44,968 bases of DNA, taken from NCBI GenBank assembly GCA_026989035.1, contig JALSKB010000179.1, positions 1 through 44,968 on the forward strand, written 5' to 3'. The notes under the pieces are model-generated. The model was not told where the DNA came from. It was given only the letters and a program-made list of their open reading frames with translations, and made no database searches. This DNA comes from Saprospiraceae bacterium (GTDB lineage: Bacteria; Bacteroidota; Bacteroidia; Chitinophagales; Saprospiraceae). Of the stretch, positions 1-44,968 are shown in pieces. The position numbers and the translations under genes are program-made. Numbering within the stretch: position 1 is the first letter of the stretch; each line of letters opens with the position of its first letter.

Positions 1-1
1 A

Positions 2-952
2 AGTGGACTCAGCCTCCGCATGGATTTTCGCCAGCGACTTTTCTGGGGTGACGGCCTTACGCAGCCATTCATGGAAAGCCTCGAAAGCGCCAACGACTAC
101 TTCGACCTTTCCGCCTCCTCACTCAACACCCGACAACGCCTGGCTTGGCACCTGGTCATAGATCGCCTCTACCTCGCCTGGCAAAACGACAAATGGGACA
201 TCAGCCTGGGCAGGCAGCGCATCAACTGGGGCGTCAGTACCCTATGGAACCCCAACGACCTCTTCAATGCCTATTCTTTTACCGATTTTGATTACGAAGA
301 AAGGCCCGGAAGCGACGCCTTGTGGATGCGCTACTATCCAAGCTTTACCTCTTCCATAGAATTTGCCATCAACATGTTCGACAAAAAAGAAAGGGCCATC
401 GCAGCCCTGCGCTGCCGCTTTCCCATCAACCAATGGGATACCCAACTCATTACAGCTTATGACCAAACTTACTGGGTGTTCGGAGGAGGATGGGAAGGTT
501 CCCTGGGCAACTGGGGCTTCAAAGTCGAAAGCTCCTACTTCTTACACACAAAGCCCGATGACAAACCTGCCTTTAGCAGTGTTTTGGAGCTCAACTACAT
601 CACGGTAAAAAGTCATCTGTTCCAGGCTGGCTACCTTTTTAACAGCGAAGGCAAAAAACAAACATCCATCACACAATTGTTCGCCTTTGAATTAAATGCC
701 CGCAATCTCTACCCCTATCAACATACCGTCTTCGCCCAGGCCCAATGGACCCTATCTCCGCTTACCGGACTAGGCCTCGCCCTCTTATACAGCCCGGTAA
801 AAGCACAAGGGCTCTTCCTTAGCCCCAATTTTTCGCACTCGCTTTCGCAAAATTTAGACCTCTATTTCATAGCTCAACTGGCTTGGGAAAAAACCGACAA
901 ATTTCGCAATCCGGTACAGGCCTTCTTCATCAGAGCAAAAGGAAGTTTTTGA
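2..952 (+). CDS. Outer-membrane beta-barrel protein, 5'-truncated
   Basis: The reading frame is open from base 2 to the stop at 950-952, so the start lies outside the window; the first internal ATG at 20 is probably not the true start. The visible part (about 316 residues) alternates aromatic and polar residues, as expected for beta-strands, and ends in Phe (AKGSF), a common last residue of barrel proteins. The segment GRQRINWGVSTLWNPNDLFN resembles what I know of large porin-like proteins that begin with a strand and a WNPNDLF-type turn (DUF1302-like), but I cannot confirm the family. It probably sits in the outer membrane; substrate unknown. It converges with the cytochrome gene, 6 nt away, without an obvious terminator between them. 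Confidence 0.75.
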   Translation, partial: SGLSLRMDFRQRLFWGDGLTQPFMESLESANDYFDLSASSLNTRQRLAWHLVIDRLYLAWQNDKWDISLGRQRINWGVSTLWNPNDLFNAYSFTDFDYEERPGSDALWMRYYPSFTSSIEFAINMFDKKERAIAALRCRFPINQWDTQLITAYDQTYWVFGGGWEGSLGNWGFKVESSYFLHTKPDDKPAFSSVLELNYITVKSHLFQAGYLFNSEGKKQTSITQLFAFELNARNLYPYQHTVFAQAQWTLSPLTGLGLALLYSPVKAQGLFLSPNFSHSLSQNLDLYFIAQLAWEKTDKFRNPVQAFFIRAKGSF

Positions 953-958
953 TAAAAA

Positions 959-2854
959 TCACCAAAACTTCTCCAAAGCCACAGCTGCTTCTCGCATCTC
1001 GGGCTCTAACGCCAGGCAACGCAACAAAGCCCGACGCGATTCCTCTTTGCGTCCCTCTTGCAAGAACAAAGCACCCAGGTTTAGCCAGGCACGGGCGTAA
1101 TCCGGATCCAAGCGAAGCGCTTGGCGATAAAGAGACTCTGCCTTTTTGTAATCGCCTCGAAGCGCTCGCAAATAAGCCAGATTGTTGAGCGATACGGGTA
1201 GCCAGGAGTCCAGAGACAAAGCTGTTGCAAAAGCCTCCTCTGCCTGGCCATAGCGCCCCAAGGCTGTCAGAGCTACACCCCGCTTCTCGTGAAAAGGTGG
1301 ATGCGCCGGCCGCAAAACCAGAGCTTCTTCAAAAAAGTGCAATGCCCTTTCTGCTTCTCCTAGCTGCAAAAATGCCTCTCCAATGCGGTAAAAAGTATAG
1401 GCATCACCGGGCTTCTCCGGATTCCCCTCCACAAAATCCAACAAGGCCTCGTAATCCCCGCGGGCAAAGTAGTAATACACCCATTCTTTAAAAGCCAATG
1501 CTTTACTCTGTTGTAAATAAACAAAAGCCGAATCCAACATCTCCGGCCCTTGGTCGTACCGCTCGTGAAAGGCCAAATACCCCTGTGCCGTCAGCAAAGG
1601 CGTAGGCTCACCCGTCAACAATTCAAGCCCCAAAAAGGCTTTCCCTTTGGCCGGCTTTCGCCAAATGCTGTCTTTCCGAATATAGTGATCCGTAATCTGC
1701 ACATGGGGAATGTCTATGCTACCCGAACGAGGCATGTGACAGGAAATACAGTCTTTCCCTGACGCTTTGCGCTCAGCCGGACCTAAACTACAAGTTCGAT
1801 CGGAATGCTCTGCGTGGCAATTTGTACAAGCCCTGACAAAATCTCCGCGCTCCGTTTTGCGGATGCTGTGATGCGGATCATGACAAGACAAACAGCTTAG
1901 CTCTGACTTCTGATAGCAAGCACTCTGCTTCAGACGATCGGCCTGGGAAGCCATAATAAAAGCCCTGTCCGAGTCTTCGTAACGCGGCAAAAAATACCGA
2001 ATGTAATCGTGTAAACGCATGCCCGGCCGAAAATCCAAATAAGTCTTCCCTTCAGCCAACACACTCACCCCCTGTAGATGACAGCGCTGGCACAAATCCA
2101 TCAGTCGTTCACGTGTCAAACGGGATGGCCGCACAATGCTCAAGTCGGCTTCAAGCGCTGTATCGACCAGCACACCGCTCATCTTTTCTTCTACATGCAA
2201 ACTGCCCGGTCCATGACAGCGCTCACAACCAATAGGGCGCAAAGCCCTTCGATAGCGGTGGAAAGCTGCCGTATCCACCTTCGGCAAATCGCTGTGACAA
2301 CTCACACACTCCCACTCCAAACGCCGAAAAAAACGTTGATTCCCGCCATGAGCAAATCCCGGTGCCAAATCCCAACGCCCCTCTTGGGTGTAAAAGGTAA
2401 TAGGTGCCTGATACAAATAACCGTTTCGCTCGATAAGGTGAGAGTTCGTATGCTGTCCGCTACCCACTACATACCTTATCCGCGCTTCCAACAAATGAAC
2501 CGTATCACCCGCCTCAAGGCGAAACTCCCTAACGTACAAGCTGCTGTCCTTCCAAAAAGGGTGATAGTAAAAATTCTTTATGCTATCATAGACCAAAACC
2601 TCAGACCCGAAAAAAGCCGAGCTGTTCTGCGGCAAAGCTGCAGCTATGGATTGCCCCATTTCAGTCTGCACAAAGGCCTCGTAAATCTCCGCATGGCAAG
2701 GCCGACAGGCTTTCGACCCCACGTAATGCACCTCTTTCGCCCAATTTCGAAATTCCAAATCCTGCGGCTCAGGCCGGCAAGCCGACCAAAAGAAAAAAAG
2801 CAAAGAAAAAAAAACTCCTCTCCGCAATATGCCATTCCTCTCTTCTCTTGACAT
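959..2854 (-). CDS. Heptahaem c-type cytochrome lipoprotein with C-terminal TPR domain
   Basis: 631 residues. Seven CxxCH haem-attachment motifs are visible at residues 50-54, 183-187, 210-214, 255-259, 321-325, 343-347 and 369-373. The N-terminus is a lipoprotein signal (hydrophobic run then FFWSAC, lipidated Cys26), so the protein should be anchored in an envelope membrane, facing the periplasm or the outside. After about residue 470 there are four TPR units (for example AERALHFFEEALVLRP and KKAESLYRQALRLDPDYA). The haem spacing resembles cytochrome c554/NrfA-related multihaem electron carriers; no catalytic CxxCK is seen. The likely role is electron transfer with a protein-docking TPR tail, but the redox partner is unknown. 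The ATG at 2852-2854 is followed by a typical basic n-region. It is divergent from the Crp/Fnr-type gene at 2987. Confidence 0.88.
   Translation of the reverse strand: MSREERNGILRRGVFFSLLFFFWSACRPEPQDLEFRNWAKEVHYVGSKACRPCHAEIYEAFVQTEMGQSIAAALPQNSSAFFGSEVLVYDSIKNFYYHPFWKDSSLYVREFRLEAGDTVHLLEARIRYVVGSGQHTNSHLIERNGYLYQAPITFYTQEGRWDLAPGFAHGGNQRFFRRLEWECVSCHSDLPKVDTAAFHRYRRALRPIGCERCHGPGSLHVEEKMSGVLVDTALEADLSIVRPSRLTRERLMDLCQRCHLQGVSVLAEGKTYLDFRPGMRLHDYIRYFLPRYEDSDRAFIMASQADRLKQSACYQKSELSCLSCHDPHHSIRKTERGDFVRACTNCHAEHSDRTCSLGPAERKASGKDCISCHMPRSGSIDIPHVQITDHYIRKDSIWRKPAKGKAFLGLELLTGEPTPLLTAQGYLAFHERYDQGPEMLDSAFVYLQQSKALAFKEWVYYYFARGDYEALLDFVEGNPEKPGDAYTFYRIGEAFLQLGEAERALHFFEEALVLRPAHPPFHEKRGVALTALGRYGQAEEAFATALSLDSWLPVSLNNLAYLRALRGDYKKAESLYRQALRLDPDYARAWLNLGALFLQEGRKEESRRALLRCLALEPEMREAAVALEKFW
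1653..1665 (-). repeat. Iterated 13-mer TTTGGCGAAAGCC, copy 1
   Basis: Exact copy in the sense direction of the heptahaem cytochrome gene, where it is read as IWRKP (frame TGG-CGA-AAG). Confidence 0.8.
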
Positions 2855-2955
2855 CTGCTGTGCTTTTTACCTTATAAAACGCCTATGCGTAAAAAACAAA
2901 CTAAACTACAGCCTGCAAGCCGTACAAGCAAAAATAAATAACATCCTGAAAACCC

Positions 2956-2963
2956 TATCTTTG
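2956..2963 (+). promoter_or_regulatory. Possible -7 promoter element (TATCTTTG)
   Basis: Exact match to the Bacteroidota -7 consensus TAnnTTTG, 23 nt before the ATG of the Crp/Fnr-type gene. No clear TTG is seen at the usual upstream distance, so the call rests on one box. Confidence 0.4.
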
Positions 2964-2986
2964 TAGCAAACCAAAAAGCAACTGAA

Positions 2987-3571
2987 ATGCCAACCACTAC
3001 TCGGCTGCTAAAGCAAATTTTCGACCCCTATCACCAAAGCTCCGAAAAAAATTGGGAAGCATTCGCCTCCCAACTCCAAGAAGTTCAATACACTAAAGGG
3101 CAAATCGTCAAAGCCTCTTGGAAAACGGAAAAAAATCTCTACATCATAAAAAAAGGAGCTGCCGGAATTTTCCTCTGGAAAGAAAACCACGCCCTGTGCA
3201 TCGACCTCTGCTTTGAAAACGATTTCTTCAGCGATTACATGTCCTTCCTCACGCAAAAACCCAGCCCTTTATACACCCTCTGCCTTGAAGACATGGAATG
3301 CCTGGCTATTTCTCAACACAAATTAAACGATCTGTACGCTCAATCAAAAACCGGAGAAAAAATCGGAAGAATCGCTGCCGAAAATCTCTTCATCCACAAG
3401 CAAAACCAGCAAATCGAATTGTTGCTCATGACGGCAGAGCAAAGATACAAGCAACTCCTCGACAAACAACCCGCTTTAATCCAACGAACTCCACTCAAAC
3501 ACATTGCATCTTATCTCGACATCACACCGGAAAGCCTCAGCAGAATAAGAAAAAACATAGCAACTATTTAA
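2987..3571 (+). CDS. Crp/Fnr-family transcriptional regulator
   Basis: 194 residues, the usual length for the family. Residues ~10-125 form a cyclic-nucleotide-binding-type beta-roll (GQIVKASWKTEKNLYIIKKG and following). A long helix (~130-160) connects to a C-terminal helix-turn-helix with TPLKHIASYLDITPESLSRI, the typical Bacteroidota Crp/Fnr recognition helix ending in SLSR. There is no N-terminal cysteine cluster, so it is not an oxygen-sensing FNR; the phosphate-binding RxA signature of true cAMP receptors is also not obvious, so the ligand is unknown. It is divergent from the multihaem cytochrome gene and could regulate it; that is inference from position only. Confidence 0.88.
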   Translation: MPTTTRLLKQIFDPYHQSSEKNWEAFASQLQEVQYTKGQIVKASWKTEKNLYIIKKGAAGIFLWKENHALCIDLCFENDFFSDYMSFLTQKPSPLYTLCLEDMECLAISQHKLNDLYAQSKTGEKIGRIAAENLFIHKQNQQIELLLMTAEQRYKQLLDKQPALIQRTPLKHIASYLDITPESLSRIRKNIATI

Positions 3572-3683
3572 TATGGCGAAGTGCTGGTTAGCTCGAAAGA
3601 GGTAGCGCTATTTTGTCTGCAGCTTTGTCGGCTTTCACTCCCTCCAGCATACTCGATAGGATTTTCCGGGGGAATGAGCGCTG

Positions 3684-3905
3684 CTACTCTTCACTCGCCT
3701 TTTCAGGCACCTTTTGGGCTTGCTTGAATACGAATTCCAGGCAGTGAAGCAAATCACGCATGCCGGAAATGGCATACTTTACCCTGAAAGTTTCCCAAAC
3801 GTAGGTACAAATAGACTTGGTACCAAATAGAGATATTCAGCCAAGTGGGCAACCAAGGCTCGTTCTTGCTGTGCCGTTAGTTTCCCCTGGTAGCAGGTGT
3901 AGTTG
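3684..3905 (-). pseudogene. Frameshifted protein remnant, possibly transposase-derived
   Basis: Read on the minus strand from ~3905, one frame gives NYTCYQGKLTAQQERALVAH and continues to a stop near 3785. An adjacent frame then continues as VKYAISGMRDLLHCLEFVFK to a TAG at 3684-3686. Both halves look like real protein (amphipathic, helical), which suggests one ancestral frame broken by a single frameshift. The LTAQQERALVAHL part resembles the helix-turn-helix entry seen in some transposases, but I cannot name the family. A copy of the 105-bp element lies 5 nt upstream. Confidence 0.4.
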
Positions 3906-3910
3906 TCTTT

Positions 3911-4015
3911 TATACCCGAAGCAAAGTGGTTTAGAAGGCCTTAGTTTTCCAAACTCCCTATCTTTTGCCTGTTTGCGAGTTTTAGATATTCCAAACCATT
4001 TTGGTTTGGGTATAT
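3911..4015 (-). repeat. 105-bp two-hairpin element, copy A
   Basis: Near-complete copy in reverse orientation. On the minus strand it begins TATACCCAAACC and ends CGGGTATA, with the shared internal AAAGATAGGGAGTTTGG. It is flanked by the frameshifted remnant on one side and unassigned DNA on the other. Confidence 0.8.
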
Positions 4016-4140
4016 AATACACTTTCCACTTGTTAACAAATCTTCCGGAACTTGCAACAAGAAAGCTAAACGAAGACCAATCCGCTCATACCCATACCCG
4101 AACTGAAGTCGCTCGGGTCAAACACACCCTGCAAGCGAAC

Positions 4141-4202
4141 TATACTCATGGCGAAGTGGTTTGGGAGGCGTCAGCCTCCCAAACCACTTCGCCATGAGTA
4201 TA
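4141..4202. repeat. Perfect palindrome: two right ends of the 105-bp element, head to head
   Basis: Two perfectly complementary 29-bp arms (4141-4169 and 4174-4202) are separated by GTCA. Each arm matches the right end of the 105-bp element (GCCTCCCAAACCACTT and on to GAGTATA). As RNA it would form a very stable hairpin. The perfect arms imply recent formation or continued correction. Confidence 0.85.
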
Positions 4203-4326
4203 AGAAGGCCTGGCCGATTATGACTCAGCAAACCAGCAAATTCCGTTCGCAACATTTCCCCAATCGCAAGAACTCGACTACCTGTAAATAATGAAGCTAC
4301 AAAACCTGCATCATATTTCATAATCG

Positions 4327-4425
4327 CTCAAGCCAAAATGCCTGGGGATACTCCCCACTCGTAAACGATTGGAGAATAAGAAAATTTGGGAGCTAAAGCC
4401 CTCCCAAAGCATTTTGTCATAAGTA
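4327..4425 (+). repeat. Diverged copy of the 105-bp element
   Basis: Alignable by eye with the full copies along its length (AGCCAAAATG..., then TTTGGGAGCT, then CCTCCCAAAGCATTTTG and CATAAGTA) but with many substitutions. It supplies the C-terminal ~30 codons of the short minus ORF 4328-4567. Confidence 0.6.
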
Positions 4426-4567
4426 CAAAAGCAATAACATCTTTTGGAGCATCGCCCCCTACAGACAGTGCTTTGACATAGTAGTGATGTCTCTTAACAA
4501 CCGGAACTTTTTTAACTGCAGGCTTAAATCCACTATATTCCGAGATCGATTTAGCAGGAACCTCCAC
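4328..4567 (-). CDS. Short hypothetical ORF, possibly a gene remnant
   Basis: 79 codons from a GTG at 4565-4567 that overlaps the region of the oxygenase stop. The first ~50 residues (KPAVKKVPVVKRHHYYVKAL and neighbours) look like protein, while the rest is encoded by the diverged repeat copy. This suggests either a gene end rewritten by a repeat insertion or a chance frame. I recognise no family. Confidence 0.25.
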   Translation of the reverse strand: MEVPAKSISEYSGFKPAVKKVPVVKRHHYYVKALSVGGDAPKDVIAFVLMTKCFGRALAPKFSYSPIVYEWGVSPGILA

Positions 4568-4571
4568 AGCC

Positions 4572-5519
4572 TTATTTTTTTAATCCGATTTCCCGCAAAC
4601 GCTCATCCAGATAGGCCCCGGCAGTGATAGGGGCGTATTGCAAAGGGCGATCCTCCGTTACACATTGCGGCAGGCAACTCAAGTCCATTTCGCTGCGCGG
4701 GTGCAGGAAAAAGGGTATGGACAAACGCGGCTCATGCCAACGTTCCCGCGGAGGATTCACCACCCGATGCGTCGTGGAAGGCAGGTAGTTGTTGGTCAGA
4801 CGCTGAAGCATGTCCCCTACATTGATGACAATCTCGTCTTCAGCCGGCATGGCTTCAATCCACTCTCCGGCCTGATTCAAAACTTGCAAACCTCCGGCCG
4901 AAGCCCCCACCAGCAAAGTAATCAAATTGATGTCTTCGTGCTGCTCTGCCCGAATGGCTGATGCCGGCTCCTCCGTAATCGGAGGGTAGTAAATAGAACG
5001 CAAGATGCTGTTGCCATAACGAATTTTGTCGTCAAAATAACGCTCTTCCAAGCCCAAATAACGCGCAATCGCCTGAAGCAACTTACCGCCCGTAAGTTCA
5101 AAAATGCGATACAAGGCAATGCCTGTCGGTACAAAGTCGGGCACTTCCCGAACAAAGACATTCTCCGGATATTCCTCCCCCAAAAGCTCCTCCCCTTCAA
5201 GCTCCTGACCAATCTGAAAAAACTCCTTCAAATCGGGCTTGTCAAACCCCTTAGCGTGCTCTCGGCCAAAAGAAGTATAACCGCGCTGGCCAGCCAATTC
5301 CGGCAGTTCGTACTGACTCTTTACCCCATCCTGTAAAGCAAAAAATTCGTGCGAAAGGCGGTAAAAATCATCCACCAAAGAAGTCGGAATACCGTGATTT
5401 TTGACCACCACAAAACCTATTTGCCGAAAGGCATCTCCAATCTCCTGCACAAACTCGGCACGCGCGGCTTCATCCCCGGAAGTGTACTTCCTCAAATCGA
5501 CAACGGGAATCTTTTTCAT
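4572..5519 (-). CDS. 2-oxoglutarate/Fe(II)-dependent oxygenase, isopenicillin-N-synthase family
   Basis: 315 residues from the ATG at 5517-5519 (MKKIPVVDLR); the upstream ATG at 5577 would add an atypical extension. The N-terminal non-haem dioxygenase domain (PVVDL, GFVVVKNHGI at ~35-44) is followed by the double-stranded beta-helix. The iron triad is complete: His194 and Asp196 (EQHEDIN) and His251 (STTHRVVNP). Arg265 and Ser267 (RLS) match the 2-oxoglutarate-binding RxS. The family oxidises small molecules, often in secondary metabolism or catabolism; the substrate cannot be told from sequence. It is divergent from the TMTC-like gene, whose start is 65 nt away. Confidence 0.88.
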   Translation of the reverse strand: MKKIPVVDLRKYTSGDEAARAEFVQEIGDAFRQIGFVVVKNHGIPTSLVDDFYRLSHEFFALQDGVKSQYELPELAGQRGYTSFGREHAKGFDKPDLKEFFQIGQELEGEELLGEEYPENVFVREVPDFVPTGIALYRIFELTGGKLLQAIARYLGLEERYFDDKIRYGNSILRSIYYPPITEEPASAIRAEQHEDINLITLLVGASAGGLQVLNQAGEWIEAMPAEDEIVINVGDMLQRLTNNYLPSTTHRVVNPPRERWHEPRLSIPFFLHPRSEMDLSCLPQCVTEDRPLQYAPITAGAYLDERLREIGLKK

Positions 5520-5584
5520 ATCTTTGCTTTGTCGGTTAAACCCTTTACCAGGACTGTTCGTAAAAATATGCCAAAACACAGCTC

Positions 5585-7666
5585 ATGGCTCAACGCAAAG
5601 TTAAAAAAAAGAAACCAAAAAAGCAGGCCCCACAAACAACACCTCCAAAACAAAACCTACGACTCTATGCCATCCTGCTTTTCGCCTTTTCCTTCTTGCT
5701 CTACGCCAACACTTTTAACAATGATTTCGCCTTAGATGACGCCATAGTCATCACACAAAACGAATTCACCACACAGGGCATCCAAGGCATACCCCAACTG
5801 CTCAAATACGACACCTTTCGCGGCTTTTTCAAAGAAGCAGGAAAAGACAAACTGGTATCGGGAGGGCGTTTCCGACCGGCCTCGCCCGTCTTCTTTGCAC
5901 TCATGGTCGAATTTTTCGGTCTCAAGCCCATGCCACTCCACATAGCTAATGCAATTTTTTACGCACTAACAGTTGTGCTTCTCTTCTACTTATTCTTTCT
6001 TTGGCTTTCGCCAAATAAAAACCTATCTAAAAAACAGGTTTTATACGTCAGCTTAGGCACGGCTTTGCTCTTTGGCGCACACCCTTTACACACGGAAGTC
6101 GTGGCCAACATCAAGGGCTTAGATGAAATTTTTGCCCTGCTCGGCAGTTTAGCTACAGCCTGGCTCATTACTCGGGCAGCTGATCAAAAAAAATGGACAA
6201 CCTCCTTTTGGGCTGCACCCGTCTTTTTGTTCGCTTTGCTCTCCAAAGAAAACGCCATCACCTTTTTGGGCATCATGCCCCTGGCCTTGTATTTTTTCAG
6301 GCCCGGCAACCTCTGGAAACAAAGCCTAAAGTATCTCCTGCCCGCACTTGCAGCAAGCCTGCTCTTTCTAATCTGGCGCGGCAACATCCTGGGCTGGAGC
6401 CTGGGTGAGCCCGTAAGGGAACTGCTCAACAATCCTTTCCTCAAGTGGGACGGAAAAACCTATATCCCCTACTCCTTCACTGAAAAACTGGCGACCATAG
6501 CCCATACCCTGCTCGAATACCTGCGCCTCCTCTTCTTCCCCCATCCGCTGACCCACGATTACTACCCCCACCATATCCGATTGCACACCTTCTCTTCACC
6601 CACAGCCCTGCTTGGGCTAATCGCATATCTGGCTCTCGGCCTCTATGCTCTCCGAGGTATCCTGCGAAAGCAAATGCCGGCATTTGGCGTGGCCTGGTAC
6701 CTGATGAGCCTGTCTATCGTATCCAACATCGTTTTTCCGGTAGGCGTGTTTATGTCGGAGCGATTTTTGTACATGCCCTCAGTCGGATTTGCCTTTTTCC
6801 TCTCTTGGTTTTTGTACCGCCTTACGGCAAAAAAAGGAGGGCTGCAAACCAAAAACTGGTGGTTAATCGTCGGCACAATCTCCTTGCTCTTCAGCATAAA
6901 AACCATCACCCGCAACCCCGCTTGGAAAGACGACTACACCCTCTTTACCACCGATATTCGCGTATCCAAAAACAGTGCAAAATTGCAAAACTCCGTCGGA
7001 GGAAAAATGGTGGAACGCGCTCAATCTCTAGAAGGAGAAGAACGCCTAAAGCTCATCCAAAAAGCCATCCCGCATTTTCAAAAAGCCATAGAACTACACC
7101 CGTACTTTAAAAACGCCTACCTACAAATGGGCAATGCCTTAGTCTATTTAAGCGAATATGAGAAAGCCCTACCTTACTACGACAAAGCTCTGCGCATAGA
7201 CCCATCTTTTGTAGAAGCCATCACCAACAAAGGAGTAGCCCTGGCCAGCTTGCATCGCTATGATGAAGCCATACAGCAATACGAACAAGCCCTCAAAGTC
7301 AAACCTCAATATCAAGACGCCCGCCAAAGAAAACTCAATACCCTGCGCGAAGCCGGGCGTTACTACGGCCAACAAAACAATTTGGCGAAAGCCCTGGAAT
7401 ACCTCCACAAAGCAGAAAAAGAAAATCCTAAAGACTACCAAACACTACACCTACTTGGTGTGGCTTACGGCTTTGCCAACCAAACCGAACGAGCCATATC
7501 TTATTTTGAAAAAGCACTGAAATACGCGCCTCAAGACAAAGCTGCGCCCATATATTTCGATCTGGGTAGCGCGTATTACAACGCAAAACAAAACGAAAAA
7601 GGAGCAAAGTTTCACCAAAAAGCTATCCAGCTCGACCCCTCCATGCAAAAACGCTTGCAGCAATAA
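5585..7666 (+). CDS. TMTC-like membrane glycosyltransferase (GT-C type) with C-terminal TPRs
   Basis: 693 residues. A very basic N-terminus (KVKKKKPKKQ) is followed by about ten hydrophobic helices to residue ~440. The first extracytoplasmic loop carries paired aspartates (FALDDAIVI, D51-D52), the position of the catalytic acidic residue in GT-C enzymes. A later loop reads FGAHPLHTEVVANIKGLDEI, close to the HP-HTE-V motif of eukaryotic TMTC protein O-mannosyltransferases. From ~residue 465 there are about six TPRs (AIQQYEQALKVKP, ALEYLHKAEKENP and others). By family it should transfer a sugar from a lipid carrier to protein outside the cytoplasmic membrane; acceptor and sugar are unknown. The ATG at 5585 lies close to the divergent oxygenase. 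Confidence 0.75.
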   Translation: MAQRKVKKKKPKKQAPQTTPPKQNLRLYAILLFAFSFLLYANTFNNDFALDDAIVITQNEFTTQGIQGIPQLLKYDTFRGFFKEAGKDKLVSGGRFRPASPVFFALMVEFFGLKPMPLHIANAIFYALTVVLLFYLFFLWLSPNKNLSKKQVLYVSLGTALLFGAHPLHTEVVANIKGLDEIFALLGSLATAWLITRAADQKKWTTSFWAAPVFLFALLSKENAITFLGIMPLALYFFRPGNLWKQSLKYLLPALAASLLFLIWRGNILGWSLGEPVRELLNNPFLKWDGKTYIPYSFTEKLATIAHTLLEYLRLLFFPHPLTHDYYPHHIRLHTFSSPTALLGLIAYLALGLYALRGILRKQMPAFGVAWYLMSLSIVSNIVFPVGVFMSERFLYMPSVGFAFFLSWFLYRLTAKKGGLQTKNWWLIVGTISLLFSIKTITRNPAWKDDYTLFTTDIRVSKNSAKLQNSVGGKMVERAQSLEGEERLKLIQKAIPHFQKAIELHPYFKNAYLQMGNALVYLSEYEKALPYYDKALRIDPSFVEAITNKGVALASLHRYDEAIQQYEQALKVKPQYQDARQRKLNTLREAGRYYGQQNNLAKALEYLHKAEKENPKDYQTLHLLGVAYGFANQTERAISYFEKALKYAPQDKAAPIYFDLGSAYYNAKQNEKGAKFHQKAIQLDPSMQKRLQQ
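6000..6015 (-). repeat. Iterated 13-mer, copy 2 (full 16-nt hairpin)
   Basis: TTTGGCTTTCGCCAAA, a perfect 6-bp stem with a TTTC loop, antisense within the TMTC-like gene, where it encodes LWLSPN. Confidence 0.8.
7381..7393 (+). repeat. Iterated 13-mer, copy 3
   Basis: Exact and sense within a TPR of the TMTC-like gene, read as NLAKAL. Confidence 0.8.
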
Positions 7667-7732
7667 AAACGAAACACTTAAAGTCGTCGCATACCGTTTT
7701 CTTCGTATCATGGAGCAAACACCTAAACCGAA

Positions 7733-10660
7733 ATGAATACAAAAAAAGTCACCTTAAGTCTTTTGTTCATTGCTCTGGGCAAATTTCTCTTCGCTCAAAC
7801 AGCGCCCTTCTGGGCCGACGACCCACAAGCCGATGCTTGGGTGGATTCGGTTTATCAAAGCCTGAGTGAAGATGAGCGCCTCGGGCAGCTCTTCATGATA
7901 CGCGCCCACTCCAACCTCGGCCCCGAACACCAACGACAAGTGGAAAAGCTCATCAGAGAAGAACACGTAGGAGGATTGCTCTTCTTTCAAGGCTCGCCCG
8001 AACAACAAGCTCTGCTCACCAACCACTATCAGGAAATCTCCGGCAAAGTCCCCCTCATGATTGCCATGGATGCCGAATGGGGCCTGGGCATGCGGCTAAA
8101 AGAAAACGCCATCAGCTTCCCCAAGCAACTCACCCTCGGCAGCATAGAAGAACGCGAACTCATTTACGAAATGGGCGCCGAAATCGGCCGTCAACTGCGT
8201 CGGCTGGGCGTACATATCAACTTTGCCCCCGTAGCCGATATCAACAACAACCCCGACAATCCCGTCATCAACGTGCGCTCTTTCGGAGAAGACCGCTACG
8301 AAGTCAGTACCCGCAGCTACCTGTATGCCCGCGGACTGCAAGATCAACGGGTGCTGGCTTGCGCCAAACACTTCCCCGGCCATGGAGATACCGATGTGGA
8401 CTCCCACCTCGATTTGCCCCTCATTCCCCACAAGCGTCAACGCTTAGACAGCGTCGAACTCTTTCCCTTTCATCAACTCGCGCAAAGAGACCTGGGTAGC
8501 ATCATGATTGCCCATCTGCATGTTCCCGCTCTGGACGACACACCTCACCTGCCAACAACCCTCTCTTCTCAAGCCGTTAACAATATTTTGCGAAAGCAAT
8601 GGCAATACCAAGGCCTCATCGTTACCGACGGCCTGGGCATGAAAGGCGTAACCAAATACTTCCCCAGTGGAGAACTGGAGGCCATGGCTCTGGCCGCAGG
8701 TAATGACTTGTTGCTGCTGCCTCAAGATGTGCCCGCCGCCAAGGCCGCCATCCGCCGCTATCTGGCCGAAGGCAAACTCAGCCCTAAACGCATAAAAGAA
8801 AGCGTACGCCGCATCCTCCGCCTCAAATACTGGCTGGGACTGGCTCACTACCGGCCCATTCCCCTGGCAAACCTTCGGGCAGACCTCAACAACCCCAAAG
8901 CCCAAGCGCTCAAACGCCAACTCTATCAACACGCACTCACTTGGATAAGTGACGAAAACCACCTGCTCCCTTTTCGAGAAACAGCTCATCTCCAATTTGC
9001 CAGCCTCAGCATTGGAACAGACGTCCGAACGCCCTTTCAAAAGCGCCTCAACAGCTATGTGCCTGCCCAGTATTTTGTACTACCTACCAACATCTCGGAC
9101 GGCCGCGCCAAACGCTACTTGCGCCTGCTGAAAAAATACGACCGAATCATCGTTGGCCTGCATGGACTCAACCCCTATGCTGCTCGCAACTTTGGCCTGA
9201 AACCCTCTACCATTCGCTTTTTGCAAAAACTCCGAGAGCAAAATGAAATCATCTTGGTCGTCTTCGGAACACCTTACGTCCTGGCTCAACTGGAAGACTT
9301 CCCTCATATTCTGCTCGCCCATGAAGATGATCCATCGGCCCAGGATGTGGCAGCACAAGCGCTCTTTGGAGCCTTCAGGGTAGCGGGAAAGCTACCCGTT
9401 AGCGTGGGCCTGAGATTCAAAGCCGGACATGGGCTGGAACGTCCTTCCCTGTGGCGCCTGGCTTATGGGCTCCCCGAAGAAGAAGGCATGAACTCCTTGA
9501 TTCTCCGTGGCATCGACACTTTGGCTCAACACGCCATAGACAGCGGAGCTACACCAGGCTGTGTCGTGCTCGTAGCACGCAATGGAAGAGTCGTTTTTCA
9601 CAAGGCTTATGGCTACCACACTTATCGAAAAAAACACCCCATGAGCCCCGACGACATCTTCGACCTGGCCTCCGTTACCAAAGTGGCTGCTACCACCCTC
9701 TCCATCATGAAGCTGTATGAAGAAGAAAAATTGCGCCTTAGCGACACCCTGGCCTGCTATTTACCGGAAACAGATACTACCGACAAAGCTTGCTTGGTCG
9801 TAGAAGACATCTTGCGCCACCGAGCCGGCCTCAAACCCTGGATTCCCTTCTACGAAGAAACGGTCTCCGAAAAAAAACACCGCCCCCTGCCTACCTATTA
9901 TCGCAGCCGTAAAAGCTCCAACTACGATATCAGCGTTACGGACAAACTCTACCTGCTCGATAGCTATCCGGATTCCATTTGGCAAAAGATTCTCCAATCT
10001 CCTCTGCGCGACAAACCCGGCTACCTGTACAGCGATTTGGGGCTCTACCTCATGGCCGAAACCATTCACCGACTCACAGGTATGCCCTTAAATGAATACG
10101 CCGACAGCGTCTTTTACCGCCCTCTGGGTTTGCAAACTACGGGCTTCAACCCCCTTCAAAGATTCTCCCGATCCCGCATTCCGCCAACTGAAGAAGACGA
10201 TTATTTCCGACACCAACGCATTCAGGGATACGTCCATGACATGGGAGCCGCCATGCTGGACGGAGTAAGCGGCCATGCCGGCCTGTTCTCCAATGCTAAT
10301 GACCTGGCCATCCTCTTTCAAATGTTGCTCAACGGAGGCTATTACGGAGGTAAGCGCTACCTCAAAGCAGAAACCATAGACCGCTTTACCTCCCGTTGTG
10401 AAAACTGCAGTCGCAGAGGCATAGGCTTCGATATGAAACAACTCGACCCCACCCAGGTACTCAACGTATCCGAATATGCCTCGGAACGCGCCTTCGGCCA
10501 CCTGGGATTTACCGGCATCAGCGTCTGGGCCGACCCTGCCGAAGGCCTGATCTTTGTCTTCCTGTCTAATCGCACTTACCCCAAAATGACCAACCACAAA
10601 CTAGCTTCCATGAACTTCCGGCCCCGCATACAATCCATAGCCTATAAAGCCATCCAATAA
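7733..10660 (+). CDS. Glycoside hydrolase family 3 / serine beta-lactamase-like hydrolase fusion
   Basis: 975 residues with a Sec signal peptide ending near LFAQTAP. Residues ~40-370 are a GH3 (NagZ-like) barrel: KHFPGHGDT at 212-220 carries the GH3 acid/base His motif and VTDGLGMKGV carries the nucleophile Asp299. A middle domain (~380-580) follows. Residues ~590-970 are a class C beta-lactamase/esterase-like domain with SxxK (S647-V-T-K650), Y766-S-D in place of the usual YxN, and a late HLG motif (FGHLGFTG). By family knowledge the N-domain removes beta-N-acetylhexosamine from muropeptides; the second domain is probably a D-amino-acid peptidase or esterase. It is therefore likely a periplasmic peptidoglycan-processing enzyme, consistent with the penicillin-binding protein gene downstream. 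A 105-bp element starts 7 nt after its stop. Confidence 0.9.
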   Translation: MNTKKVTLSLLFIALGKFLFAQTAPFWADDPQADAWVDSVYQSLSEDERLGQLFMIRAHSNLGPEHQRQVEKLIREEHVGGLLFFQGSPEQQALLTNHYQEISGKVPLMIAMDAEWGLGMRLKENAISFPKQLTLGSIEERELIYEMGAEIGRQLRRLGVHINFAPVADINNNPDNPVINVRSFGEDRYEVSTRSYLYARGLQDQRVLACAKHFPGHGDTDVDSHLDLPLIPHKRQRLDSVELFPFHQLAQRDLGSIMIAHLHVPALDDTPHLPTTLSSQAVNNILRKQWQYQGLIVTDGLGMKGVTKYFPSGELEAMALAAGNDLLLLPQDVPAAKAAIRRYLAEGKLSPKRIKESVRRILRLKYWLGLAHYRPIPLANLRADLNNPKAQALKRQLYQHALTWISDENHLLPFRETAHLQFASLSIGTDVRTPFQKRLNSYVPAQYFVLPTNISDGRAKRYLRLLKKYDRIIVGLHGLNPYAARNFGLKPSTIRFLQKLREQNEIILVVFGTPYVLAQLEDFPHILLAHEDDPSAQDVAAQALFGAFRVAGKLPVSVGLRFKAGHGLERPSLWRLAYGLPEEEGMNSLILRGIDTLAQHAIDSGATPGCVVLVARNGRVVFHKAYGYHTYRKKHPMSPDDIFDLASVTKVAATTLSIMKLYEEEKLRLSDTLACYLPETDTTDKACLVVEDILRHRAGLKPWIPFYEETVSEKKHRPLPTYYRSRKSSNYDISVTDKLYLLDSYPDSIWQKILQSPLRDKPGYLYSDLGLYLMAETIHRLTGMPLNEYADSVFYRPLGLQTTGFNPLQRFSRSRIPPTEEDDYFRHQRIQGYVHDMGAAMLDGVSGHAGLFSNANDLAILFQMLLNGGYYGGKRYLKAETIDRFTSRCENCSRRGIGFDMKQLDPTQVLNVSEYASERAFGHLGFTGISVWADPAEGLIFVFLSNRTYPKMTNHKLASMNFRPRIQSIAYKAIQ

Positions 10661-10667
10661 ACAAAGC

Positions 10668-10770
10668 TATACCCCAACCGAAACAGTTTGGGATACTTAC
10701 GACTCGCAAACAAGCGAAAGATAGGGCGTTTGGGATCTTAACGCCTACCAAACCACTTCGCCATGGGTAT
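10668..10770 (+). repeat. 105-bp two-hairpin element, copy D
   Basis: Near-complete copy beginning TATACCCCAACCG and ending CATGGGTAT, with the internal AGCGAAAGATAGGGCGTTTGG. It sits directly 3' of the GH3/serine-hydrolase gene and could act as its transcript end. Confidence 0.8.
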
Positions 10771-10903
10771 TTACCTTTCTTCTCATGCACAGCTGCGCCG
10801 GCACCCCCATTCAAACAGCGTTTGGATAGGAAAAACTTTAGCCGTATCTTAGCGTTGTTTTTCTGTTATTCGACCTTGCAATAATATTCGGTACCAGACA
10901 CAC

Positions 10904-13456
10904 ATGATCGATCAAAAAGAAATCCGGCAAATCCAACAAAAAAGACTGCCGCAATACCGCAAATGGATCAAATATGCCTGGTATGCCTTTGGCTTAGGCT
11001 GGCTGGCTCTCATCTTGCTTTTCGTTGGTCTAACTTTCTCGGACTTGCCCAACACCCGGGAATTGGAAGACCCCCGTAGTGAACTGGCCTCGGAAGTACT
11101 GGCCGCCGATGGCAGCGTGCTGGGTCGCTACTTCATCGAAAACCGCGTGCGCGTCAAATATCAAGATCTCTCCCCAAACCTCATCAACGCCCTCATCGCT
11201 ACCGAAGACGTCCGCTATCACAAACACTCCGGCATAGACTTCAAAGCCCTGGGGCGGGTATTTTTCAAAACCGTCATCCTCAACCAACATAGCGCCGGAG
11301 GAGGAAGCACCATCTCTCAACAATTGGCCAAACTTTTCTTCACCAAAAAACACTCCCGAAACGTCATCCAACGGGCTATCCCAAAGCTCAAAGAGTGGAT
11401 CATCGCCGTGCGTCTCGAACGCAAATACACCAAAGAGGAAATCATTGCCATGTATCTCAATAAATTCGACTTCCTCTACGAAAGCGACGGCATCAAAGCA
11501 GCATCCGAAAATTACTTCGGGAAACAACCCGACTCCCTCAAGATCGAAGAAGCCGCTACGCTAATAGGCATGCTCAAAAACCCCTCCCTTTTCAACCCCA
11601 TCTCCCATCCCGATAACGCCCGACAACGCCGCAATGTCGTCCTCTACCAAATGTATCGATACAACTACCTGACCAAAGAAGAAAAAGACTCCCTCCAAAA
11701 CCTGCCTCTCCAAGTCAGAAAAAAGGCCTACAACATGCACAATGCAGGCCTGGCTCCTTATTTCCGAGCAGAACTCGGCAAACAAATTCGCAAAATCCTC
11801 CAACAAGAAGAATACCTCAAACCCGATGGCACCGCCTACGACATCTATCGCGATGGCTTGAAAATATACACCACCATAGACCCCGCTATCCAGCGCCACA
11901 TGGAAAAAGCAGCCTGGAAACACATGAAAAGCCTGCAGGAAGAATTTGATAAACATTGGAAAAACAAAGACCCCTGGACTTACAAAGAAGAAGAAACTAC
12001 CAAAGCTGAAATGCAGGCCCGCCAAAACAAGCTCCAGCGCATGGTTTGGGAAAGCGAGCGCTACAGAAAACTCAGCCAAAGTGCCCTTAAACAGTACAAA
12101 CAACCCCTGATCCAACAAGTCGAAAACCTGCGCCTGCGCGACATCGATATCCAACGGCTCATCGCCATCCAAAAAGACGACAAAGAACTCCAACGACTCA
12201 AAGACAACGGTATCATCTCCAAAAACATGGCCGGTGCTTACGCCCAAACGCTCAAACACCCGCAATGGCCCGCCCTCAAGCAAGCTTGGGAAGAACTGCA
12301 AAAAACAGCCGAAGACATCTTCAACAAGCCGGTGAAAATGACCGTCTTCACCTATGAAAACGCAGAACACAAAAAAGATACCGTGATGAGTCCGCTGGAC
12401 TCCCTCAAATACCACCACAACTTCTTGCAAATAGGCTCCCTGGCTGTGGACCCCTCCAACGGACACGTAAAAGGCTGGGTCGGAGGCATCGACTTCACCT
12501 ATTTCAAATACGACCACATCTTCTCCCGCAGGCAGGTAGGATCAACCTTTAAACCTTTTGTCTATGCTACAGCCATAGGTGAAATGGGATTTTCACCCTG
12601 CTTCCGAGTTTATGACCAACCCCAAACCATCCTTCCCGGGGAAGGCCACTTCTACCTCACCAAAGAATGGACGCCCCAAAATGCCTCGGGTGAATACAGC
12701 GGCGAGCTCCTCACACTTAAAGATGCGCTGAAAAAATCCAAAAACACCGTTTCTGTCTTCCTCATGAAAGAACTTGGCAGCGTGGACCCCGTGCTCGAAG
12801 TCATCCACAACATGGGCATAGATATAAACGCCAAATACCCCAATGGCCGCTACGTCGTACCCCGCACCCCCTCCATCTGCCTGGGAGCCACCGACCTGTC
12901 CGTCTATGAAATGAGTGGGGCCTACACCACCTTCGCCAACAACGGCATTTACAACAAACCCATCTACCTGCTCCGCATAGAAGACCGCAGTGGCCGCATC
13001 ATCTACAAGCAAGAACCCTACGAACGCCCGGCTCTAAACGAAGCAACCAACTACGTCATGGTCGAAATGCTCAAATACGCAGCCAACTTCTACGACCTCA
13101 AAAGCGAAGCCGGTGGAAAAACGGGTACCACCAACGACTACGTCGATGGCTGGTTCATGGGTATAACCCCCTCCCTGGTCGTAGGCACCTGGGTCGGCGG
13201 AGAAGACCGCTGGATTCGCTTCCGCAGCATCTACTACGGCCAAGGTGCTCGCATGGCTAAACCCTTTTTCCGCGAACTCATCAAGGATTTGGAAACCGAC
13301 GAAAACTCCGGCTACAACTACAAAGCCCAATTCTATAAACCGGACAACATCAACATAGAGCTCGATTGCAGCAAATATCAACAAAACACAGAAGGTGCCG
13401 AAACCCTCCAAGACCCCAATGAAGAAGACATCTTCGGCGACGAAGAAGAAATGTAA
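10904..13456 (+). CDS. mrcA: Class A penicillin-binding protein (PBP1A-type glycosyltransferase/transpeptidase)
   Basis: 850 residues. One N-terminal membrane helix (~25-47) is followed by a GT51 glycosyltransferase domain (ATEDVRYHKHSG with the catalytic Glu, then GGGSTISQQLAKLFF). The transpeptidase has the complete set: S547-T-F-K550 (SxxK), SKN near 612 and KTGTT near 738. Between them lies a long, charged, helix-rich insert (~330-480), which I associate with Bacteroidota PBP1A. It polymerises lipid II and cross-links peptidoglycan at the cytoplasmic membrane. The acidic C-terminus (NEEDIFGDEEEM) ends inside a 21-bp duplication. The symbol is given by function; ponA is an equally usual name. 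Confidence 0.95.
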   Translation: MIDQKEIRQIQQKRLPQYRKWIKYAWYAFGLGWLALILLFVGLTFSDLPNTRELEDPRSELASEVLAADGSVLGRYFIENRVRVKYQDLSPNLINALIATEDVRYHKHSGIDFKALGRVFFKTVILNQHSAGGGSTISQQLAKLFFTKKHSRNVIQRAIPKLKEWIIAVRLERKYTKEEIIAMYLNKFDFLYESDGIKAASENYFGKQPDSLKIEEAATLIGMLKNPSLFNPISHPDNARQRRNVVLYQMYRYNYLTKEEKDSLQNLPLQVRKKAYNMHNAGLAPYFRAELGKQIRKILQQEEYLKPDGTAYDIYRDGLKIYTTIDPAIQRHMEKAAWKHMKSLQEEFDKHWKNKDPWTYKEEETTKAEMQARQNKLQRMVWESERYRKLSQSALKQYKQPLIQQVENLRLRDIDIQRLIAIQKDDKELQRLKDNGIISKNMAGAYAQTLKHPQWPALKQAWEELQKTAEDIFNKPVKMTVFTYENAEHKKDTVMSPLDSLKYHHNFLQIGSLAVDPSNGHVKGWVGGIDFTYFKYDHIFSRRQVGSTFKPFVYATAIGEMGFSPCFRVYDQPQTILPGEGHFYLTKEWTPQNASGEYSGELLTLKDALKKSKNTVSVFLMKELGSVDPVLEVIHNMGIDINAKYPNGRYVVPRTPSICLGATDLSVYEMSGAYTTFANNGIYNKPIYLLRIEDRSGRIIYKQEPYERPALNEATNYVMVEMLKYAANFYDLKSEAGGKTGTTNDYVDGWFMGITPSLVVGTWVGGEDRWIRFRSIYYGQGARMAKPFFRELIKDLETDENSGYNYKAQFYKPDNINIELDCSKYQQNTEGAETLQDPNEEDIFGDEEEM

Positions 13457-13477
13457 GGCGACGAAGAAGAAATGTAA
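13436..13477 (+). repeat. 21-bp tandem duplication across the PBP stop codon
   Basis: Two exact adjacent 21-bp units (13436-13456 and 13457-13477), each starting GGCGACGAAGAAG and ending ATGTAA. The first carries the last codons and stop of the penicillin-binding protein gene, and the second repeats them in the same frame after the stop. It looks like a recent replication-slippage event without effect on the protein. Confidence 0.9.
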
Positions 13478-13492
13478 AAAGCTGTACCAACC

Positions 13493-14542
13493 TCAATGCA
13501 CACAACGAGCCAAACCCTCTTTAGCAGCTTGATATTCCGGATCCAAACGAAGGGCCTGTTCGTAATCGGCTTTGGCTTTCGCCAAATTTCCTTGCAACTC
13601 CCAGGCTACCCCCCTGTAGTAATAAGCTTTGACAAAAGCCGGATCGGTTTTTATGGCTAAGTCAAACTGCTCCGATGCCTGAGCCGTGGAATCCATGTCT
13701 AGGTATAACAAACCCGAATTGTAGTAAGCATCACTGTACTGAGGATCCAAATCAATGATTTGGCGATAGACCTTCAAGGCCTCGTCCAACCTGTTTAAAT
13801 TATTTGAAAGATGATAGGCCTTTTCATGAAGGGCCAAAATATTCTCGGGATCGGCCCGCAAAGCATTGTCGTAATAACGCAAGGCTTCCTCAGGGTCGGC
13901 CTCTTTCCACAAAGCGGCCAACTGCAACCAGCCGTCAACCAATTTCGAATCCAAATTGACCGCCTTGAAATAAGCCTTCTTGGCTTTTTCTCTCTCCCCC
14001 TGATCTAAATAAATAGTCCCCAACATAAAATAAGCCTCTGCATTTTGAGGGTCTATCTTTAAAACCTTACCCACCGTCTTCAAAGCCTCCTCGTGCTGCT
14101 TCAAAATCAACTGAAACTCCGAAAGCTTCAGCAAAGTGGGTATGCGCTCGGGATAAAGTGAAGCAGCATACAGCATGGTATTTAGGGCCTTTTGAGACTG
14201 GTAATAATCCATATAAATATCGGCTAAAAGATGCAGGTAATCGACATTGACAGAATCCAAAGCCAAGGCCCTGTTCAAATCTTCTATAGCCGGATCATAG
14301 GCCTCCTGCTCATAATAATAACGAGCCCTGGCTGCATAAGCCTCGGCATTCCCCGACTCCTCTGCTATGAGCTGATTCAACTTCTCCAAAGCGGGATCAG
14401 AACTTTGTGTCTCAACTCTTTGCTTTTTCTCCTCTCCGGAAGCAGACTCCTCCTCACAAGACAGCATGAACAGCAGCATCAAAAAAACGACAAAGGGCAA
14501 AGACAAAAAGCGACCCAATACCATCAACCTAAAACACTTCAT
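13493..14542 (-). CDS. TPR-repeat lipoprotein
   Basis: 349 residues. The signal sequence ends in LLFMLSC, giving lipidated Cys29, followed by a Ser/Glu-rich linker (~30-50) that suits an envelope-anchored protein. From ~55 to the end there are about eight consecutive TPRs (for example AIEDLNRALALDS, KAKKAYFKAVNLDS, KAKADYEQALRLDPEYQ). No enzymatic domain. The likely role is scaffolding of an envelope complex; partner unknown. Its stop converges on the penicillin-binding protein gene, 15 nt beyond the tandem duplication. Confidence 0.85.
   Translation of the reverse strand: MKCFRLMVLGRFLSLPFVVFLMLLFMLSCEEESASGEEKKQRVETQSSDPALEKLNQLIAEESGNAEAYAARARYYYEQEAYDPAIEDLNRALALDSVNVDYLHLLADIYMDYYQSQKALNTMLYAASLYPERIPTLLKLSEFQLILKQHEEALKTVGKVLKIDPQNAEAYFMLGTIYLDQGEREKAKKAYFKAVNLDSKLVDGWLQLAALWKEADPEEALRYYDNALRADPENILALHEKAYHLSNNLNRLDEALKVYRQIIDLDPQYSDAYYNSGLLYLDMDSTAQASEQFDLAIKTDPAFVKAYYYRGVAWELQGNLAKAKADYEQALRLDPEYQAAKEGLARCVH
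13571..13586 (-). repeat. Iterated 13-mer, copy 4 (full 16-nt hairpin)
   Basis: TTTGGCTTTCGCCAAA on the plus strand. In the TPR lipoprotein gene it reads TTTGGCGAAAGCCAAA and encodes NLAKAKA. Confidence 0.8.
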
Positions 14543-14685
14543 GAACTTTGTTTTTGATTCAAAACAACAAATCCCTCCTCTCCGAAAACGCCGGGCGAAA
14601 ATACACGCATTTAATCAAAAAAGCCTTATTTTGCCTTAGGTTTGCGTCTGCTGAGGTACAAACCTATCCAAAAAACTATGTCATC

Positions 14686-15150
14686 ATGAAGAAAGTTCTA
14701 CACATCAACCCATTGCCTCCCCAAATCAAAAACTCCTTCCTTTTTGCACTCTTCCCCATACTACTGCTTTCTTTCTCCTGCAGTTCTCCTTGCGGAAACA
14801 GCAAAGAAGCCTTCCTCGGTAAACTCGACCGGCTCATTGAAGAAGCCAAACAACTAAGCTATCCTCCCGATGATGAACGCTGGGAAAAATACGACAAAAA
14901 AATGGAGGTGCTTTTCAACAACTGCTATGAAAAGTGGAAAGCAGAGCTGAATGTCAAAGAAAAAGCCCATGTCATAAGTCAAATGCTCTCCTATGCCTAT
15001 CAGCGAGCCAAAAATCACAAAATCAAAGAACAATTGAAGGATGTGCTCAGAGAAGGAAAAGAAGAGTTCAAAGCCCTCAAAGAAGAGCTCAGACCCCTCA
15101 TGGATGATCTGAAAAGCGAAGTTGACGAAATTTTGAAAGAGCTGGAGTGA
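14686..15150 (+). CDS. Small helical lipoprotein of unknown function
   Basis: 154 residues from the ATG at 14686 (MKKVLHINPL). The longer frame upstream (from 14548) covers the divergent promoter region and puts the signal peptide in the middle, so it was rejected. The signal ends LLLSFSC with lipidated Cys32. The mature part is highly charged and helical (EELRPLMDDLKSEVDEILKE at the C-terminus) with two more cysteines (C36 and one near residue 90). It resembles small periplasmic Bacteroidota lipoproteins; a DUF6565-like assignment is possible but unverified. It lies 48 nt before the wecA-like gene. Confidence 0.7.
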   Translation: MKKVLHINPLPPQIKNSFLFALFPILLLSFSCSSPCGNSKEAFLGKLDRLIEEAKQLSYPPDDERWEKYDKKMEVLFNNCYEKWKAELNVKEKAHVISQMLSYAYQRAKNHKIKEQLKDVLREGKEEFKALKEELRPLMDDLKSEVDEILKELE

Positions 15151-15198
15151 TAACTTTTTATTCTCTTTTTTCGTTAAAGAAAAAATAACCCCAAAAAA

Positions 15199-16260
15199 AT
15201 GGCCCCATGGGCACCCATCGTGCTGAGCTTTAGTACGGCCTTTGCCGTAAGCTACCTCTTAGTACCCCACATCATCAAAGTGGCTTGGTACAAGAACTTG
15301 TTCGGCGAAACCGATGAACGCCACGTCCACGTAGAAAAAACACCTCCCTTAGGTGGCATTGCCATCTTTTCAGGTGTGGTTTTTGCCCTGCTTATCTGGG
15401 TGCCCAACAACCAATTCTTCCGCTTCCAAGCTGTCCTTTCCTCTTTCCTCATCATTTTTTTAGTCGGAGTACGCGACGACATCAAGCCCATTTTGCCCTG
15501 GAAAAAATTCTTGGGGCAATTGCTGGCAGCATCCATCGTAGTCTTCAAAGGCAATGTCTATCTAAAAGGATTACACGGTCTGGCCGGCTTAGAGGAAATT
15601 CCTCTGCTTTGGGGTTATACTCTGGGTATTTTAGTCGTCTTGCTACTCATCAATGCCTTCAATCTCATTGATGGCATCAACGGTTTGGCAGGAAGCGTAG
15701 CTACGCTTTTTTCCCTGCTTATCGGTAGCTGGCTTTACCTATCGGGAGCCAAAGCAGAATATTTTCTGGCTTTCTCTCTGGCCGGTGCGACCATAGGCTT
15801 TCTCCTATACAACTTTCGATCAAAAATTTTTATGGGCGACACAGGGTCTATGTTAATCGGCCTGATCTCTGCCGTGCTGCTTATCCGTTTCCTGGAGTGG
15901 AACGAAATGCTATCGCACAAAAACCCTTTACAAATCAGCTCCGCACCAGCCGTTGTCACCGGCTTGCTTATCTTACCCCTTTTTGATACCCTGAGAGTCT
16001 TTGTCTTGCGCCTTTTAAGAGGGAAATCGCCCTTTCAAGCCGACAGGACGCACTTGCATCACCTCCTACTCGACTTGGGCTTTTCCCATTTACAGGCCAC
16101 CGGCATGCTGTTGGCAGCCAACACACTCATCATCATCTTCTGCTACTATTTCCATGCCTCTTCTTCCTTAATGCTCATTTTGTTGATCTTGGCAATAGCC
16201 CTATTTTTGTCGGGTATTTTGGTGTATGTACACCGAAGGCACAAAAGATTGTACTCCTGA
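15199..16260 (+). CDS. wecA: WecA/TagO-type undecaprenyl-phosphate GlcNAc-1-phosphate transferase
   Basis: 353 residues with about ten membrane helices. The family signatures are all present: PPLGGIAIF (49-57), the catalytic DD pair (VGVRDDIKP, D93-D94), NAFNLIDGINGLAG (152-165), FMGDTGSM (211-218) and the cytoplasmic HLHH motif (285-288) typical of WecA/TagO rather than MraY. It transfers a sugar-1-phosphate from a UDP-sugar to undecaprenyl phosphate, the first step for surface glycans. UDP-glucose dehydrogenase (19924) is nearby and may feed the same pathway, though they are not one operon. Confidence 0.9.
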   Translation: MAPWAPIVLSFSTAFAVSYLLVPHIIKVAWYKNLFGETDERHVHVEKTPPLGGIAIFSGVVFALLIWVPNNQFFRFQAVLSSFLIIFLVGVRDDIKPILPWKKFLGQLLAASIVVFKGNVYLKGLHGLAGLEEIPLLWGYTLGILVVLLLINAFNLIDGINGLAGSVATLFSLLIGSWLYLSGAKAEYFLAFSLAGATIGFLLYNFRSKIFMGDTGSMLIGLISAVLLIRFLEWNEMLSHKNPLQISSAPAVVTGLLILPLFDTLRVFVLRLLRGKSPFQADRTHLHHLLLDLGFSHLQATGMLLAANTLIIIFCYYFHASSSLMLILLILAIALFLSGILVYVHRRHKRLYS

Positions 16261-16262
16261 CA

Positions 16263-16346
16263 AAGGAATTGGCCTTGCCTCAGACAGATCCAATTCCTTG
16301 CAGCAAAGGTAACCTCTTTAACTACCCCAAGCCGATTGGGTTGGGG
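16263..16346. other. Two hairpins between wecA and fluC
   Basis: AAGGAATTGG (16263-16272) pairs with CCAATTCCTT (16290-16299). Then CCCCAAGCC (16325-16333) pairs with GGGTTGGGG (16338-16346) with one mismatch. Neither has a T-run, so they are not standard terminators. The second lies 16 nt before the fluC start and could affect its translation. Confidence 0.5.
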
Positions 16347-16362
16347 AAAAGAATCGGATAGT

Positions 16363-16731
16363 GTGATTTCTTTTTTATGGGTATTCCTTGGGGGCGGGAT
16401 GGGCAGCGCGACCCGCTATGGTTTGGCTTATTGGCTAAACAAACACGCTCTAATTTTCCCCTTAGCCACCTTTTTAGCCAACTTATTGAGCTGTGTGTTG
16501 TTGGGTTTTTTAGCAGGACTTAGCTTGCGAGGGGGCATATCCAAAGAAGGGCGATGGCTGTGGATGTCCGGATTTTGCGGAGGTTTTAGCACTTTCTCCA
16601 CCTTCTCTGCGGAAAGTTATCACCTGCTACAAATAGGCCACTATACCCAGGCTGTGCTCAACATAGGGCTTAGCCTGATAGCCGGTTTGGCAGGTATTTA
16701 CCTCGGCCTTCGTTTGGCGGAAGCTCTATAA
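16363..16731 (+). CDS. crcB: Fluoride ion channel FluC/CrcB
   Basis: 122 residues from the GTG at 16363, giving MISFLWVFLGGGMGSATRYG, which places the GGxxGxxxRY motif where other FluC proteins have it. The TTG at 16336 would add nine residues from inside a hairpin. Four membrane helices are visible, with the pore motif GFCGGFSTFSTFS near ~75-87 (the family GxxGGxTTFSTF signature). Dual-topology dimers export fluoride through the cytoplasmic membrane. I looked for, and did not recognise, a fluoride riboswitch upstream. It precedes feoA by 12 nt, so it is probably co-transcribed with feoAB. Confidence 0.88.
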   Translation: MISFLWVFLGGGMGSATRYGLAYWLNKHALIFPLATFLANLLSCVLLGFLAGLSLRGGISKEGRWLWMSGFCGGFSTFSTFSAESYHLLQIGHYTQAVLNIGLSLIAGLAGIYLGLRLAEAL

Positions 16732-16743
16732 AACAAAACACCT

Positions 16744-16962
16744 ATGCGTGCCTTGACGGAAATACGCGAGCACGAAACAGCCAGCATCGGTTATTTTACC
16801 GACCCCGCGGTAGGCGCTAAACTGCTTTCCATGGGCATCCTGCCAGGCTATCCCATTGTCATTTTACGCAAAACCCTGCAAGGCGACACCTTTTACATCA
16901 AAGTCGGTGACAACCGCTTTGCCATTCGTAAAAAAGAGGCTGCATGTATCGTGCTCAAATAA
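16744..16962 (+). CDS. feoA: Ferrous iron transport protein FeoA
   Basis: 72 residues, a single SH3-like FeoA domain: AVGAKLLSMGILPGYPIVIL is the characteristic core, followed by IKVGDNRFAIRKKEA. A small cytoplasmic partner of FeoB. Its last 19 nt overlap the start of feoB, indicating translational coupling. Confidence 0.92.
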   Translation: MRALTEIREHETASIGYFTDPAVGAKLLSMGILPGYPIVILRKTLQGDTFYIKVGDNRFAIRKKEAACIVLK

Positions 16963-19124
16963 AAAGCAAAGCCAAAGAAAAAATTCGAACCTTTAAAGTC
17001 GGCCTCTTGGGCAACCCCAATTGCGGCAAATCTTCCGTATTCAATTACCTTACCGGCTTGCGCCAAAAAACAGGAAATTTCCCAGGTGTTACCGTAGATA
17101 AAAAAACAGGTTCTTTTCAACTTGGATCCGACACGCAAATCATTTTAACGGATTTCCCCGGCACCTACAGCCTCTATCCAACCTCGCAAGACGAACGCAT
17201 CGTAGCCCAAACATTTACCAACCCCAATGACCCCAATTACTCCGATGCCATCATTTACATCGCAGATGTAACGCAGCTCGAAAAACACCTGCTCCTGTTT
17301 AGCCAGCTTCTCGACCTGGGCATACCCCTCGTCTTGGCACTCAATATGGCTGACCTGGCTGCTAAACGGGGTATTCGTGTAAAGCGGGAACAACTCGAAA
17401 AAAAACTTGGCGTCCCGGTCATTTGCATAAGTGGGCGCACCGGCCACCACATCGAAAAACTCAAAGAGCGCCTCAAAAGTGTCTTGGACAAGTATTTCCC
17501 AACTATAAACTTGGAGAAAAATTCTACAAACGGCAAAGCCAAAAACTTTTACACCCCCTCCGAGCAAGAAGAAAAAATCATAGCGAAAGTCAAAAAAATA
17601 CTACCCCTTCAGAGCGATTACCAAGCTCTACTCATCGCACACCACTATCACTGGCTGTCCTGGCTAAATCGACAGCAAAAACGACAAATAGCCGCCATCC
17701 TTGAGCAAAATCCCTTCGACGACTTGCGCGCTCAAGTGGACGAAACCATGGCCCGCTATAATCGCCTCAGCCCCCTCGTTAGAAAGTATTTGGCGAAAGC
17801 CGGCCAAGGAAAAAATTTCACAGCAATCCTGGACAATGCACTTACCCACCCCTGGCTGGGGCCTGTGATTTTTTTCCTCATCATGCTCTTCGTCTTCCAG
17901 GCTATCTTTTCCTGGGCTGCTTATCCAATGGACTGGATAGACTCCGCTTTTGCACAACTGAACGAATGGCTATCCAACAGCCTTCCGGCAAATGCCTTAA
18001 CAGACTTACTCATTGACGGCATCGTGGCCGGTCTCGGCGGCATCGTCATTTTTGTGCCGCAAATAGCCATTCTCTTCTTCCTCATTGGCCTGCTCGAAGA
18101 AGTGGGCTATCTGGCTCGCGTCGTCTATCTCTTTGATGGTTTGATGCAGCGTTTTGGCCTGGGAGGACGCAGCATTGTAGCGCTCATTTCCGGAGGTGCC
18201 TGTGCCATACCTGCCATCATGAGTACGCGCACCATTTCCAATTGGAAAGAGCGCCTTATCACTATTTTGGTAACACCTTTCATCAGCTGTTCTGCCCGCA
18301 TCCCTGTCTATACGGCACTTATTGCCTTTGCCGTACCATCGAAAAAAATTTGGTGGATTTTCGACCAACAAGGCTTGGCCTTTATGGGCTTATACCTCAT
18401 CGGCATCTTGGCAGCCTTTGGCTCGGCTTTGGTATTAAAACACCTGCTCAAAAGCTCGGAAAACACCATGCTTATTCTCGAATTGCCCGAATACCGCCTG
18501 CCGGTATTGCGAAATATCCTCTACCACGTCAATGCCAAAGTCAAAGCCTTCGTCTTTCAAGCGGGTAAAATCATTCTGATGATTTCCGTTTTGCTCTGGG
18601 CCATGGCCAGCTATGGTCCGACAGGGGCCATAGAACAGGCCCGCCGGGAAGCCCTAACTCTGGCAGCACAACAACAACTAGACCAACAAAGCACTGACAA
18701 CCTCATCGCCGCTAAAGAAATCGAAGCCTCCTATGCCGGCCTGCTCGGCAAAAGCATGGAACCCCTCATCAAGCCTCTGGGCTACGATTGGAAAATAGGC
18801 ATAGCCCTCGTCACTTCTTTTGCCGCTCGAGAAGTCTTTGTCTCTACCATGTCCACCATCTACAGCATAGGTAGTGATGCAGAACCCATGCGCCTCAAAG
18901 AACGCATGGAAAAGGATGTCCATCCCGAAACGGGCCAGCCGGTTTATACCACGGCAACAGCCATCTCTCTGCTACTCTTCTACGTCTTGGCCATGCAGTG
19001 CATGAGTACCCTGGTCGTCGTACGACGCGAAACGGGAAGCTGGAAGTGGCCCGCTCTCCAATTTGTCTTCATGACCGGCTTAGCCTATCTCGTAAGCTTT
19101 GGCGCTTACCAACTCCTCAGCTGA
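16944..19124 (+). CDS. feoB: Ferrous iron transporter FeoB
   Basis: 726 residues. The N-terminal G domain has G1 GNPNCGKSS (~23-31), G2 in FPGVTVDKKTG, G3 DFPGTYSLYP and G4 LNMAD. A helical GDI-like region follows, then the membrane domain from ~290 with two Gate motifs, including GGACAIPAIMSTRTI and the conserved cysteine in TPFISCSARIP. It takes up Fe(II) across the cytoplasmic membrane. The start at 16944 overlaps feoA. No separate feoC is visible downstream. Confidence 0.95.
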   Translation: MYRAQIKSKAKEKIRTFKVGLLGNPNCGKSSVFNYLTGLRQKTGNFPGVTVDKKTGSFQLGSDTQIILTDFPGTYSLYPTSQDERIVAQTFTNPNDPNYSDAIIYIADVTQLEKHLLLFSQLLDLGIPLVLALNMADLAAKRGIRVKREQLEKKLGVPVICISGRTGHHIEKLKERLKSVLDKYFPTINLEKNSTNGKAKNFYTPSEQEEKIIAKVKKILPLQSDYQALLIAHHYHWLSWLNRQQKRQIAAILEQNPFDDLRAQVDETMARYNRLSPLVRKYLAKAGQGKNFTAILDNALTHPWLGPVIFFLIMLFVFQAIFSWAAYPMDWIDSAFAQLNEWLSNSLPANALTDLLIDGIVAGLGGIVIFVPQIAILFFLIGLLEEVGYLARVVYLFDGLMQRFGLGGRSIVALISGGACAIPAIMSTRTISNWKERLITILVTPFISCSARIPVYTALIAFAVPSKKIWWIFDQQGLAFMGLYLIGILAAFGSALVLKHLLKSSENTMLILELPEYRLPVLRNILYHVNAKVKAFVFQAGKIILMISVLLWAMASYGPTGAIEQARREALTLAAQQQLDQQSTDNLIAAKEIEASYAGLLGKSMEPLIKPLGYDWKIGIALVTSFAAREVFVSTMSTIYSIGSDAEPMRLKERMEKDVHPETGQPVYTTATAISLLLFYVLAMQCMSTLVVVRRETGSWKWPALQFVFMTGLAYLVSFGAYQLLS
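17789..17801 (+). repeat. Iterated 13-mer, copy 5
   Basis: Exact and sense in feoB, read as YLAKAG in the linker before the membrane domain. Confidence 0.8.
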
Positions 19125-19329
19125 GAACCTCCCCTCTATGGTATAAATCGGTAACGCCCCCTCAAGTAGTGTTAAGTACGATACCTCGGAAACAAAAGAG
19201 CTCCAGCCTACCGTCATTTAGTTAAATTGCGTTAAAAGGCGTTAAAAAAAAGTGACCATAGTAACTTATCTCCGTAACAACCCGTTTTGCCTGCGAACAC
19301 CTGATTTTCCTCACCAAAACGCAAGGCCC

Positions 19330-19851
19330 ATGAAACGTTTGCTTTTGTTCTTCTGTCTCTTTCTATCGTTTATTTCCTTAGAAGCTCAAACGACCAACAT
19401 CGGTCTTACAGCCACAGCTTATGACGAAAATGGTATGACCTTCACCGGCCCTTCAGTCGGCGTAACAGCACCCCTTGGCAAACACCTGGCTCTTGACTTG
19501 GATTTGGGGCTGCTCCATGCCATGAAAATGGAAACAGATGACTTCAAATTTAAGTATCAGGCCCGCAAACTAAGCGCCGAATTGCGCTATTACTTCCTCA
19601 AAAAGCGCAGTGGCCTGTTTCTAGGCTATCAAATGTCACACACCTCTTTTGGCTACAAACTCAAGGGAGATCAACCGAACTTCACCATCCAGGTGCCCTA
19701 TGACGATGCCTTCAGCTCTTCACTTACCCTGGGTCTGGAAGCCCGCCTAAACGAAAAAAGCAAACTCGGCGTCAACACCTTTGGAGGCCTGATACTGGGT
19801 ACAGAACAGCCCATCTACGGCATGGAGATCTATCTCAGCTGCAACTTCTAA
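19330..19851 (+). CDS. Small outer-membrane beta-barrel protein
   Basis: 173 residues from the ATG at 19330 (MKRLLLFFCLFLSF, signal peptide ending SLEAQ). The upstream in-frame ATG at 19252 would bury the signal. The mature part consists of about eight alternating strands (KLSAELRYYFL, GLFLGYQMSHTSFGYKL, SLTLGLEARL) and ends SCNF, consistent with an eight-stranded OmpA/OmpW-size barrel. Function unknown. It stands alone, followed by a strong terminator. The 205 nt before it contain repeated GCGTTAAA-like words near 19218-19248, which might be a regulator or promoter site. Confidence 0.75.
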   Translation: MKRLLLFFCLFLSFISLEAQTTNIGLTATAYDENGMTFTGPSVGVTAPLGKHLALDLDLGLLHAMKMETDDFKFKYQARKLSAELRYYFLKKRSGLFLGYQMSHTSFGYKLKGDQPNFTIQVPYDDAFSSSLTLGLEARLNEKSKLGVNTFGGLILGTEQPIYGMEIYLSCNF

Positions 19852-19870
19852 GGAGCTTTTCTCAACCCAT

Positions 19871-19918
19871 AAAAACAGCCCTGCCCTGTCTTCAGACTCG
19901 AGGCAGGGCTGTTTTTTT
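19871..19918. terminator. Bidirectional intrinsic terminator
   Basis: AACAGCCCTGCC pairs with GGCAGGGCTGTT and is flanked by A5 on the left and T7 on the right. It serves both the small barrel gene (plus) and ugd (minus), whose stops lie on either side. Confidence 0.92.
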
Positions 19919-19923
19919 CTCCA

Positions 19924-21228
19924 TCAACGCCTTCCAATTCCTTCGTAGTGAAATCCTTTGCTCTTGACAAAAGCCGGATCGTACAAATTTCTGCCGTCAA
20001 AAATGGCAGGCTCTCTCATCAGTTTCTTCATTACCTCAAAATTGGGTGTGCGAAAAGCCGACCACTCCGTGAGTATAGCCAAAGCATCTGCATCCAAAAG
20101 AGCATCATAAGAATCTTGCGCGTAATGCAAGGCTTTTCCGTATTTCTCCCGCACATTGTCCATAGCCTCCGGGTCATACACCCTCAAAGAGGCCCCCGCC
20201 TCTAAAAGGGCATCAATGGTATGTAAAGCAGGAGCTTCCCGAATATCGTCAGTCTCGGGTTTGAAAGCCAAGCCCCAGATAGCTATGCACTTGCCCGACA
20301 AGTCTTCTCCATAAAACTTCCTAATCTTTCGCACCAAAGCGCCCTTTTGCCTCTCATTCACCTGAATAACCGCTTCCAAGATGCGAAAGCGATATCCGTT
20401 CTCCTCTGCCGTTTTAAACAACGCACGAACATCCTTTGGGAAACAAGATCCTCCAAAGCCCACCCCGGGAAAGAGGAAACGCTTGCCAATGCGCGAATCG
20501 CTGCCCATACCCAGGCGCACTTTGTTGACATCAGCTCCAACCCGCTCACAAAGATTGGCCATTTCGTTCATAAACGAAATGCGCGCAGCCAGGTAAGAAT
20601 TGGAAGCGTATTTCGTCATCTCCGCAGAACGCGGATCCATAATGAGAATGGGATTGCCCTGCCGAACATAAGGCTGGTAAAGCCTTTTCATGAGCTCTGC
20701 TGCTCGCTCAGACCACGCACCGATAACCACCCGATCGGGCTTTAAAAAATCTTCAACGGCTACACCCTCACGCAAAAATTCCGGGTTCGATACCACGTCA
20801 AACAAATCCCGAGGCAAATGTTCAGACAAAATATCGCATACTCGTTCAGCTGTACCTACGGGAACAGTGCTCTTGTTCACCACAATGGTATATCGCTCAA
20901 TCAACCCGGCCAATTGGCGAGCTACACCCTCCACATAGGACAAATCGGCACTGCCGTCTTCTGCCGGCGGTGTGGGTAGAGCTAAAAAAACTATCTCCGA
21001 CTGCTTAACAGCTGAAGCCAAATCCGTCGTAAAAGAAATACGCCCCTGTTCCAAATTGCGGTGAAACAACAGCTCCAAACCAGGCTCATAAATGGGAATC
21101 TTCCCTGCTTTTAAGTCGGCTACCTTAGCCTCATCAATATCGACGCAAACCACTTCATTTCCCGTTTCGGCAAAACAAACACCCGAAACCAAGCCGACAT
21201 AACCCGTTCCAACAACTGCTAATTTCAT
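19924..21228 (-). CDS. ugd: UDP-glucose 6-dehydrogenase
   Basis: 434 residues, the TuaD-type length. The N-terminal NAD-binding fold starts VVGTGYVGLVSG. The substrate region NPEFLREGVAVEDFLKPDRV and the catalytic cysteine in GFGGSCFPKDVRAL (near residue 260) are intact. The C-terminal UDP-binding domain begins around WGLAFKPETDDIREAP. It oxidises UDP-glucose to UDP-glucuronate for surface or exopolysaccharides. A 105-bp element sits just upstream, ending its conserved end 13 nt before the ATG, so the transcript leader may include it. Confidence 0.95.
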   Translation of the reverse strand: MKLAVVGTGYVGLVSGVCFAETGNEVVCVDIDEAKVADLKAGKIPIYEPGLELLFHRNLEQGRISFTTDLASAVKQSEIVFLALPTPPAEDGSADLSYVEGVARQLAGLIERYTIVVNKSTVPVGTAERVCDILSEHLPRDLFDVVSNPEFLREGVAVEDFLKPDRVVIGAWSERAAELMKRLYQPYVRQGNPILIMDPRSAEMTKYASNSYLAARISFMNEMANLCERVGADVNKVRLGMGSDSRIGKRFLFPGVGFGGSCFPKDVRALFKTAEENGYRFRILEAVIQVNERQKGALVRKIRKFYGEDLSGKCIAIWGLAFKPETDDIREAPALHTIDALLEAGASLRVYDPEAMDNVREKYGKALHYAQDSYDALLDADALAILTEWSAFRTPNFEVMKKLMREPAIFDGRNLYDPAFVKSKGFHYEGIGRR

Positions 21229-21241
21229 TCGATATAAAATT

Positions 21242-21345
21242 TATACCCAAACCGAAATGGTTTGGGACATTTACAACTCACAAACCAGCGAAAGATAGGG
21301 AGTTTGGAAGGCTTCAGCCTCCCAAACCACTTTGCCATGAGTATA
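21242..21345 (+). repeat. 105-bp two-hairpin element, copy E
   Basis: Complete copy: TATACCC, hairpin 1 CCCAAACC/GGTTTGGG with a 5-nt loop, linker with GCGAAAGATAGGGAGTTTGG, hairpin 2 around AGGC-TTCA-GCCT, and end GAGTATA. It lies between the AI-2E-type gene and ugd, both on the minus strand. Confidence 0.85.
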
Positions 21346-21423
21346 TTACCAAAGCCTCCTCCTGCACTTTAGGAAAAGTGCCGCAAAAATAAGAGACTAA
21401 ACCATAAACACAAGACTTTAGCA

Positions 21424-22548
21424 CTACTTATTTATGCCTTCTCCCATCCCCTCTGTCAATTCCTGAACGAATTTAAACTCGCTGAGAAAGGTCGCAGCAA
21501 CCACCCGCAAAATAGTATAAGCCGGAATAGCAACTATCATACCGAGAATGCCTCCTATCTTTGCTCCCATCATGATGACGATAAAAATTTCCAACGGATG
21601 AGCACGTATGCTGTTGGAAAAAATCCAAGGCTGCAACACCAAGTTGTCAATCAACTGCATCAAGGCAAAAACCAAAGCCACCTTACCTATCAAAGGCAAC
21701 ATCTGAGAATAAAAATCCAAATCCAAATTGGAAGTAATGGCAATTAAAATGCCTACAACAGCGCCTATAGACGGGCCCAAATAGGGGATAACGTTAATCA
21801 AAGCAGCAAAAAAGCCGATGAGCAGTGCATTGCTTACGCCCAGTAAACTCAAACCTACACTTACAATAACGGTGATGACCGTAATCTGGATAAGCACTCC
21901 TAAAAAATAGCGCGTCAAAAGCTCGCTAATAGACGAAATCGCCTTCTCCACCTTTTCTTCGTAAGCCTCAGGCACCATCATTTGGATAAAACTCGTAAAC
22001 AAACCCTGATCGCGTAAAAAGAAAAACGCAATAAAAAAAACAGAGAAAAAACCAATAAAGATATTTCCGGCTGCCGCCAAAATACTACTGAACCAATTCG
22101 CCAATTGCTCCGGCCTAAACCACTCCTCCAAACGCAAAACCCGCTGCAATTGCTCCTCCGTAGAAAGAGGGCGTGTAATTAAACCTCGCTCCAACATCCA
22201 ATTGTTCCATTGAGCCAAGGGTTCATCTAAAGCATGAGCTATAGCTGCATAATTCAAGCGACTCAATTGTGCTGCCTGCTCCACAAATAAGGGAACAAAC
22301 AACCCAAGCAAAAGAGCAAAACCCAGCAAAAAAGTCAACAAGGTCAAAATCGATGCCAAAGAAGGCCCCGCTTGAAAACGCCAAAACTTCAAATGTCTAA
22401 GGTAAAAACGCCGAACGGGAGCACCCATCAAAGACAAAACCCAGGAAATCACCACGTAAACCACAATGTTGCTAAAAAAATACCACACCAGGCCCACTAT
22501 GAGCAAAACCAAAAAAAGCGCAACAAAACGACCACCTGACTTTTTCAT
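21424..22548 (-). CDS. AI-2E-family membrane transporter (PerM/YdiK type)
   Basis: 374 residues from the ATG at 22546-22548 (MKKSGGRFVALFLVLL). About eight membrane helices, with the family pattern: an N-terminal pair, a long periplasmic or amphipathic stretch (~75-140), then the conserved core with FFLRDQGLF, LLIGFFAALINVIPYLGPSIG and a final DNLVLQPWIFSNSI. Family members include Na+/H+ antiporters and putative exporters; autoinducer-2 transport is a historic name and not implied. The substrate is unknown. Confidence 0.88.
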   Translation of the reverse strand: MKKSGGRFVALFLVLLIVGLVWYFFSNIVVYVVISWVLSLMGAPVRRFYLRHLKFWRFQAGPSLASILTLLTFLLGFALLLGLFVPLFVEQAAQLSRLNYAAIAHALDEPLAQWNNWMLERGLITRPLSTEEQLQRVLRLEEWFRPEQLANWFSSILAAAGNIFIGFFSVFFIAFFFLRDQGLFTSFIQMMVPEAYEEKVEKAISSISELLTRYFLGVLIQITVITVIVSVGLSLLGVSNALLIGFFAALINVIPYLGPSIGAVVGILIAITSNLDLDFYSQMLPLIGKVALVFALMQLIDNLVLQPWIFSNSIRAHPLEIFIVIMMGAKIGGILGMIVAIPAYTILRVVAATFLSEFKFVQELTEGMGEGINK

Positions 22549-22553
22549 AAAAA

Positions 22554-22561
22554 CAAAGGTA
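22554..22561 (-). promoter_or_regulatory. Possible -7 element (TACCTTTG) for the AI-2E-type gene
   Basis: Exact TAnnTTTG on the minus strand, only 5 nt before the chosen ATG, so a transcript from it would be nearly leaderless. No well-spaced TTG is visible. Confidence 0.3.
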
Positions 22562-22594
22562 AACAATTCCAAGGCTATTGCCGCCCGGATTCCT

Positions 22595-22602
22595 TACCTT
22601 TG
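22595..22602 (+). promoter_or_regulatory. Possible -7 element (TACCTTTG) for pcrA
   Basis: Exact TAnnTTTG, 64 nt before the pcrA start, with a TTG 14 nt upstream (shorter than the usual spacing). It forms a divergent pair with the minus-strand box at 22554. Confidence 0.4.
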
Positions 22603-22666
22603 TTTCCTCAATTTGCCCAGCCCCCGGAAAACCGAGATGAATACGCCTCATTAGAGACAACACTCC

Positions 22667-24925
22667 ATGCATTACTTAGATCAACTCAACGAAATACAAC
22701 GCCAGGCCGTCATGCACATGGAAGGCCCCGCCCTCGTCGTAGCAGGCCCCGGTTCGGGAAAAACCCGAGTGCTGACTTATCGCATAGCCCATCTCATCGA
22801 TCGAGGCATCCCCCCCTATCAAATCATGGCCCTGACCTTCACCAACAAGGCTGCCCGCGAAATGAAAGAACGCATCCAAAGCGTTACGGGACCCCAAGCT
22901 TACAATGTCTGGGCCGGAACCTTCCACTCCATCTTTGCCCGCATCCTCCGCTATGAAGCCGAACACATCGGCTATCTCTCTTCCTTTACCATCTACGATA
23001 CCGACGACTCCAAAAGCCTCATCAAAAACATCCTCAACGACCTGCATTTGTCGAAAGACCAATACAACCCCAATTCCGTTCGGGCACGCATATCCTCGGC
23101 AAAGACCAACCTCATCTCGCCCAAACGCTATGAACAAGATCAAGAACTCATGGCCCAAGATCGTGCCGCCCGACGTCCACACTTCGCCAAAATCTACCAA
23201 GAATACGTAGCTCGTTGCAAACGCAGCGGTGCCATGGACTTCGATGACCTGCTCTATAGGCTCTATGAATTATTGCAAAATCATCCGGACATTGCCGATA
23301 AATACAGAAAACGCTTTCCTTTTTTGCTCATCGATGAATTTCAAGATACCAACTTCCTCCAATACCAAATTGCCAAAAAACTGACCCACTATCCGGGAAG
23401 CTCCCGCAACATCCTGGTCGTAGGTGATGACGCACAAAGCATTTACGCCTTTCGGGGTGCGACCATCCAAAATATCCTCGACTTCCAAAACGACTTCAAA
23501 CCTTATGGCGTAAAAACCTATAAACTCGTCAAAAACTACCGCTCGACCGAACACATCGTCCAGGCAGCCAATCAAGTCATCACCCACAACAAGCGACAAA
23601 TCCCCAAAACCATCGAATCGGTACGCGGCTCGGGAAATAAAATCCACCTCATCAAAGCCATGACCGATAACGAGGAAGGCAAACGCGTCGTCGATGCTAT
23701 ACTCGAACAAAAAAACAGGCTCCACCTACGCAACCGCGATATCGCCATCCTCTATCGCACCAATGCTCAATCTCGCATCTTTGAAGAAAACCTTCGCCAA
23801 CACAACATCCCCTACCGCGTCTTCGGCGGACTGTCGTTCTACCAACGCAAGGAAATCAAAGACCTCATTGCCTATTTCCGCCTGGCTATCAACCCCCAAG
23901 ACGATGAAGCTCTTCGACGCATCATCAACTATCCCAAACGAGGCATTGGAAAAACCACCCTCGAAAAAATCTCCGCTCAAGCCGCTCTTTCCCAGCAAAC
24001 GCTCTGGCAAACCATCCCCCAAATGAGCTTCCCCAGCCGAACCCAAAATGCTTTGGACGGGTTTACAGCACTTATCAAAGACTTTCGTCAAATGGCGGAA
24101 GAACAAGATGCTTATCAAACAGCTCTGCACATCGCCCGCCGCTCGGGAATCCTCAATGAACTGAAAAAAGACACCTCCATAGAAGGCCTCAGCCGCATGG
24201 AAAATATCAATTCCCTGCTCGATGGCATCAAAGAATTTACAGCACAAAAAACTGACGATTCAGAACAGTCCGACCTCAGCCTGGCTGCCTACATCCAAAA
24301 CATCGCCCTATTGACCGACCTCGACCAAAATTTGCCGGAAGGCGATGATTTCGTCACCCTCATGTCTATCCATGCCGCCAAAGGCCTGGAATTCCCCTCT
24401 GTCTTTGTCGTCGGCCTGGAAGAACAACTCTTCCCCAGCTTTATGGCCATGGAAAGCCCGGAAGGCCTGGAAGAAGAAAGAAGACTGTTTTACGTAGCCA
24501 TTACCCGTGCGAAAAACTTTCTCACCCTCAGCTATGCACTTAGCCGATACCGCTACGGACAAATGCGATACAACGACCCCAGCCGATTCCTCACCGAAAT
24601 AAACCCCCAACATATCGAAGGCGAAAAAACCATCGCTGCCAACCTCCAAGCTATGAACGCCCCAAGCCGCTCCGGAGTAAAAGGCAACTTCAAACGAGCC
24701 GCCGGCAAACTAAAAAAACCTGTTAAGGTGCCTAAAGACTTTCACCCCAGCCCCTCTGCCGCCATACAATCCGGCATGGAAGTCTTCCATCTCCAATTTG
24801 GCAAGGGAAAAGTACTGGCTATTGACGGTAGCCGAGATAAACGGGTGGCTACTATCTTCTTCCACGAACTGAAAGATCAAAAACGCATCATGCTGAAATT
24901 TGCCAAACTGCAAATCTTGAAGTAA
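22667..24925 (+). CDS. pcrA: UvrD/PcrA-type DNA helicase
   Basis: 752 residues. Superfamily 1A motifs in order: Q-motif LNEIQRQAV, Walker A GPGSGKTR, LTFTNKAAREM, DEFQDTN (motif II), VVGDDAQSIYAFRGA (III), YRS near 290, MSIHAAKGLEFPSVFVVGLE (V) and FYVAITRAK (VI). The C-terminal tail ends in a PcrA/UvrD-type beta domain (MEVFHLQFGKGKVLAIDG) that contacts RNA polymerase or other partners in relatives. It unwinds DNA 3'-5' in nucleotide excision and mismatch repair. It is 33 nt before queG and probably co-transcribed. Confidence 0.95.
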   Translation: MHYLDQLNEIQRQAVMHMEGPALVVAGPGSGKTRVLTYRIAHLIDRGIPPYQIMALTFTNKAAREMKERIQSVTGPQAYNVWAGTFHSIFARILRYEAEHIGYLSSFTIYDTDDSKSLIKNILNDLHLSKDQYNPNSVRARISSAKTNLISPKRYEQDQELMAQDRAARRPHFAKIYQEYVARCKRSGAMDFDDLLYRLYELLQNHPDIADKYRKRFPFLLIDEFQDTNFLQYQIAKKLTHYPGSSRNILVVGDDAQSIYAFRGATIQNILDFQNDFKPYGVKTYKLVKNYRSTEHIVQAANQVITHNKRQIPKTIESVRGSGNKIHLIKAMTDNEEGKRVVDAILEQKNRLHLRNRDIAILYRTNAQSRIFEENLRQHNIPYRVFGGLSFYQRKEIKDLIAYFRLAINPQDDEALRRIINYPKRGIGKTTLEKISAQAALSQQTLWQTIPQMSFPSRTQNALDGFTALIKDFRQMAEEQDAYQTALHIARRSGILNELKKDTSIEGLSRMENINSLLDGIKEFTAQKTDDSEQSDLSLAAYIQNIALLTDLDQNLPEGDDFVTLMSIHAAKGLEFPSVFVVGLEEQLFPSFMAMESPEGLEEERRLFYVAITRAKNFLTLSYALSRYRYGQMRYNDPSRFLTEINPQHIEGEKTIAANLQAMNAPSRSGVKGNFKRAAGKLKKPVKVPKDFHPSPSAAIQSGMEVFHLQFGKGKVLAIDGSRDKRVATIFFHELKDQKRIMLKFAKLQILK

Positions 24926-24958
24926 CAAGCCCTTTGGCTCCTACCTAAAACATCTGTC

Positions 24959-25906
24959 ATGCAAGCCGACAAAGCCAAGTCCGTTTTGCTGCGAGAGGCC
25001 CGGCGACTCGGCTTTTCCTTTGTCGGGGTTAGCAAAGCCGAGTTTATGGATGCCGAAGCCCGACGCCTGGAACAATGGCTCAACCTGGGCTTCCACGGCA
25101 AAATGCACTACATGGAAAATCACTTTGAAAAAAGAGTGGACCCCCGCAAACTGGTGCCCGGAGCCAAATCCGTCATCAGCCTGATGTACAACTACTACAC
25201 CGACAAAAAACCTCAAGACCCCGAGGCTCCTAAAATCAGCATCTACGCCTATGGCGAAGACTACCACCGCATCATCAAAGCTAAACTGAAAGAACTGGTC
25301 AAAACCCTACAAAAAGAAGTCGGAGAAATCAACGGCCGCGTTTTTGTGGATAGTGCTCCTGTCTTAGAACGAGATTGGGCCATGCGATCCGGCTTGGGAT
25401 GGACCGGAAAACACACCTTGCTCATTCGGCCCAAAGCAGGCTCCTACTTCTTCCTGGCCGAAATCATCTCCGACCTGGCACTGGAGCCGGATGCTCCCGG
25501 AGAAGACCACTGTGGCCGATGCCGTCGCTGCATTGAAGCCTGCCCCACAGACGCCATCAGCCCCCAAGGCTACCTGCTCGATGCCCGCAAATGCATCTCT
25601 TACCTCACCATTGAACTCAAGGAAGAAATTCCTAAGGAATACAAAAGCCAACTCGAAAACTGGATTTTCGGCTGCGACATCTGCCAGGAAGTCTGCCCCT
25701 GGAATCGCTTTGCCTCCCCTCACAAGGAACCTGCCTTCGAGCCTCAAGTTGCTTTGCTCAACATGGACAAAAGAGCGTGGGAAGAGCTGACCGAAGAAGT
25801 GTTTAAAGATCTGTTTAAAAAATCTCCGGTAAAGAGAGCCGGCTACATGAAGTTGATGGAGACTTTGAAAGGACAAAGCCCCTCAAAGTCTCCACAAAAC
25901 ACTTAG
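24959..25906 (+). CDS. queG: Epoxyqueuosine reductase QueG
   Basis: 315 residues. The N-terminal cobalamin-binding region includes DSAPVLERDWAMRSGLGWTG, with the family's conserved acidic residue. Two [4Fe-4S] clusters are carried by CGRCRRCIEACPTDAI and CDICQEVCPWNRF. It reduces epoxyqueuosine to queuosine in the wobble position of GUN-decoding tRNAs. It lacks the C-terminal HEAT extension of longer homologues. Its TAG stop overlaps the slyD-like stop on the opposite strand (four shared bases). Confidence 0.95.
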   Translation: MQADKAKSVLLREARRLGFSFVGVSKAEFMDAEARRLEQWLNLGFHGKMHYMENHFEKRVDPRKLVPGAKSVISLMYNYYTDKKPQDPEAPKISIYAYGEDYHRIIKAKLKELVKTLQKEVGEINGRVFVDSAPVLERDWAMRSGLGWTGKHTLLIRPKAGSYFFLAEIISDLALEPDAPGEDHCGRCRRCIEACPTDAISPQGYLLDARKCISYLTIELKEEIPKEYKSQLENWIFGCDICQEVCPWNRFASPHKEPAFEPQVALLNMDKRAWEELTEEVFKDLFKKSPVKRAGYMKLMETLKGQSPSKSPQNT

Positions 25907-26391
25907 TGGGCGTGTCCATGCTCCAATTCCTCCGGTGTAGCATCTCGTACATCCACAATTTCTCCGGAAAAGAAAAGTGTACGACCTGCAAGAGGATGGT
26001 TAAAATCCATGGTTACCGTTTCCTCGCCAATGGCAACCACCTTGCCCTGCAGCTGATTGCCTTGAGGATCCGTCATGGGGATGTAATTCCCCACTTGCAA
26101 CTCGTCAATCACCTTGCCGTCTTGCACAAAAATGTTTTTGGGCAATTCCACAAAAAACTGTTCTTCCACTTCGCCATAACCATCGGTCGGTGAAAGCTGA
26201 AAAGCAAAAGAATCGCCTTTGTTCAAATCCTTGATGTTGGCTTCAAAAGCCGGCAACAATTGACCGGCACCATACAAAAAGGTCAGAGGTTTGTCCTTGG
26301 CAGCTTGGTCAACGACTTCACTGCCTTCCTGGTCCAGCCTCAACTCGTAAGCCAGGCTAACCACTTTTTTGTTATCTACTTTGTTACTCAT
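25903..26391 (-). CDS. slyD: FKBP-type peptidyl-prolyl isomerase, SlyD-like
   Basis: 162 residues from the ATG at 26389-26391 (MSNKVDNKKVVSLAYEL). The FKBP core (PLTFLYGAGQLLPAFEANI and later NHPLAGRTLFFSGEIVDV) is interrupted by the insert-in-flap chaperone domain (~70-125, FFVELPKNIF onward), as in SlyD. The metal-binding tail is reduced to HGHAH. A cytoplasmic prolyl isomerase/chaperone. The leader holds a full iterated-motif hairpin followed by seven T residues just before the start codon. Confidence 0.9.
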   Translation of the reverse strand: MSNKVDNKKVVSLAYELRLDQEGSEVVDQAAKDKPLTFLYGAGQLLPAFEANIKDLNKGDSFAFQLSPTDGYGEVEEQFFVELPKNIFVQDGKVIDELQVGNYIPMTDPQGNQLQGKVVAIGEETVTMDFNHPLAGRTLFFSGEIVDVRDATPEELEHGHAH

Positions 26392-26401
26392 GAAAAAAAG
26401 T

Positions 26402-26417
26402 TTTGGCGAAAGCCAAA
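26402..26417 (+). repeat. Iterated 13-mer, copy 6 (intergenic, full hairpin)
   Basis: TTTGGCGAAAGCCAAA between sucB and slyD, the only intergenic full copy. On the minus strand it forms a short stem followed by CTTTTTTTC and then the slyD ATG, so it resembles a weak terminator placed in the slyD leader. Confidence 0.8.
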
Positions 26418-26482
26418 GGTTGAAAAAAAGAAAGTTACTCACAGGCAAAGTAGCCAAACCGAGTACACTTTCGAATAAAACG

Positions 26483-27748
26483 CTATAAATCCAGCAACAG
26501 TTTAACAGGATCTTCCAGCAGTTCTTTCACGCGAACGAGAAAAGTTACCGAAGTGCTTCCGTCAATAATGCGATGATCGTAAGAAAGAGCCAGGTACATC
26601 ATCGGGCGAATCTCTACCTGACCGTTTACAGCTACAGGGCGCTCTTTGATGGCATGCATACCCAAGATGGCACTCTGCGGCTCGTTCAAAATGGGCGTAC
26701 TCAACAAGGAGCCAAAAACACCTCCATTCGTGATGGTAAAAGTGCCGCCACTCATCTCTTCCAAACTCAACCTCCCTTCTCTGGCTTTGGCAGCCAACTC
26801 CTTAATCTTGCGTTCAATCTCTGCGAAAGACAGCGATTCCACATTTTTTACGGGAGGCACCACCAAGCCGTTGGGTGTAGAAATAGCGATGGAAATATCC
26901 ACGTAATCGTGATAAATGATTTCATCGCCCTCGATAAAGGCATTGACATCGGGCATATCCATCAGCACTTTGGCGCAAGCCTTGGCAAAAAGCGACATAA
27001 AGCCCAGTTTGATGCCGTATTTTTCTACAAATTGTTCTTGATATTTCTTCCGCAAAGCCATGACTTCCGTCAAATCCACCTCGTTAAAGGTGGTCAGCAT
27101 GGCTGTTTGATTTTTTGCTGAAACGAGACGACGGGCAATAGTCCGCCGCATGCGACTCATCTTTTTGCGCTGTTCTGTTCGTTTTGGGCTTTCGCCAAAT
27201 GTCGGAGCTTCTTGCCGGTCAGCCTCGGCCTGTACCGCCTTATCTGCCGTCGTTGTTGCAACCCGCTTTTCATCAGCTATAGCCCCTAACACGTCTTGCT
27301 TAGTAATGCGACCGCCCTTGCCCGTGCCTTGAATTTGTGAAGCTTCCAAACCGTTTTCCCGAAGAAGCTTGGCTGCAGCCGGAGAAGGAACACCGACCTC
27401 TTTTGCCGAAGTTTGAAGCTCAGTGGCTGCTTCCGATTTGCCGGAAGGCAATTGAACCTGCTTCTGCTCGCCCTCTTCCGCAGCAACGGTGGGTTTCTCT
27501 GCCGGAGCAGCATCAGTATCTATACGAGCCACCAAGGCTCCTATTTCCAAATCATCCCCTTCCTTAGCTACGTGAATCAACTTACCTGCAGCTTCCGCAG
27601 GAAATTCCAAGGTAGCCTTGTCCGATTCAAACTCGCAAATGGGTTCATCGCGTTCGACATAAGAGCCGTCTTCCTTCAACCACTGCGACAGGGTTACCTC
27701 GTTGATGGACTCTCCTATGGTTGGGACGCGCATTTCTCTAATAGGCAT
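26483..27748 (-). CDS. sucB: 2-oxoglutarate dehydrogenase E2, dihydrolipoamide succinyltransferase
   Basis: 421 residues from the ATG at 27746-27748 ([15 protein letters not shown]). The lipoyl domain has its modified lysine in [10 protein letters not shown]. An Ala/Glu-rich linker is followed by the E3-binding domain ([15 protein letters not shown] ... [11 protein letters not shown]), a second linker, and the acyltransferase core ending with the catalytic [10 protein letters not shown]. The VPTIGESI start and [13 protein letters not shown] point to the succinyl rather than acetyl enzyme. It is part of the TCA-cycle complex; sucA is not adjacent in this window. Confidence 0.93.
27187..27199 (-). 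repeat. Iterated 13-mer, copy 7
   Basis: Exact and sense in the second linker of sucB, where it encodes TFGESP. Confidence 0.8.
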
Positions 27749-27895
27749 AGCTGACTGGTCTTTGAGCAAAGTAAGCTCCTCTTCCTTGCAAACTTTTGAT
27801 ATTCAAGTCAAAGGCTTAGAGCAATCAAACCCATGAACGACAAGGCACAAGCCAACAATATCGTCCGCGCCTTTGCCACGAGTGTGATGCGCCCG

Positions 27896-27923
27896 CAAAG
27901 ATACGCAAAAAAGAAGCGCACAA
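27896..27923 (-). promoter_or_regulatory. Predicted promoter of sucB
   Basis: On the minus strand TTG (27923-27921), then 17 nt, then TATCTTTG (27903-27896), matching the Bacteroidota -33/-7 signature. It overlaps the region of the antiporter gene's stop codon and is ~150 nt upstream of sucB. Confidence 0.55.
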
Positions 27924-27928
27924 ACGGT

Positions 27929-29767
27929 CTATTCTTCGGCCAATGCTTTTCCGATATAGACCAACACATCCCCTTCTTCCACCTCCATATCGTCGCAGCG
28001 AGAGAGTATAATATCAACCCCTTGCCCCCCTTTGCGCTTAATAAAAAGCGGAATACTTTCTTCTTGGCGATTGATGCGAGCAATAATTTGTTTAAATTGT
28101 TCTTTAGAAGTAATGGGAATTTCGTGCAATTCAGGATGATCTCTGACCACCTCACTGAGGTTGATGTAATCATCCACACAGGAAAAAAGGCCCTCTTTCG
28201 GACTACCGGAACCTTCTCCAAGTTGCAATTCGTCTTGCGAAATCAGGCGATAAGCGGCATGTTCATCTTCCAAGATTTGTTTAAATCGCTCTACGGCAAA
28301 TTTATTGACGTCGGAGCTGCCGGTCATGGCCAGCACCATTTTGACGTTGAGCAATTCGGGATGGTCGATGAGGTCTTCGGAAAAAACGTCTTCCCGGATA
28401 GCCGTAAGCCCTTCGCGTTTAGCTTTTTCCACCAAAGAAGCCGAGCGGTCAAGCAAAATCACCTTGTTCCCGTGCTCTTGCAAGTACTTGGCTATGAGGC
28501 GGGCTGCCTTATTGGCTCCGATAATGAGCACACCCTCGCGTTCTTCAAGAGCTACACCCAACCACTGAGCAACGAACCGCGCTGTAGTGGCATTGAGCAA
28601 GACCGTGCCCGCTACAATCATAAAGACCAAGGGCGTGATGTACTCCGCTCCCGGCATTTTGCCCATCAGCTTCAGCCCAAAAAGAGAAGCTACACCGGCA
28701 GCCACCACACCGCGAGGCCCCACCCAGGAAATAAAAGCCTTCTCCCCAATCGTCAGACTAGAACCATGTGTACTTATAAAAACAGAAAGCGGCCTCAAGA
28801 CAAAAATCACCAACAAGAACAATCCCAGCGCCCGATAATCTTGCAGCAGAAGAATCTGCTCAACATCTATGTTGGCAGAAAGCAAAATGAAAAGCATGGA
28901 AATGAGCAGAATGCTCAAAGACTCCTTGAAGTCGAGGATATAACTCAATTCTTTGGTGTCCAGATTGCCCAAAACCATACCCATAATGACCACACTCAAA
29001 AGCCCGGATTCGTGCTCCAGTTGGTCGGACGCCACAAAAACGCCCAGCACCAGGGCTAAAGTAAAGACGTTAATCAAATAGTGAGGAAGTAGCTTGTGTT
29101 TCAACATGAAACGCAAAAAATGCGCTGCAGTAAAACCCAAACTAACGCCCACGATGAGAATGCGCAAGAAAGACTCAAAGGCCCGCAGCGTAAAAGCGCC
29201 TCCCTGACCACTGATAATGAAGTCAAAAACCAAGACAGCTACCAAAGCGCCCAAAGGATCGATCAAAATTCCCTCCCACTTGAGTACCGTAGCTACCTTG
29301 GGCTTTAAAGGCAAATTGCGCAAAATAGGAGCAATCACCGTTGGGCCGGTAACGATGATCAAAGCGGCAAACAGCGAAGACAACTGCCAGTTTAAGCCCA
29401 TTAAATAATGGACACTCAAAGCTCCTCCGACAAAAGTAATGGCCGCCCCCAAAGAAATCAACTTCCAAATGGTAGGCCCCACTTCCCTCACTTCCCGCAT
29501 CTTTAAGGTCAGCCCTCCCTCGAAAAGAATAATGCCTATTGACAACTCCACAAAATAAAACAGGTACTCATTGGGAAAAAGACCATACCCCGTTTTAGGG
29601 TCATAGACCGGCTCTAACCACTTTGCTCCATCGGGGAGGAAAAGACTGGACACCGGCCCCACAGCCAGACCAATGAGAATAAGCGGCAAAATAGCCGGCA
29701 AACGAAAATACCAAGCCAACCACTGGGCCAAAATCCCTAAAATAATGAGGGAAGCGAGTTCTAACAT
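27929..29767 (-). CDS. CPA-type cation:proton antiporter with C-terminal TrkA-N-like domain
   Basis: 612 residues from the ATG at 29765-29767 (MLELASLIILGIL). About twelve membrane helices (residues 1-395) contain the antiporter core: FELSIGIILFEGGL-type helix, IIVTGPTVIAPIL and KWEGILIDPLGAL. After ~400 a cytoplasmic nucleotide-binding fold (GVLIIGANKAARLIAKYLQ ... VILLDRSASL) resembles TrkA-N/RCK domains, with a degenerate glycine loop, and a TrkA-C-like end (VEEGDVLVYIG). It probably exchanges Na+ or K+ for protons and is gated by a nucleotide; the ion is not determined. Confidence 0.88.
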   Translation of the reverse strand: MLELASLIILGILAQWLAWYFRLPAILPLILIGLAVGPVSSLFLPDGAKWLEPVYDPKTGYGLFPNEYLFYFVELSIGIILFEGGLTLKMREVREVGPTIWKLISLGAAITFVGGALSVHYLMGLNWQLSSLFAALIIVTGPTVIAPILRNLPLKPKVATVLKWEGILIDPLGALVAVLVFDFIISGQGGAFTLRAFESFLRILIVGVSLGFTAAHFLRFMLKHKLLPHYLINVFTLALVLGVFVASDQLEHESGLLSVVIMGMVLGNLDTKELSYILDFKESLSILLISMLFILLSANIDVEQILLLQDYRALGLFLLVIFVLRPLSVFISTHGSSLTIGEKAFISWVGPRGVVAAGVASLFGLKLMGKMPGAEYITPLVFMIVAGTVLLNATTARFVAQWLGVALEEREGVLIIGANKAARLIAKYLQEHGNKVILLDRSASLVEKAKREGLTAIREDVFSEDLIDHPELLNVKMVLAMTGSSDVNKFAVERFKQILEDEHAAYRLISQDELQLGEGSGSPKEGLFSCVDDYINLSEVVRDHPELHEIPITSKEQFKQIIARINRQEESIPLFIKRKGGQGVDIILSRCDDMEVEEGDVLVYIGKALAEE

Positions 29768-29780
29768 GGGGTAAAAATAC

Positions 29781-29812
29781 AAAAAACCGCTTGCTTGCAC
29801 AGGCGGTTTTTT
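29781..29812 (-). terminator. Intrinsic terminator after gldN
   Basis: AAAAAACCGC pairs with GCGGTTTTTT around a short loop, between the gldN stop (29842) and the antiporter start (29767). Near-symmetry gives T-runs on both strands. Confidence 0.8.
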
Positions 29813-29841
29813 GTTTTAACAGGTGAAAAGCCACTCGCTTC

Positions 29842-30720
29842 TCAATAGGACCAAAGGTCCTGTTCAAAGTTGAAGATGCTTTGCTTGATACGCTCCGACT
29901 CCAGCAAAAGGTCCACGCCGGAAAGATAATCTTTCAAACGACGATCATAAACGTTGGACTCTTTGTAAATATAACTGGAAAAATAGCGCATCTCCATGAT
30001 GTCTTCCCAAGAGGTTAGAGAAGCATCATTGCCTTCTATATAAGCTTTTTCTCTAGCAAGCACTTTGCGGGCATCGGGATAATACACCCAGAACATCACC
30101 TTCTCATAGAGGAAGTTTCCATTGTCATCGGTAACATCCTGAATAGGCGCAACACCCAAAATGCGCACCTGCAAGGTCGAAGTTTCTCTGTCGAAGAACC
30201 AATCTTCTTTTACGCGAAAGCGCTTGATGTCTTCCGGATTGATTTCGTTGCGAACGACTTGAATGATTTCTTCGTAAGTTTCAGGATCAAAGACAATGGT
30301 CGTATCCAGAAAACTCACCTGAGCAGCCACCTCATCGGCTGTGAGTGGATGAAGAAATTTGTCGTCCTCAGGGCTGTACACCGTAATGTCTTCATTGATG
30401 GCGGCGTCCAGTAAAATTTTAAAGAAAGGCCGATCGGGATAGATGAAGTGTTTGTTCATCTTTTCGCGTACATCAATCACACGCCAAATGCGTTTTTCCC
30501 AGAAAATGTCGATTTCGCGGATATCGTCATACGGCAAAACGCGGTGTTCAACGGTAAGTTTTTTTTCCACGATGCCATCCACGGGGAGATCCCCCTCATC
30601 CACCGGTTCACCGGATTCGGTCAGGGAGGCTTCGGGAGATTGAGCTGAGAGCAAGCCAGGGGCCATAAACAAACCCGCGAGCAGAGCACTTAGAAACAGA
30701 GTTTTGAGAGCCATCTTCAT
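29842..30720 (-). CDS. gldN: Type IX secretion/gliding protein GldN
   Basis: 292 residues from the ATG at 30718-30720 (MKMALKTLFLSALLAG); the longer frame upstream starts before the signal peptide. The signal ends near GLLSAQ. The mature protein matches the GldN/PorN pattern: DDIREIDIFWEKRIWRVIDV, then KMNKHFIYPDRPFF and FWVYYPDARKVLA. By family knowledge it is a periplasmic component that forms the ring with GldK and contacts GldM. It is the last gene of gldKLMN, separated from gldM by 227 nt containing two hairpins. Confidence 0.95.
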   Translation of the reverse strand: MKMALKTLFLSALLAGLFMAPGLLSAQSPEASLTESGEPVDEGDLPVDGIVEKKLTVEHRVLPYDDIREIDIFWEKRIWRVIDVREKMNKHFIYPDRPFFKILLDAAINEDITVYSPEDDKFLHPLTADEVAAQVSFLDTTIVFDPETYEEIIQVVRNEINPEDIKRFRVKEDWFFDRETSTLQVRILGVAPIQDVTDDNGNFLYEKVMFWVYYPDARKVLAREKAYIEGNDASLTSWEDIMEMRYFSSYIYKESNVYDRRLKDYLSGVDLLLESERIKQSIFNFEQDLWSY

Positions 30721-30808
30721 AATTAAATACTTTGCTTGTGTGTAGCTAAATGAAAGAGTAAAGCACTGTACAACTGCTACAATTGCTTTGCGCAAAAGCC
30801 GGCCGAAA

Positions 30809-30883
30809 AAACCGCCGGTTTCCTGCTTGAGAGCGCCACCGGATATAGAACGCTCAGCTGAAGTTTCTATTATCCGGTGGCAC
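30809..30883 (-). other. Tandem hairpins between gldM and gldN
   Basis: GCCACCGGATA (30835-30845) pairs with TATCCGGTGGC (30871-30881), extended by TAGAA/TTCTA after a bulge. Next on the minus strand comes AAACC-GGC-GGTTT followed by T residues (around 30823-30809), which resembles a weak terminator. Together they could reduce transcription into gldN or define an mRNA end. Confidence 0.6.
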
Positions 30884-30947
30884 TTCCCTGTTTTTTATGA
30901 GCAAGACAGACTTCAAAGGTTATCAAACCTCTGCAAGCCGCCTGTTC

Positions 30948-32510
30948 TTACTTGATGTTAAAGACCAAAGAGTTGATCTTACGGCCCGAAGAGTCACCAG
31001 GACAACGCGCCTTGACATCCATGAAGTAGAAGGTATCTCCGGGCTTCGCCTGGTTGATCAAGCGCTGGGCCTGAGACTTATAGCTACCACCTGAATTCAA
31101 AGCTTCCACAGCATCCTGGCGCTTGGGTACGCGCACCAGGCGGAAACCCTGAATTTGGCATTTGGCATCGAAGTCGAAGTTATCCAACCAGGCAATCAAG
31201 CCTTTTTGCGCTTTAAATGTACCTGCCGGCAAGGTGCCGTCAGACTTGTTACCCAGTCGTGCAATGGGGTCGGGTATGCGCTTTACGCGGAAACCCTTTT
31301 TGGCATTCATGCCTCCTCCGCTTACCTTGACAAAGCAGTTAGGCTCTTGGCCTCCGGGTTTGCTCACCGTTACCACGTACTGAGAACCACTGACTTTTTT
31401 GATCTTACCTCCGCCACCGCTGATGCTCACGCGCAACTCACTGGTCGGAATGCCAGCGGCAGAGATGGAAACGGGATTCTCAACACCGATGTAAAACACA
31501 TTCATCTTATCGGCAGAAACGGCCACCGAGCGCTCACCCACCTCGTATTCAAAGACTTTTTCGTACTCCTTCTCTTCCTTGGTCAGTGGGTTGGTAACTA
31601 CGATCTTTACGTTCAACTTCTTCGTGCCCAAGCCCGTTGCCTTGGTGGTGTAATGGGCTGTTCCCTCTTCCATGGGAATTAAATTCCCGTTGACATACAC
31701 CTTGGTGTTTTCAGAAGACTGAGAAGAATACGCCCCCAAAAAGACATCCGCTTCAAACTTTTCACCTCGGATGACATAAGACTTTTTAGCGGCCAAAACC
31801 GGCTGGAAGACGTCAAAAACGATGTCCTCTCCTTTGGCTTTTTTGAACAGGTAGTTCAACACAGCTGCCGCAGAAGTCTTGGCATCGCTTTGGATTTTAG
31901 AGAACATGGGGAAAACAGCCGCCACCGGCATTTGGCGAAACTTGAAATCCGCCCAACTGCTCTTTTTGTCATGACTCAAGGCCTTCCAGTCTTCAACATC
32001 CAACGAGATACTCTTGATCACTTCCGGATCTTTATCGACCAAGTCAATCAACTTCTGGCGGGTTTCTTTGATCTTGGCCTCCAGTTCAAAGCCCTTTCCA
32101 TCGTCCTCCGGTGTATTGGGGTCTCCCAGCACCAACAGACGGGTAGTAACATCTTTATCCTTTTTGCGCTTGGGCCATTCGGGATGGTCCGGATGAGGGC
32201 CACCTGCTGCCTCAAACAACTCATCACGCAGATTTTGTACGTAATCTACGAATTCCGAAGTAATGGCTTGTGCCTGCTTGGCCTTTTCGGCAAATTCCTT
32301 TTTATCAGGATAGGCTTCAGCTTGGTCTTCAATGGCATCCAGCACTCGGCTGTTGCTGACATCAACGATTTTTCCCGATTCTTGAATACCCTTATCCAGA
32401 GAGAAAAAGGCATTCATCACTTCGGCCGATACATTGAGGGCCAGCAGAGCCGTCAGCACCAGATACATCAAGTTAATCATCAACTGCCGCGGTTCCTTAG
32501 GTATTGACAT
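30948..32510 (-). CDS. gldM: Type IX secretion motor protein GldM
   Basis: 520 residues. A single N-terminal membrane helix (LMINLMYLVLTALLALNVSA, ~10-30) is preceded by the conserved SIPKEPRQ. A long helical region follows, then beta-rich periplasmic domains (for example YVIRGEKFEADVFLGAYSS and later IPTSELRVSISGGGGKI). By knowledge of the family, GldM dimers insert into the GldL pentamer and transmit torque or energy across the periplasm to GldK/GldN. It starts 53 nt after gldL. Confidence 0.95.
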   Translation of the reverse strand: MSIPKEPRQLMINLMYLVLTALLALNVSAEVMNAFFSLDKGIQESGKIVDVSNSRVLDAIEDQAEAYPDKKEFAEKAKQAQAITSEFVDYVQNLRDELFEAAGGPHPDHPEWPKRKKDKDVTTRLLVLGDPNTPEDDGKGFELEAKIKETRQKLIDLVDKDPEVIKSISLDVEDWKALSHDKKSSWADFKFRQMPVAAVFPMFSKIQSDAKTSAAAVLNYLFKKAKGEDIVFDVFQPVLAAKKSYVIRGEKFEADVFLGAYSSQSSENTKVYVNGNLIPMEEGTAHYTTKATGLGTKKLNVKIVVTNPLTKEEKEYEKVFEYEVGERSVAVSADKMNVFYIGVENPVSISAAGIPTSELRVSISGGGGKIKKVSGSQYVVTVSKPGGQEPNCFVKVSGGGMNAKKGFRVKRIPDPIARLGNKSDGTLPAGTFKAQKGLIAWLDNFDFDAKCQIQGFRLVRVPKRQDAVEALNSGGSYKSQAQRLINQAKPGDTFYFMDVKARCPGDSSGRKINSLVFNIK

Positions 32511-32563
32511 GGCAATGGATTTTTTTGGTTAACAAATGGTTGTTTTCAAGAGAAAGCAACCGT

Positions 32564-33154
32564 TTATCCACGACCTATGCTGGCCATTGCACTCAGCATG
32601 TTGCCATATACCGAATTCAAGGAACTGAGGTTTTGATTCAAACCTGCCAATTGTTCTTTGAAGGCTTTGGCATCTTCTACCGAATCGCTCAAATCGCCCA
32701 TGGCTTCATTCAACTTCGCATAGAAGTTGTTCATCGTCTGGATTTGCTGGCTGGTACCCGAAAAATCCACTTCCTGCAAAGCTTTCAAAGCCGAGAGGTT
32801 TTTGGATACATTCTGCAATTCGGAGAGCATGCCTCCCAGTTGTTTTTCAACCACTTCACCGTCCAGAGGTTTACCCATAGGTGCTGCGGTACCACCCACG
32901 GTCAGTGGCTGCATGGGAGCATCGTAATCGTCCAATCCGGGGAACAATTTTTCCCAATAATAATCTTTTTCAGGGCCTACCAAGCCCAAAAACAAGAAGA
33001 TAAAGGCCTCTGTACACAAGCCGATGGTCAGCATGAGACTAGCTCCGGGCAAGCTCTCCAGCTTAAAAAGAGCACCGAGCAAAACCACGGATGCGCCAAG
33101 ACCGATGATGAGGTTCTTGATGTACTTGAAGCTTTTCGAATGCAAAAAACTCAT
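32564..33154 (-). CDS. gldL: Type IX secretion motor protein GldL
   Basis: 196 residues. Two membrane helices (~12-30 and ~38-58) are followed by a cytoplasmic helical domain with a coiled-coil look (LQNVSKNLSALKALQEVDFS). Glu49 in TIGLCTEAFIF, inside the second helix, is at the position known in Flavobacterium GldL to be needed for proton-driven motor function, so the motor should be active. It is co-oriented with gldK and gldM. Confidence 0.95.
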   Translation of the reverse strand: MSFLHSKSFKYIKNLIIGLGASVVLLGALFKLESLPGASLMLTIGLCTEAFIFLFLGLVGPEKDYYWEKLFPGLDDYDAPMQPLTVGGTAAPMGKPLDGEVVEKQLGGMLSELQNVSKNLSALKALQEVDFSGTSQQIQTMNNFYAKLNEAMGDLSDSVEDAKAFKEQLAGLNQNLSSLNSVYGNMLSAMASIGRG

Positions 33155-33270
33155 TGTTGTGTTCGTTTTAGGTTAGTAAAGTTTGTTGCTTTTCCCGATC
33201 CCCTTTCCGGGAAATCCACTACCATAATGCCAAAGAGGCAAAAGGTAACAGCCAGGACGGGAAAAAGTCA

Positions 33271-33304
33271 AAAAGGAGGAGGAAATCGGTTTCCTCCTCC
33301 TTTT
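33271..33304 (-). terminator. Perfect 15-bp hairpin between gldK and gldL
   Basis: AAAAGGAGGAGGAAA pairs exactly with TTTCCTCCTCCTTTT around a 4-nt loop, 6 nt after the gldK stop. The right arm ends in four T residues, too few for a strong terminator; it may be a partial terminator or an mRNA processing/stability element within the operon. Confidence 0.65.
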
Positions 33305-33309
33305 CAGGT

Positions 33310-34551
33310 TTAGAAGTCATTGATGGAACGCCCAAGGAACGTCAGGGCACAGCGGAACCCGATATAAGACTTGGTGGTATCTTCAAACTCATAAGCGCGG
33401 CTGCTGGTTTGCAGGAAATAGCCCACATCTTTCCAGGAGCCTCCGCGGATGACTTTCAAGCGATAAGCATCGGGATCTTCTTCCTTGGTGTCGTAGCGAT
33501 AATCGGGGTTCATGTCGTGAATGAAGGAATAGGCATTGGAGTGGAAAGCCGTAACAGTCCATTCCGCCACATTACCGGACATGTTGTAAAGGCCATAATC
33601 GTTGGGGAAATAGGCATCTGCCTTAACCGTATAAAAACCACCGTCTTCGGGATAGTTGCCCCTGCCGGGTTTGAAGTTTGCCAACAGACAGCCCTTGGCA
33701 TTGCGCAGATAATAAGCACCCCAGGGATAAGGAGCATTTTCGTGTCCTCCACGCGCTGCATACTCCCATTCGTGCTCAAAAGGCAGGCGAAAATCTTCGG
33801 TATTGACGCCATTGGCCTCGTAGGCATTCCACAATTTTGTACGCCAATAGCAGAAAGCATTGGCCATATGCCAGTTGACGCCCACCACGGGATAGTCGTC
33901 AAAGGCCGGATGCCAGAAGTAATTGCGCGTCATCGGCTCATTGTACGAATAGGAGAAATCGCGTATCCAGCAGAGCGTGTCGGGATAGATGTTGATCTTT
34001 TTGCGCTTGATGAAAGACTGGCGATGCGATTTACCGCGGTCGTTGGCAGCCGCCTTCCAGTCGTACCACTCGTACTCATAAACCAATTTGCTGACATTCA
34101 ACTCTTTCTTGCCGGCAAAACGATCGCGCCCTTGGTAAAACAGATCTTCCAAGGTCTCATCTTCCCAATCTATTTCCTGTTCCCAGTCAATGAACTCATC
34201 ACCCGTAAGCTCATCTTCTACAAAGTGGTCCAGATATGCATGGGCCAGCGAATCGCGAACCCAATAGACAAACTGGCGATATTCGTTGTTGGTAATCTCC
34301 GTATCATCCATGTAAAAACCCGTAATGGAGATAGCTTTGGGCCGCTGATACATGGTGCGGGAGATGTCTTCATCTCCGGTACCAATGAACAAGGTGCCCG
34401 AGGGCACATAAACCATACCATAAGGGTTAATGCCTTTCCAGGCCGGACGATCCAAGACACCCGTAAGCTGGCCGGATTGGCGGGAGCCACAGGCTGCTAA
34501 AAAGGTTGTGAGAACCAATAGCGCGAAAACGGTTTTGAGCTGTAGTTTCAT
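33310..34551 (-). CDS. gldK: Type IX secretion/gliding lipoprotein GldK
   Basis: 413 residues from the ATG at 34549-34551 (MKLQLKTVFALLVL); the upstream ATG at 34573 would displace the signal. The signal ends LAAC, lipidated Cys21. The body is a formylglycine-generating-enzyme-like (FGE/sulfatase-modifying) fold: GMVYVPSGTLFIGTGD, then FYMDDTEITNNEYRQF, RLPFEHEWEYAARGG, NVAEWT and VIRGGSWKD. In GldK this fold is structural. By family knowledge it forms the outer-membrane-associated ring with GldN. First gene of the gldKLMN cluster. Confidence 0.95.
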   Translation of the reverse strand: MKLQLKTVFALLVLTTFLAACGSRQSGQLTGVLDRPAWKGINPYGMVYVPSGTLFIGTGDEDISRTMYQRPKAISITGFYMDDTEITNNEYRQFVYWVRDSLAHAYLDHFVEDELTGDEFIDWEQEIDWEDETLEDLFYQGRDRFAGKKELNVSKLVYEYEWYDWKAAANDRGKSHRQSFIKRKKINIYPDTLCWIRDFSYSYNEPMTRNYFWHPAFDDYPVVGVNWHMANAFCYWRTKLWNAYEANGVNTEDFRLPFEHEWEYAARGGHENAPYPWGAYYLRNAKGCLLANFKPGRGNYPEDGGFYTVKADAYFPNDYGLYNMSGNVAEWTVTAFHSNAYSFIHDMNPDYRYDTKEEDPDAYRLKVIRGGSWKDVGYFLQTSSRAYEFEDTTKSYIGFRCALTFLGRSINDF

Positions 34552-34879
34552 GTTTACACCCGAGTTTTCCTTCAATGAATAAAAAGTGACCGTAAAAGTA
34601 GATAAAAATCCGATACGGTCAAAGGTTAGTACGTGTTAATCTTCACTTTTTGCCGTTTAGGCGGCAAAAATAAGCAAAATTCAGCCGACATGGGAAGCAG
34701 AGCTTCTTTTTTGAGGTTGCGAAAAAACTTTCCGGCACCTCTTTTCTTTCCTACTCATGCTCATGTTTATAGCCGAGCTTGCTTTATTTTACGAGCGCCC
34801 AAAGTTAGAATTTTTCCTGCAATTGGAAAATTTGGGCGCTTTTTTCTACAAATTAGCCGGCGTATGTTCTCCAATTCGT
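34552..34879. other. 328-nt spacer between gldK and the PorP/SprF gene
   Basis: Contains the predicted gldK promoter (34593-34622) and a palindrome TTTTTGCCG/CGGCAAAAA (34647-34670). The palindrome has A-runs rather than T-runs after the stem on either strand, so it is not a terminator. The rest shows no gene. Confidence 0.6.
34593..34622 (-). promoter_or_regulatory. Possible promoter of gldKLMN
   Basis: On the minus strand TTG (34622-34620), 19 nt, then TACTTTTA (34600-34593), one mismatch from TAnnTTTG; ~40 nt before the gldK ATG. Confidence 0.45.
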
Positions 34880-35869
34880 TCAAAAACGGGGGCTATAAAT
34901 AACAGGAGGCAATTTGCCCTTGCCCGGCACTTTGCCCAAAGCATACTGTATCCACAATTCATGAGAGCCGTCGGAAACCCTCCTCAAACCGGAAACTGTC
35001 CAGTCGTAAGCATACATCAAACGCCACTTTTCATTGAGTTGATACCCCAGGGAAAAAATCAAAGCATCCAAGCTGCGGCTGTCGTATCCTCTTAACGCCA
35101 GGCCTGCCGAAATATTGCCGTTCCAGGTCCAAAGGGAAGATAGATCCGTTTGCCAGCTCACCAGATCGGTTTTTACCAGCAAAGCGGGTTCCCACAGCAA
35201 GAAGCGCCCCCACTCCATTCTATAAGCTCCGTAAAAGAAAAGATGAACCGTCGGATCGTGTACCACCGGGTTCTGTTTGGCGAAAGCCGACAAAGCAAAA
35301 CGCTCTATGGAAAGACCTAAAGCCCCTCGTTCAGATAACCAAAAAGCTCCAAGCCCGGCCGTAAGCCAGGCCGCTTGCCAAGGCTGTGCCTGGAGCCTGT
35401 CATCCCGATGGTCTATGGTTCCTCCCTCGTAAACCCCATCCGGCGTACGCAAAAACTGACCTGGCAGACGCTGCTGCTCATAACCCAAGCGAGCACCCAA
35501 AGACCACTTGCCTCCCGCTAAAATGCCTTGGAAGTTGTAAGCTAAACCGGCTGTTAACCACTCTTCTGCGCCCAAGACCTCCCTGCTCAACTGCAAGCCC
35601 ACGCCTCCTCTGGTCAGATATACAGGCATCTGTAGCGAAACAAAACCCGATTGTGGCTTGCCGGGCAATGGCCCCAACCATTGACTGCGCCAACGGGCAT
35701 CCAACAACAAATCTTCTTCCAAGCCGGCATAAGCAGCATTGAACAAAAGGGGGTTGAGCGAAAACAGGCTGTACTGAGGCAACTGCTGGGCCGGCAAAAC
35801 AGCTGCAAAAACCAACAACAAACCTGTAAGCCACGCCCAACGAAAAAAAGTGAAGTCAAACTGCTTCAT
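34880..35869 (-). CDS. PorP/SprF-family type IX secretion outer-membrane protein
   Basis: 329 residues. The signal peptide ends near VLPAQQ, directly followed by the family signature LPQYSLFSLNPLLFNAAYAG. The remainder is a 14-strand-type barrel, with GKPQSGFVSLQMPV and later AGLALRGYDSRSLDALIFSLGY, ending SPRF. In this family, members associate with a T9SS substrate or with the GldKN ring. Its position upstream of gldK on the same strand matches the common porP-gldKLMN order. It carries one iterated 13-mer (35276). Confidence 0.92.
   Translation of the reverse strand: MKQFDFTFFRWAWLTGLLLVFAAVLPAQQLPQYSLFSLNPLLFNAAYAGLEEDLLLDARWRSQWLGPLPGKPQSGFVSLQMPVYLTRGGVGLQLSREVLGAEEWLTAGLAYNFQGILAGGKWSLGARLGYEQQRLPGQFLRTPDGVYEGGTIDHRDDRLQAQPWQAAWLTAGLGAFWLSERGALGLSIERFALSAFAKQNPVVHDPTVHLFFYGAYRMEWGRFLLWEPALLVKTDLVSWQTDLSSLWTWNGNISAGLALRGYDSRSLDALIFSLGYQLNEKWRLMYAYDWTVSGLRRVSDGSHELWIQYALGKVPGKGKLPPVIYSPRF
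35276..35288 (+). repeat. Iterated 13-mer, copy 8
   Basis: Exact, antisense within the PorP/SprF gene, which reads it as AFAKQ. Confidence 0.8.
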
Positions 35870-36356
35870 ACAGAGCTTTTAGTTAAGACGATAGAAAAGA
35901 GGGTTTAGTATGCTTTCAAAAGACTTAAAATAATTCAGCCTCCAATGACTAAAACGGCAAAAAGCCAAACCGCTTTCATCAAGCCGGCCACAGCTTGTAA
36001 AAAGTAAAATTACCAAATTTATGAGACTACTTCTCCCAAAAAAAACTAACTTTATCTTGCTCTCTCTTTGGCTGAAATGATCAAGCCCTCTAAGTAGGTT
36101 TGCAGAATTTGGATATGCACCCAAAGTAAAAAGTTTGGAACGCTAACAAATACCAAACCCTTTTCGTCCTAATCATATAAACATCTACATCACTATTTAA
36201 CACGCTTGCTAAAAAACGAAACACCCCCCGGTGCTAAAACTAAAAAGCTTAAAAGGCGTTTCCCGAAAAGCCTAATGTCATACATTAAAAAGAGTAGGGG
36301 GCGGTATCCGAAAAGCCAGACAGAGTAGGAGTTTTAGCAACAAAAATCAGTAAACC
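35870..36356. other. 487-nt divergent intergenic region before the TM2 gene
   Basis: Holds the upstream regions of the PorP/SprF gene (minus) and the TM2 gene (plus). The only structure seen is the candidate RNA at 36233-36338. The first ~300 nt look unremarkable and A/T-rich, with no ORF that resembles protein. Confidence 0.6.
36233..36338 (+). ncRNA. Candidate structured leader RNA upstream of the TM2 gene
   Basis: A 9-bp closing helix (GCTAAAACT 36233-36241, AGTTTTAGC 36330-36338) encloses ~88 nt. The inside contains two related units: GGCGTTTCCCGAAAAGCC and GGCGGTATCCGAAAAGCC share CCGAAAAGCC. Each is followed by an AGAGTAGG word (before 36300 and before 36330), and a small hairpin AATGT/ACATT lies between them. 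It ends 18 nt before the ATG, where a cis-regulatory RNA would act. No known riboswitch class was recognised. Confidence 0.5.
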
Positions 36357-36830
36357 ATGGTAAAAAAACATTATGCCATTCTTTTTGCCTTATCATTCCT
36401 TTTCGCTTCTCCGGCTTTCGCCGTTACCGGCAACTCAGCGTCACAGCAACACGCTTGGCAGAAAGTCGTGAAAAAAACTTATGGGGCCAGTTCCGTAGAA
36501 GACTTTCTGAACCTGACGCCACAAAGCATTGAAAAACGCAGTGGAGAAAAATTGGACAAACAAGCCGTCAAACAACTGAAAAAAGACCGGAAAAAAGTAA
36601 AAAAAGCAAGAGCCGGCAACCAAAAGAAGAGCCAAATTGCAGCCCTGCTGCTCTGCTTTTTTGTGGGGGTTCTGGGAATACACCGCTTCTATCTGGGTTA
36701 CACAGTCATTGGTATCATACAGCTTTTGACCTTGGGGGGACTTGGCATTTGGGCGCTTATCGATTTCATACGGATCATTACCGGCGACTTAAAGCCTGCC
36801 GACGGCAGCAATTATGACCCCTCTTTCTAA
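36357..36830 (+). CDS. TM2-domain membrane protein
   Basis: 157 residues. A signal peptide (SFLFASPAFA) is followed by a charged stretch with SASQQHAWQKVVKKTYG and a lysine-rich linker (~75-97). The C-terminal TM2 domain has two helices joined by a short turn: LLCFFVGVLGIHRFYLGYT and IGIIQLLTLGGLGIWALIDF, with the typical G-x-HRFY-LG and W-x-x-IDF residues. Function of bacterial TM2 proteins is largely unknown. The long leader with a candidate structured RNA suggests mRNA-level control. Confidence 0.88.
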   Translation: MVKKHYAILFALSFLFASPAFAVTGNSASQQHAWQKVVKKTYGASSVEDFLNLTPQSIEKRSGEKLDKQAVKQLKKDRKKVKKARAGNQKKSQIAALLLCFFVGVLGIHRFYLGYTVIGIIQLLTLGGLGIWALIDFIRIITGDLKPADGSNYDPSF

Positions 36831-36840
36831 TTTCCCACAC

Positions 36841-36909
36841 TCAAACCAAAACGGTTTGAAGCAACAAGCCTAAAGTTGAGAAGTCGGGATAGCAGCTGCT
36901 ATCCCGACT
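36841..36909. terminator. Two hairpins after the TM2 gene
   Basis: TCAAACC/GGTTTGA (36841-36857) resembles hairpin 1 of the 105-bp element. It is followed by a perfect 28-bp palindrome at 36882-36909 (arms AGTCGGGATAGCAG and CTGCTATCCCGACT, no loop). Probably a transcript end; no T-run longer than three follows. The rest of the gap to 37113 shows nothing else. Confidence 0.5.
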
Positions 36910-37113
36910 CTGTTTGCATTGGAATGTGAAACCGTCTTCTATGCTGTTTGTCAGCTCCACCACGCTATTTTAGGTTCTTCCATTTGTTCTTATACTTAAC
37001 GCCTGCTATAAATCACTTAGCCCATTGACATTGCTCATTGCCGCGCTGTCGAAAAAAGAAGTCCTTTTTCTTCAATCCGGCAAAACCGGAACACACAAAA
37101 TAAGAGCGCGTTT

Positions 37114-39048
37114 ATGGGCAGTCAAAAAGTTTCTCTGGTTACCGACGTGACCACCAGACAGCAATGCATGGAGTATTTGCTCAAAGATTTGCGTGCCCTG
37201 GAGCTGATGATGGAGCAAGATCTTTTTGACCGCGGCACTCGCCGCATGGGCGCCGAGCAGGAATTCTGCTTTGTAGATGAGCATTGGCGGCCGGCACCGG
37301 TGCTGATGAAGGTCTTGGAACAAATAGATGATCCCCATTTCACTACCGAGTTGGCGGTTTTCAACATGGAGGTCAATTTGGATCCTCAAGAGCTTAAAGG
37401 GAGCTGCCTCAGCGAATTAGAGCAACAACTGCAAACGTATTTGGCGAAAGCCGATGCCATCTCCTCCAAGAAAAAAGCGCATCCTATCTTAGTGGGCATC
37501 CTGCCCTCCATCAGACGCTCTGACATTGGCCTGCAAAACCTCACCCCTTTGGAGCGTTATGCAGCTTTAATGGATGTGCTACGTCAAATACGAGGAAGTC
37601 ATTTCGAGTTTTGGATTGAAGGCACCGATCAGCTCATCACCAAAGCCGAAAGCTCCATGTTTGAAAGTTGTAACACCAGTTTTCAACTGCACTTTCAAGT
37701 CTGGCCCGAGGAATTTGCCGAGGCCTACAATTGGTCTCAGTTGGTTACGGGCCCTCTCTTGGCTGCAGCTACCAACTCGCCCATGCTTTTGGGAAAGCGC
37801 CTGTGGCGCGAAACGCGCATAGCGCTATTCCAGCAGGCTGTGGATACCCGCAACACGGCAGAGCTTTCCCGCCAACGCAGCCAACGGGTCTCGTTTGGCA
37901 ACCGGTGGGTGCGCCGATCGGTCCTGGAGCTCTATCGCGAAGAAGTGAGCATGCACAAACTGTTGCTGCGGCCCAAAAAAATGGAAGACGCCTTAAAAAC
38001 TTTAGAGAAAGGGCGCATCCCGCCGCTGTATTCCCTCAGCATACACAGCGGCACCATCTACCGCTGGAACAGAGCCTGCTATGGCATCAGCGAAAACGGA
38101 AAACCGCACCTGCGTATAGAAAACCGCGTCTTGCCGGCCGGCCCCTCTACCCTTGATGAGGTGGCCAATGCCGCCTTCTGGCTGGGCCTTATGCTCAACA
38201 GACCACCCGAATACGAACGCCTGTGGGAACGCCTCGATTTCGATCTCGCCAAAGGCAATTTCCTGCGGGCAGCTCGCCAAGGCCTGGGCGTGTATTTCTC
38301 CTGGCCGGGTTTGAGTAAAAAAATCGCCGCCCCCGAACTCATCCTCAAAGAGCTGCTGCCCATTGCCCGCGAAGGCCTCAACCAAGCCGGCATAAATCGA
38401 GAAGAGGTAGAACACTACCTCGGCATCCTGGAAGCCCGGGTCAAATCGGGCCGAACCGGCTCGCAGTGGATTCTGGATTCCTTCAACAGCTTAAAAAAAC
38501 AAAGCAGCCCCGAAGAAGCCATCGTAGCCACCACCGCCGCCCTGTGGAAGCGCCAGCAAACGGCAAAACCCGTTCACGAATGGGAAACGGCCAAGCTCAC
38601 CGAAGCCGGCAATTGGATGAATCGCTTCGGGTGCATACAACAAATCATGAGTACAGACCTGCTCACCGTCAATGAGCACGACCTCATCGATTTTCTGGCT
38701 CATTTAATGACCTGGCGCAACATCCGCCACCTGCCGGTAGAAAACGAGGCCGGTGAACTGGTGGGTCTGATCACCTCCAAACAACTGGTCGAACACTACA
38801 GCCAAAACTGCAACCGCCCGAACATCCGCTCAGCCAAAGACATCATGATTCGAAAATTTATTGCCGTAAATCCCGAAACGCCGACCGCCGAAGCTGTTGC
38901 CCTGATGCGGCAACACCACATCAGTTGCCTGCCCGTTATCCGTGAAAAAAAACTGCTCGGCATCGTTACCGAATCGGACTTCGTCAACATGGCAGCTCAA
39001 GTACTCCAAGAAGTATCCGACAAAAACTACCGAGAATCATCCGAGTAA
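37114..39048 (+). CDS. Glutamate-cysteine-ligase-family (GCS2) enzyme fused to a CBS pair
   Basis: 644 residues. Residues ~30-400 are a GCS2-type carboxylate-amine ligase: RRMGAEQEFCFVDE supplies the metal-binding glutamates, FNMEVNLDPQ, FWIEGTDQLI, and a C-terminal HLRIENRVLPAGP. The last ~140 residues are two CBS motifs (IMSTDLLTVNEHDLIDFLAH and IMIRKFIAVNPETPTAEAVA), which in other proteins bind adenine nucleotides. By family it may join glutamate to an amine or thiol (gamma-glutamyl compound) under adenylate control; the substrate is unknown. The gene stands before an O-methyltransferase 35 nt away. Confidence 0.85.
   Translation: MGSQKVSLVTDVTTRQQCMEYLLKDLRALELMMEQDLFDRGTRRMGAEQEFCFVDEHWRPAPVLMKVLEQIDDPHFTTELAVFNMEVNLDPQELKGSCLSELEQQLQTYLAKADAISSKKKAHPILVGILPSIRRSDIGLQNLTPLERYAALMDVLRQIRGSHFEFWIEGTDQLITKAESSMFESCNTSFQLHFQVWPEEFAEAYNWSQLVTGPLLAAATNSPMLLGKRLWRETRIALFQQAVDTRNTAELSRQRSQRVSFGNRWVRRSVLELYREEVSMHKLLLRPKKMEDALKTLEKGRIPPLYSLSIHSGTIYRWNRACYGISENGKPHLRIENRVLPAGPSTLDEVANAAFWLGLMLNRPPEYERLWERLDFDLAKGNFLRAARQGLGVYFSWPGLSKKIAAPELILKELLPIAREGLNQAGINREEVEHYLGILEARVKSGRTGSQWILDSFNSLKKQSSPEEAIVATTAALWKRQQTAKPVHEWETAKLTEAGNWMNRFGCIQQIMSTDLLTVNEHDLIDFLAHLMTWRNIRHLPVENEAGELVGLITSKQLVEHYSQNCNRPNIRSAKDIMIRKFIAVNPETPTAEAVALMRQHHISCLPVIREKKLLGIVTESDFVNMAAQVLQEVSDKNYRESSE
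37440..37452 (+). repeat. Iterated 13-mer, copy 9
   Basis: Exact and sense in the GCS2-CBS gene, encoding YLAKAD. Confidence 0.8.
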
Positions 39049-39083
39049 TCAAAATCCAGTATCTTCGCACAAACACAAGGCCT

Positions 39084-39728
39084 ATGCATTTCCCTGCACC
39101 GGAGATTCTGGATTACTGCGAGCAGCACAGCACGCCACTGAACGAAATTTTGCAGCAACTGGAGCGAGAAACTCACCTGAAAACCCTGGCACCTCAAATG
39201 CTCACCGGCCCCGTGCAAGGCGCTTTTTTACGCCTGCTCAGCAAATTGCTGCAGCCCAAGCTCATCGTGGAAATAGGTACTTTCACCGGATATTCCGCCC
39301 TCTGCCTAGCCGAAGGCCTGCAGCCGGAAGGCCAATTGCACACCATCGAAATCGATGAAGAATTGCTCCGCTTTGGCGAAAAGTATTTTCCTCTGGCCGG
39401 CATGCAAAACCGCATCAAACAACACCTGGGCGATGCCCGCGAACTGCTCCCGCTTTTGCCCGATGGCTTCGATTTGGTCTTCATCGATGCCGACAAACCC
39501 TCCTACCCGATCTACTACGAGATCTGCCTAAAAAAAATGAAACCCGGGGCTGTACTCCTGGCCGACAACGTGCTCTGGAGTGGAAAAGTGCTCGAGGAGG
39601 AAGAACGCCTCAAAGACGAAGATGCCAGTGCCCTGCACGCCTTTAACCAAATGGTGCAAAAAGACGAAAGAGTCGAAAACTTCCTGCTGCCCCTGCGCGA
39701 CGGCCTGATGATGGTCAAAAAACTGTAA
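39084..39728 (+). CDS. Class I SAM-dependent O-methyltransferase (catechol-type)
   Basis: 214 residues, the size of the family-3 O-methyltransferases. SAM-binding motif I VEIGTFTGYSALCLAEGL (~62-79), acidic end of strand 2 (IEIDEELL) and the metal-binding run DLVFIDADKPSYPIYYE with LLADNVLWSGKV. Divalent-metal-dependent methylation of a catechol-like or other hydroxyl group is likely. The N-terminal ~40 residues form the lid helices. It is 5 nt from the next gene start, so co-transcription is expected. Confidence 0.9.
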   Translation: MHFPAPEILDYCEQHSTPLNEILQQLERETHLKTLAPQMLTGPVQGAFLRLLSKLLQPKLIVEIGTFTGYSALCLAEGLQPEGQLHTIEIDEELLRFGEKYFPLAGMQNRIKQHLGDARELLPLLPDGFDLVFIDADKPSYPIYYEICLKKMKPGAVLLADNVLWSGKVLEEEERLKDEDASALHAFNQMVQKDERVENFLLPLRDGLMMVKKL

Positions 39729-39733
39729 CGCCA

Positions 39734-40666
39734 GTGCCTAACCCTCGGCTCTACTCTCGAAAAGAACTAAATACCAAGCAATGGGACACTGTTGTTGGCA
39801 AAGCTCGCAATGGCCTGCCATATGCGTATAGCTGGTATTTGGACATAGTAACTCAAAAACGGTGGAAAGCACTGATCAGTACCGATGGCTCTGCCCTCAT
39901 GCCCGTTCCTCTGGCACCTCTTCGTTTTAGCTTTCGCCAAATAATAAAACGCGGCACTGCCTGGCATACCTGGGTCTTGCAACCCCTCTTTTGCCAGCAA
40001 TTGGGCTTATTTGCCGAAAGGCCTCTACAAAAAGACGAGACAACGGTCTTCCTCAAAGAGCTTTTTCGAAATTTCCCAAAAATTGCTGTTTACTGCCTCA
40101 ACGAGAACATGTCTCTACCCGAAAAAAAACTGGCCGGCTCTTACAAAATGCGAACCAATTACTTGCTAGATTTAAATCGGGCCTACAAAGAAATACGCGG
40201 AGGGTATTCCGCCTCACATCGCAGAGCACTAAAAAAGTCAAAAGAGGCATGGCAGTATGAAGAGAGCTCGGCTTTTTCAAAAACCTTTTTCCAAAGCCAT
40301 GCTCGATACCTGGGAAAAAAAACGGGCTTAAACCAACGAGCTTACCGACGCTGGGCCACATTGGTGCAAACTGTCACCCATAAAAAACAAGGCTTTTTTG
40401 TGCGCGTAAAAAATCACAAAAAAACATTGTGTGCCGAAGCTTTTATCTTACAGAGCCACAACCGCCTCATTTACCAGGGAGGATATGTACTACCCGAAGC
40501 ACAAGCACGGATGCCCATGCATGCCTTATTCGACGGATTGATTCAACGCCATGCAGGACAAAAGCTGTTACTGGATTTCGAAGGTTCTGATTTACCCGGT
40601 GTAGCAGAATTCTTTCGCAGATTTGGGGCCCAAAAAAGGTCGTATGGCTGTCTTTGGAGAGGGTAA
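39734..40666 (+). CDS. FemAB/GNAT-like acyltransferase
   Basis: 310 residues from the GTG at 39734, 5 nt after the O-methyltransferase stop. The C-terminal half has a GNAT-like core as in the FemAB group: GFFVRVKNHKKTLCAEAFIL, then RLIYQGGYVLPEAQARMPMH and LLLDFEGSDLPGVAEFFRRFG. The N-terminal half (YAYSWYLDIVTQKRWKALIS) resembles the first GNAT-like lobe. The substrate is unknown; FemAB relatives attach amino acids to peptidoglycan or acyl groups elsewhere. It converges with the Omp85 gene (stop to stop, 8 nt). Confidence 0.7.
   Translation: MPNPRLYSRKELNTKQWDTVVGKARNGLPYAYSWYLDIVTQKRWKALISTDGSALMPVPLAPLRFSFRQIIKRGTAWHTWVLQPLFCQQLGLFAERPLQKDETTVFLKELFRNFPKIAVYCLNENMSLPEKKLAGSYKMRTNYLLDLNRAYKEIRGGYSASHRRALKKSKEAWQYEESSAFSKTFFQSHARYLGKKTGLNQRAYRRWATLVQTVTHKKQGFFVRVKNHKKTLCAEAFILQSHNRLIYQGGYVLPEAQARMPMHALFDGLIQRHAGQKLLLDFEGSDLPGVAEFFRRFGAQKRSYGCLWRG
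39930..39941 (-). repeat. Iterated 13-mer, copy 10 (one mismatch)
   Basis: GCTTTCGCCAAA preceded by A instead of G, antisense in the FemAB-like gene, which reads it as SFRQI. Confidence 0.65.
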
Positions 40667-40674
40667 TCCCCCAC

Positions 40675-42489
40675 TTAAAACCTCCCGACATACCCCAGAT
40701 GGATCTTGGGACTTCTCCAGTCGGGTTGCTGGCCTTGCCGGGCACCAAAAGCCAGGTTAACAGCTAATTGACCGGCAGGCGTGGCAAAGGTGAGACCAGC
40801 ACCTATACCCAAAGGGTGCTCCGTAAAATAAGCCGCCACGCTGTTCTCCTCTAACCAGCCGTAGTCGACAAACAGATAAAAACGGGAATCCGGACCGGTA
40901 ATCCACCGATACTCGGCCGTCCAAATCAAATAAGAAGAAGCAAGCAAAGAACGTTCGTCAAAACCTCGCAAGCTGTAGTACCCGCCCAATTGAAAAAGCT
41001 CATTTTGATATAACGCTGTTTTCGAATAAAAATGACCGGCTTTGAGACTCAAGCCCAAACTGCTGCTTTGGAAAAGGGGCAGATAGAAACCGACATCCAG
41101 CCGAATCCGGGCCTGAGCAACCTGAGTCGGAATGCTATCGTACAAAGACGCAAAATCAAACTCGGGCTCTTCAGCATCGGTCAAACCGGCAATAAGCGGA
41201 TTAACAGGAGTTCTCTTTCGAGAAAAAGAAAAGTCGGTTTTCAAACGCCAACCTCTTCGCGGATTAAAAGGCATGTCCAATTTTCCCAGCTGCATTTCTA
41301 TACCTAAACCCCTTCGCTCTACATCCAGCCTTGAGGGCAATTGGTGGGTTTGCTTTATTTGGGAAGTATCTGTTGTGATAATAGTGGAAGAACTGCCCTG
41401 CCAATACATACTGACAAACTGTGTGGCCCGCAAAGGATAGCTAAGACCAATTCTCCAGAGCAAGTCACTAAAAGATGTGTCTTGTTTAAATTGCTCAAAA
41501 CGGGCGTTCCCTCCCAAAGGCAAAGGGCCGATAAAGGGATACCACAATTTGACTGAAAGTTTTTTGGTGCCGGAAGGGAGCTGTTCGTATTGAGCCTGAA
41601 AGCGCTCTCCTTGCCGGAAAGCATTAAAAAAATCTGCTCTCAACTGACCCGTAAAAGAAAAACGAGGAGCCCCCGGATTGGAGCCGGCATTGAGGCCAAA
41701 AATAAAATCAAAACTGCTGGCCTTGCGCTTTTTGAGCTGAAGAATGGGTGTAGCCACATCTGCTGAAAAAAGCCATTGAGGAGGTGCTGCCACTTGGAGA
41801 TAAGGCAAAGCTTGAAGTGTTTGCAACAATTCATCTACTTCTTTTTGTCGATAAACTTTGCCTTCCGGCAAATGGAGTAACCTGCCGAGCATGTCAGGAG
41901 AAATTCCGGCATCACCCCGTATATCCGGTTTGCCGTAACGAATGAGAGGGCCGCTTTCAAAAACCAGTGTAGCCCGGCTTTGCCCGTCCGGTTCAAAGCT
42001 CAGACTATCCAGGCGAATGCTGGCCAAAGGATAGCCTTGTTCGGCAGCCTGGCGCAAAATTCGCCTTTGAAATGTTTTGATTTCCTCATAGGAAAGAGGC
42101 TTGTGGCTCACTTTTTTTTGGCGAAAGCCCGATTTTGAAAGCAGTTGATCGCTGAGCCCGGCCGTTCTAAGCTGCACCCAACGAAAACGCGGCCCGACGA
42201 ACAAACTCGCCCTGCAAAGGCTGTCTTCACAGTCAAAGCTAAGCAGGCGTGCAGCCAAATACCCTGCAGCCAACAAACTATCCAAGCAAGACGCCACTGC
42301 TCGCCTTGCTTCTTCCAAACTGCGATAATGCTCAGAAAAAACCTTTCGACAAATGCCGGTATCTCCCTGGATGTACTCCCATTGAAAGCTCACCGCCTGT
42401 TCTGGCTCCTGAGCCTGAAGGGCATAAATGGGCAACAATAACAAAAGCCGAAATAAAAATGACCGGAAGTATGGTCTGACAGCCCTCAT
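40675..42489 (-). CDS. Omp85/BamA-TamA-family outer-membrane protein
   Basis: 604 residues from the ATG at 42487-42489 (MRAVRPYFRSFLFRLL, signal ending YALQAQ); an earlier ATG at 42529 would add 14 residues. Residues ~80-260 contain POTRA-like alpha/beta units (KVYRQKEVDELLQTLQALP). The C-terminal ~350 residues form a 16-strand-type barrel with MPFNPRRGWRLKTDFSFSR and the late GYYSLRGFDE (an RGF/Y-type insertion motif), ending GYVGRF. It is likely an outer-membrane insertase or translocation pore; shorter and probably distinct from the housekeeping BamA. Confidence 0.88.
   Translation of the reverse strand: MRAVRPYFRSFLFRLLLLLPIYALQAQEPEQAVSFQWEYIQGDTGICRKVFSEHYRSLEEARRAVASCLDSLLAAGYLAARLLSFDCEDSLCRASLFVGPRFRWVQLRTAGLSDQLLSKSGFRQKKVSHKPLSYEEIKTFQRRILRQAAEQGYPLASIRLDSLSFEPDGQSRATLVFESGPLIRYGKPDIRGDAGISPDMLGRLLHLPEGKVYRQKEVDELLQTLQALPYLQVAAPPQWLFSADVATPILQLKKRKASSFDFIFGLNAGSNPGAPRFSFTGQLRADFFNAFRQGERFQAQYEQLPSGTKKLSVKLWYPFIGPLPLGGNARFEQFKQDTSFSDLLWRIGLSYPLRATQFVSMYWQGSSSTIITTDTSQIKQTHQLPSRLDVERRGLGIEMQLGKLDMPFNPRRGWRLKTDFSFSRKRTPVNPLIAGLTDAEEPEFDFASLYDSIPTQVAQARIRLDVGFYLPLFQSSSLGLSLKAGHFYSKTALYQNELFQLGGYYSLRGFDERSLLASSYLIWTAEYRWITGPDSRFYLFVDYGWLEENSVAAYFTEHPLGIGAGLTFATPAGQLAVNLAFGARQGQQPDWRSPKIHLGYVGRF
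42117..42129 (+). repeat. Iterated 13-mer, copy 11
   Basis: Exact, antisense in the Omp85 gene, which reads it as GFRQK. Confidence 0.8.
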
Positions 42490-42820
42490 GAAGCTGTAAC
42501 GGAAGTGTAGTCCTCTTATTTTGACTGCCATGCAAACCTAAAACAGCTGAAATATACCTAAGAATCCAAGTTGTTTGGGGCTATTTGTGGCCCCCTCATC
42601 AACACAAAATACAGCCAGTTTGGCCTGCTTACTGCATTGGCAAGCTCAAACCATGTGCGATAAATGCGTTCAAAACTCGTAAAACATACCCGAAGATAAA
42701 TAAATTGACGCCCACATCGAGCTAAATCTTCCGATATTTGATTTGCCTAATGAGGGGAGACACCAAGATTTTGCATATTTCATCCTTTCAAGTCCTCCGG
42801 CTTGAGCAACACACATTGCA
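42490..42820. other. 331-nt divergent intergenic region
   Basis: Between the Omp85 gene and the outer-membrane/HMA pair. It must carry promoters in both directions. I see no clear TAnnTTTG with a well-spaced TTG, no repeat copy and no convincing ORF. Confidence 0.5.
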
Positions 42821-43585
42821 ATGGACAAATTTGCATTTTTCACGCTGCTTCTTTTACTCCCTTGGACAGTACTCCTTTCCCAAGGCCCCCCGATTTTTAC
42901 AGACACCCCCATTATGTTGGGGTTGGAAGGCGGGGGTATGCGCACCTTTGGGAAATACGTAAAAAAAGAAAATACAAAAATTTACATTCAACCTATTGCC
43001 CTACCTTTTAATCTGCGCGCAAACTGGCAAATAGGTACCATCCTGCCTTTAACAGGCAAATGGCCGGGAAATGCACAAGGACAGTTTGGGCTGGGCGATG
43101 TAAAAATCTTCACCAAATATCAACTGCACAGCTGGAATGGAAAAGGCAAAACTTTTCGAACCTTAATCAAACTCACTCAGTCCTTCCCTTCCGGAGCTCC
43201 TCCCCTGGGGTCGGGGAACTGGACCACTTCCCTCGGCTTAGTCTCCGGCTTGATAAACCTAAAATATGGCCTGTATGCCAACCTCAACTATCAACGCTCT
43301 TCAGGTCCCAATCCGGACAAATTGACTTATAATCTAGCTCTAGCCTATCCGTTATTACCTCAACAATACCCACCTAAACAATTGAATGTGTATCTCGAAT
43401 TTAACGGAAGTTATGTGTCGAGGCTTCAGCAAAATATCTACTTCCTTTCACCCGGCTTCCAGTGGATTCAAGGGCGCAAATTCCTGATAGAAACGGGCTT
43501 ACAAATTCCTCTTCGTGAAGATGTGGAAGAAAATGCACATACCCGCTTTGCTTTTCTTCTCGGCCTCAGAGCACTGCTTTTTTAA
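42821..43585 (+). CDS. Outer-membrane protein, MetA-pathway/transporter-like
   Basis: 254 residues. The signal ends near VLLSQG and is followed by PPIFTDTPIMLGLEGGGMRTF. The rest alternates strand-like segments with patterns such as FGLGDVKIFTKYQL and LIKLTQSFPSGAPPLGSGNW, and ends with a barrel strand (RFAFLLGLRALLF). This fits the Phenol_MetA_deg-type outer-membrane proteins often found near metal or aromatic-compound genes. Its stop is 12 nt before the HMA gene, so the two are probably one unit for an envelope metal function. Moderate confidence in the family. Confidence 0.7.
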   Translation: MDKFAFFTLLLLLPWTVLLSQGPPIFTDTPIMLGLEGGGMRTFGKYVKKENTKIYIQPIALPFNLRANWQIGTILPLTGKWPGNAQGQFGLGDVKIFTKYQLHSWNGKGKTFRTLIKLTQSFPSGAPPLGSGNWTTSLGLVSGLINLKYGLYANLNYQRSSGPNPDKLTYNLALAYPLLPQQYPPKQLNVYLEFNGSYVSRLQQNIYFLSPGFQWIQGRKFLIETGLQIPLREDVEENAHTRFAFLLGLRALLF

Positions 43586-43597
43586 AAAAACTGAACC

Positions 43598-43942
43598 ATG
43601 AAAAAAAATGTCTTTTCCTCTGTTTTTCTTCCCACCCTTTTTCTCTGTCTCTTCTCTTTCTCCTTGCAGGCACAGCAGGAAGCCGAGAACCAACGCATTC
43701 AAATAAAAATAGAAGTCAAAGGTCTGTCCTGCCCTTTCTGTGCCTATGGGCTGGAAAAACGCCTGCGAGAGCTACCGGCTGTCCAAAGTGTCGACATTTT
43801 GCTCAAAGAAGGGGTTGCTATCTTGAAATTCCCTAAAAAACAACAACCCTCCGAACAGGCGTTGCGCACGGCCATAGAGAAAGCGGGCTTTGAATCGGGA
43901 AGATTAATCACTTGCCAAGTAGGAGAGAACTGCGATTTTTAA
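43598..43942 (+). CDS. Periplasmic HMA-domain protein
   Basis: 114 residues. A signal peptide (LFLCLFSFSLQAQ) leads to one heavy-metal-associated domain with CxxC in LSCPFCAYGLEKRL, followed by the beta-alpha-beta pattern up to IEKAGFESGRLI. Unlike cytoplasmic CopZ-type chaperones it is predicted to be exported. A further cysteine pair near the C-terminus (TCQVGENCDF) could help bind metal. Copper or mercury is likely but not shown. A 105-bp element starts directly at the stop codon. Confidence 0.85.
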   Translation: MKKNVFSSVFLPTLFLCLFSFSLQAQQEAENQRIQIKIEVKGLSCPFCAYGLEKRLRELPAVQSVDILLKEGVAILKFPKKQQPSEQALRTAIEKAGFESGRLITCQVGENCDF

Positions 43943-44048
43943 TATACCCAAGCCGAAATGGTTTGGTATATTTACAACTCACAAACGGGCGAAAGATAGG
44001 GAGTTTGAGAGGCTAACGCCTCCCAAACCAATTTGTGATGGGGGTATA
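43943..44048 (+). repeat. 105-bp two-hairpin element, copy F
   Basis: Complete copy that begins immediately after the HMA stop (TATACCCAAGCCG) and ends GGGGTATA. A further partial right end in reverse orientation follows at 44045-44070 (TATACCCGAAGTGAAGTGG), sharing the TATA. Confidence 0.85.
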
Positions 44049-44070
44049 CCCGAAGTGAAGTGGTTTAGGC

Positions 44071-44383
44071 ATAGGCCATACGATTAAAAAGCATCTCGGA
44101 GTTTAAAGCTACTGCAGTAAAAACACATTTCATTGCACTCCTTCAAATATTAAAAAAACAAAAACAGCTCACAGTATTGTCTATCGGCTGACAAAAAGAC
44201 TGTCTAATAATTGACAAAAAAACATTTCACTTGATTTCAAGGCAGCAATATAAATTGTCAAAGTATCCCTAGAACACTACCGGATTATATACGGAGCAAA
44301 ATGGGTAGGGAAAATGAGCATACCTTCGGTGTACTTTCCGCCAAGGCGCAAACCAACTCGCGACGGGCATAAACACGACACCT
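44071..44383. other. 313-nt intergenic region before the truncated surface-protein gene
   Basis: A/T-rich and without a coding frame that looks like protein. TTG then TAAATTGT with 17-nt spacing is near 44213-44241, but it has two mismatches to the -7 box, so no promoter is claimed. Confidence 0.5.
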
Positions 44384-44968
44384 ATGAAAAATCGATTCTA
44401 CACGCTCGCCCAGCTACTTATCATTTCTTTTATTTTCCCTTCATTACTAAAAGCCCAATGCACGCTCTCTATCGAAGGAGATTCCGGCATTTGCCCGGGA
44501 GGCACCGCCTATTTAATCGCAACAGTTATGGGCCCCGAGCCTTATTACGACATCAACTGGTTTTTTCAAGGCGACATCATCGCTACCGGAACAAACGAAT
44601 TAATCGTCTTTGAACCCGGTGAATATATCGCGGCCATCACAACGACTAATGGCTGTACAGACAGCACCTCCTTTATTGTCGCTCCCTATCCGAGCCCAAA
44701 CCTCAGCATCTCCGGCCCAAATTGTTTTGCCCCGGGGGATTCTATGGCCGTCCTGACAGCCGAGGGAGATTTCGCTTCTATCAGCTGGTCCACCGGCTAC
44801 ATAGGAGAGAACCTCACCGTTTACGAACCGGGCACATACTGCGGAACAGCCTACGACAGCGCGGGTGTCTGCCCCACCGAAGTCTGCTTTACCCTGTACC
44901 CCGCCAACCAGCTGAGTATCGTTGCCTTAGACGCCTTTTGCCCCGACAGCCTGGCAAGCTGCCAACAA
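44384..44968 (+). CDS. Secreted Ig/PKD-type surface protein, 3'-truncated
   Basis: The frame is open from the ATG at 44384 to the window edge (195 codons). A signal peptide (MKNRFYTLAQLLIISF to about SLLKAQ) is followed by short repeated Ig-like modules, each built as a cysteine-bearing strand pattern: DSGICPGGTAYLIATV, DINWFFQGDIIATG, EPGEYIAAITTTNGCTDS, then ISGPNCFAPGDSMAVL, ISWSTGYIGENLTVYEPGTY. Such arrays are typical of large Bacteroidota adhesins or cell-surface proteins secreted by the type IX system, with a sorting domain at the far C-terminus; that end is not visible here. Frame-shadow ORFs over the same DNA were discarded. Confidence 0.75.
   Translation, partial: MKNRFYTLAQLLIISFIFPSLLKAQCTLSIEGDSGICPGGTAYLIATVMGPEPYYDINWFFQGDIIATGTNELIVFEPGEYIAAITTTNGCTDSTSFIVAPYPSPNLSISGPNCFAPGDSMAVLTAEGDFASISWSTGYIGENLTVYEPGTYCGTAYDSAGVCPTEVCFTLYPANQLSIVALDAFCPDSLASCQQ

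What the first reader, a model, noticed from the sequence alone, without database searches (positions are those of the whole stretch)
1653..42129. Iterated 13-mer TTTGGCGAAAGCC used in all six reading frames
Ten exact copies and one with a single mismatch occur at 1653, 6000, 7381, 13571, 17789, 26402, 27187, 35276, 37440, 39930 (mismatch) and 42117. By chance about 0.001 exact copies would be expected in 45 kb of random sequence on both strands. Inside genes the word is read as LAKA, FGES, WRKP, AFAK, GFRQ/SFRQ and WLSPN, which covers all three frames on both strands, and one copy is intergenic. Protein selection or codon bias therefore cannot explain it. Three copies extend to a perfect TTTGGC-GAAA-GCCAAA type hairpin with a tetraloop. 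The spacing is a few kb. Candidate roles are an iterated word like cyanobacterial HIP1, a DNA-uptake sequence, a Chi-like or methylation site, or a nucleoid/replication signal.
Basis: partly seen in the sequence, partly recalled or inferred. Interest (0 to 1): 0.85.

Follow-up and report, generated by a model that had tools for sequence, protein, structure and literature searches.

The report
Genome-wide DNA mini-hairpin word in Saprospiraceae
About 1,500 copies of a tiny DNA hairpin (a three-base-pair stem with a fixed four-base loop and fixed neighbouring letters) are scattered through the genes and gaps of this uncultured Saprospiraceae bacterium, and related genera use spelling variants of it, which suggests a signal that is recognised by its folded shape and not only by its letters.

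Summary
TTTGGCGAAAGCC occurs 10 times in the window and 429 times in the 3.12-Mb genome (reversed control 0). A sister word, TTTGCCGAAAGGC, is equally common; the two differ by a compensatory swap in a 3-bp stem. Of 150 such copies in 364 kb, 72 pair G-C, 78 pair C-G, none is mispaired. The element is CATT[T]-GSC-GNAA-GSC-ARAAAA, a DNA mini-hairpin, about 1,500 per genome (one per 2 kb). Copies follow coding density, lie equally sense and antisense, are exponentially spaced and show no replication-strand bias. In congeners at ~72-74% flank identity the word is intact at 9/16 and 6/10 aligned sites (7% expected). Gains in genes are substitutions, not insertions. Many Saprospiraceae genera carry it, with 5' dialects (TTT, TTC, TTG, ATT); density varies tenfold within genera. 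Other Bacteroidia lack it. RNA element, protein motif, REP/RAYT repeat and HIP1 are disfavoured; the classical pilus-based uptake sequence lacks its machinery. Best reading: a DNA signal read as a folded hairpin in single-stranded or supercoiled DNA, kept by selection or biased conversion, probably a self mark in uptake or recombination. The reader protein is unknown.

The parts
1653..1665 (-). word TTTGGCGAAAGCC, sense in ORF 959-2854
5420..5432 (+). sister word TTTGCCGAAAGGC, antisense in ORF 4572-5579; conserved in G001
6003..6015 (-). word TTTGGCGAAAGCC, antisense in ORF 5585-7666; conserved in G001
6819..6831 (-). sister word with GTAA loop, TTTGCCGTAAGGC; GAAA loop in G001
7381..7393 (+). 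word TTTGGCGAAAGCC, sense; G001 differs by ungapped substitutions
8356..8368 (-). word with GCAA loop TTTGGCGCAAGCC; conserved in G001 and G002
8586..8598 (+). compensated stem variant TTTTGCGAAAGCA
13574..13586 (-). word TTTGGCGAAAGCC; absent from G001/G002 by ungapped substitutions
17055..17067 (-). word with GCAA loop; GTAA loop in G001 and G002 (loop changes, stem kept)
17789..17801 (+). word TTTGGCGAAAGCC; conserved in G001 and G002
17980..17992 (-). sister word TTTGCCGGAAGGC; gained/lost by substitution
23047..23059 (+). compensated stem variant TTTGTCGAAAGAC
24080..24092 (-). compensated stem variant TTTGACGAAAGTC
24331..24343 (+). sister word TTTGCCGGAAGGC; gained/lost by substitution
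26402..26414 (+). word TTTGGCGAAAGCC, probably intergenic; gapped alignment to congeners
26969..26981 (+). word with GCAA loop TTTGGCGCAAGCC; gained/lost by substitution
27062..27074 (-). compensated stem variant TTTGACGGAAGTC
27187..27199 (-). word TTTGGCGAAAGCC; conserved in G001 and G002
27437..27449 (+). sister word TTTGCCGGAAGGC
35276..35288 (+). word TTTGGCGAAAGCC; conserved in G001 and G002
37440..37452 (+). word TTTGGCGAAAGCC; conserved in G001 and G002 although flanks diverge
39929..39941 (-). TTTGGCGAAAGCT, outer stem pair G-T wobble
40010..40022 (+). sister word TTTGCCGAAAGGC, sense
41860..41872 (-). sister word TTTGCCGGAAGGC, sense
42117..42129 (+). word TTTGGCGAAAGCC, antisense in ORF 40675-42531

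Best explanation
The element is a DNA-level signal made of a mini-hairpin: a 5' CATT[T/C/G] single-strand flank, a 3-bp stem (G, S, C), a GNAA loop, and a 3' A-rich flank. Shown: over-representation, strict Watson-Crick covariation, fixed loop and flanks, independence of orientation and of coding, conservation beyond background, origin by substitution, dialects, restriction to one family. Inferred: a protein recognises the folded hairpin, either in single-stranded DNA or as a cruciform extruded from supercoiled DNA, as is known for C-G..A-G minihairpins. Copies are kept and created because DNA that carries them is favoured when DNA is exchanged or repaired. The most likely role is a self mark read on single-stranded DNA during uptake and/or homologous recombination, working like a DNA-uptake sequence or Chi but defined by structure.
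For: Covariation: TTTG?CGAAAG?C gives G..C 72, C..G 78, A..T 3, T..A 1, wobble G..T 1, mismatched 0; compensated double mutants (14 in 56 words) outnumber single mutants at the five inner stem positions (8 in 120). The loop is GNAA with GNGA nearly absent, which fits DNA GNNA minihairpins better than RNA GNRA (minihairpin rule in PMC4686876). DNA folding gives -3.6 kcal/mol, falling to -1.8 with one broken pair. Flanks are the same in two dialects. Coding share equals the coding fraction and spacing is exponential. Sense/antisense is 137/134 over three genomes. No strand bias. Conservation 9/16 and 6/10 against 7%. Dialects and family spread.
Against: No reader protein has been identified. ComEC is present in all 24 genomes tested, word-rich or not, so it does not discriminate. 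A convincing type II/IV pilus ATPase is seen in only one word-rich genome. Chi-like polarity is absent. The AddB-like nuclease association is weak. No experimental data.
Confidence: 0.45

Rival explanations
1. Chi-like site: the hairpin, exposed as single strand by an AddAB/RecBCD-type helicase-nuclease, changes its activity and stimulates recombination.
For: Chi is read on single-stranded DNA (established knowledge). In a hand-picked set, a ~900-946 aa PD-(D/E)XK protein that resembles AddB in size and domain layout is found in 11 of 12 word-rich genomes against 5 of 12 word-poor ones (G000 copy).
Against: Words are equally frequent on both replication strands, unlike E. coli Chi. The 925-aa protein matches no AddB model and no solved structure. 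Three of the word-poor genomes that have the AddB-like protein (G096, G051, G066) show no obvious alternative word in 55-140 kb. The association is confounded by phylogeny.
Confidence: 0.2
2. Classical DNA-uptake sequence read as duplex DNA by a type IV pilin receptor, as in Neisseriaceae or Pasteurellaceae.
For: Copy number, orientation independence, dialects between genera and an A-rich flank resemble DUS/USS; overlapping dyad pairs occur in the TTC dialect, as reported for DUS in S. muelleri (PMC3630211).
Against: Strict stem covariation is not expected for duplex recognition. A convincing PilB/GspE-type ATPase is found in only one of 12 word-rich genomes.
Confidence: 0.15
3. HIP1-like by-product: words accumulate through methylation-linked or structure-linked repair bias and have no function of their own.
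For: HIP1 has similar density and patchy replacement by alternates, and such a repair ratchet has been proposed for it (PMC4390886). Words arise by substitution.
Against: The word is not a reverse palindrome, and a fixed 5' TTT, fixed loop and A-rich flank need specific recognition. Methyltransferases were not examined.
Confidence: 0.12
4. RNA element (hairpin in mRNA, GNRA tetraloop).
For: 3-bp stem with tetraloop; slight sense excess in G000 (98/75).
Against: Sense/antisense is 137/134 over three genomes; GNGA loops are nearly absent.
Confidence: 0.03
5. Mobile mini-element or REP-type repeat spread by a Y1 (RAYT) transposase.
For: A hairpin with a conserved 5' trinucleotide recalls REP anatomy.
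Against: 91% of copies are inside ORFs. Gains and losses in genes are ungapped substitutions. Y1_Tnp is absent from three word-rich, 99-100% complete genomes.
Confidence: 0.02

Closest known systems
DNA uptake sequence dialects of Neisseriaceae (DUS) and Pasteurellaceae USS
   Same: About 1,000-3,600 copies per genome, both orientations, inside and outside genes, dialects between genera.
   Different: DUS/USS are described as sequences; here stem pairing, not the letters, is conserved. No pilus ATPase in most word-rich genomes; no uptake data.
HIP1 (GCGATCGC) of cyanobacteria
   Same: Highly iterated word with patchy replacement by alternates and a density of the order of 1 per 1-2 kb.
   Different: HIP1 is a dsDNA reverse palindrome tied to methyltransferases; this word is asymmetric and hairpin-defined, in Bacteroidota.
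Extraordinarily stable DNA minihairpins d(GCGAAAGC)/d(GCGAAGC)
   Same: The core GCGAAAGC is literally inside the GGC form; GNNA loop closed by C-G.
   Different: Those were studied in vitro; no genome-wide use as an iterated signal was found in the papers searched.
Bacteriophage N4 early promoters (hairpins extruded by supercoiling)
   Same: Short hairpin whose closing C:G pair and loop 5'G/3'A are needed for extrusion at physiological supercoiling.
   Different: A few phage promoters read by the virion RNA polymerase; here ~1,500 chromosomal copies, shorter stem, 4-base loop.
Chi sites (RecBCD/AddAB)
   Same: Frequent short words acting on single-stranded DNA.
   Different: No strand polarity here, longer, structured; enzyme link only a weak lead.

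Membership tests
DNA uptake sequence (DUS/USS) | Hundreds to thousands of copies far above expectation, both orientations | tested here: met
   429 of one form, 1,524 of TTTGSCGNAAGSC in G000 against 4 in the control
DNA uptake sequence (DUS/USS) | Dialects between related genera | tested here: met
   TTT, TTC, TTG and ATT forms
DNA uptake sequence (DUS/USS) | Type IV pilus/pseudopilus uptake machinery | tested here: not met
   PF00437: one convincing hit (G121) among 24 genomes; G000, G149, G046 and G265 have only weak partial ATPase matches
DNA uptake sequence (DUS/USS) | Word increases uptake or transformation | not testable with these tools
   needs a cultured word-rich strain
HIP1 | Reverse-palindromic octamer GCGATCGC or alternate palindrome | tested here: not met
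   the word is asymmetric
HIP1 | Cognate DNA methyltransferase | not tested
   methyltransferases were not searched
Chi | Over-represented and biased to one replication strand | tested here: not met
   119/103, 39/40 and 23/17 on G-rich/C-rich strand in three genomes
Chi | Regulates a RecBCD/AddAB-type enzyme | tested here: inconclusive
   AddB-like protein in 11/12 against 5/12 genomes, no family-level identification
REP/RAYT | Extragenic, spread by insertion, Y1 transposase present | tested here: not met
DNA minihairpin of GNNA type | GNNA loop closed by at least two G-C pairs | tested here: met
   GGC/GCC stems with GNAA loops in 192 copies of 364 kb; rule from PMC4686876

The most novel reading that the evidence does not exclude
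Saprospiraceae mark their own DNA with a structure-coded word: a protein recognises folded single-stranded DNA minihairpins, and genera keep separate dialects of the hairpin's 5' flank that act as barriers to DNA exchange, without type IV pili.
Probability: 0.35. Interest if true: 0.95.

Novelty: new variant of a known kind. Interest (0 to 1): 0.82.

Why it matters
Known iterated genomic words (DUS, USS, HIP1, Chi) are described as sequences. This one is conserved as a base-paired shape, with compensatory stem changes, in about 1,500 copies inside and outside genes. It would be the first such case that I know of, and it gives a clean test (swap or break stem pairs) for whether a bacterium recognises its own DNA by structure. 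It also predicts an unknown hairpin-reading protein in a common, mostly uncultured family.

Tried and rejected
RAYT/REP: Y1_Tnp search. Pilus uptake: PF00437 search. ComEC: universal, uninformative. Chi polarity: GC-skew test negative. AddB-like association: suggestive but small, hand-picked and phylogenetically confounded; three AddB-like-positive word-poor genomes show no substitute word. Viral carriage: 63 IMG/VR stretches have the 15-mer, all once, which I judge to be near the chance level; only one carries a second word. Literature: the exact word is in no held paper; a search for Saprospira repeats or hairpins gave nothing relevant. RNA reading rejected by orientation symmetry. The call numbered 13 (query too long) and 66 (bad search term) gave nothing.
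Full report
Observation. The 13-mer is in the window at the stated places, with small coordinate errors for some copies, and is far beyond chance: 72 copies in 364 kb of the genome against 0.06-0.13 expected under Markov models of order 1-5, and 220 + 209 copies in the 3.12-Mb draft genome with 0 for the reversed control. Congeners G001 and G002 have 424 and 350. All six frames are used.

What the unit is. The two differ at exactly two positions, which pair with each other in a 3-bp stem. In the table of stem position 2 against its partner, the mispaired combinations of G and C are 0, and rare A-T, T-A and G-T pairs occur. Counting variants of the whole word, compensated stem double mutants (14 over 56 possible words) exceed single mutants at the five inner stem positions (8 over 120). 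The outermost 3' base tolerates 15 changes, some of them to a G-T wobble. The loop is GNAA: GAAA 78%, GGAA 10%, GCAA 9%, GTAA 3%; GNGA is nearly absent. The 5' TTT is invariant and usually preceded by CA; the 3' flank is A-rich over six bases. Both flank features recur in the TTC dialect of another genus. The element is therefore CATT[T]-GSC-GNAA-GSC-ARAAAA.

DNA, not RNA or protein. Copies inside ORFs (91%) match the coding fraction (91%). Sense against antisense is 98/75, 25/40 and 14/19 in three genomes, together 137/134. Spacing is exponential (KS p = 0.59) with even density between contigs (0.45-0.64 per kb). Orientation does not follow GC skew. In window genes aligned to congeners at about 72-74% flank identity, 9 of 16 and 6 of 10 words are intact against 7% for random 13-mers. 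Differences in genes are substitutions without gaps, so these are not insertions; the few gapped cases are in diverged or intergenic stretches. GNNA loops on G-C stems form unusually stable, nuclease-resistant DNA minihairpins (PMC4686876). A closing C:G pair and loop G...A are what N4 early promoter hairpins need to extrude at physiological supercoiling (PMC4496689). The predicted DNA fold is -3.6 kcal/mol, against -1.8 for a mispaired version.

Distribution. Named relatives place the genome in Saprospiraceae. Over 248 genomes of the family, TTTGSCGNAAGSC ranges from chance to 1,631, with wide differences inside genera (G175 1,072, G083 93; G149 1,631, G046 498). G104 mixes TTT and TTG, and G088 has ATT directly before the stem. 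In the 292 genomes of the class sample outside Saprospiraceae, no genome exceeds 4 copies of the 15-mer form, against 534 in G000.

Mechanism. Shown: a covarying, conserved, orientation-independent DNA hairpin word with dialects. Inferred: a protein that reads the fold. ComEC is universal and does not help. Pilus ATPases are missing from most word-rich genomes, which argues against the classical DUS pathway. Y1 transposases are missing from three word-rich genomes. An AddB-like nuclease is found in 11/12 word-rich and 5/12 word-poor genomes, but this is weak: the sample was hand-picked, the domain model is only moderately sensitive (51.6 bits for the G000 protein), the protein matches no AddB model, and strand polarity is absent. 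I rank a single-strand self mark in uptake or recombination first, Chi-like second, duplex DUS third and a repair by-product fourth.

Limits. The word-rich genomes examined by name are metagenome assemblies; the word recurs in assemblies from independent projects, so an assembly artefact is unlikely. Functional claims are inference.

Noticed in passing
window 29842-32510 and 34880-35869: Type IX secretion/gliding genes gldN, gldM and a PorP/SprF-like protein lie in the window.
   Followed up: partly
window 7733-10660: A single 975-aa ORF fuses a glycosyl hydrolase family 3 N-terminal domain to a beta-lactamase-fold domain.
   Followed up: no
window and L003-L022 (G000): Another repeated string, CATGGCGAAGTGGTTTGGGAGGC and neighbours, recurs about 7-13 times in 364 kb; it looks like a longer separate repeat.
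   Followed up: no
L166-L177 (G265): A second hairpin word, ATTCGCGGAAGCG (stem CGC, loop GNAA), occurs 12 times in 240 kb; overlapping dyad pairs of the main word, GCCTTTCGGCGAAAGCC type, are also common.
   Followed up: no
L310-L313 (G161): TTTGGGCTCGAGCC, a palindrome after TTT, occurs 6 times in 37 kb and may be another genus-specific iterated word.
   Followed up: no
L146-L165 (G005): TTTTGCGAAGCAA-type strings with a GAA triloop hairpin and several other short iterated palindromes occur in this relative with few words.
   Followed up: no

Follow-up and report, generated by a model that had tools for sequence, protein, structure and literature searches.

Two related RNA units stand in direct tandem in the 5' leader of a TM2 gene in the window, the 44,968-nucleotide stretch of Saprospiraceae bacterium DNA (contig JALSKB010000179.1) that was analysed here, and each of them is an H-type pseudoknot composed of two helices, P1 (GGC/GCC) and P2. 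The fold was assigned because P2 and P1 covary in sets of sequences that had each been selected without the helix in question. The best explanation is that the tandem DUF805b-type pseudoknots form a leader that acts in cis on the TM2 mRNA and controls translation initiation by way of a common effector (probability roughly 0.6). The whole element extends from 36233 to 36338, and the ATG of the TM2 gene at 36357 follows 18 nt after 36338. The parts of the leader were:

36232-36241, plus strand: closing helix, 5' arm (partner strand 36330-36339)
36254-36299, plus strand: unit 1, DUF805b-type H-type pseudoknot (RF02914 match; compensatory changes in the tandem alignment)
36254-36257, plus strand: unit 1 P1 5' strand AGGC, pairs with GCCU at 36270-36273 (sequence, P1 covariation)
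36262-36264, plus strand: unit 1 P2 5' strand CCC, pseudoknot with GGG at 36297-36299 (P2 covariation)
36265-36269, plus strand: unit 1 GAAAA, conserved in the RF02914 consensus
36274-36286, plus strand: small hairpin AAUGU-CAU-ACAUU, inserted in unit 1 within its variable connector (sequence)
36291-36299, plus strand: unit 1 AGAGUA and P2 3' strand GGG (sequence, covariation)
36300-36330, plus strand: unit 2, DUF805b-type H-type pseudoknot, abutting unit 1 with no spacer (RF02914 match)
36300-36302, plus strand: unit 2 P1 5' strand GGC, pairs with GCC at 36315-36317 (covariation)
36307-36309, plus strand: unit 2 P2 5' strand UCC, pseudoknot with GGA at 36328-36330 (covariation)
36310-36314, plus strand: unit 2 GAAAA, conserved in the RF02914 consensus and in the family units
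36322-36330, plus strand: unit 2 AGAGUA and P2 3' strand GGA (RF02914 match, covariation)
36330-36339, plus strand: 3' arm of the closing helix
36331-36356, plus strand: linker of 26 nt from the pseudoknot to the start codon
36357-36830, plus strand: TM2 gene, 157 aa, with a signal-peptide-like N-terminus and a C-terminal TM2 domain (Pfam, translation)

The words common to the two units were GGCG (36255-36258 in unit 1 and 36300-36303 in unit 2), CCGAAAAGCC (36263-36272 and 36308-36317) and AGAGTAGG (36291-36298 and 36322-36329). A preliminary description, made from the letters alone, had listed the closing helix, the two units, the small hairpin and the 18-nt gap, all of which are present, and had read them as a riboswitch-like RNA with partly single-stranded words. 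The structured element of two related units in the TM2 5' leader stands, but the words are not single-stranded, since P2 covariation identifies them as paired pseudoknot helices. The minimum free energy of the whole stretch was ordinary (z = -0.87), as expected because part of the pairing is a pseudoknot and thus invisible to the folding program.

Relation to the Rfam families DUF805b and DUF805

The Rfam search proposed in the preliminary description gave no match in the window at the gathering thresholds, but a permissive scan placed DUF805b RNA (RF02914) at 36298-36331 (31.3 bits, E = 3.4e-7). When the genome was searched with RF02914, both units were recovered, unit 2 at 36298-36331 (31.3 bits, E = 7.5e-7) and unit 1 at 36253-36300 (26.5 bits, E = 3.1e-5), while the third-best match in the genome reached only E = 0.21. 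Both scores are below the gathering cut-off of 35.6 bits, and the window units are a DUF805b-type homologue or variant, not thresholded members of RF02914. The other permissive matches (SpF44, mir-541, snoZ105 and others) were far under their cut-offs and were taken as chance.

RF02914 is annotated as Cis-reg and belongs to clan CL00115. DUF805b is a known kind of RNA whose function was not found in the literature searched, and a literature search found no paper discussing DUF805 RNA. The DUF805 and DUF805b motifs were reportedly first described in a 2017 paper, and the P2 pseudoknot may already have been drawn in that first description. The statement that no known riboswitch was recognised had therefore overlooked an already described RNA class that both units match, while the guess that the element belongs with orphan RNA motifs before small membrane proteins in Bacteroidota was borne out by the DUF805b class, which can precede TM2 and DUF805 genes. 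Among 41 relatives, 26 carried DUF805b at E <= 0.01 (15 exceeding the cut-off), with at most 12 copies per genome; in a wider set of 396 genomes of the phylum, 94 had it at E <= 1e-6.

The window units share with DUF805b the P1 hairpin, the CCGAAAA loop end, the GCC 3' strand of P1, the AGAGUAGG tail (at 36291-36298 and 36322-36329 in the window) and the cis position before a start codon in Bacteroidota. They differ in their sub-gathering scores and in forming two full units in tandem without a spacer. Moreover, the RF02914 consensus structure consists of P1 only, a single 4-bp hairpin, whereas P2 covariation was found in the present analysis.

DUF805 (RF03081), which is also in clan CL00115, has a two-hairpin architecture, the second half of which is DUF805b-like. 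In most of 32 DUF805 sequences, which were obtained by a P1-anchored search, read by eye and include a few chance stems or plain DUF805b copies, a dinucleotide in the loop of the first hairpin was complementary to the two bases directly before the second hairpin. CC/GG was the common loop/partner pair; L095 and L190 had CU/AG, L186 and L197 had UC/GA, and there were some wobbles and at least two mismatches (a third copy in L176, and L140). The first hairpin of DUF805 is of the type GUGG-AGNCCAGAAA-CCAC and its unit lacks the GAAAA/AGAGUA module, having AGAAA and AAAAC instead, whereas unit 1 of the window is DUF805b-like. Judged by these likenesses in sequence, RF03081 looks like the same spacer-free tandem whose first unit is degenerate; the window looks like a version of the DUF805-type tandem in which both units are complete. 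A search of this genome with RF03081 itself (gathering score 51.1 bits) found nothing at E <= 0.01. As far as could be checked, what is new relative to the Rfam models is 1) the double DUF805b without a spacer before TM2, 2) the covariation of P2 and 3) the reading of DUF805 as a tandem. In the second units of RF03081 (L091-L100, L175-L204), the base before CC and the base after GG are often both A; this lack of pairing at the outer position of P2 seems to be conserved in RF03081, unlike in DUF805b.

Covariation of the pseudoknot helices and conservation of the tandem

Each unit runs in the order P1, a 4-nt loop, P2, GAAAA, P1', a variable connector, AGAGUA and P2', and in P2 the three bases 5' of GAAAA pair with the three bases 3' of AGAGUA. 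The connector differed in length from relative to relative and has room for inserts, one example being the hairpin at 36274-36286 in the window. A set of 186 units was picked by P1, GAA[A/C]A and a GAGTA-like tail, with P2 left unused. Family units are not independent, there being many per genome or genus, and counts are read as consistency across sequences, not as separate events: in the 186 units the inner, middle and outer pairs of P2 were formed in 173, 176 and 158, respectively. The P2 cells were paired in 91% of cases, compared with 14-47% when the partner was slid by 1-3 bases, and the 158 paired outer positions compare with a maximum of 93 of 186 in 1000 shuffles. Compensatory changes were found at the inner and outer pairs. 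At the inner pair C-G was exchanged for U-A (15) and for G-C (2), with the matching tails GUAAGG and GUACGG. The outer pair, formed by the base before CC and the base after GG of the AGAGUAGG tail, was G-C in 67, U-A in 31, C-G in 12, A-U in 12 and G-U in 5 of 141 units. In a set of 177 units picked without P1, the three P1 positions were paired in 171, 170 and 139.

The GAAAA and AGAGUA strands beside P2 probably form a non-canonical extension of the loop-E or bulged-G kind, to judge by their letters; we take GAA and AGUA, the conserved stretches adjoining P2, to have the sequence of a loop-E/bulged-G module. The genome's own 5S rRNA (L291 1501-1615, minus strand) has GCCGA and AGAGUAGG at loop E, and the likeness of loop E and its flanking helix to the motif consists in GCCGA lying opposite AGAGUAGG. 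However, 5S rRNA carries GAUGGUA in place of the GAAAA of the motif and is without the pseudoknot topology. The likeness is one of a module, not of a family, and is treated as a lead only.

In the window the P2 3' strand of unit 1 (36297-36299) runs straight into P1 of unit 2 (36300-36302). The same no-spacer tandem was found before TM2 genes in seven other genomes, mostly Saprospiraceae (loci G024 (L098/L106), L211, L212, L214, L215, L218 and L226), and a ninth genome, G013 (L038), had it before two non-TM2 genes. In the alignment of eight tandems, 97.9% of the cells of the four helices were paired, compared with 80.8% for shuffled and 17-58% for slid versions, a comparison that somewhat favours the structure over the slid versions because the structure was drawn partly from the same eight sequences. 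Seven of the 12 pairs were altered on both sides, every helix had at least one compensatory pair, and the covariation score was 0.524 versus 0.150, with 0 of 500 shuffles as high. The preliminary description had staked its reading on conservation before TM2 orthologues and on covariation, and both were found. Single units also precede some other TM2 genes, while the motif was absent from the TM2 orthologues in G004, G005, G025 and G033, so the association with TM2 is not obligatory.

Pattern matches upstream of TM2 in L105 and L276 had no proper tail or P2 and were discarded. The exact tandem pattern had six matches in 396 genomes, including the window; the other five were not tandem-like and were taken as chance, the matches of a reversed-pattern control outnumbering them, and the exact pattern misses the U-A and G-C variants of P2 and undercounts tandems.

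Position before start codons and downstream genes

The distance from the unit end to the ATG had a median of 22 nt, with 152 of 175 units within 10-32 nt compared with 102 of 461 random positions. The linker was A-rich (52% A in the first 18 nt in relatives). In the window the GG of unit 2 is 27 nt from the TM2 ATG, and in relatives the distance is mostly 14-31 nt. In Flavobacterium, ribosome profiling showed a window of low structure around starts from -20 to +20 (PMC6847099), and since the units end about 22 nt before the ATG, the RNA sits just outside the start window. Shine-Dalgarno sequences are not recognised by Bacteroidia ribosomes (PMC9976891). A scan upstream of the units revealed no promoter box at a constant spacing. 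The end of an upstream same-strand open reading frame lay within 120 nt of the unit in 32 of 120 cases, about a quarter. Both observations are in keeping with an element that works as RNA.

The 157-aa protein encoded downstream in the window has a TM2 domain (PF05154, E = 2e-20) by Pfam search, and both the relatives and the named TM2 loci indicate Saprospiraceae (Bacteroidota). A set of 110 downstream proteins was very diverse and included bacteriocin-like leader peptides (7), DUF6520 (5), type IX secretion system (T9SS) sorting domains (4), TRL (3), TM2 (3), PixA (2), rhodopsins (2), DUF805 (2), DUF2589 (2), proteases and others. A signal-like N-terminal stretch was found by a crude rule in 78 of 132 downstream proteins (about 60%).

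Arrays of short GG-leader-type peptide genes, with a DUF805b copy each, were seen at L023/L054 (G035:C501), L051 (G024:C260) and L055 (G003:C23), and DUF805b may serve as a marker for discovering such peptide genes. At L052 (G018:C33), several DUF805b copies were preceded by a near-identical hairpin-plus-T-run sequence, so the leader and the upstream terminator were seemingly duplicated together.

Possible mode of action and genomic setting

From the fold, which covariation establishes, the tandem and the position, we infer a leader whose units stack, whose core is recognised and which acts on initiation. Each unit would be a hairpin stem, P1, of 3-4 bp crossed by the 3-bp P2, which joins the loop to the 3' tail. 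With P2 of unit 1 directly adjoining unit 2 at its P1, the units could stack into one rod, and the rod, placed just upstream of the start-region window of the ribosome, would act on translation initiation. A common cellular effector, either a protein or a small molecule, would recognise the conserved module and switch or tune initiation, and the doubling of the unit would make this recognition tighter or cooperative.

The preliminary description had centred on a nested structure, in which a 9-bp closing helix surrounds two hairpins with single-stranded recognition words. The helix joins 36233-36241 to 36330-36338 (9 bp, or 10 bp including U36232-A36339) and exceeds chance, a helix of at least 9 bp around a random 76-nt core having occurred at 6 of 5000 random window positions, yet it lies outside the conserved element. 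In five other tandems the corresponding helix was only 3-6 bp, which is background level. Moreover, the ninth pair of the closing helix needs A36330, a base that P2 of unit 2 also uses, and the two compete for it. With a helix that is not conserved and words that covary as paired strands, the nested structure is largely refuted and very unlikely; the closing helix may be a local addition and is known, as far as seen, from this genome alone. Still harder to credit is a DNA-level repeat, recombination site or transcription terminator. Some genomes do hold clusters of copies, with a small gene after every copy, but the copies keep one strand orientation and a fixed distance to the start codon, and the covariation, which is of the RNA type and includes U-G pairs, refutes this explanation in practice. 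An intrinsic terminator fails for want of a G+C-rich hairpin with a U-tract, the sequence after the element being AGUUUUAGCAACAAAA, in agreement with the preliminary view that the element is not a terminator.

Little separates a protein effector, a small-molecule ligand and a constitutive enhancer. Each pseudoknot could be the aptamer of an orphan riboswitch, two of them in tandem, with a ligand that stabilises the fold and lowers or raises TM2 translation. This is a tentative possibility, consistent with the compact H-type pseudoknot with its invariant, partly non-canonical core and with the conserved tandem arrangement, as in some riboswitches. The preQ1-I riboswitch is likewise a very small H-type pseudoknot, similar in size to the unit, in a 5' leader (PMC11625349), but it has another conserved core and its pseudoknot contains the Shine-Dalgarno sequence, whereas the window unit is about 22 nt before the start codon; no preQ1 family had an Rfam match in the window, and the downstream gene is TM2, with no queuosine genes. 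Against a riboswitch, the downstream genes (bacteriocin-like peptides, rhodopsins, lipoproteins, T9SS cargo, PixA, DUF805 and TM2) have no common pathway and suggest no single metabolite, the unit lies outside the ribosome-blocking region, and Shine-Dalgarno sequestration is not expected in Bacteroidota. The diverse gene set would suit a global regulator, and it is an equally tentative possibility that a regulatory or ribosomal protein recognising loop-E-like RNA binds each unit and controls the translation of a broad regulon. The GAA and AGUA strands conserved beside P2, and the occurrence of AGAGUAGG and GCCGA in loop E of the genome's own 5S rRNA, point in this direction; however, words as short as these could reflect a widespread structural module that arose independently, and no regulator was identified. 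Diverse downstream genes also fit a constitutive element, and this counts against the preferred explanation of a leader acting through a common effector, as do the TM2 orthologues that lack the motif and the sub-gathering scores of both units. A constitutive element would protect the 5' region of the mRNA or act as a ribosome standby site or enhancer for highly expressed exported proteins and peptides, a doubtful alternative that agrees with the fixed distance just outside the -20 to +20 window (PMC6847099), the A-rich linker and the very diverse, mostly exported products. On the other hand, the strongly conserved non-helical core (GAAAA/AGAGUA) exceeds what a protective hairpin needs, and classical high-abundance genes would also be expected, but the families to which the 110 proteins matched included none.

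A broader and quite improbable extension is that DUF805 and DUF805b belong to a single class, with one or two pseudoknots per element, that mimics the 5S loop-E face and is read by a ribosome-associated protein. If true, Bacteroidota, whose ribosomes work without Shine-Dalgarno pairing, would be able to control, through leader RNAs, a broad regulon that encodes exported proteins and peptides. The DUF805/DUF805b class could show how translation is controlled by leader RNAs in Bacteroidota without Shine-Dalgarno pairing. For these orphan regulatory RNAs, the testable fold and the target list are handles in the search for an effector, and the unifying view regards DUF805b as the single and DUF805 as the tandem form of a pseudoknot placed just outside the ribosome start window.

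A near-perfect palindrome, AGTCGGGATAGCAGCTGCTATCCCGACT, lies at 36880-36915, a short distance 3' of the TM2 stop codon. Its folding energy was -26 kcal/mol (z = -5.6), and it is probably a terminator or stop hairpin, which suggests that the TM2 gene is transcribed alone. On the minus strand, 29842-35869 contains a core type IX secretion/gliding cluster with GldN, GldM, GldK and a PorP/SprF-family gene, the last of which is directly divergent from the TM2 leader. Further downstream, 37114-39048 encodes a 644-aa protein with C-terminal CBS domains and a sub-threshold match to glutamate-cysteine-ligase-2.
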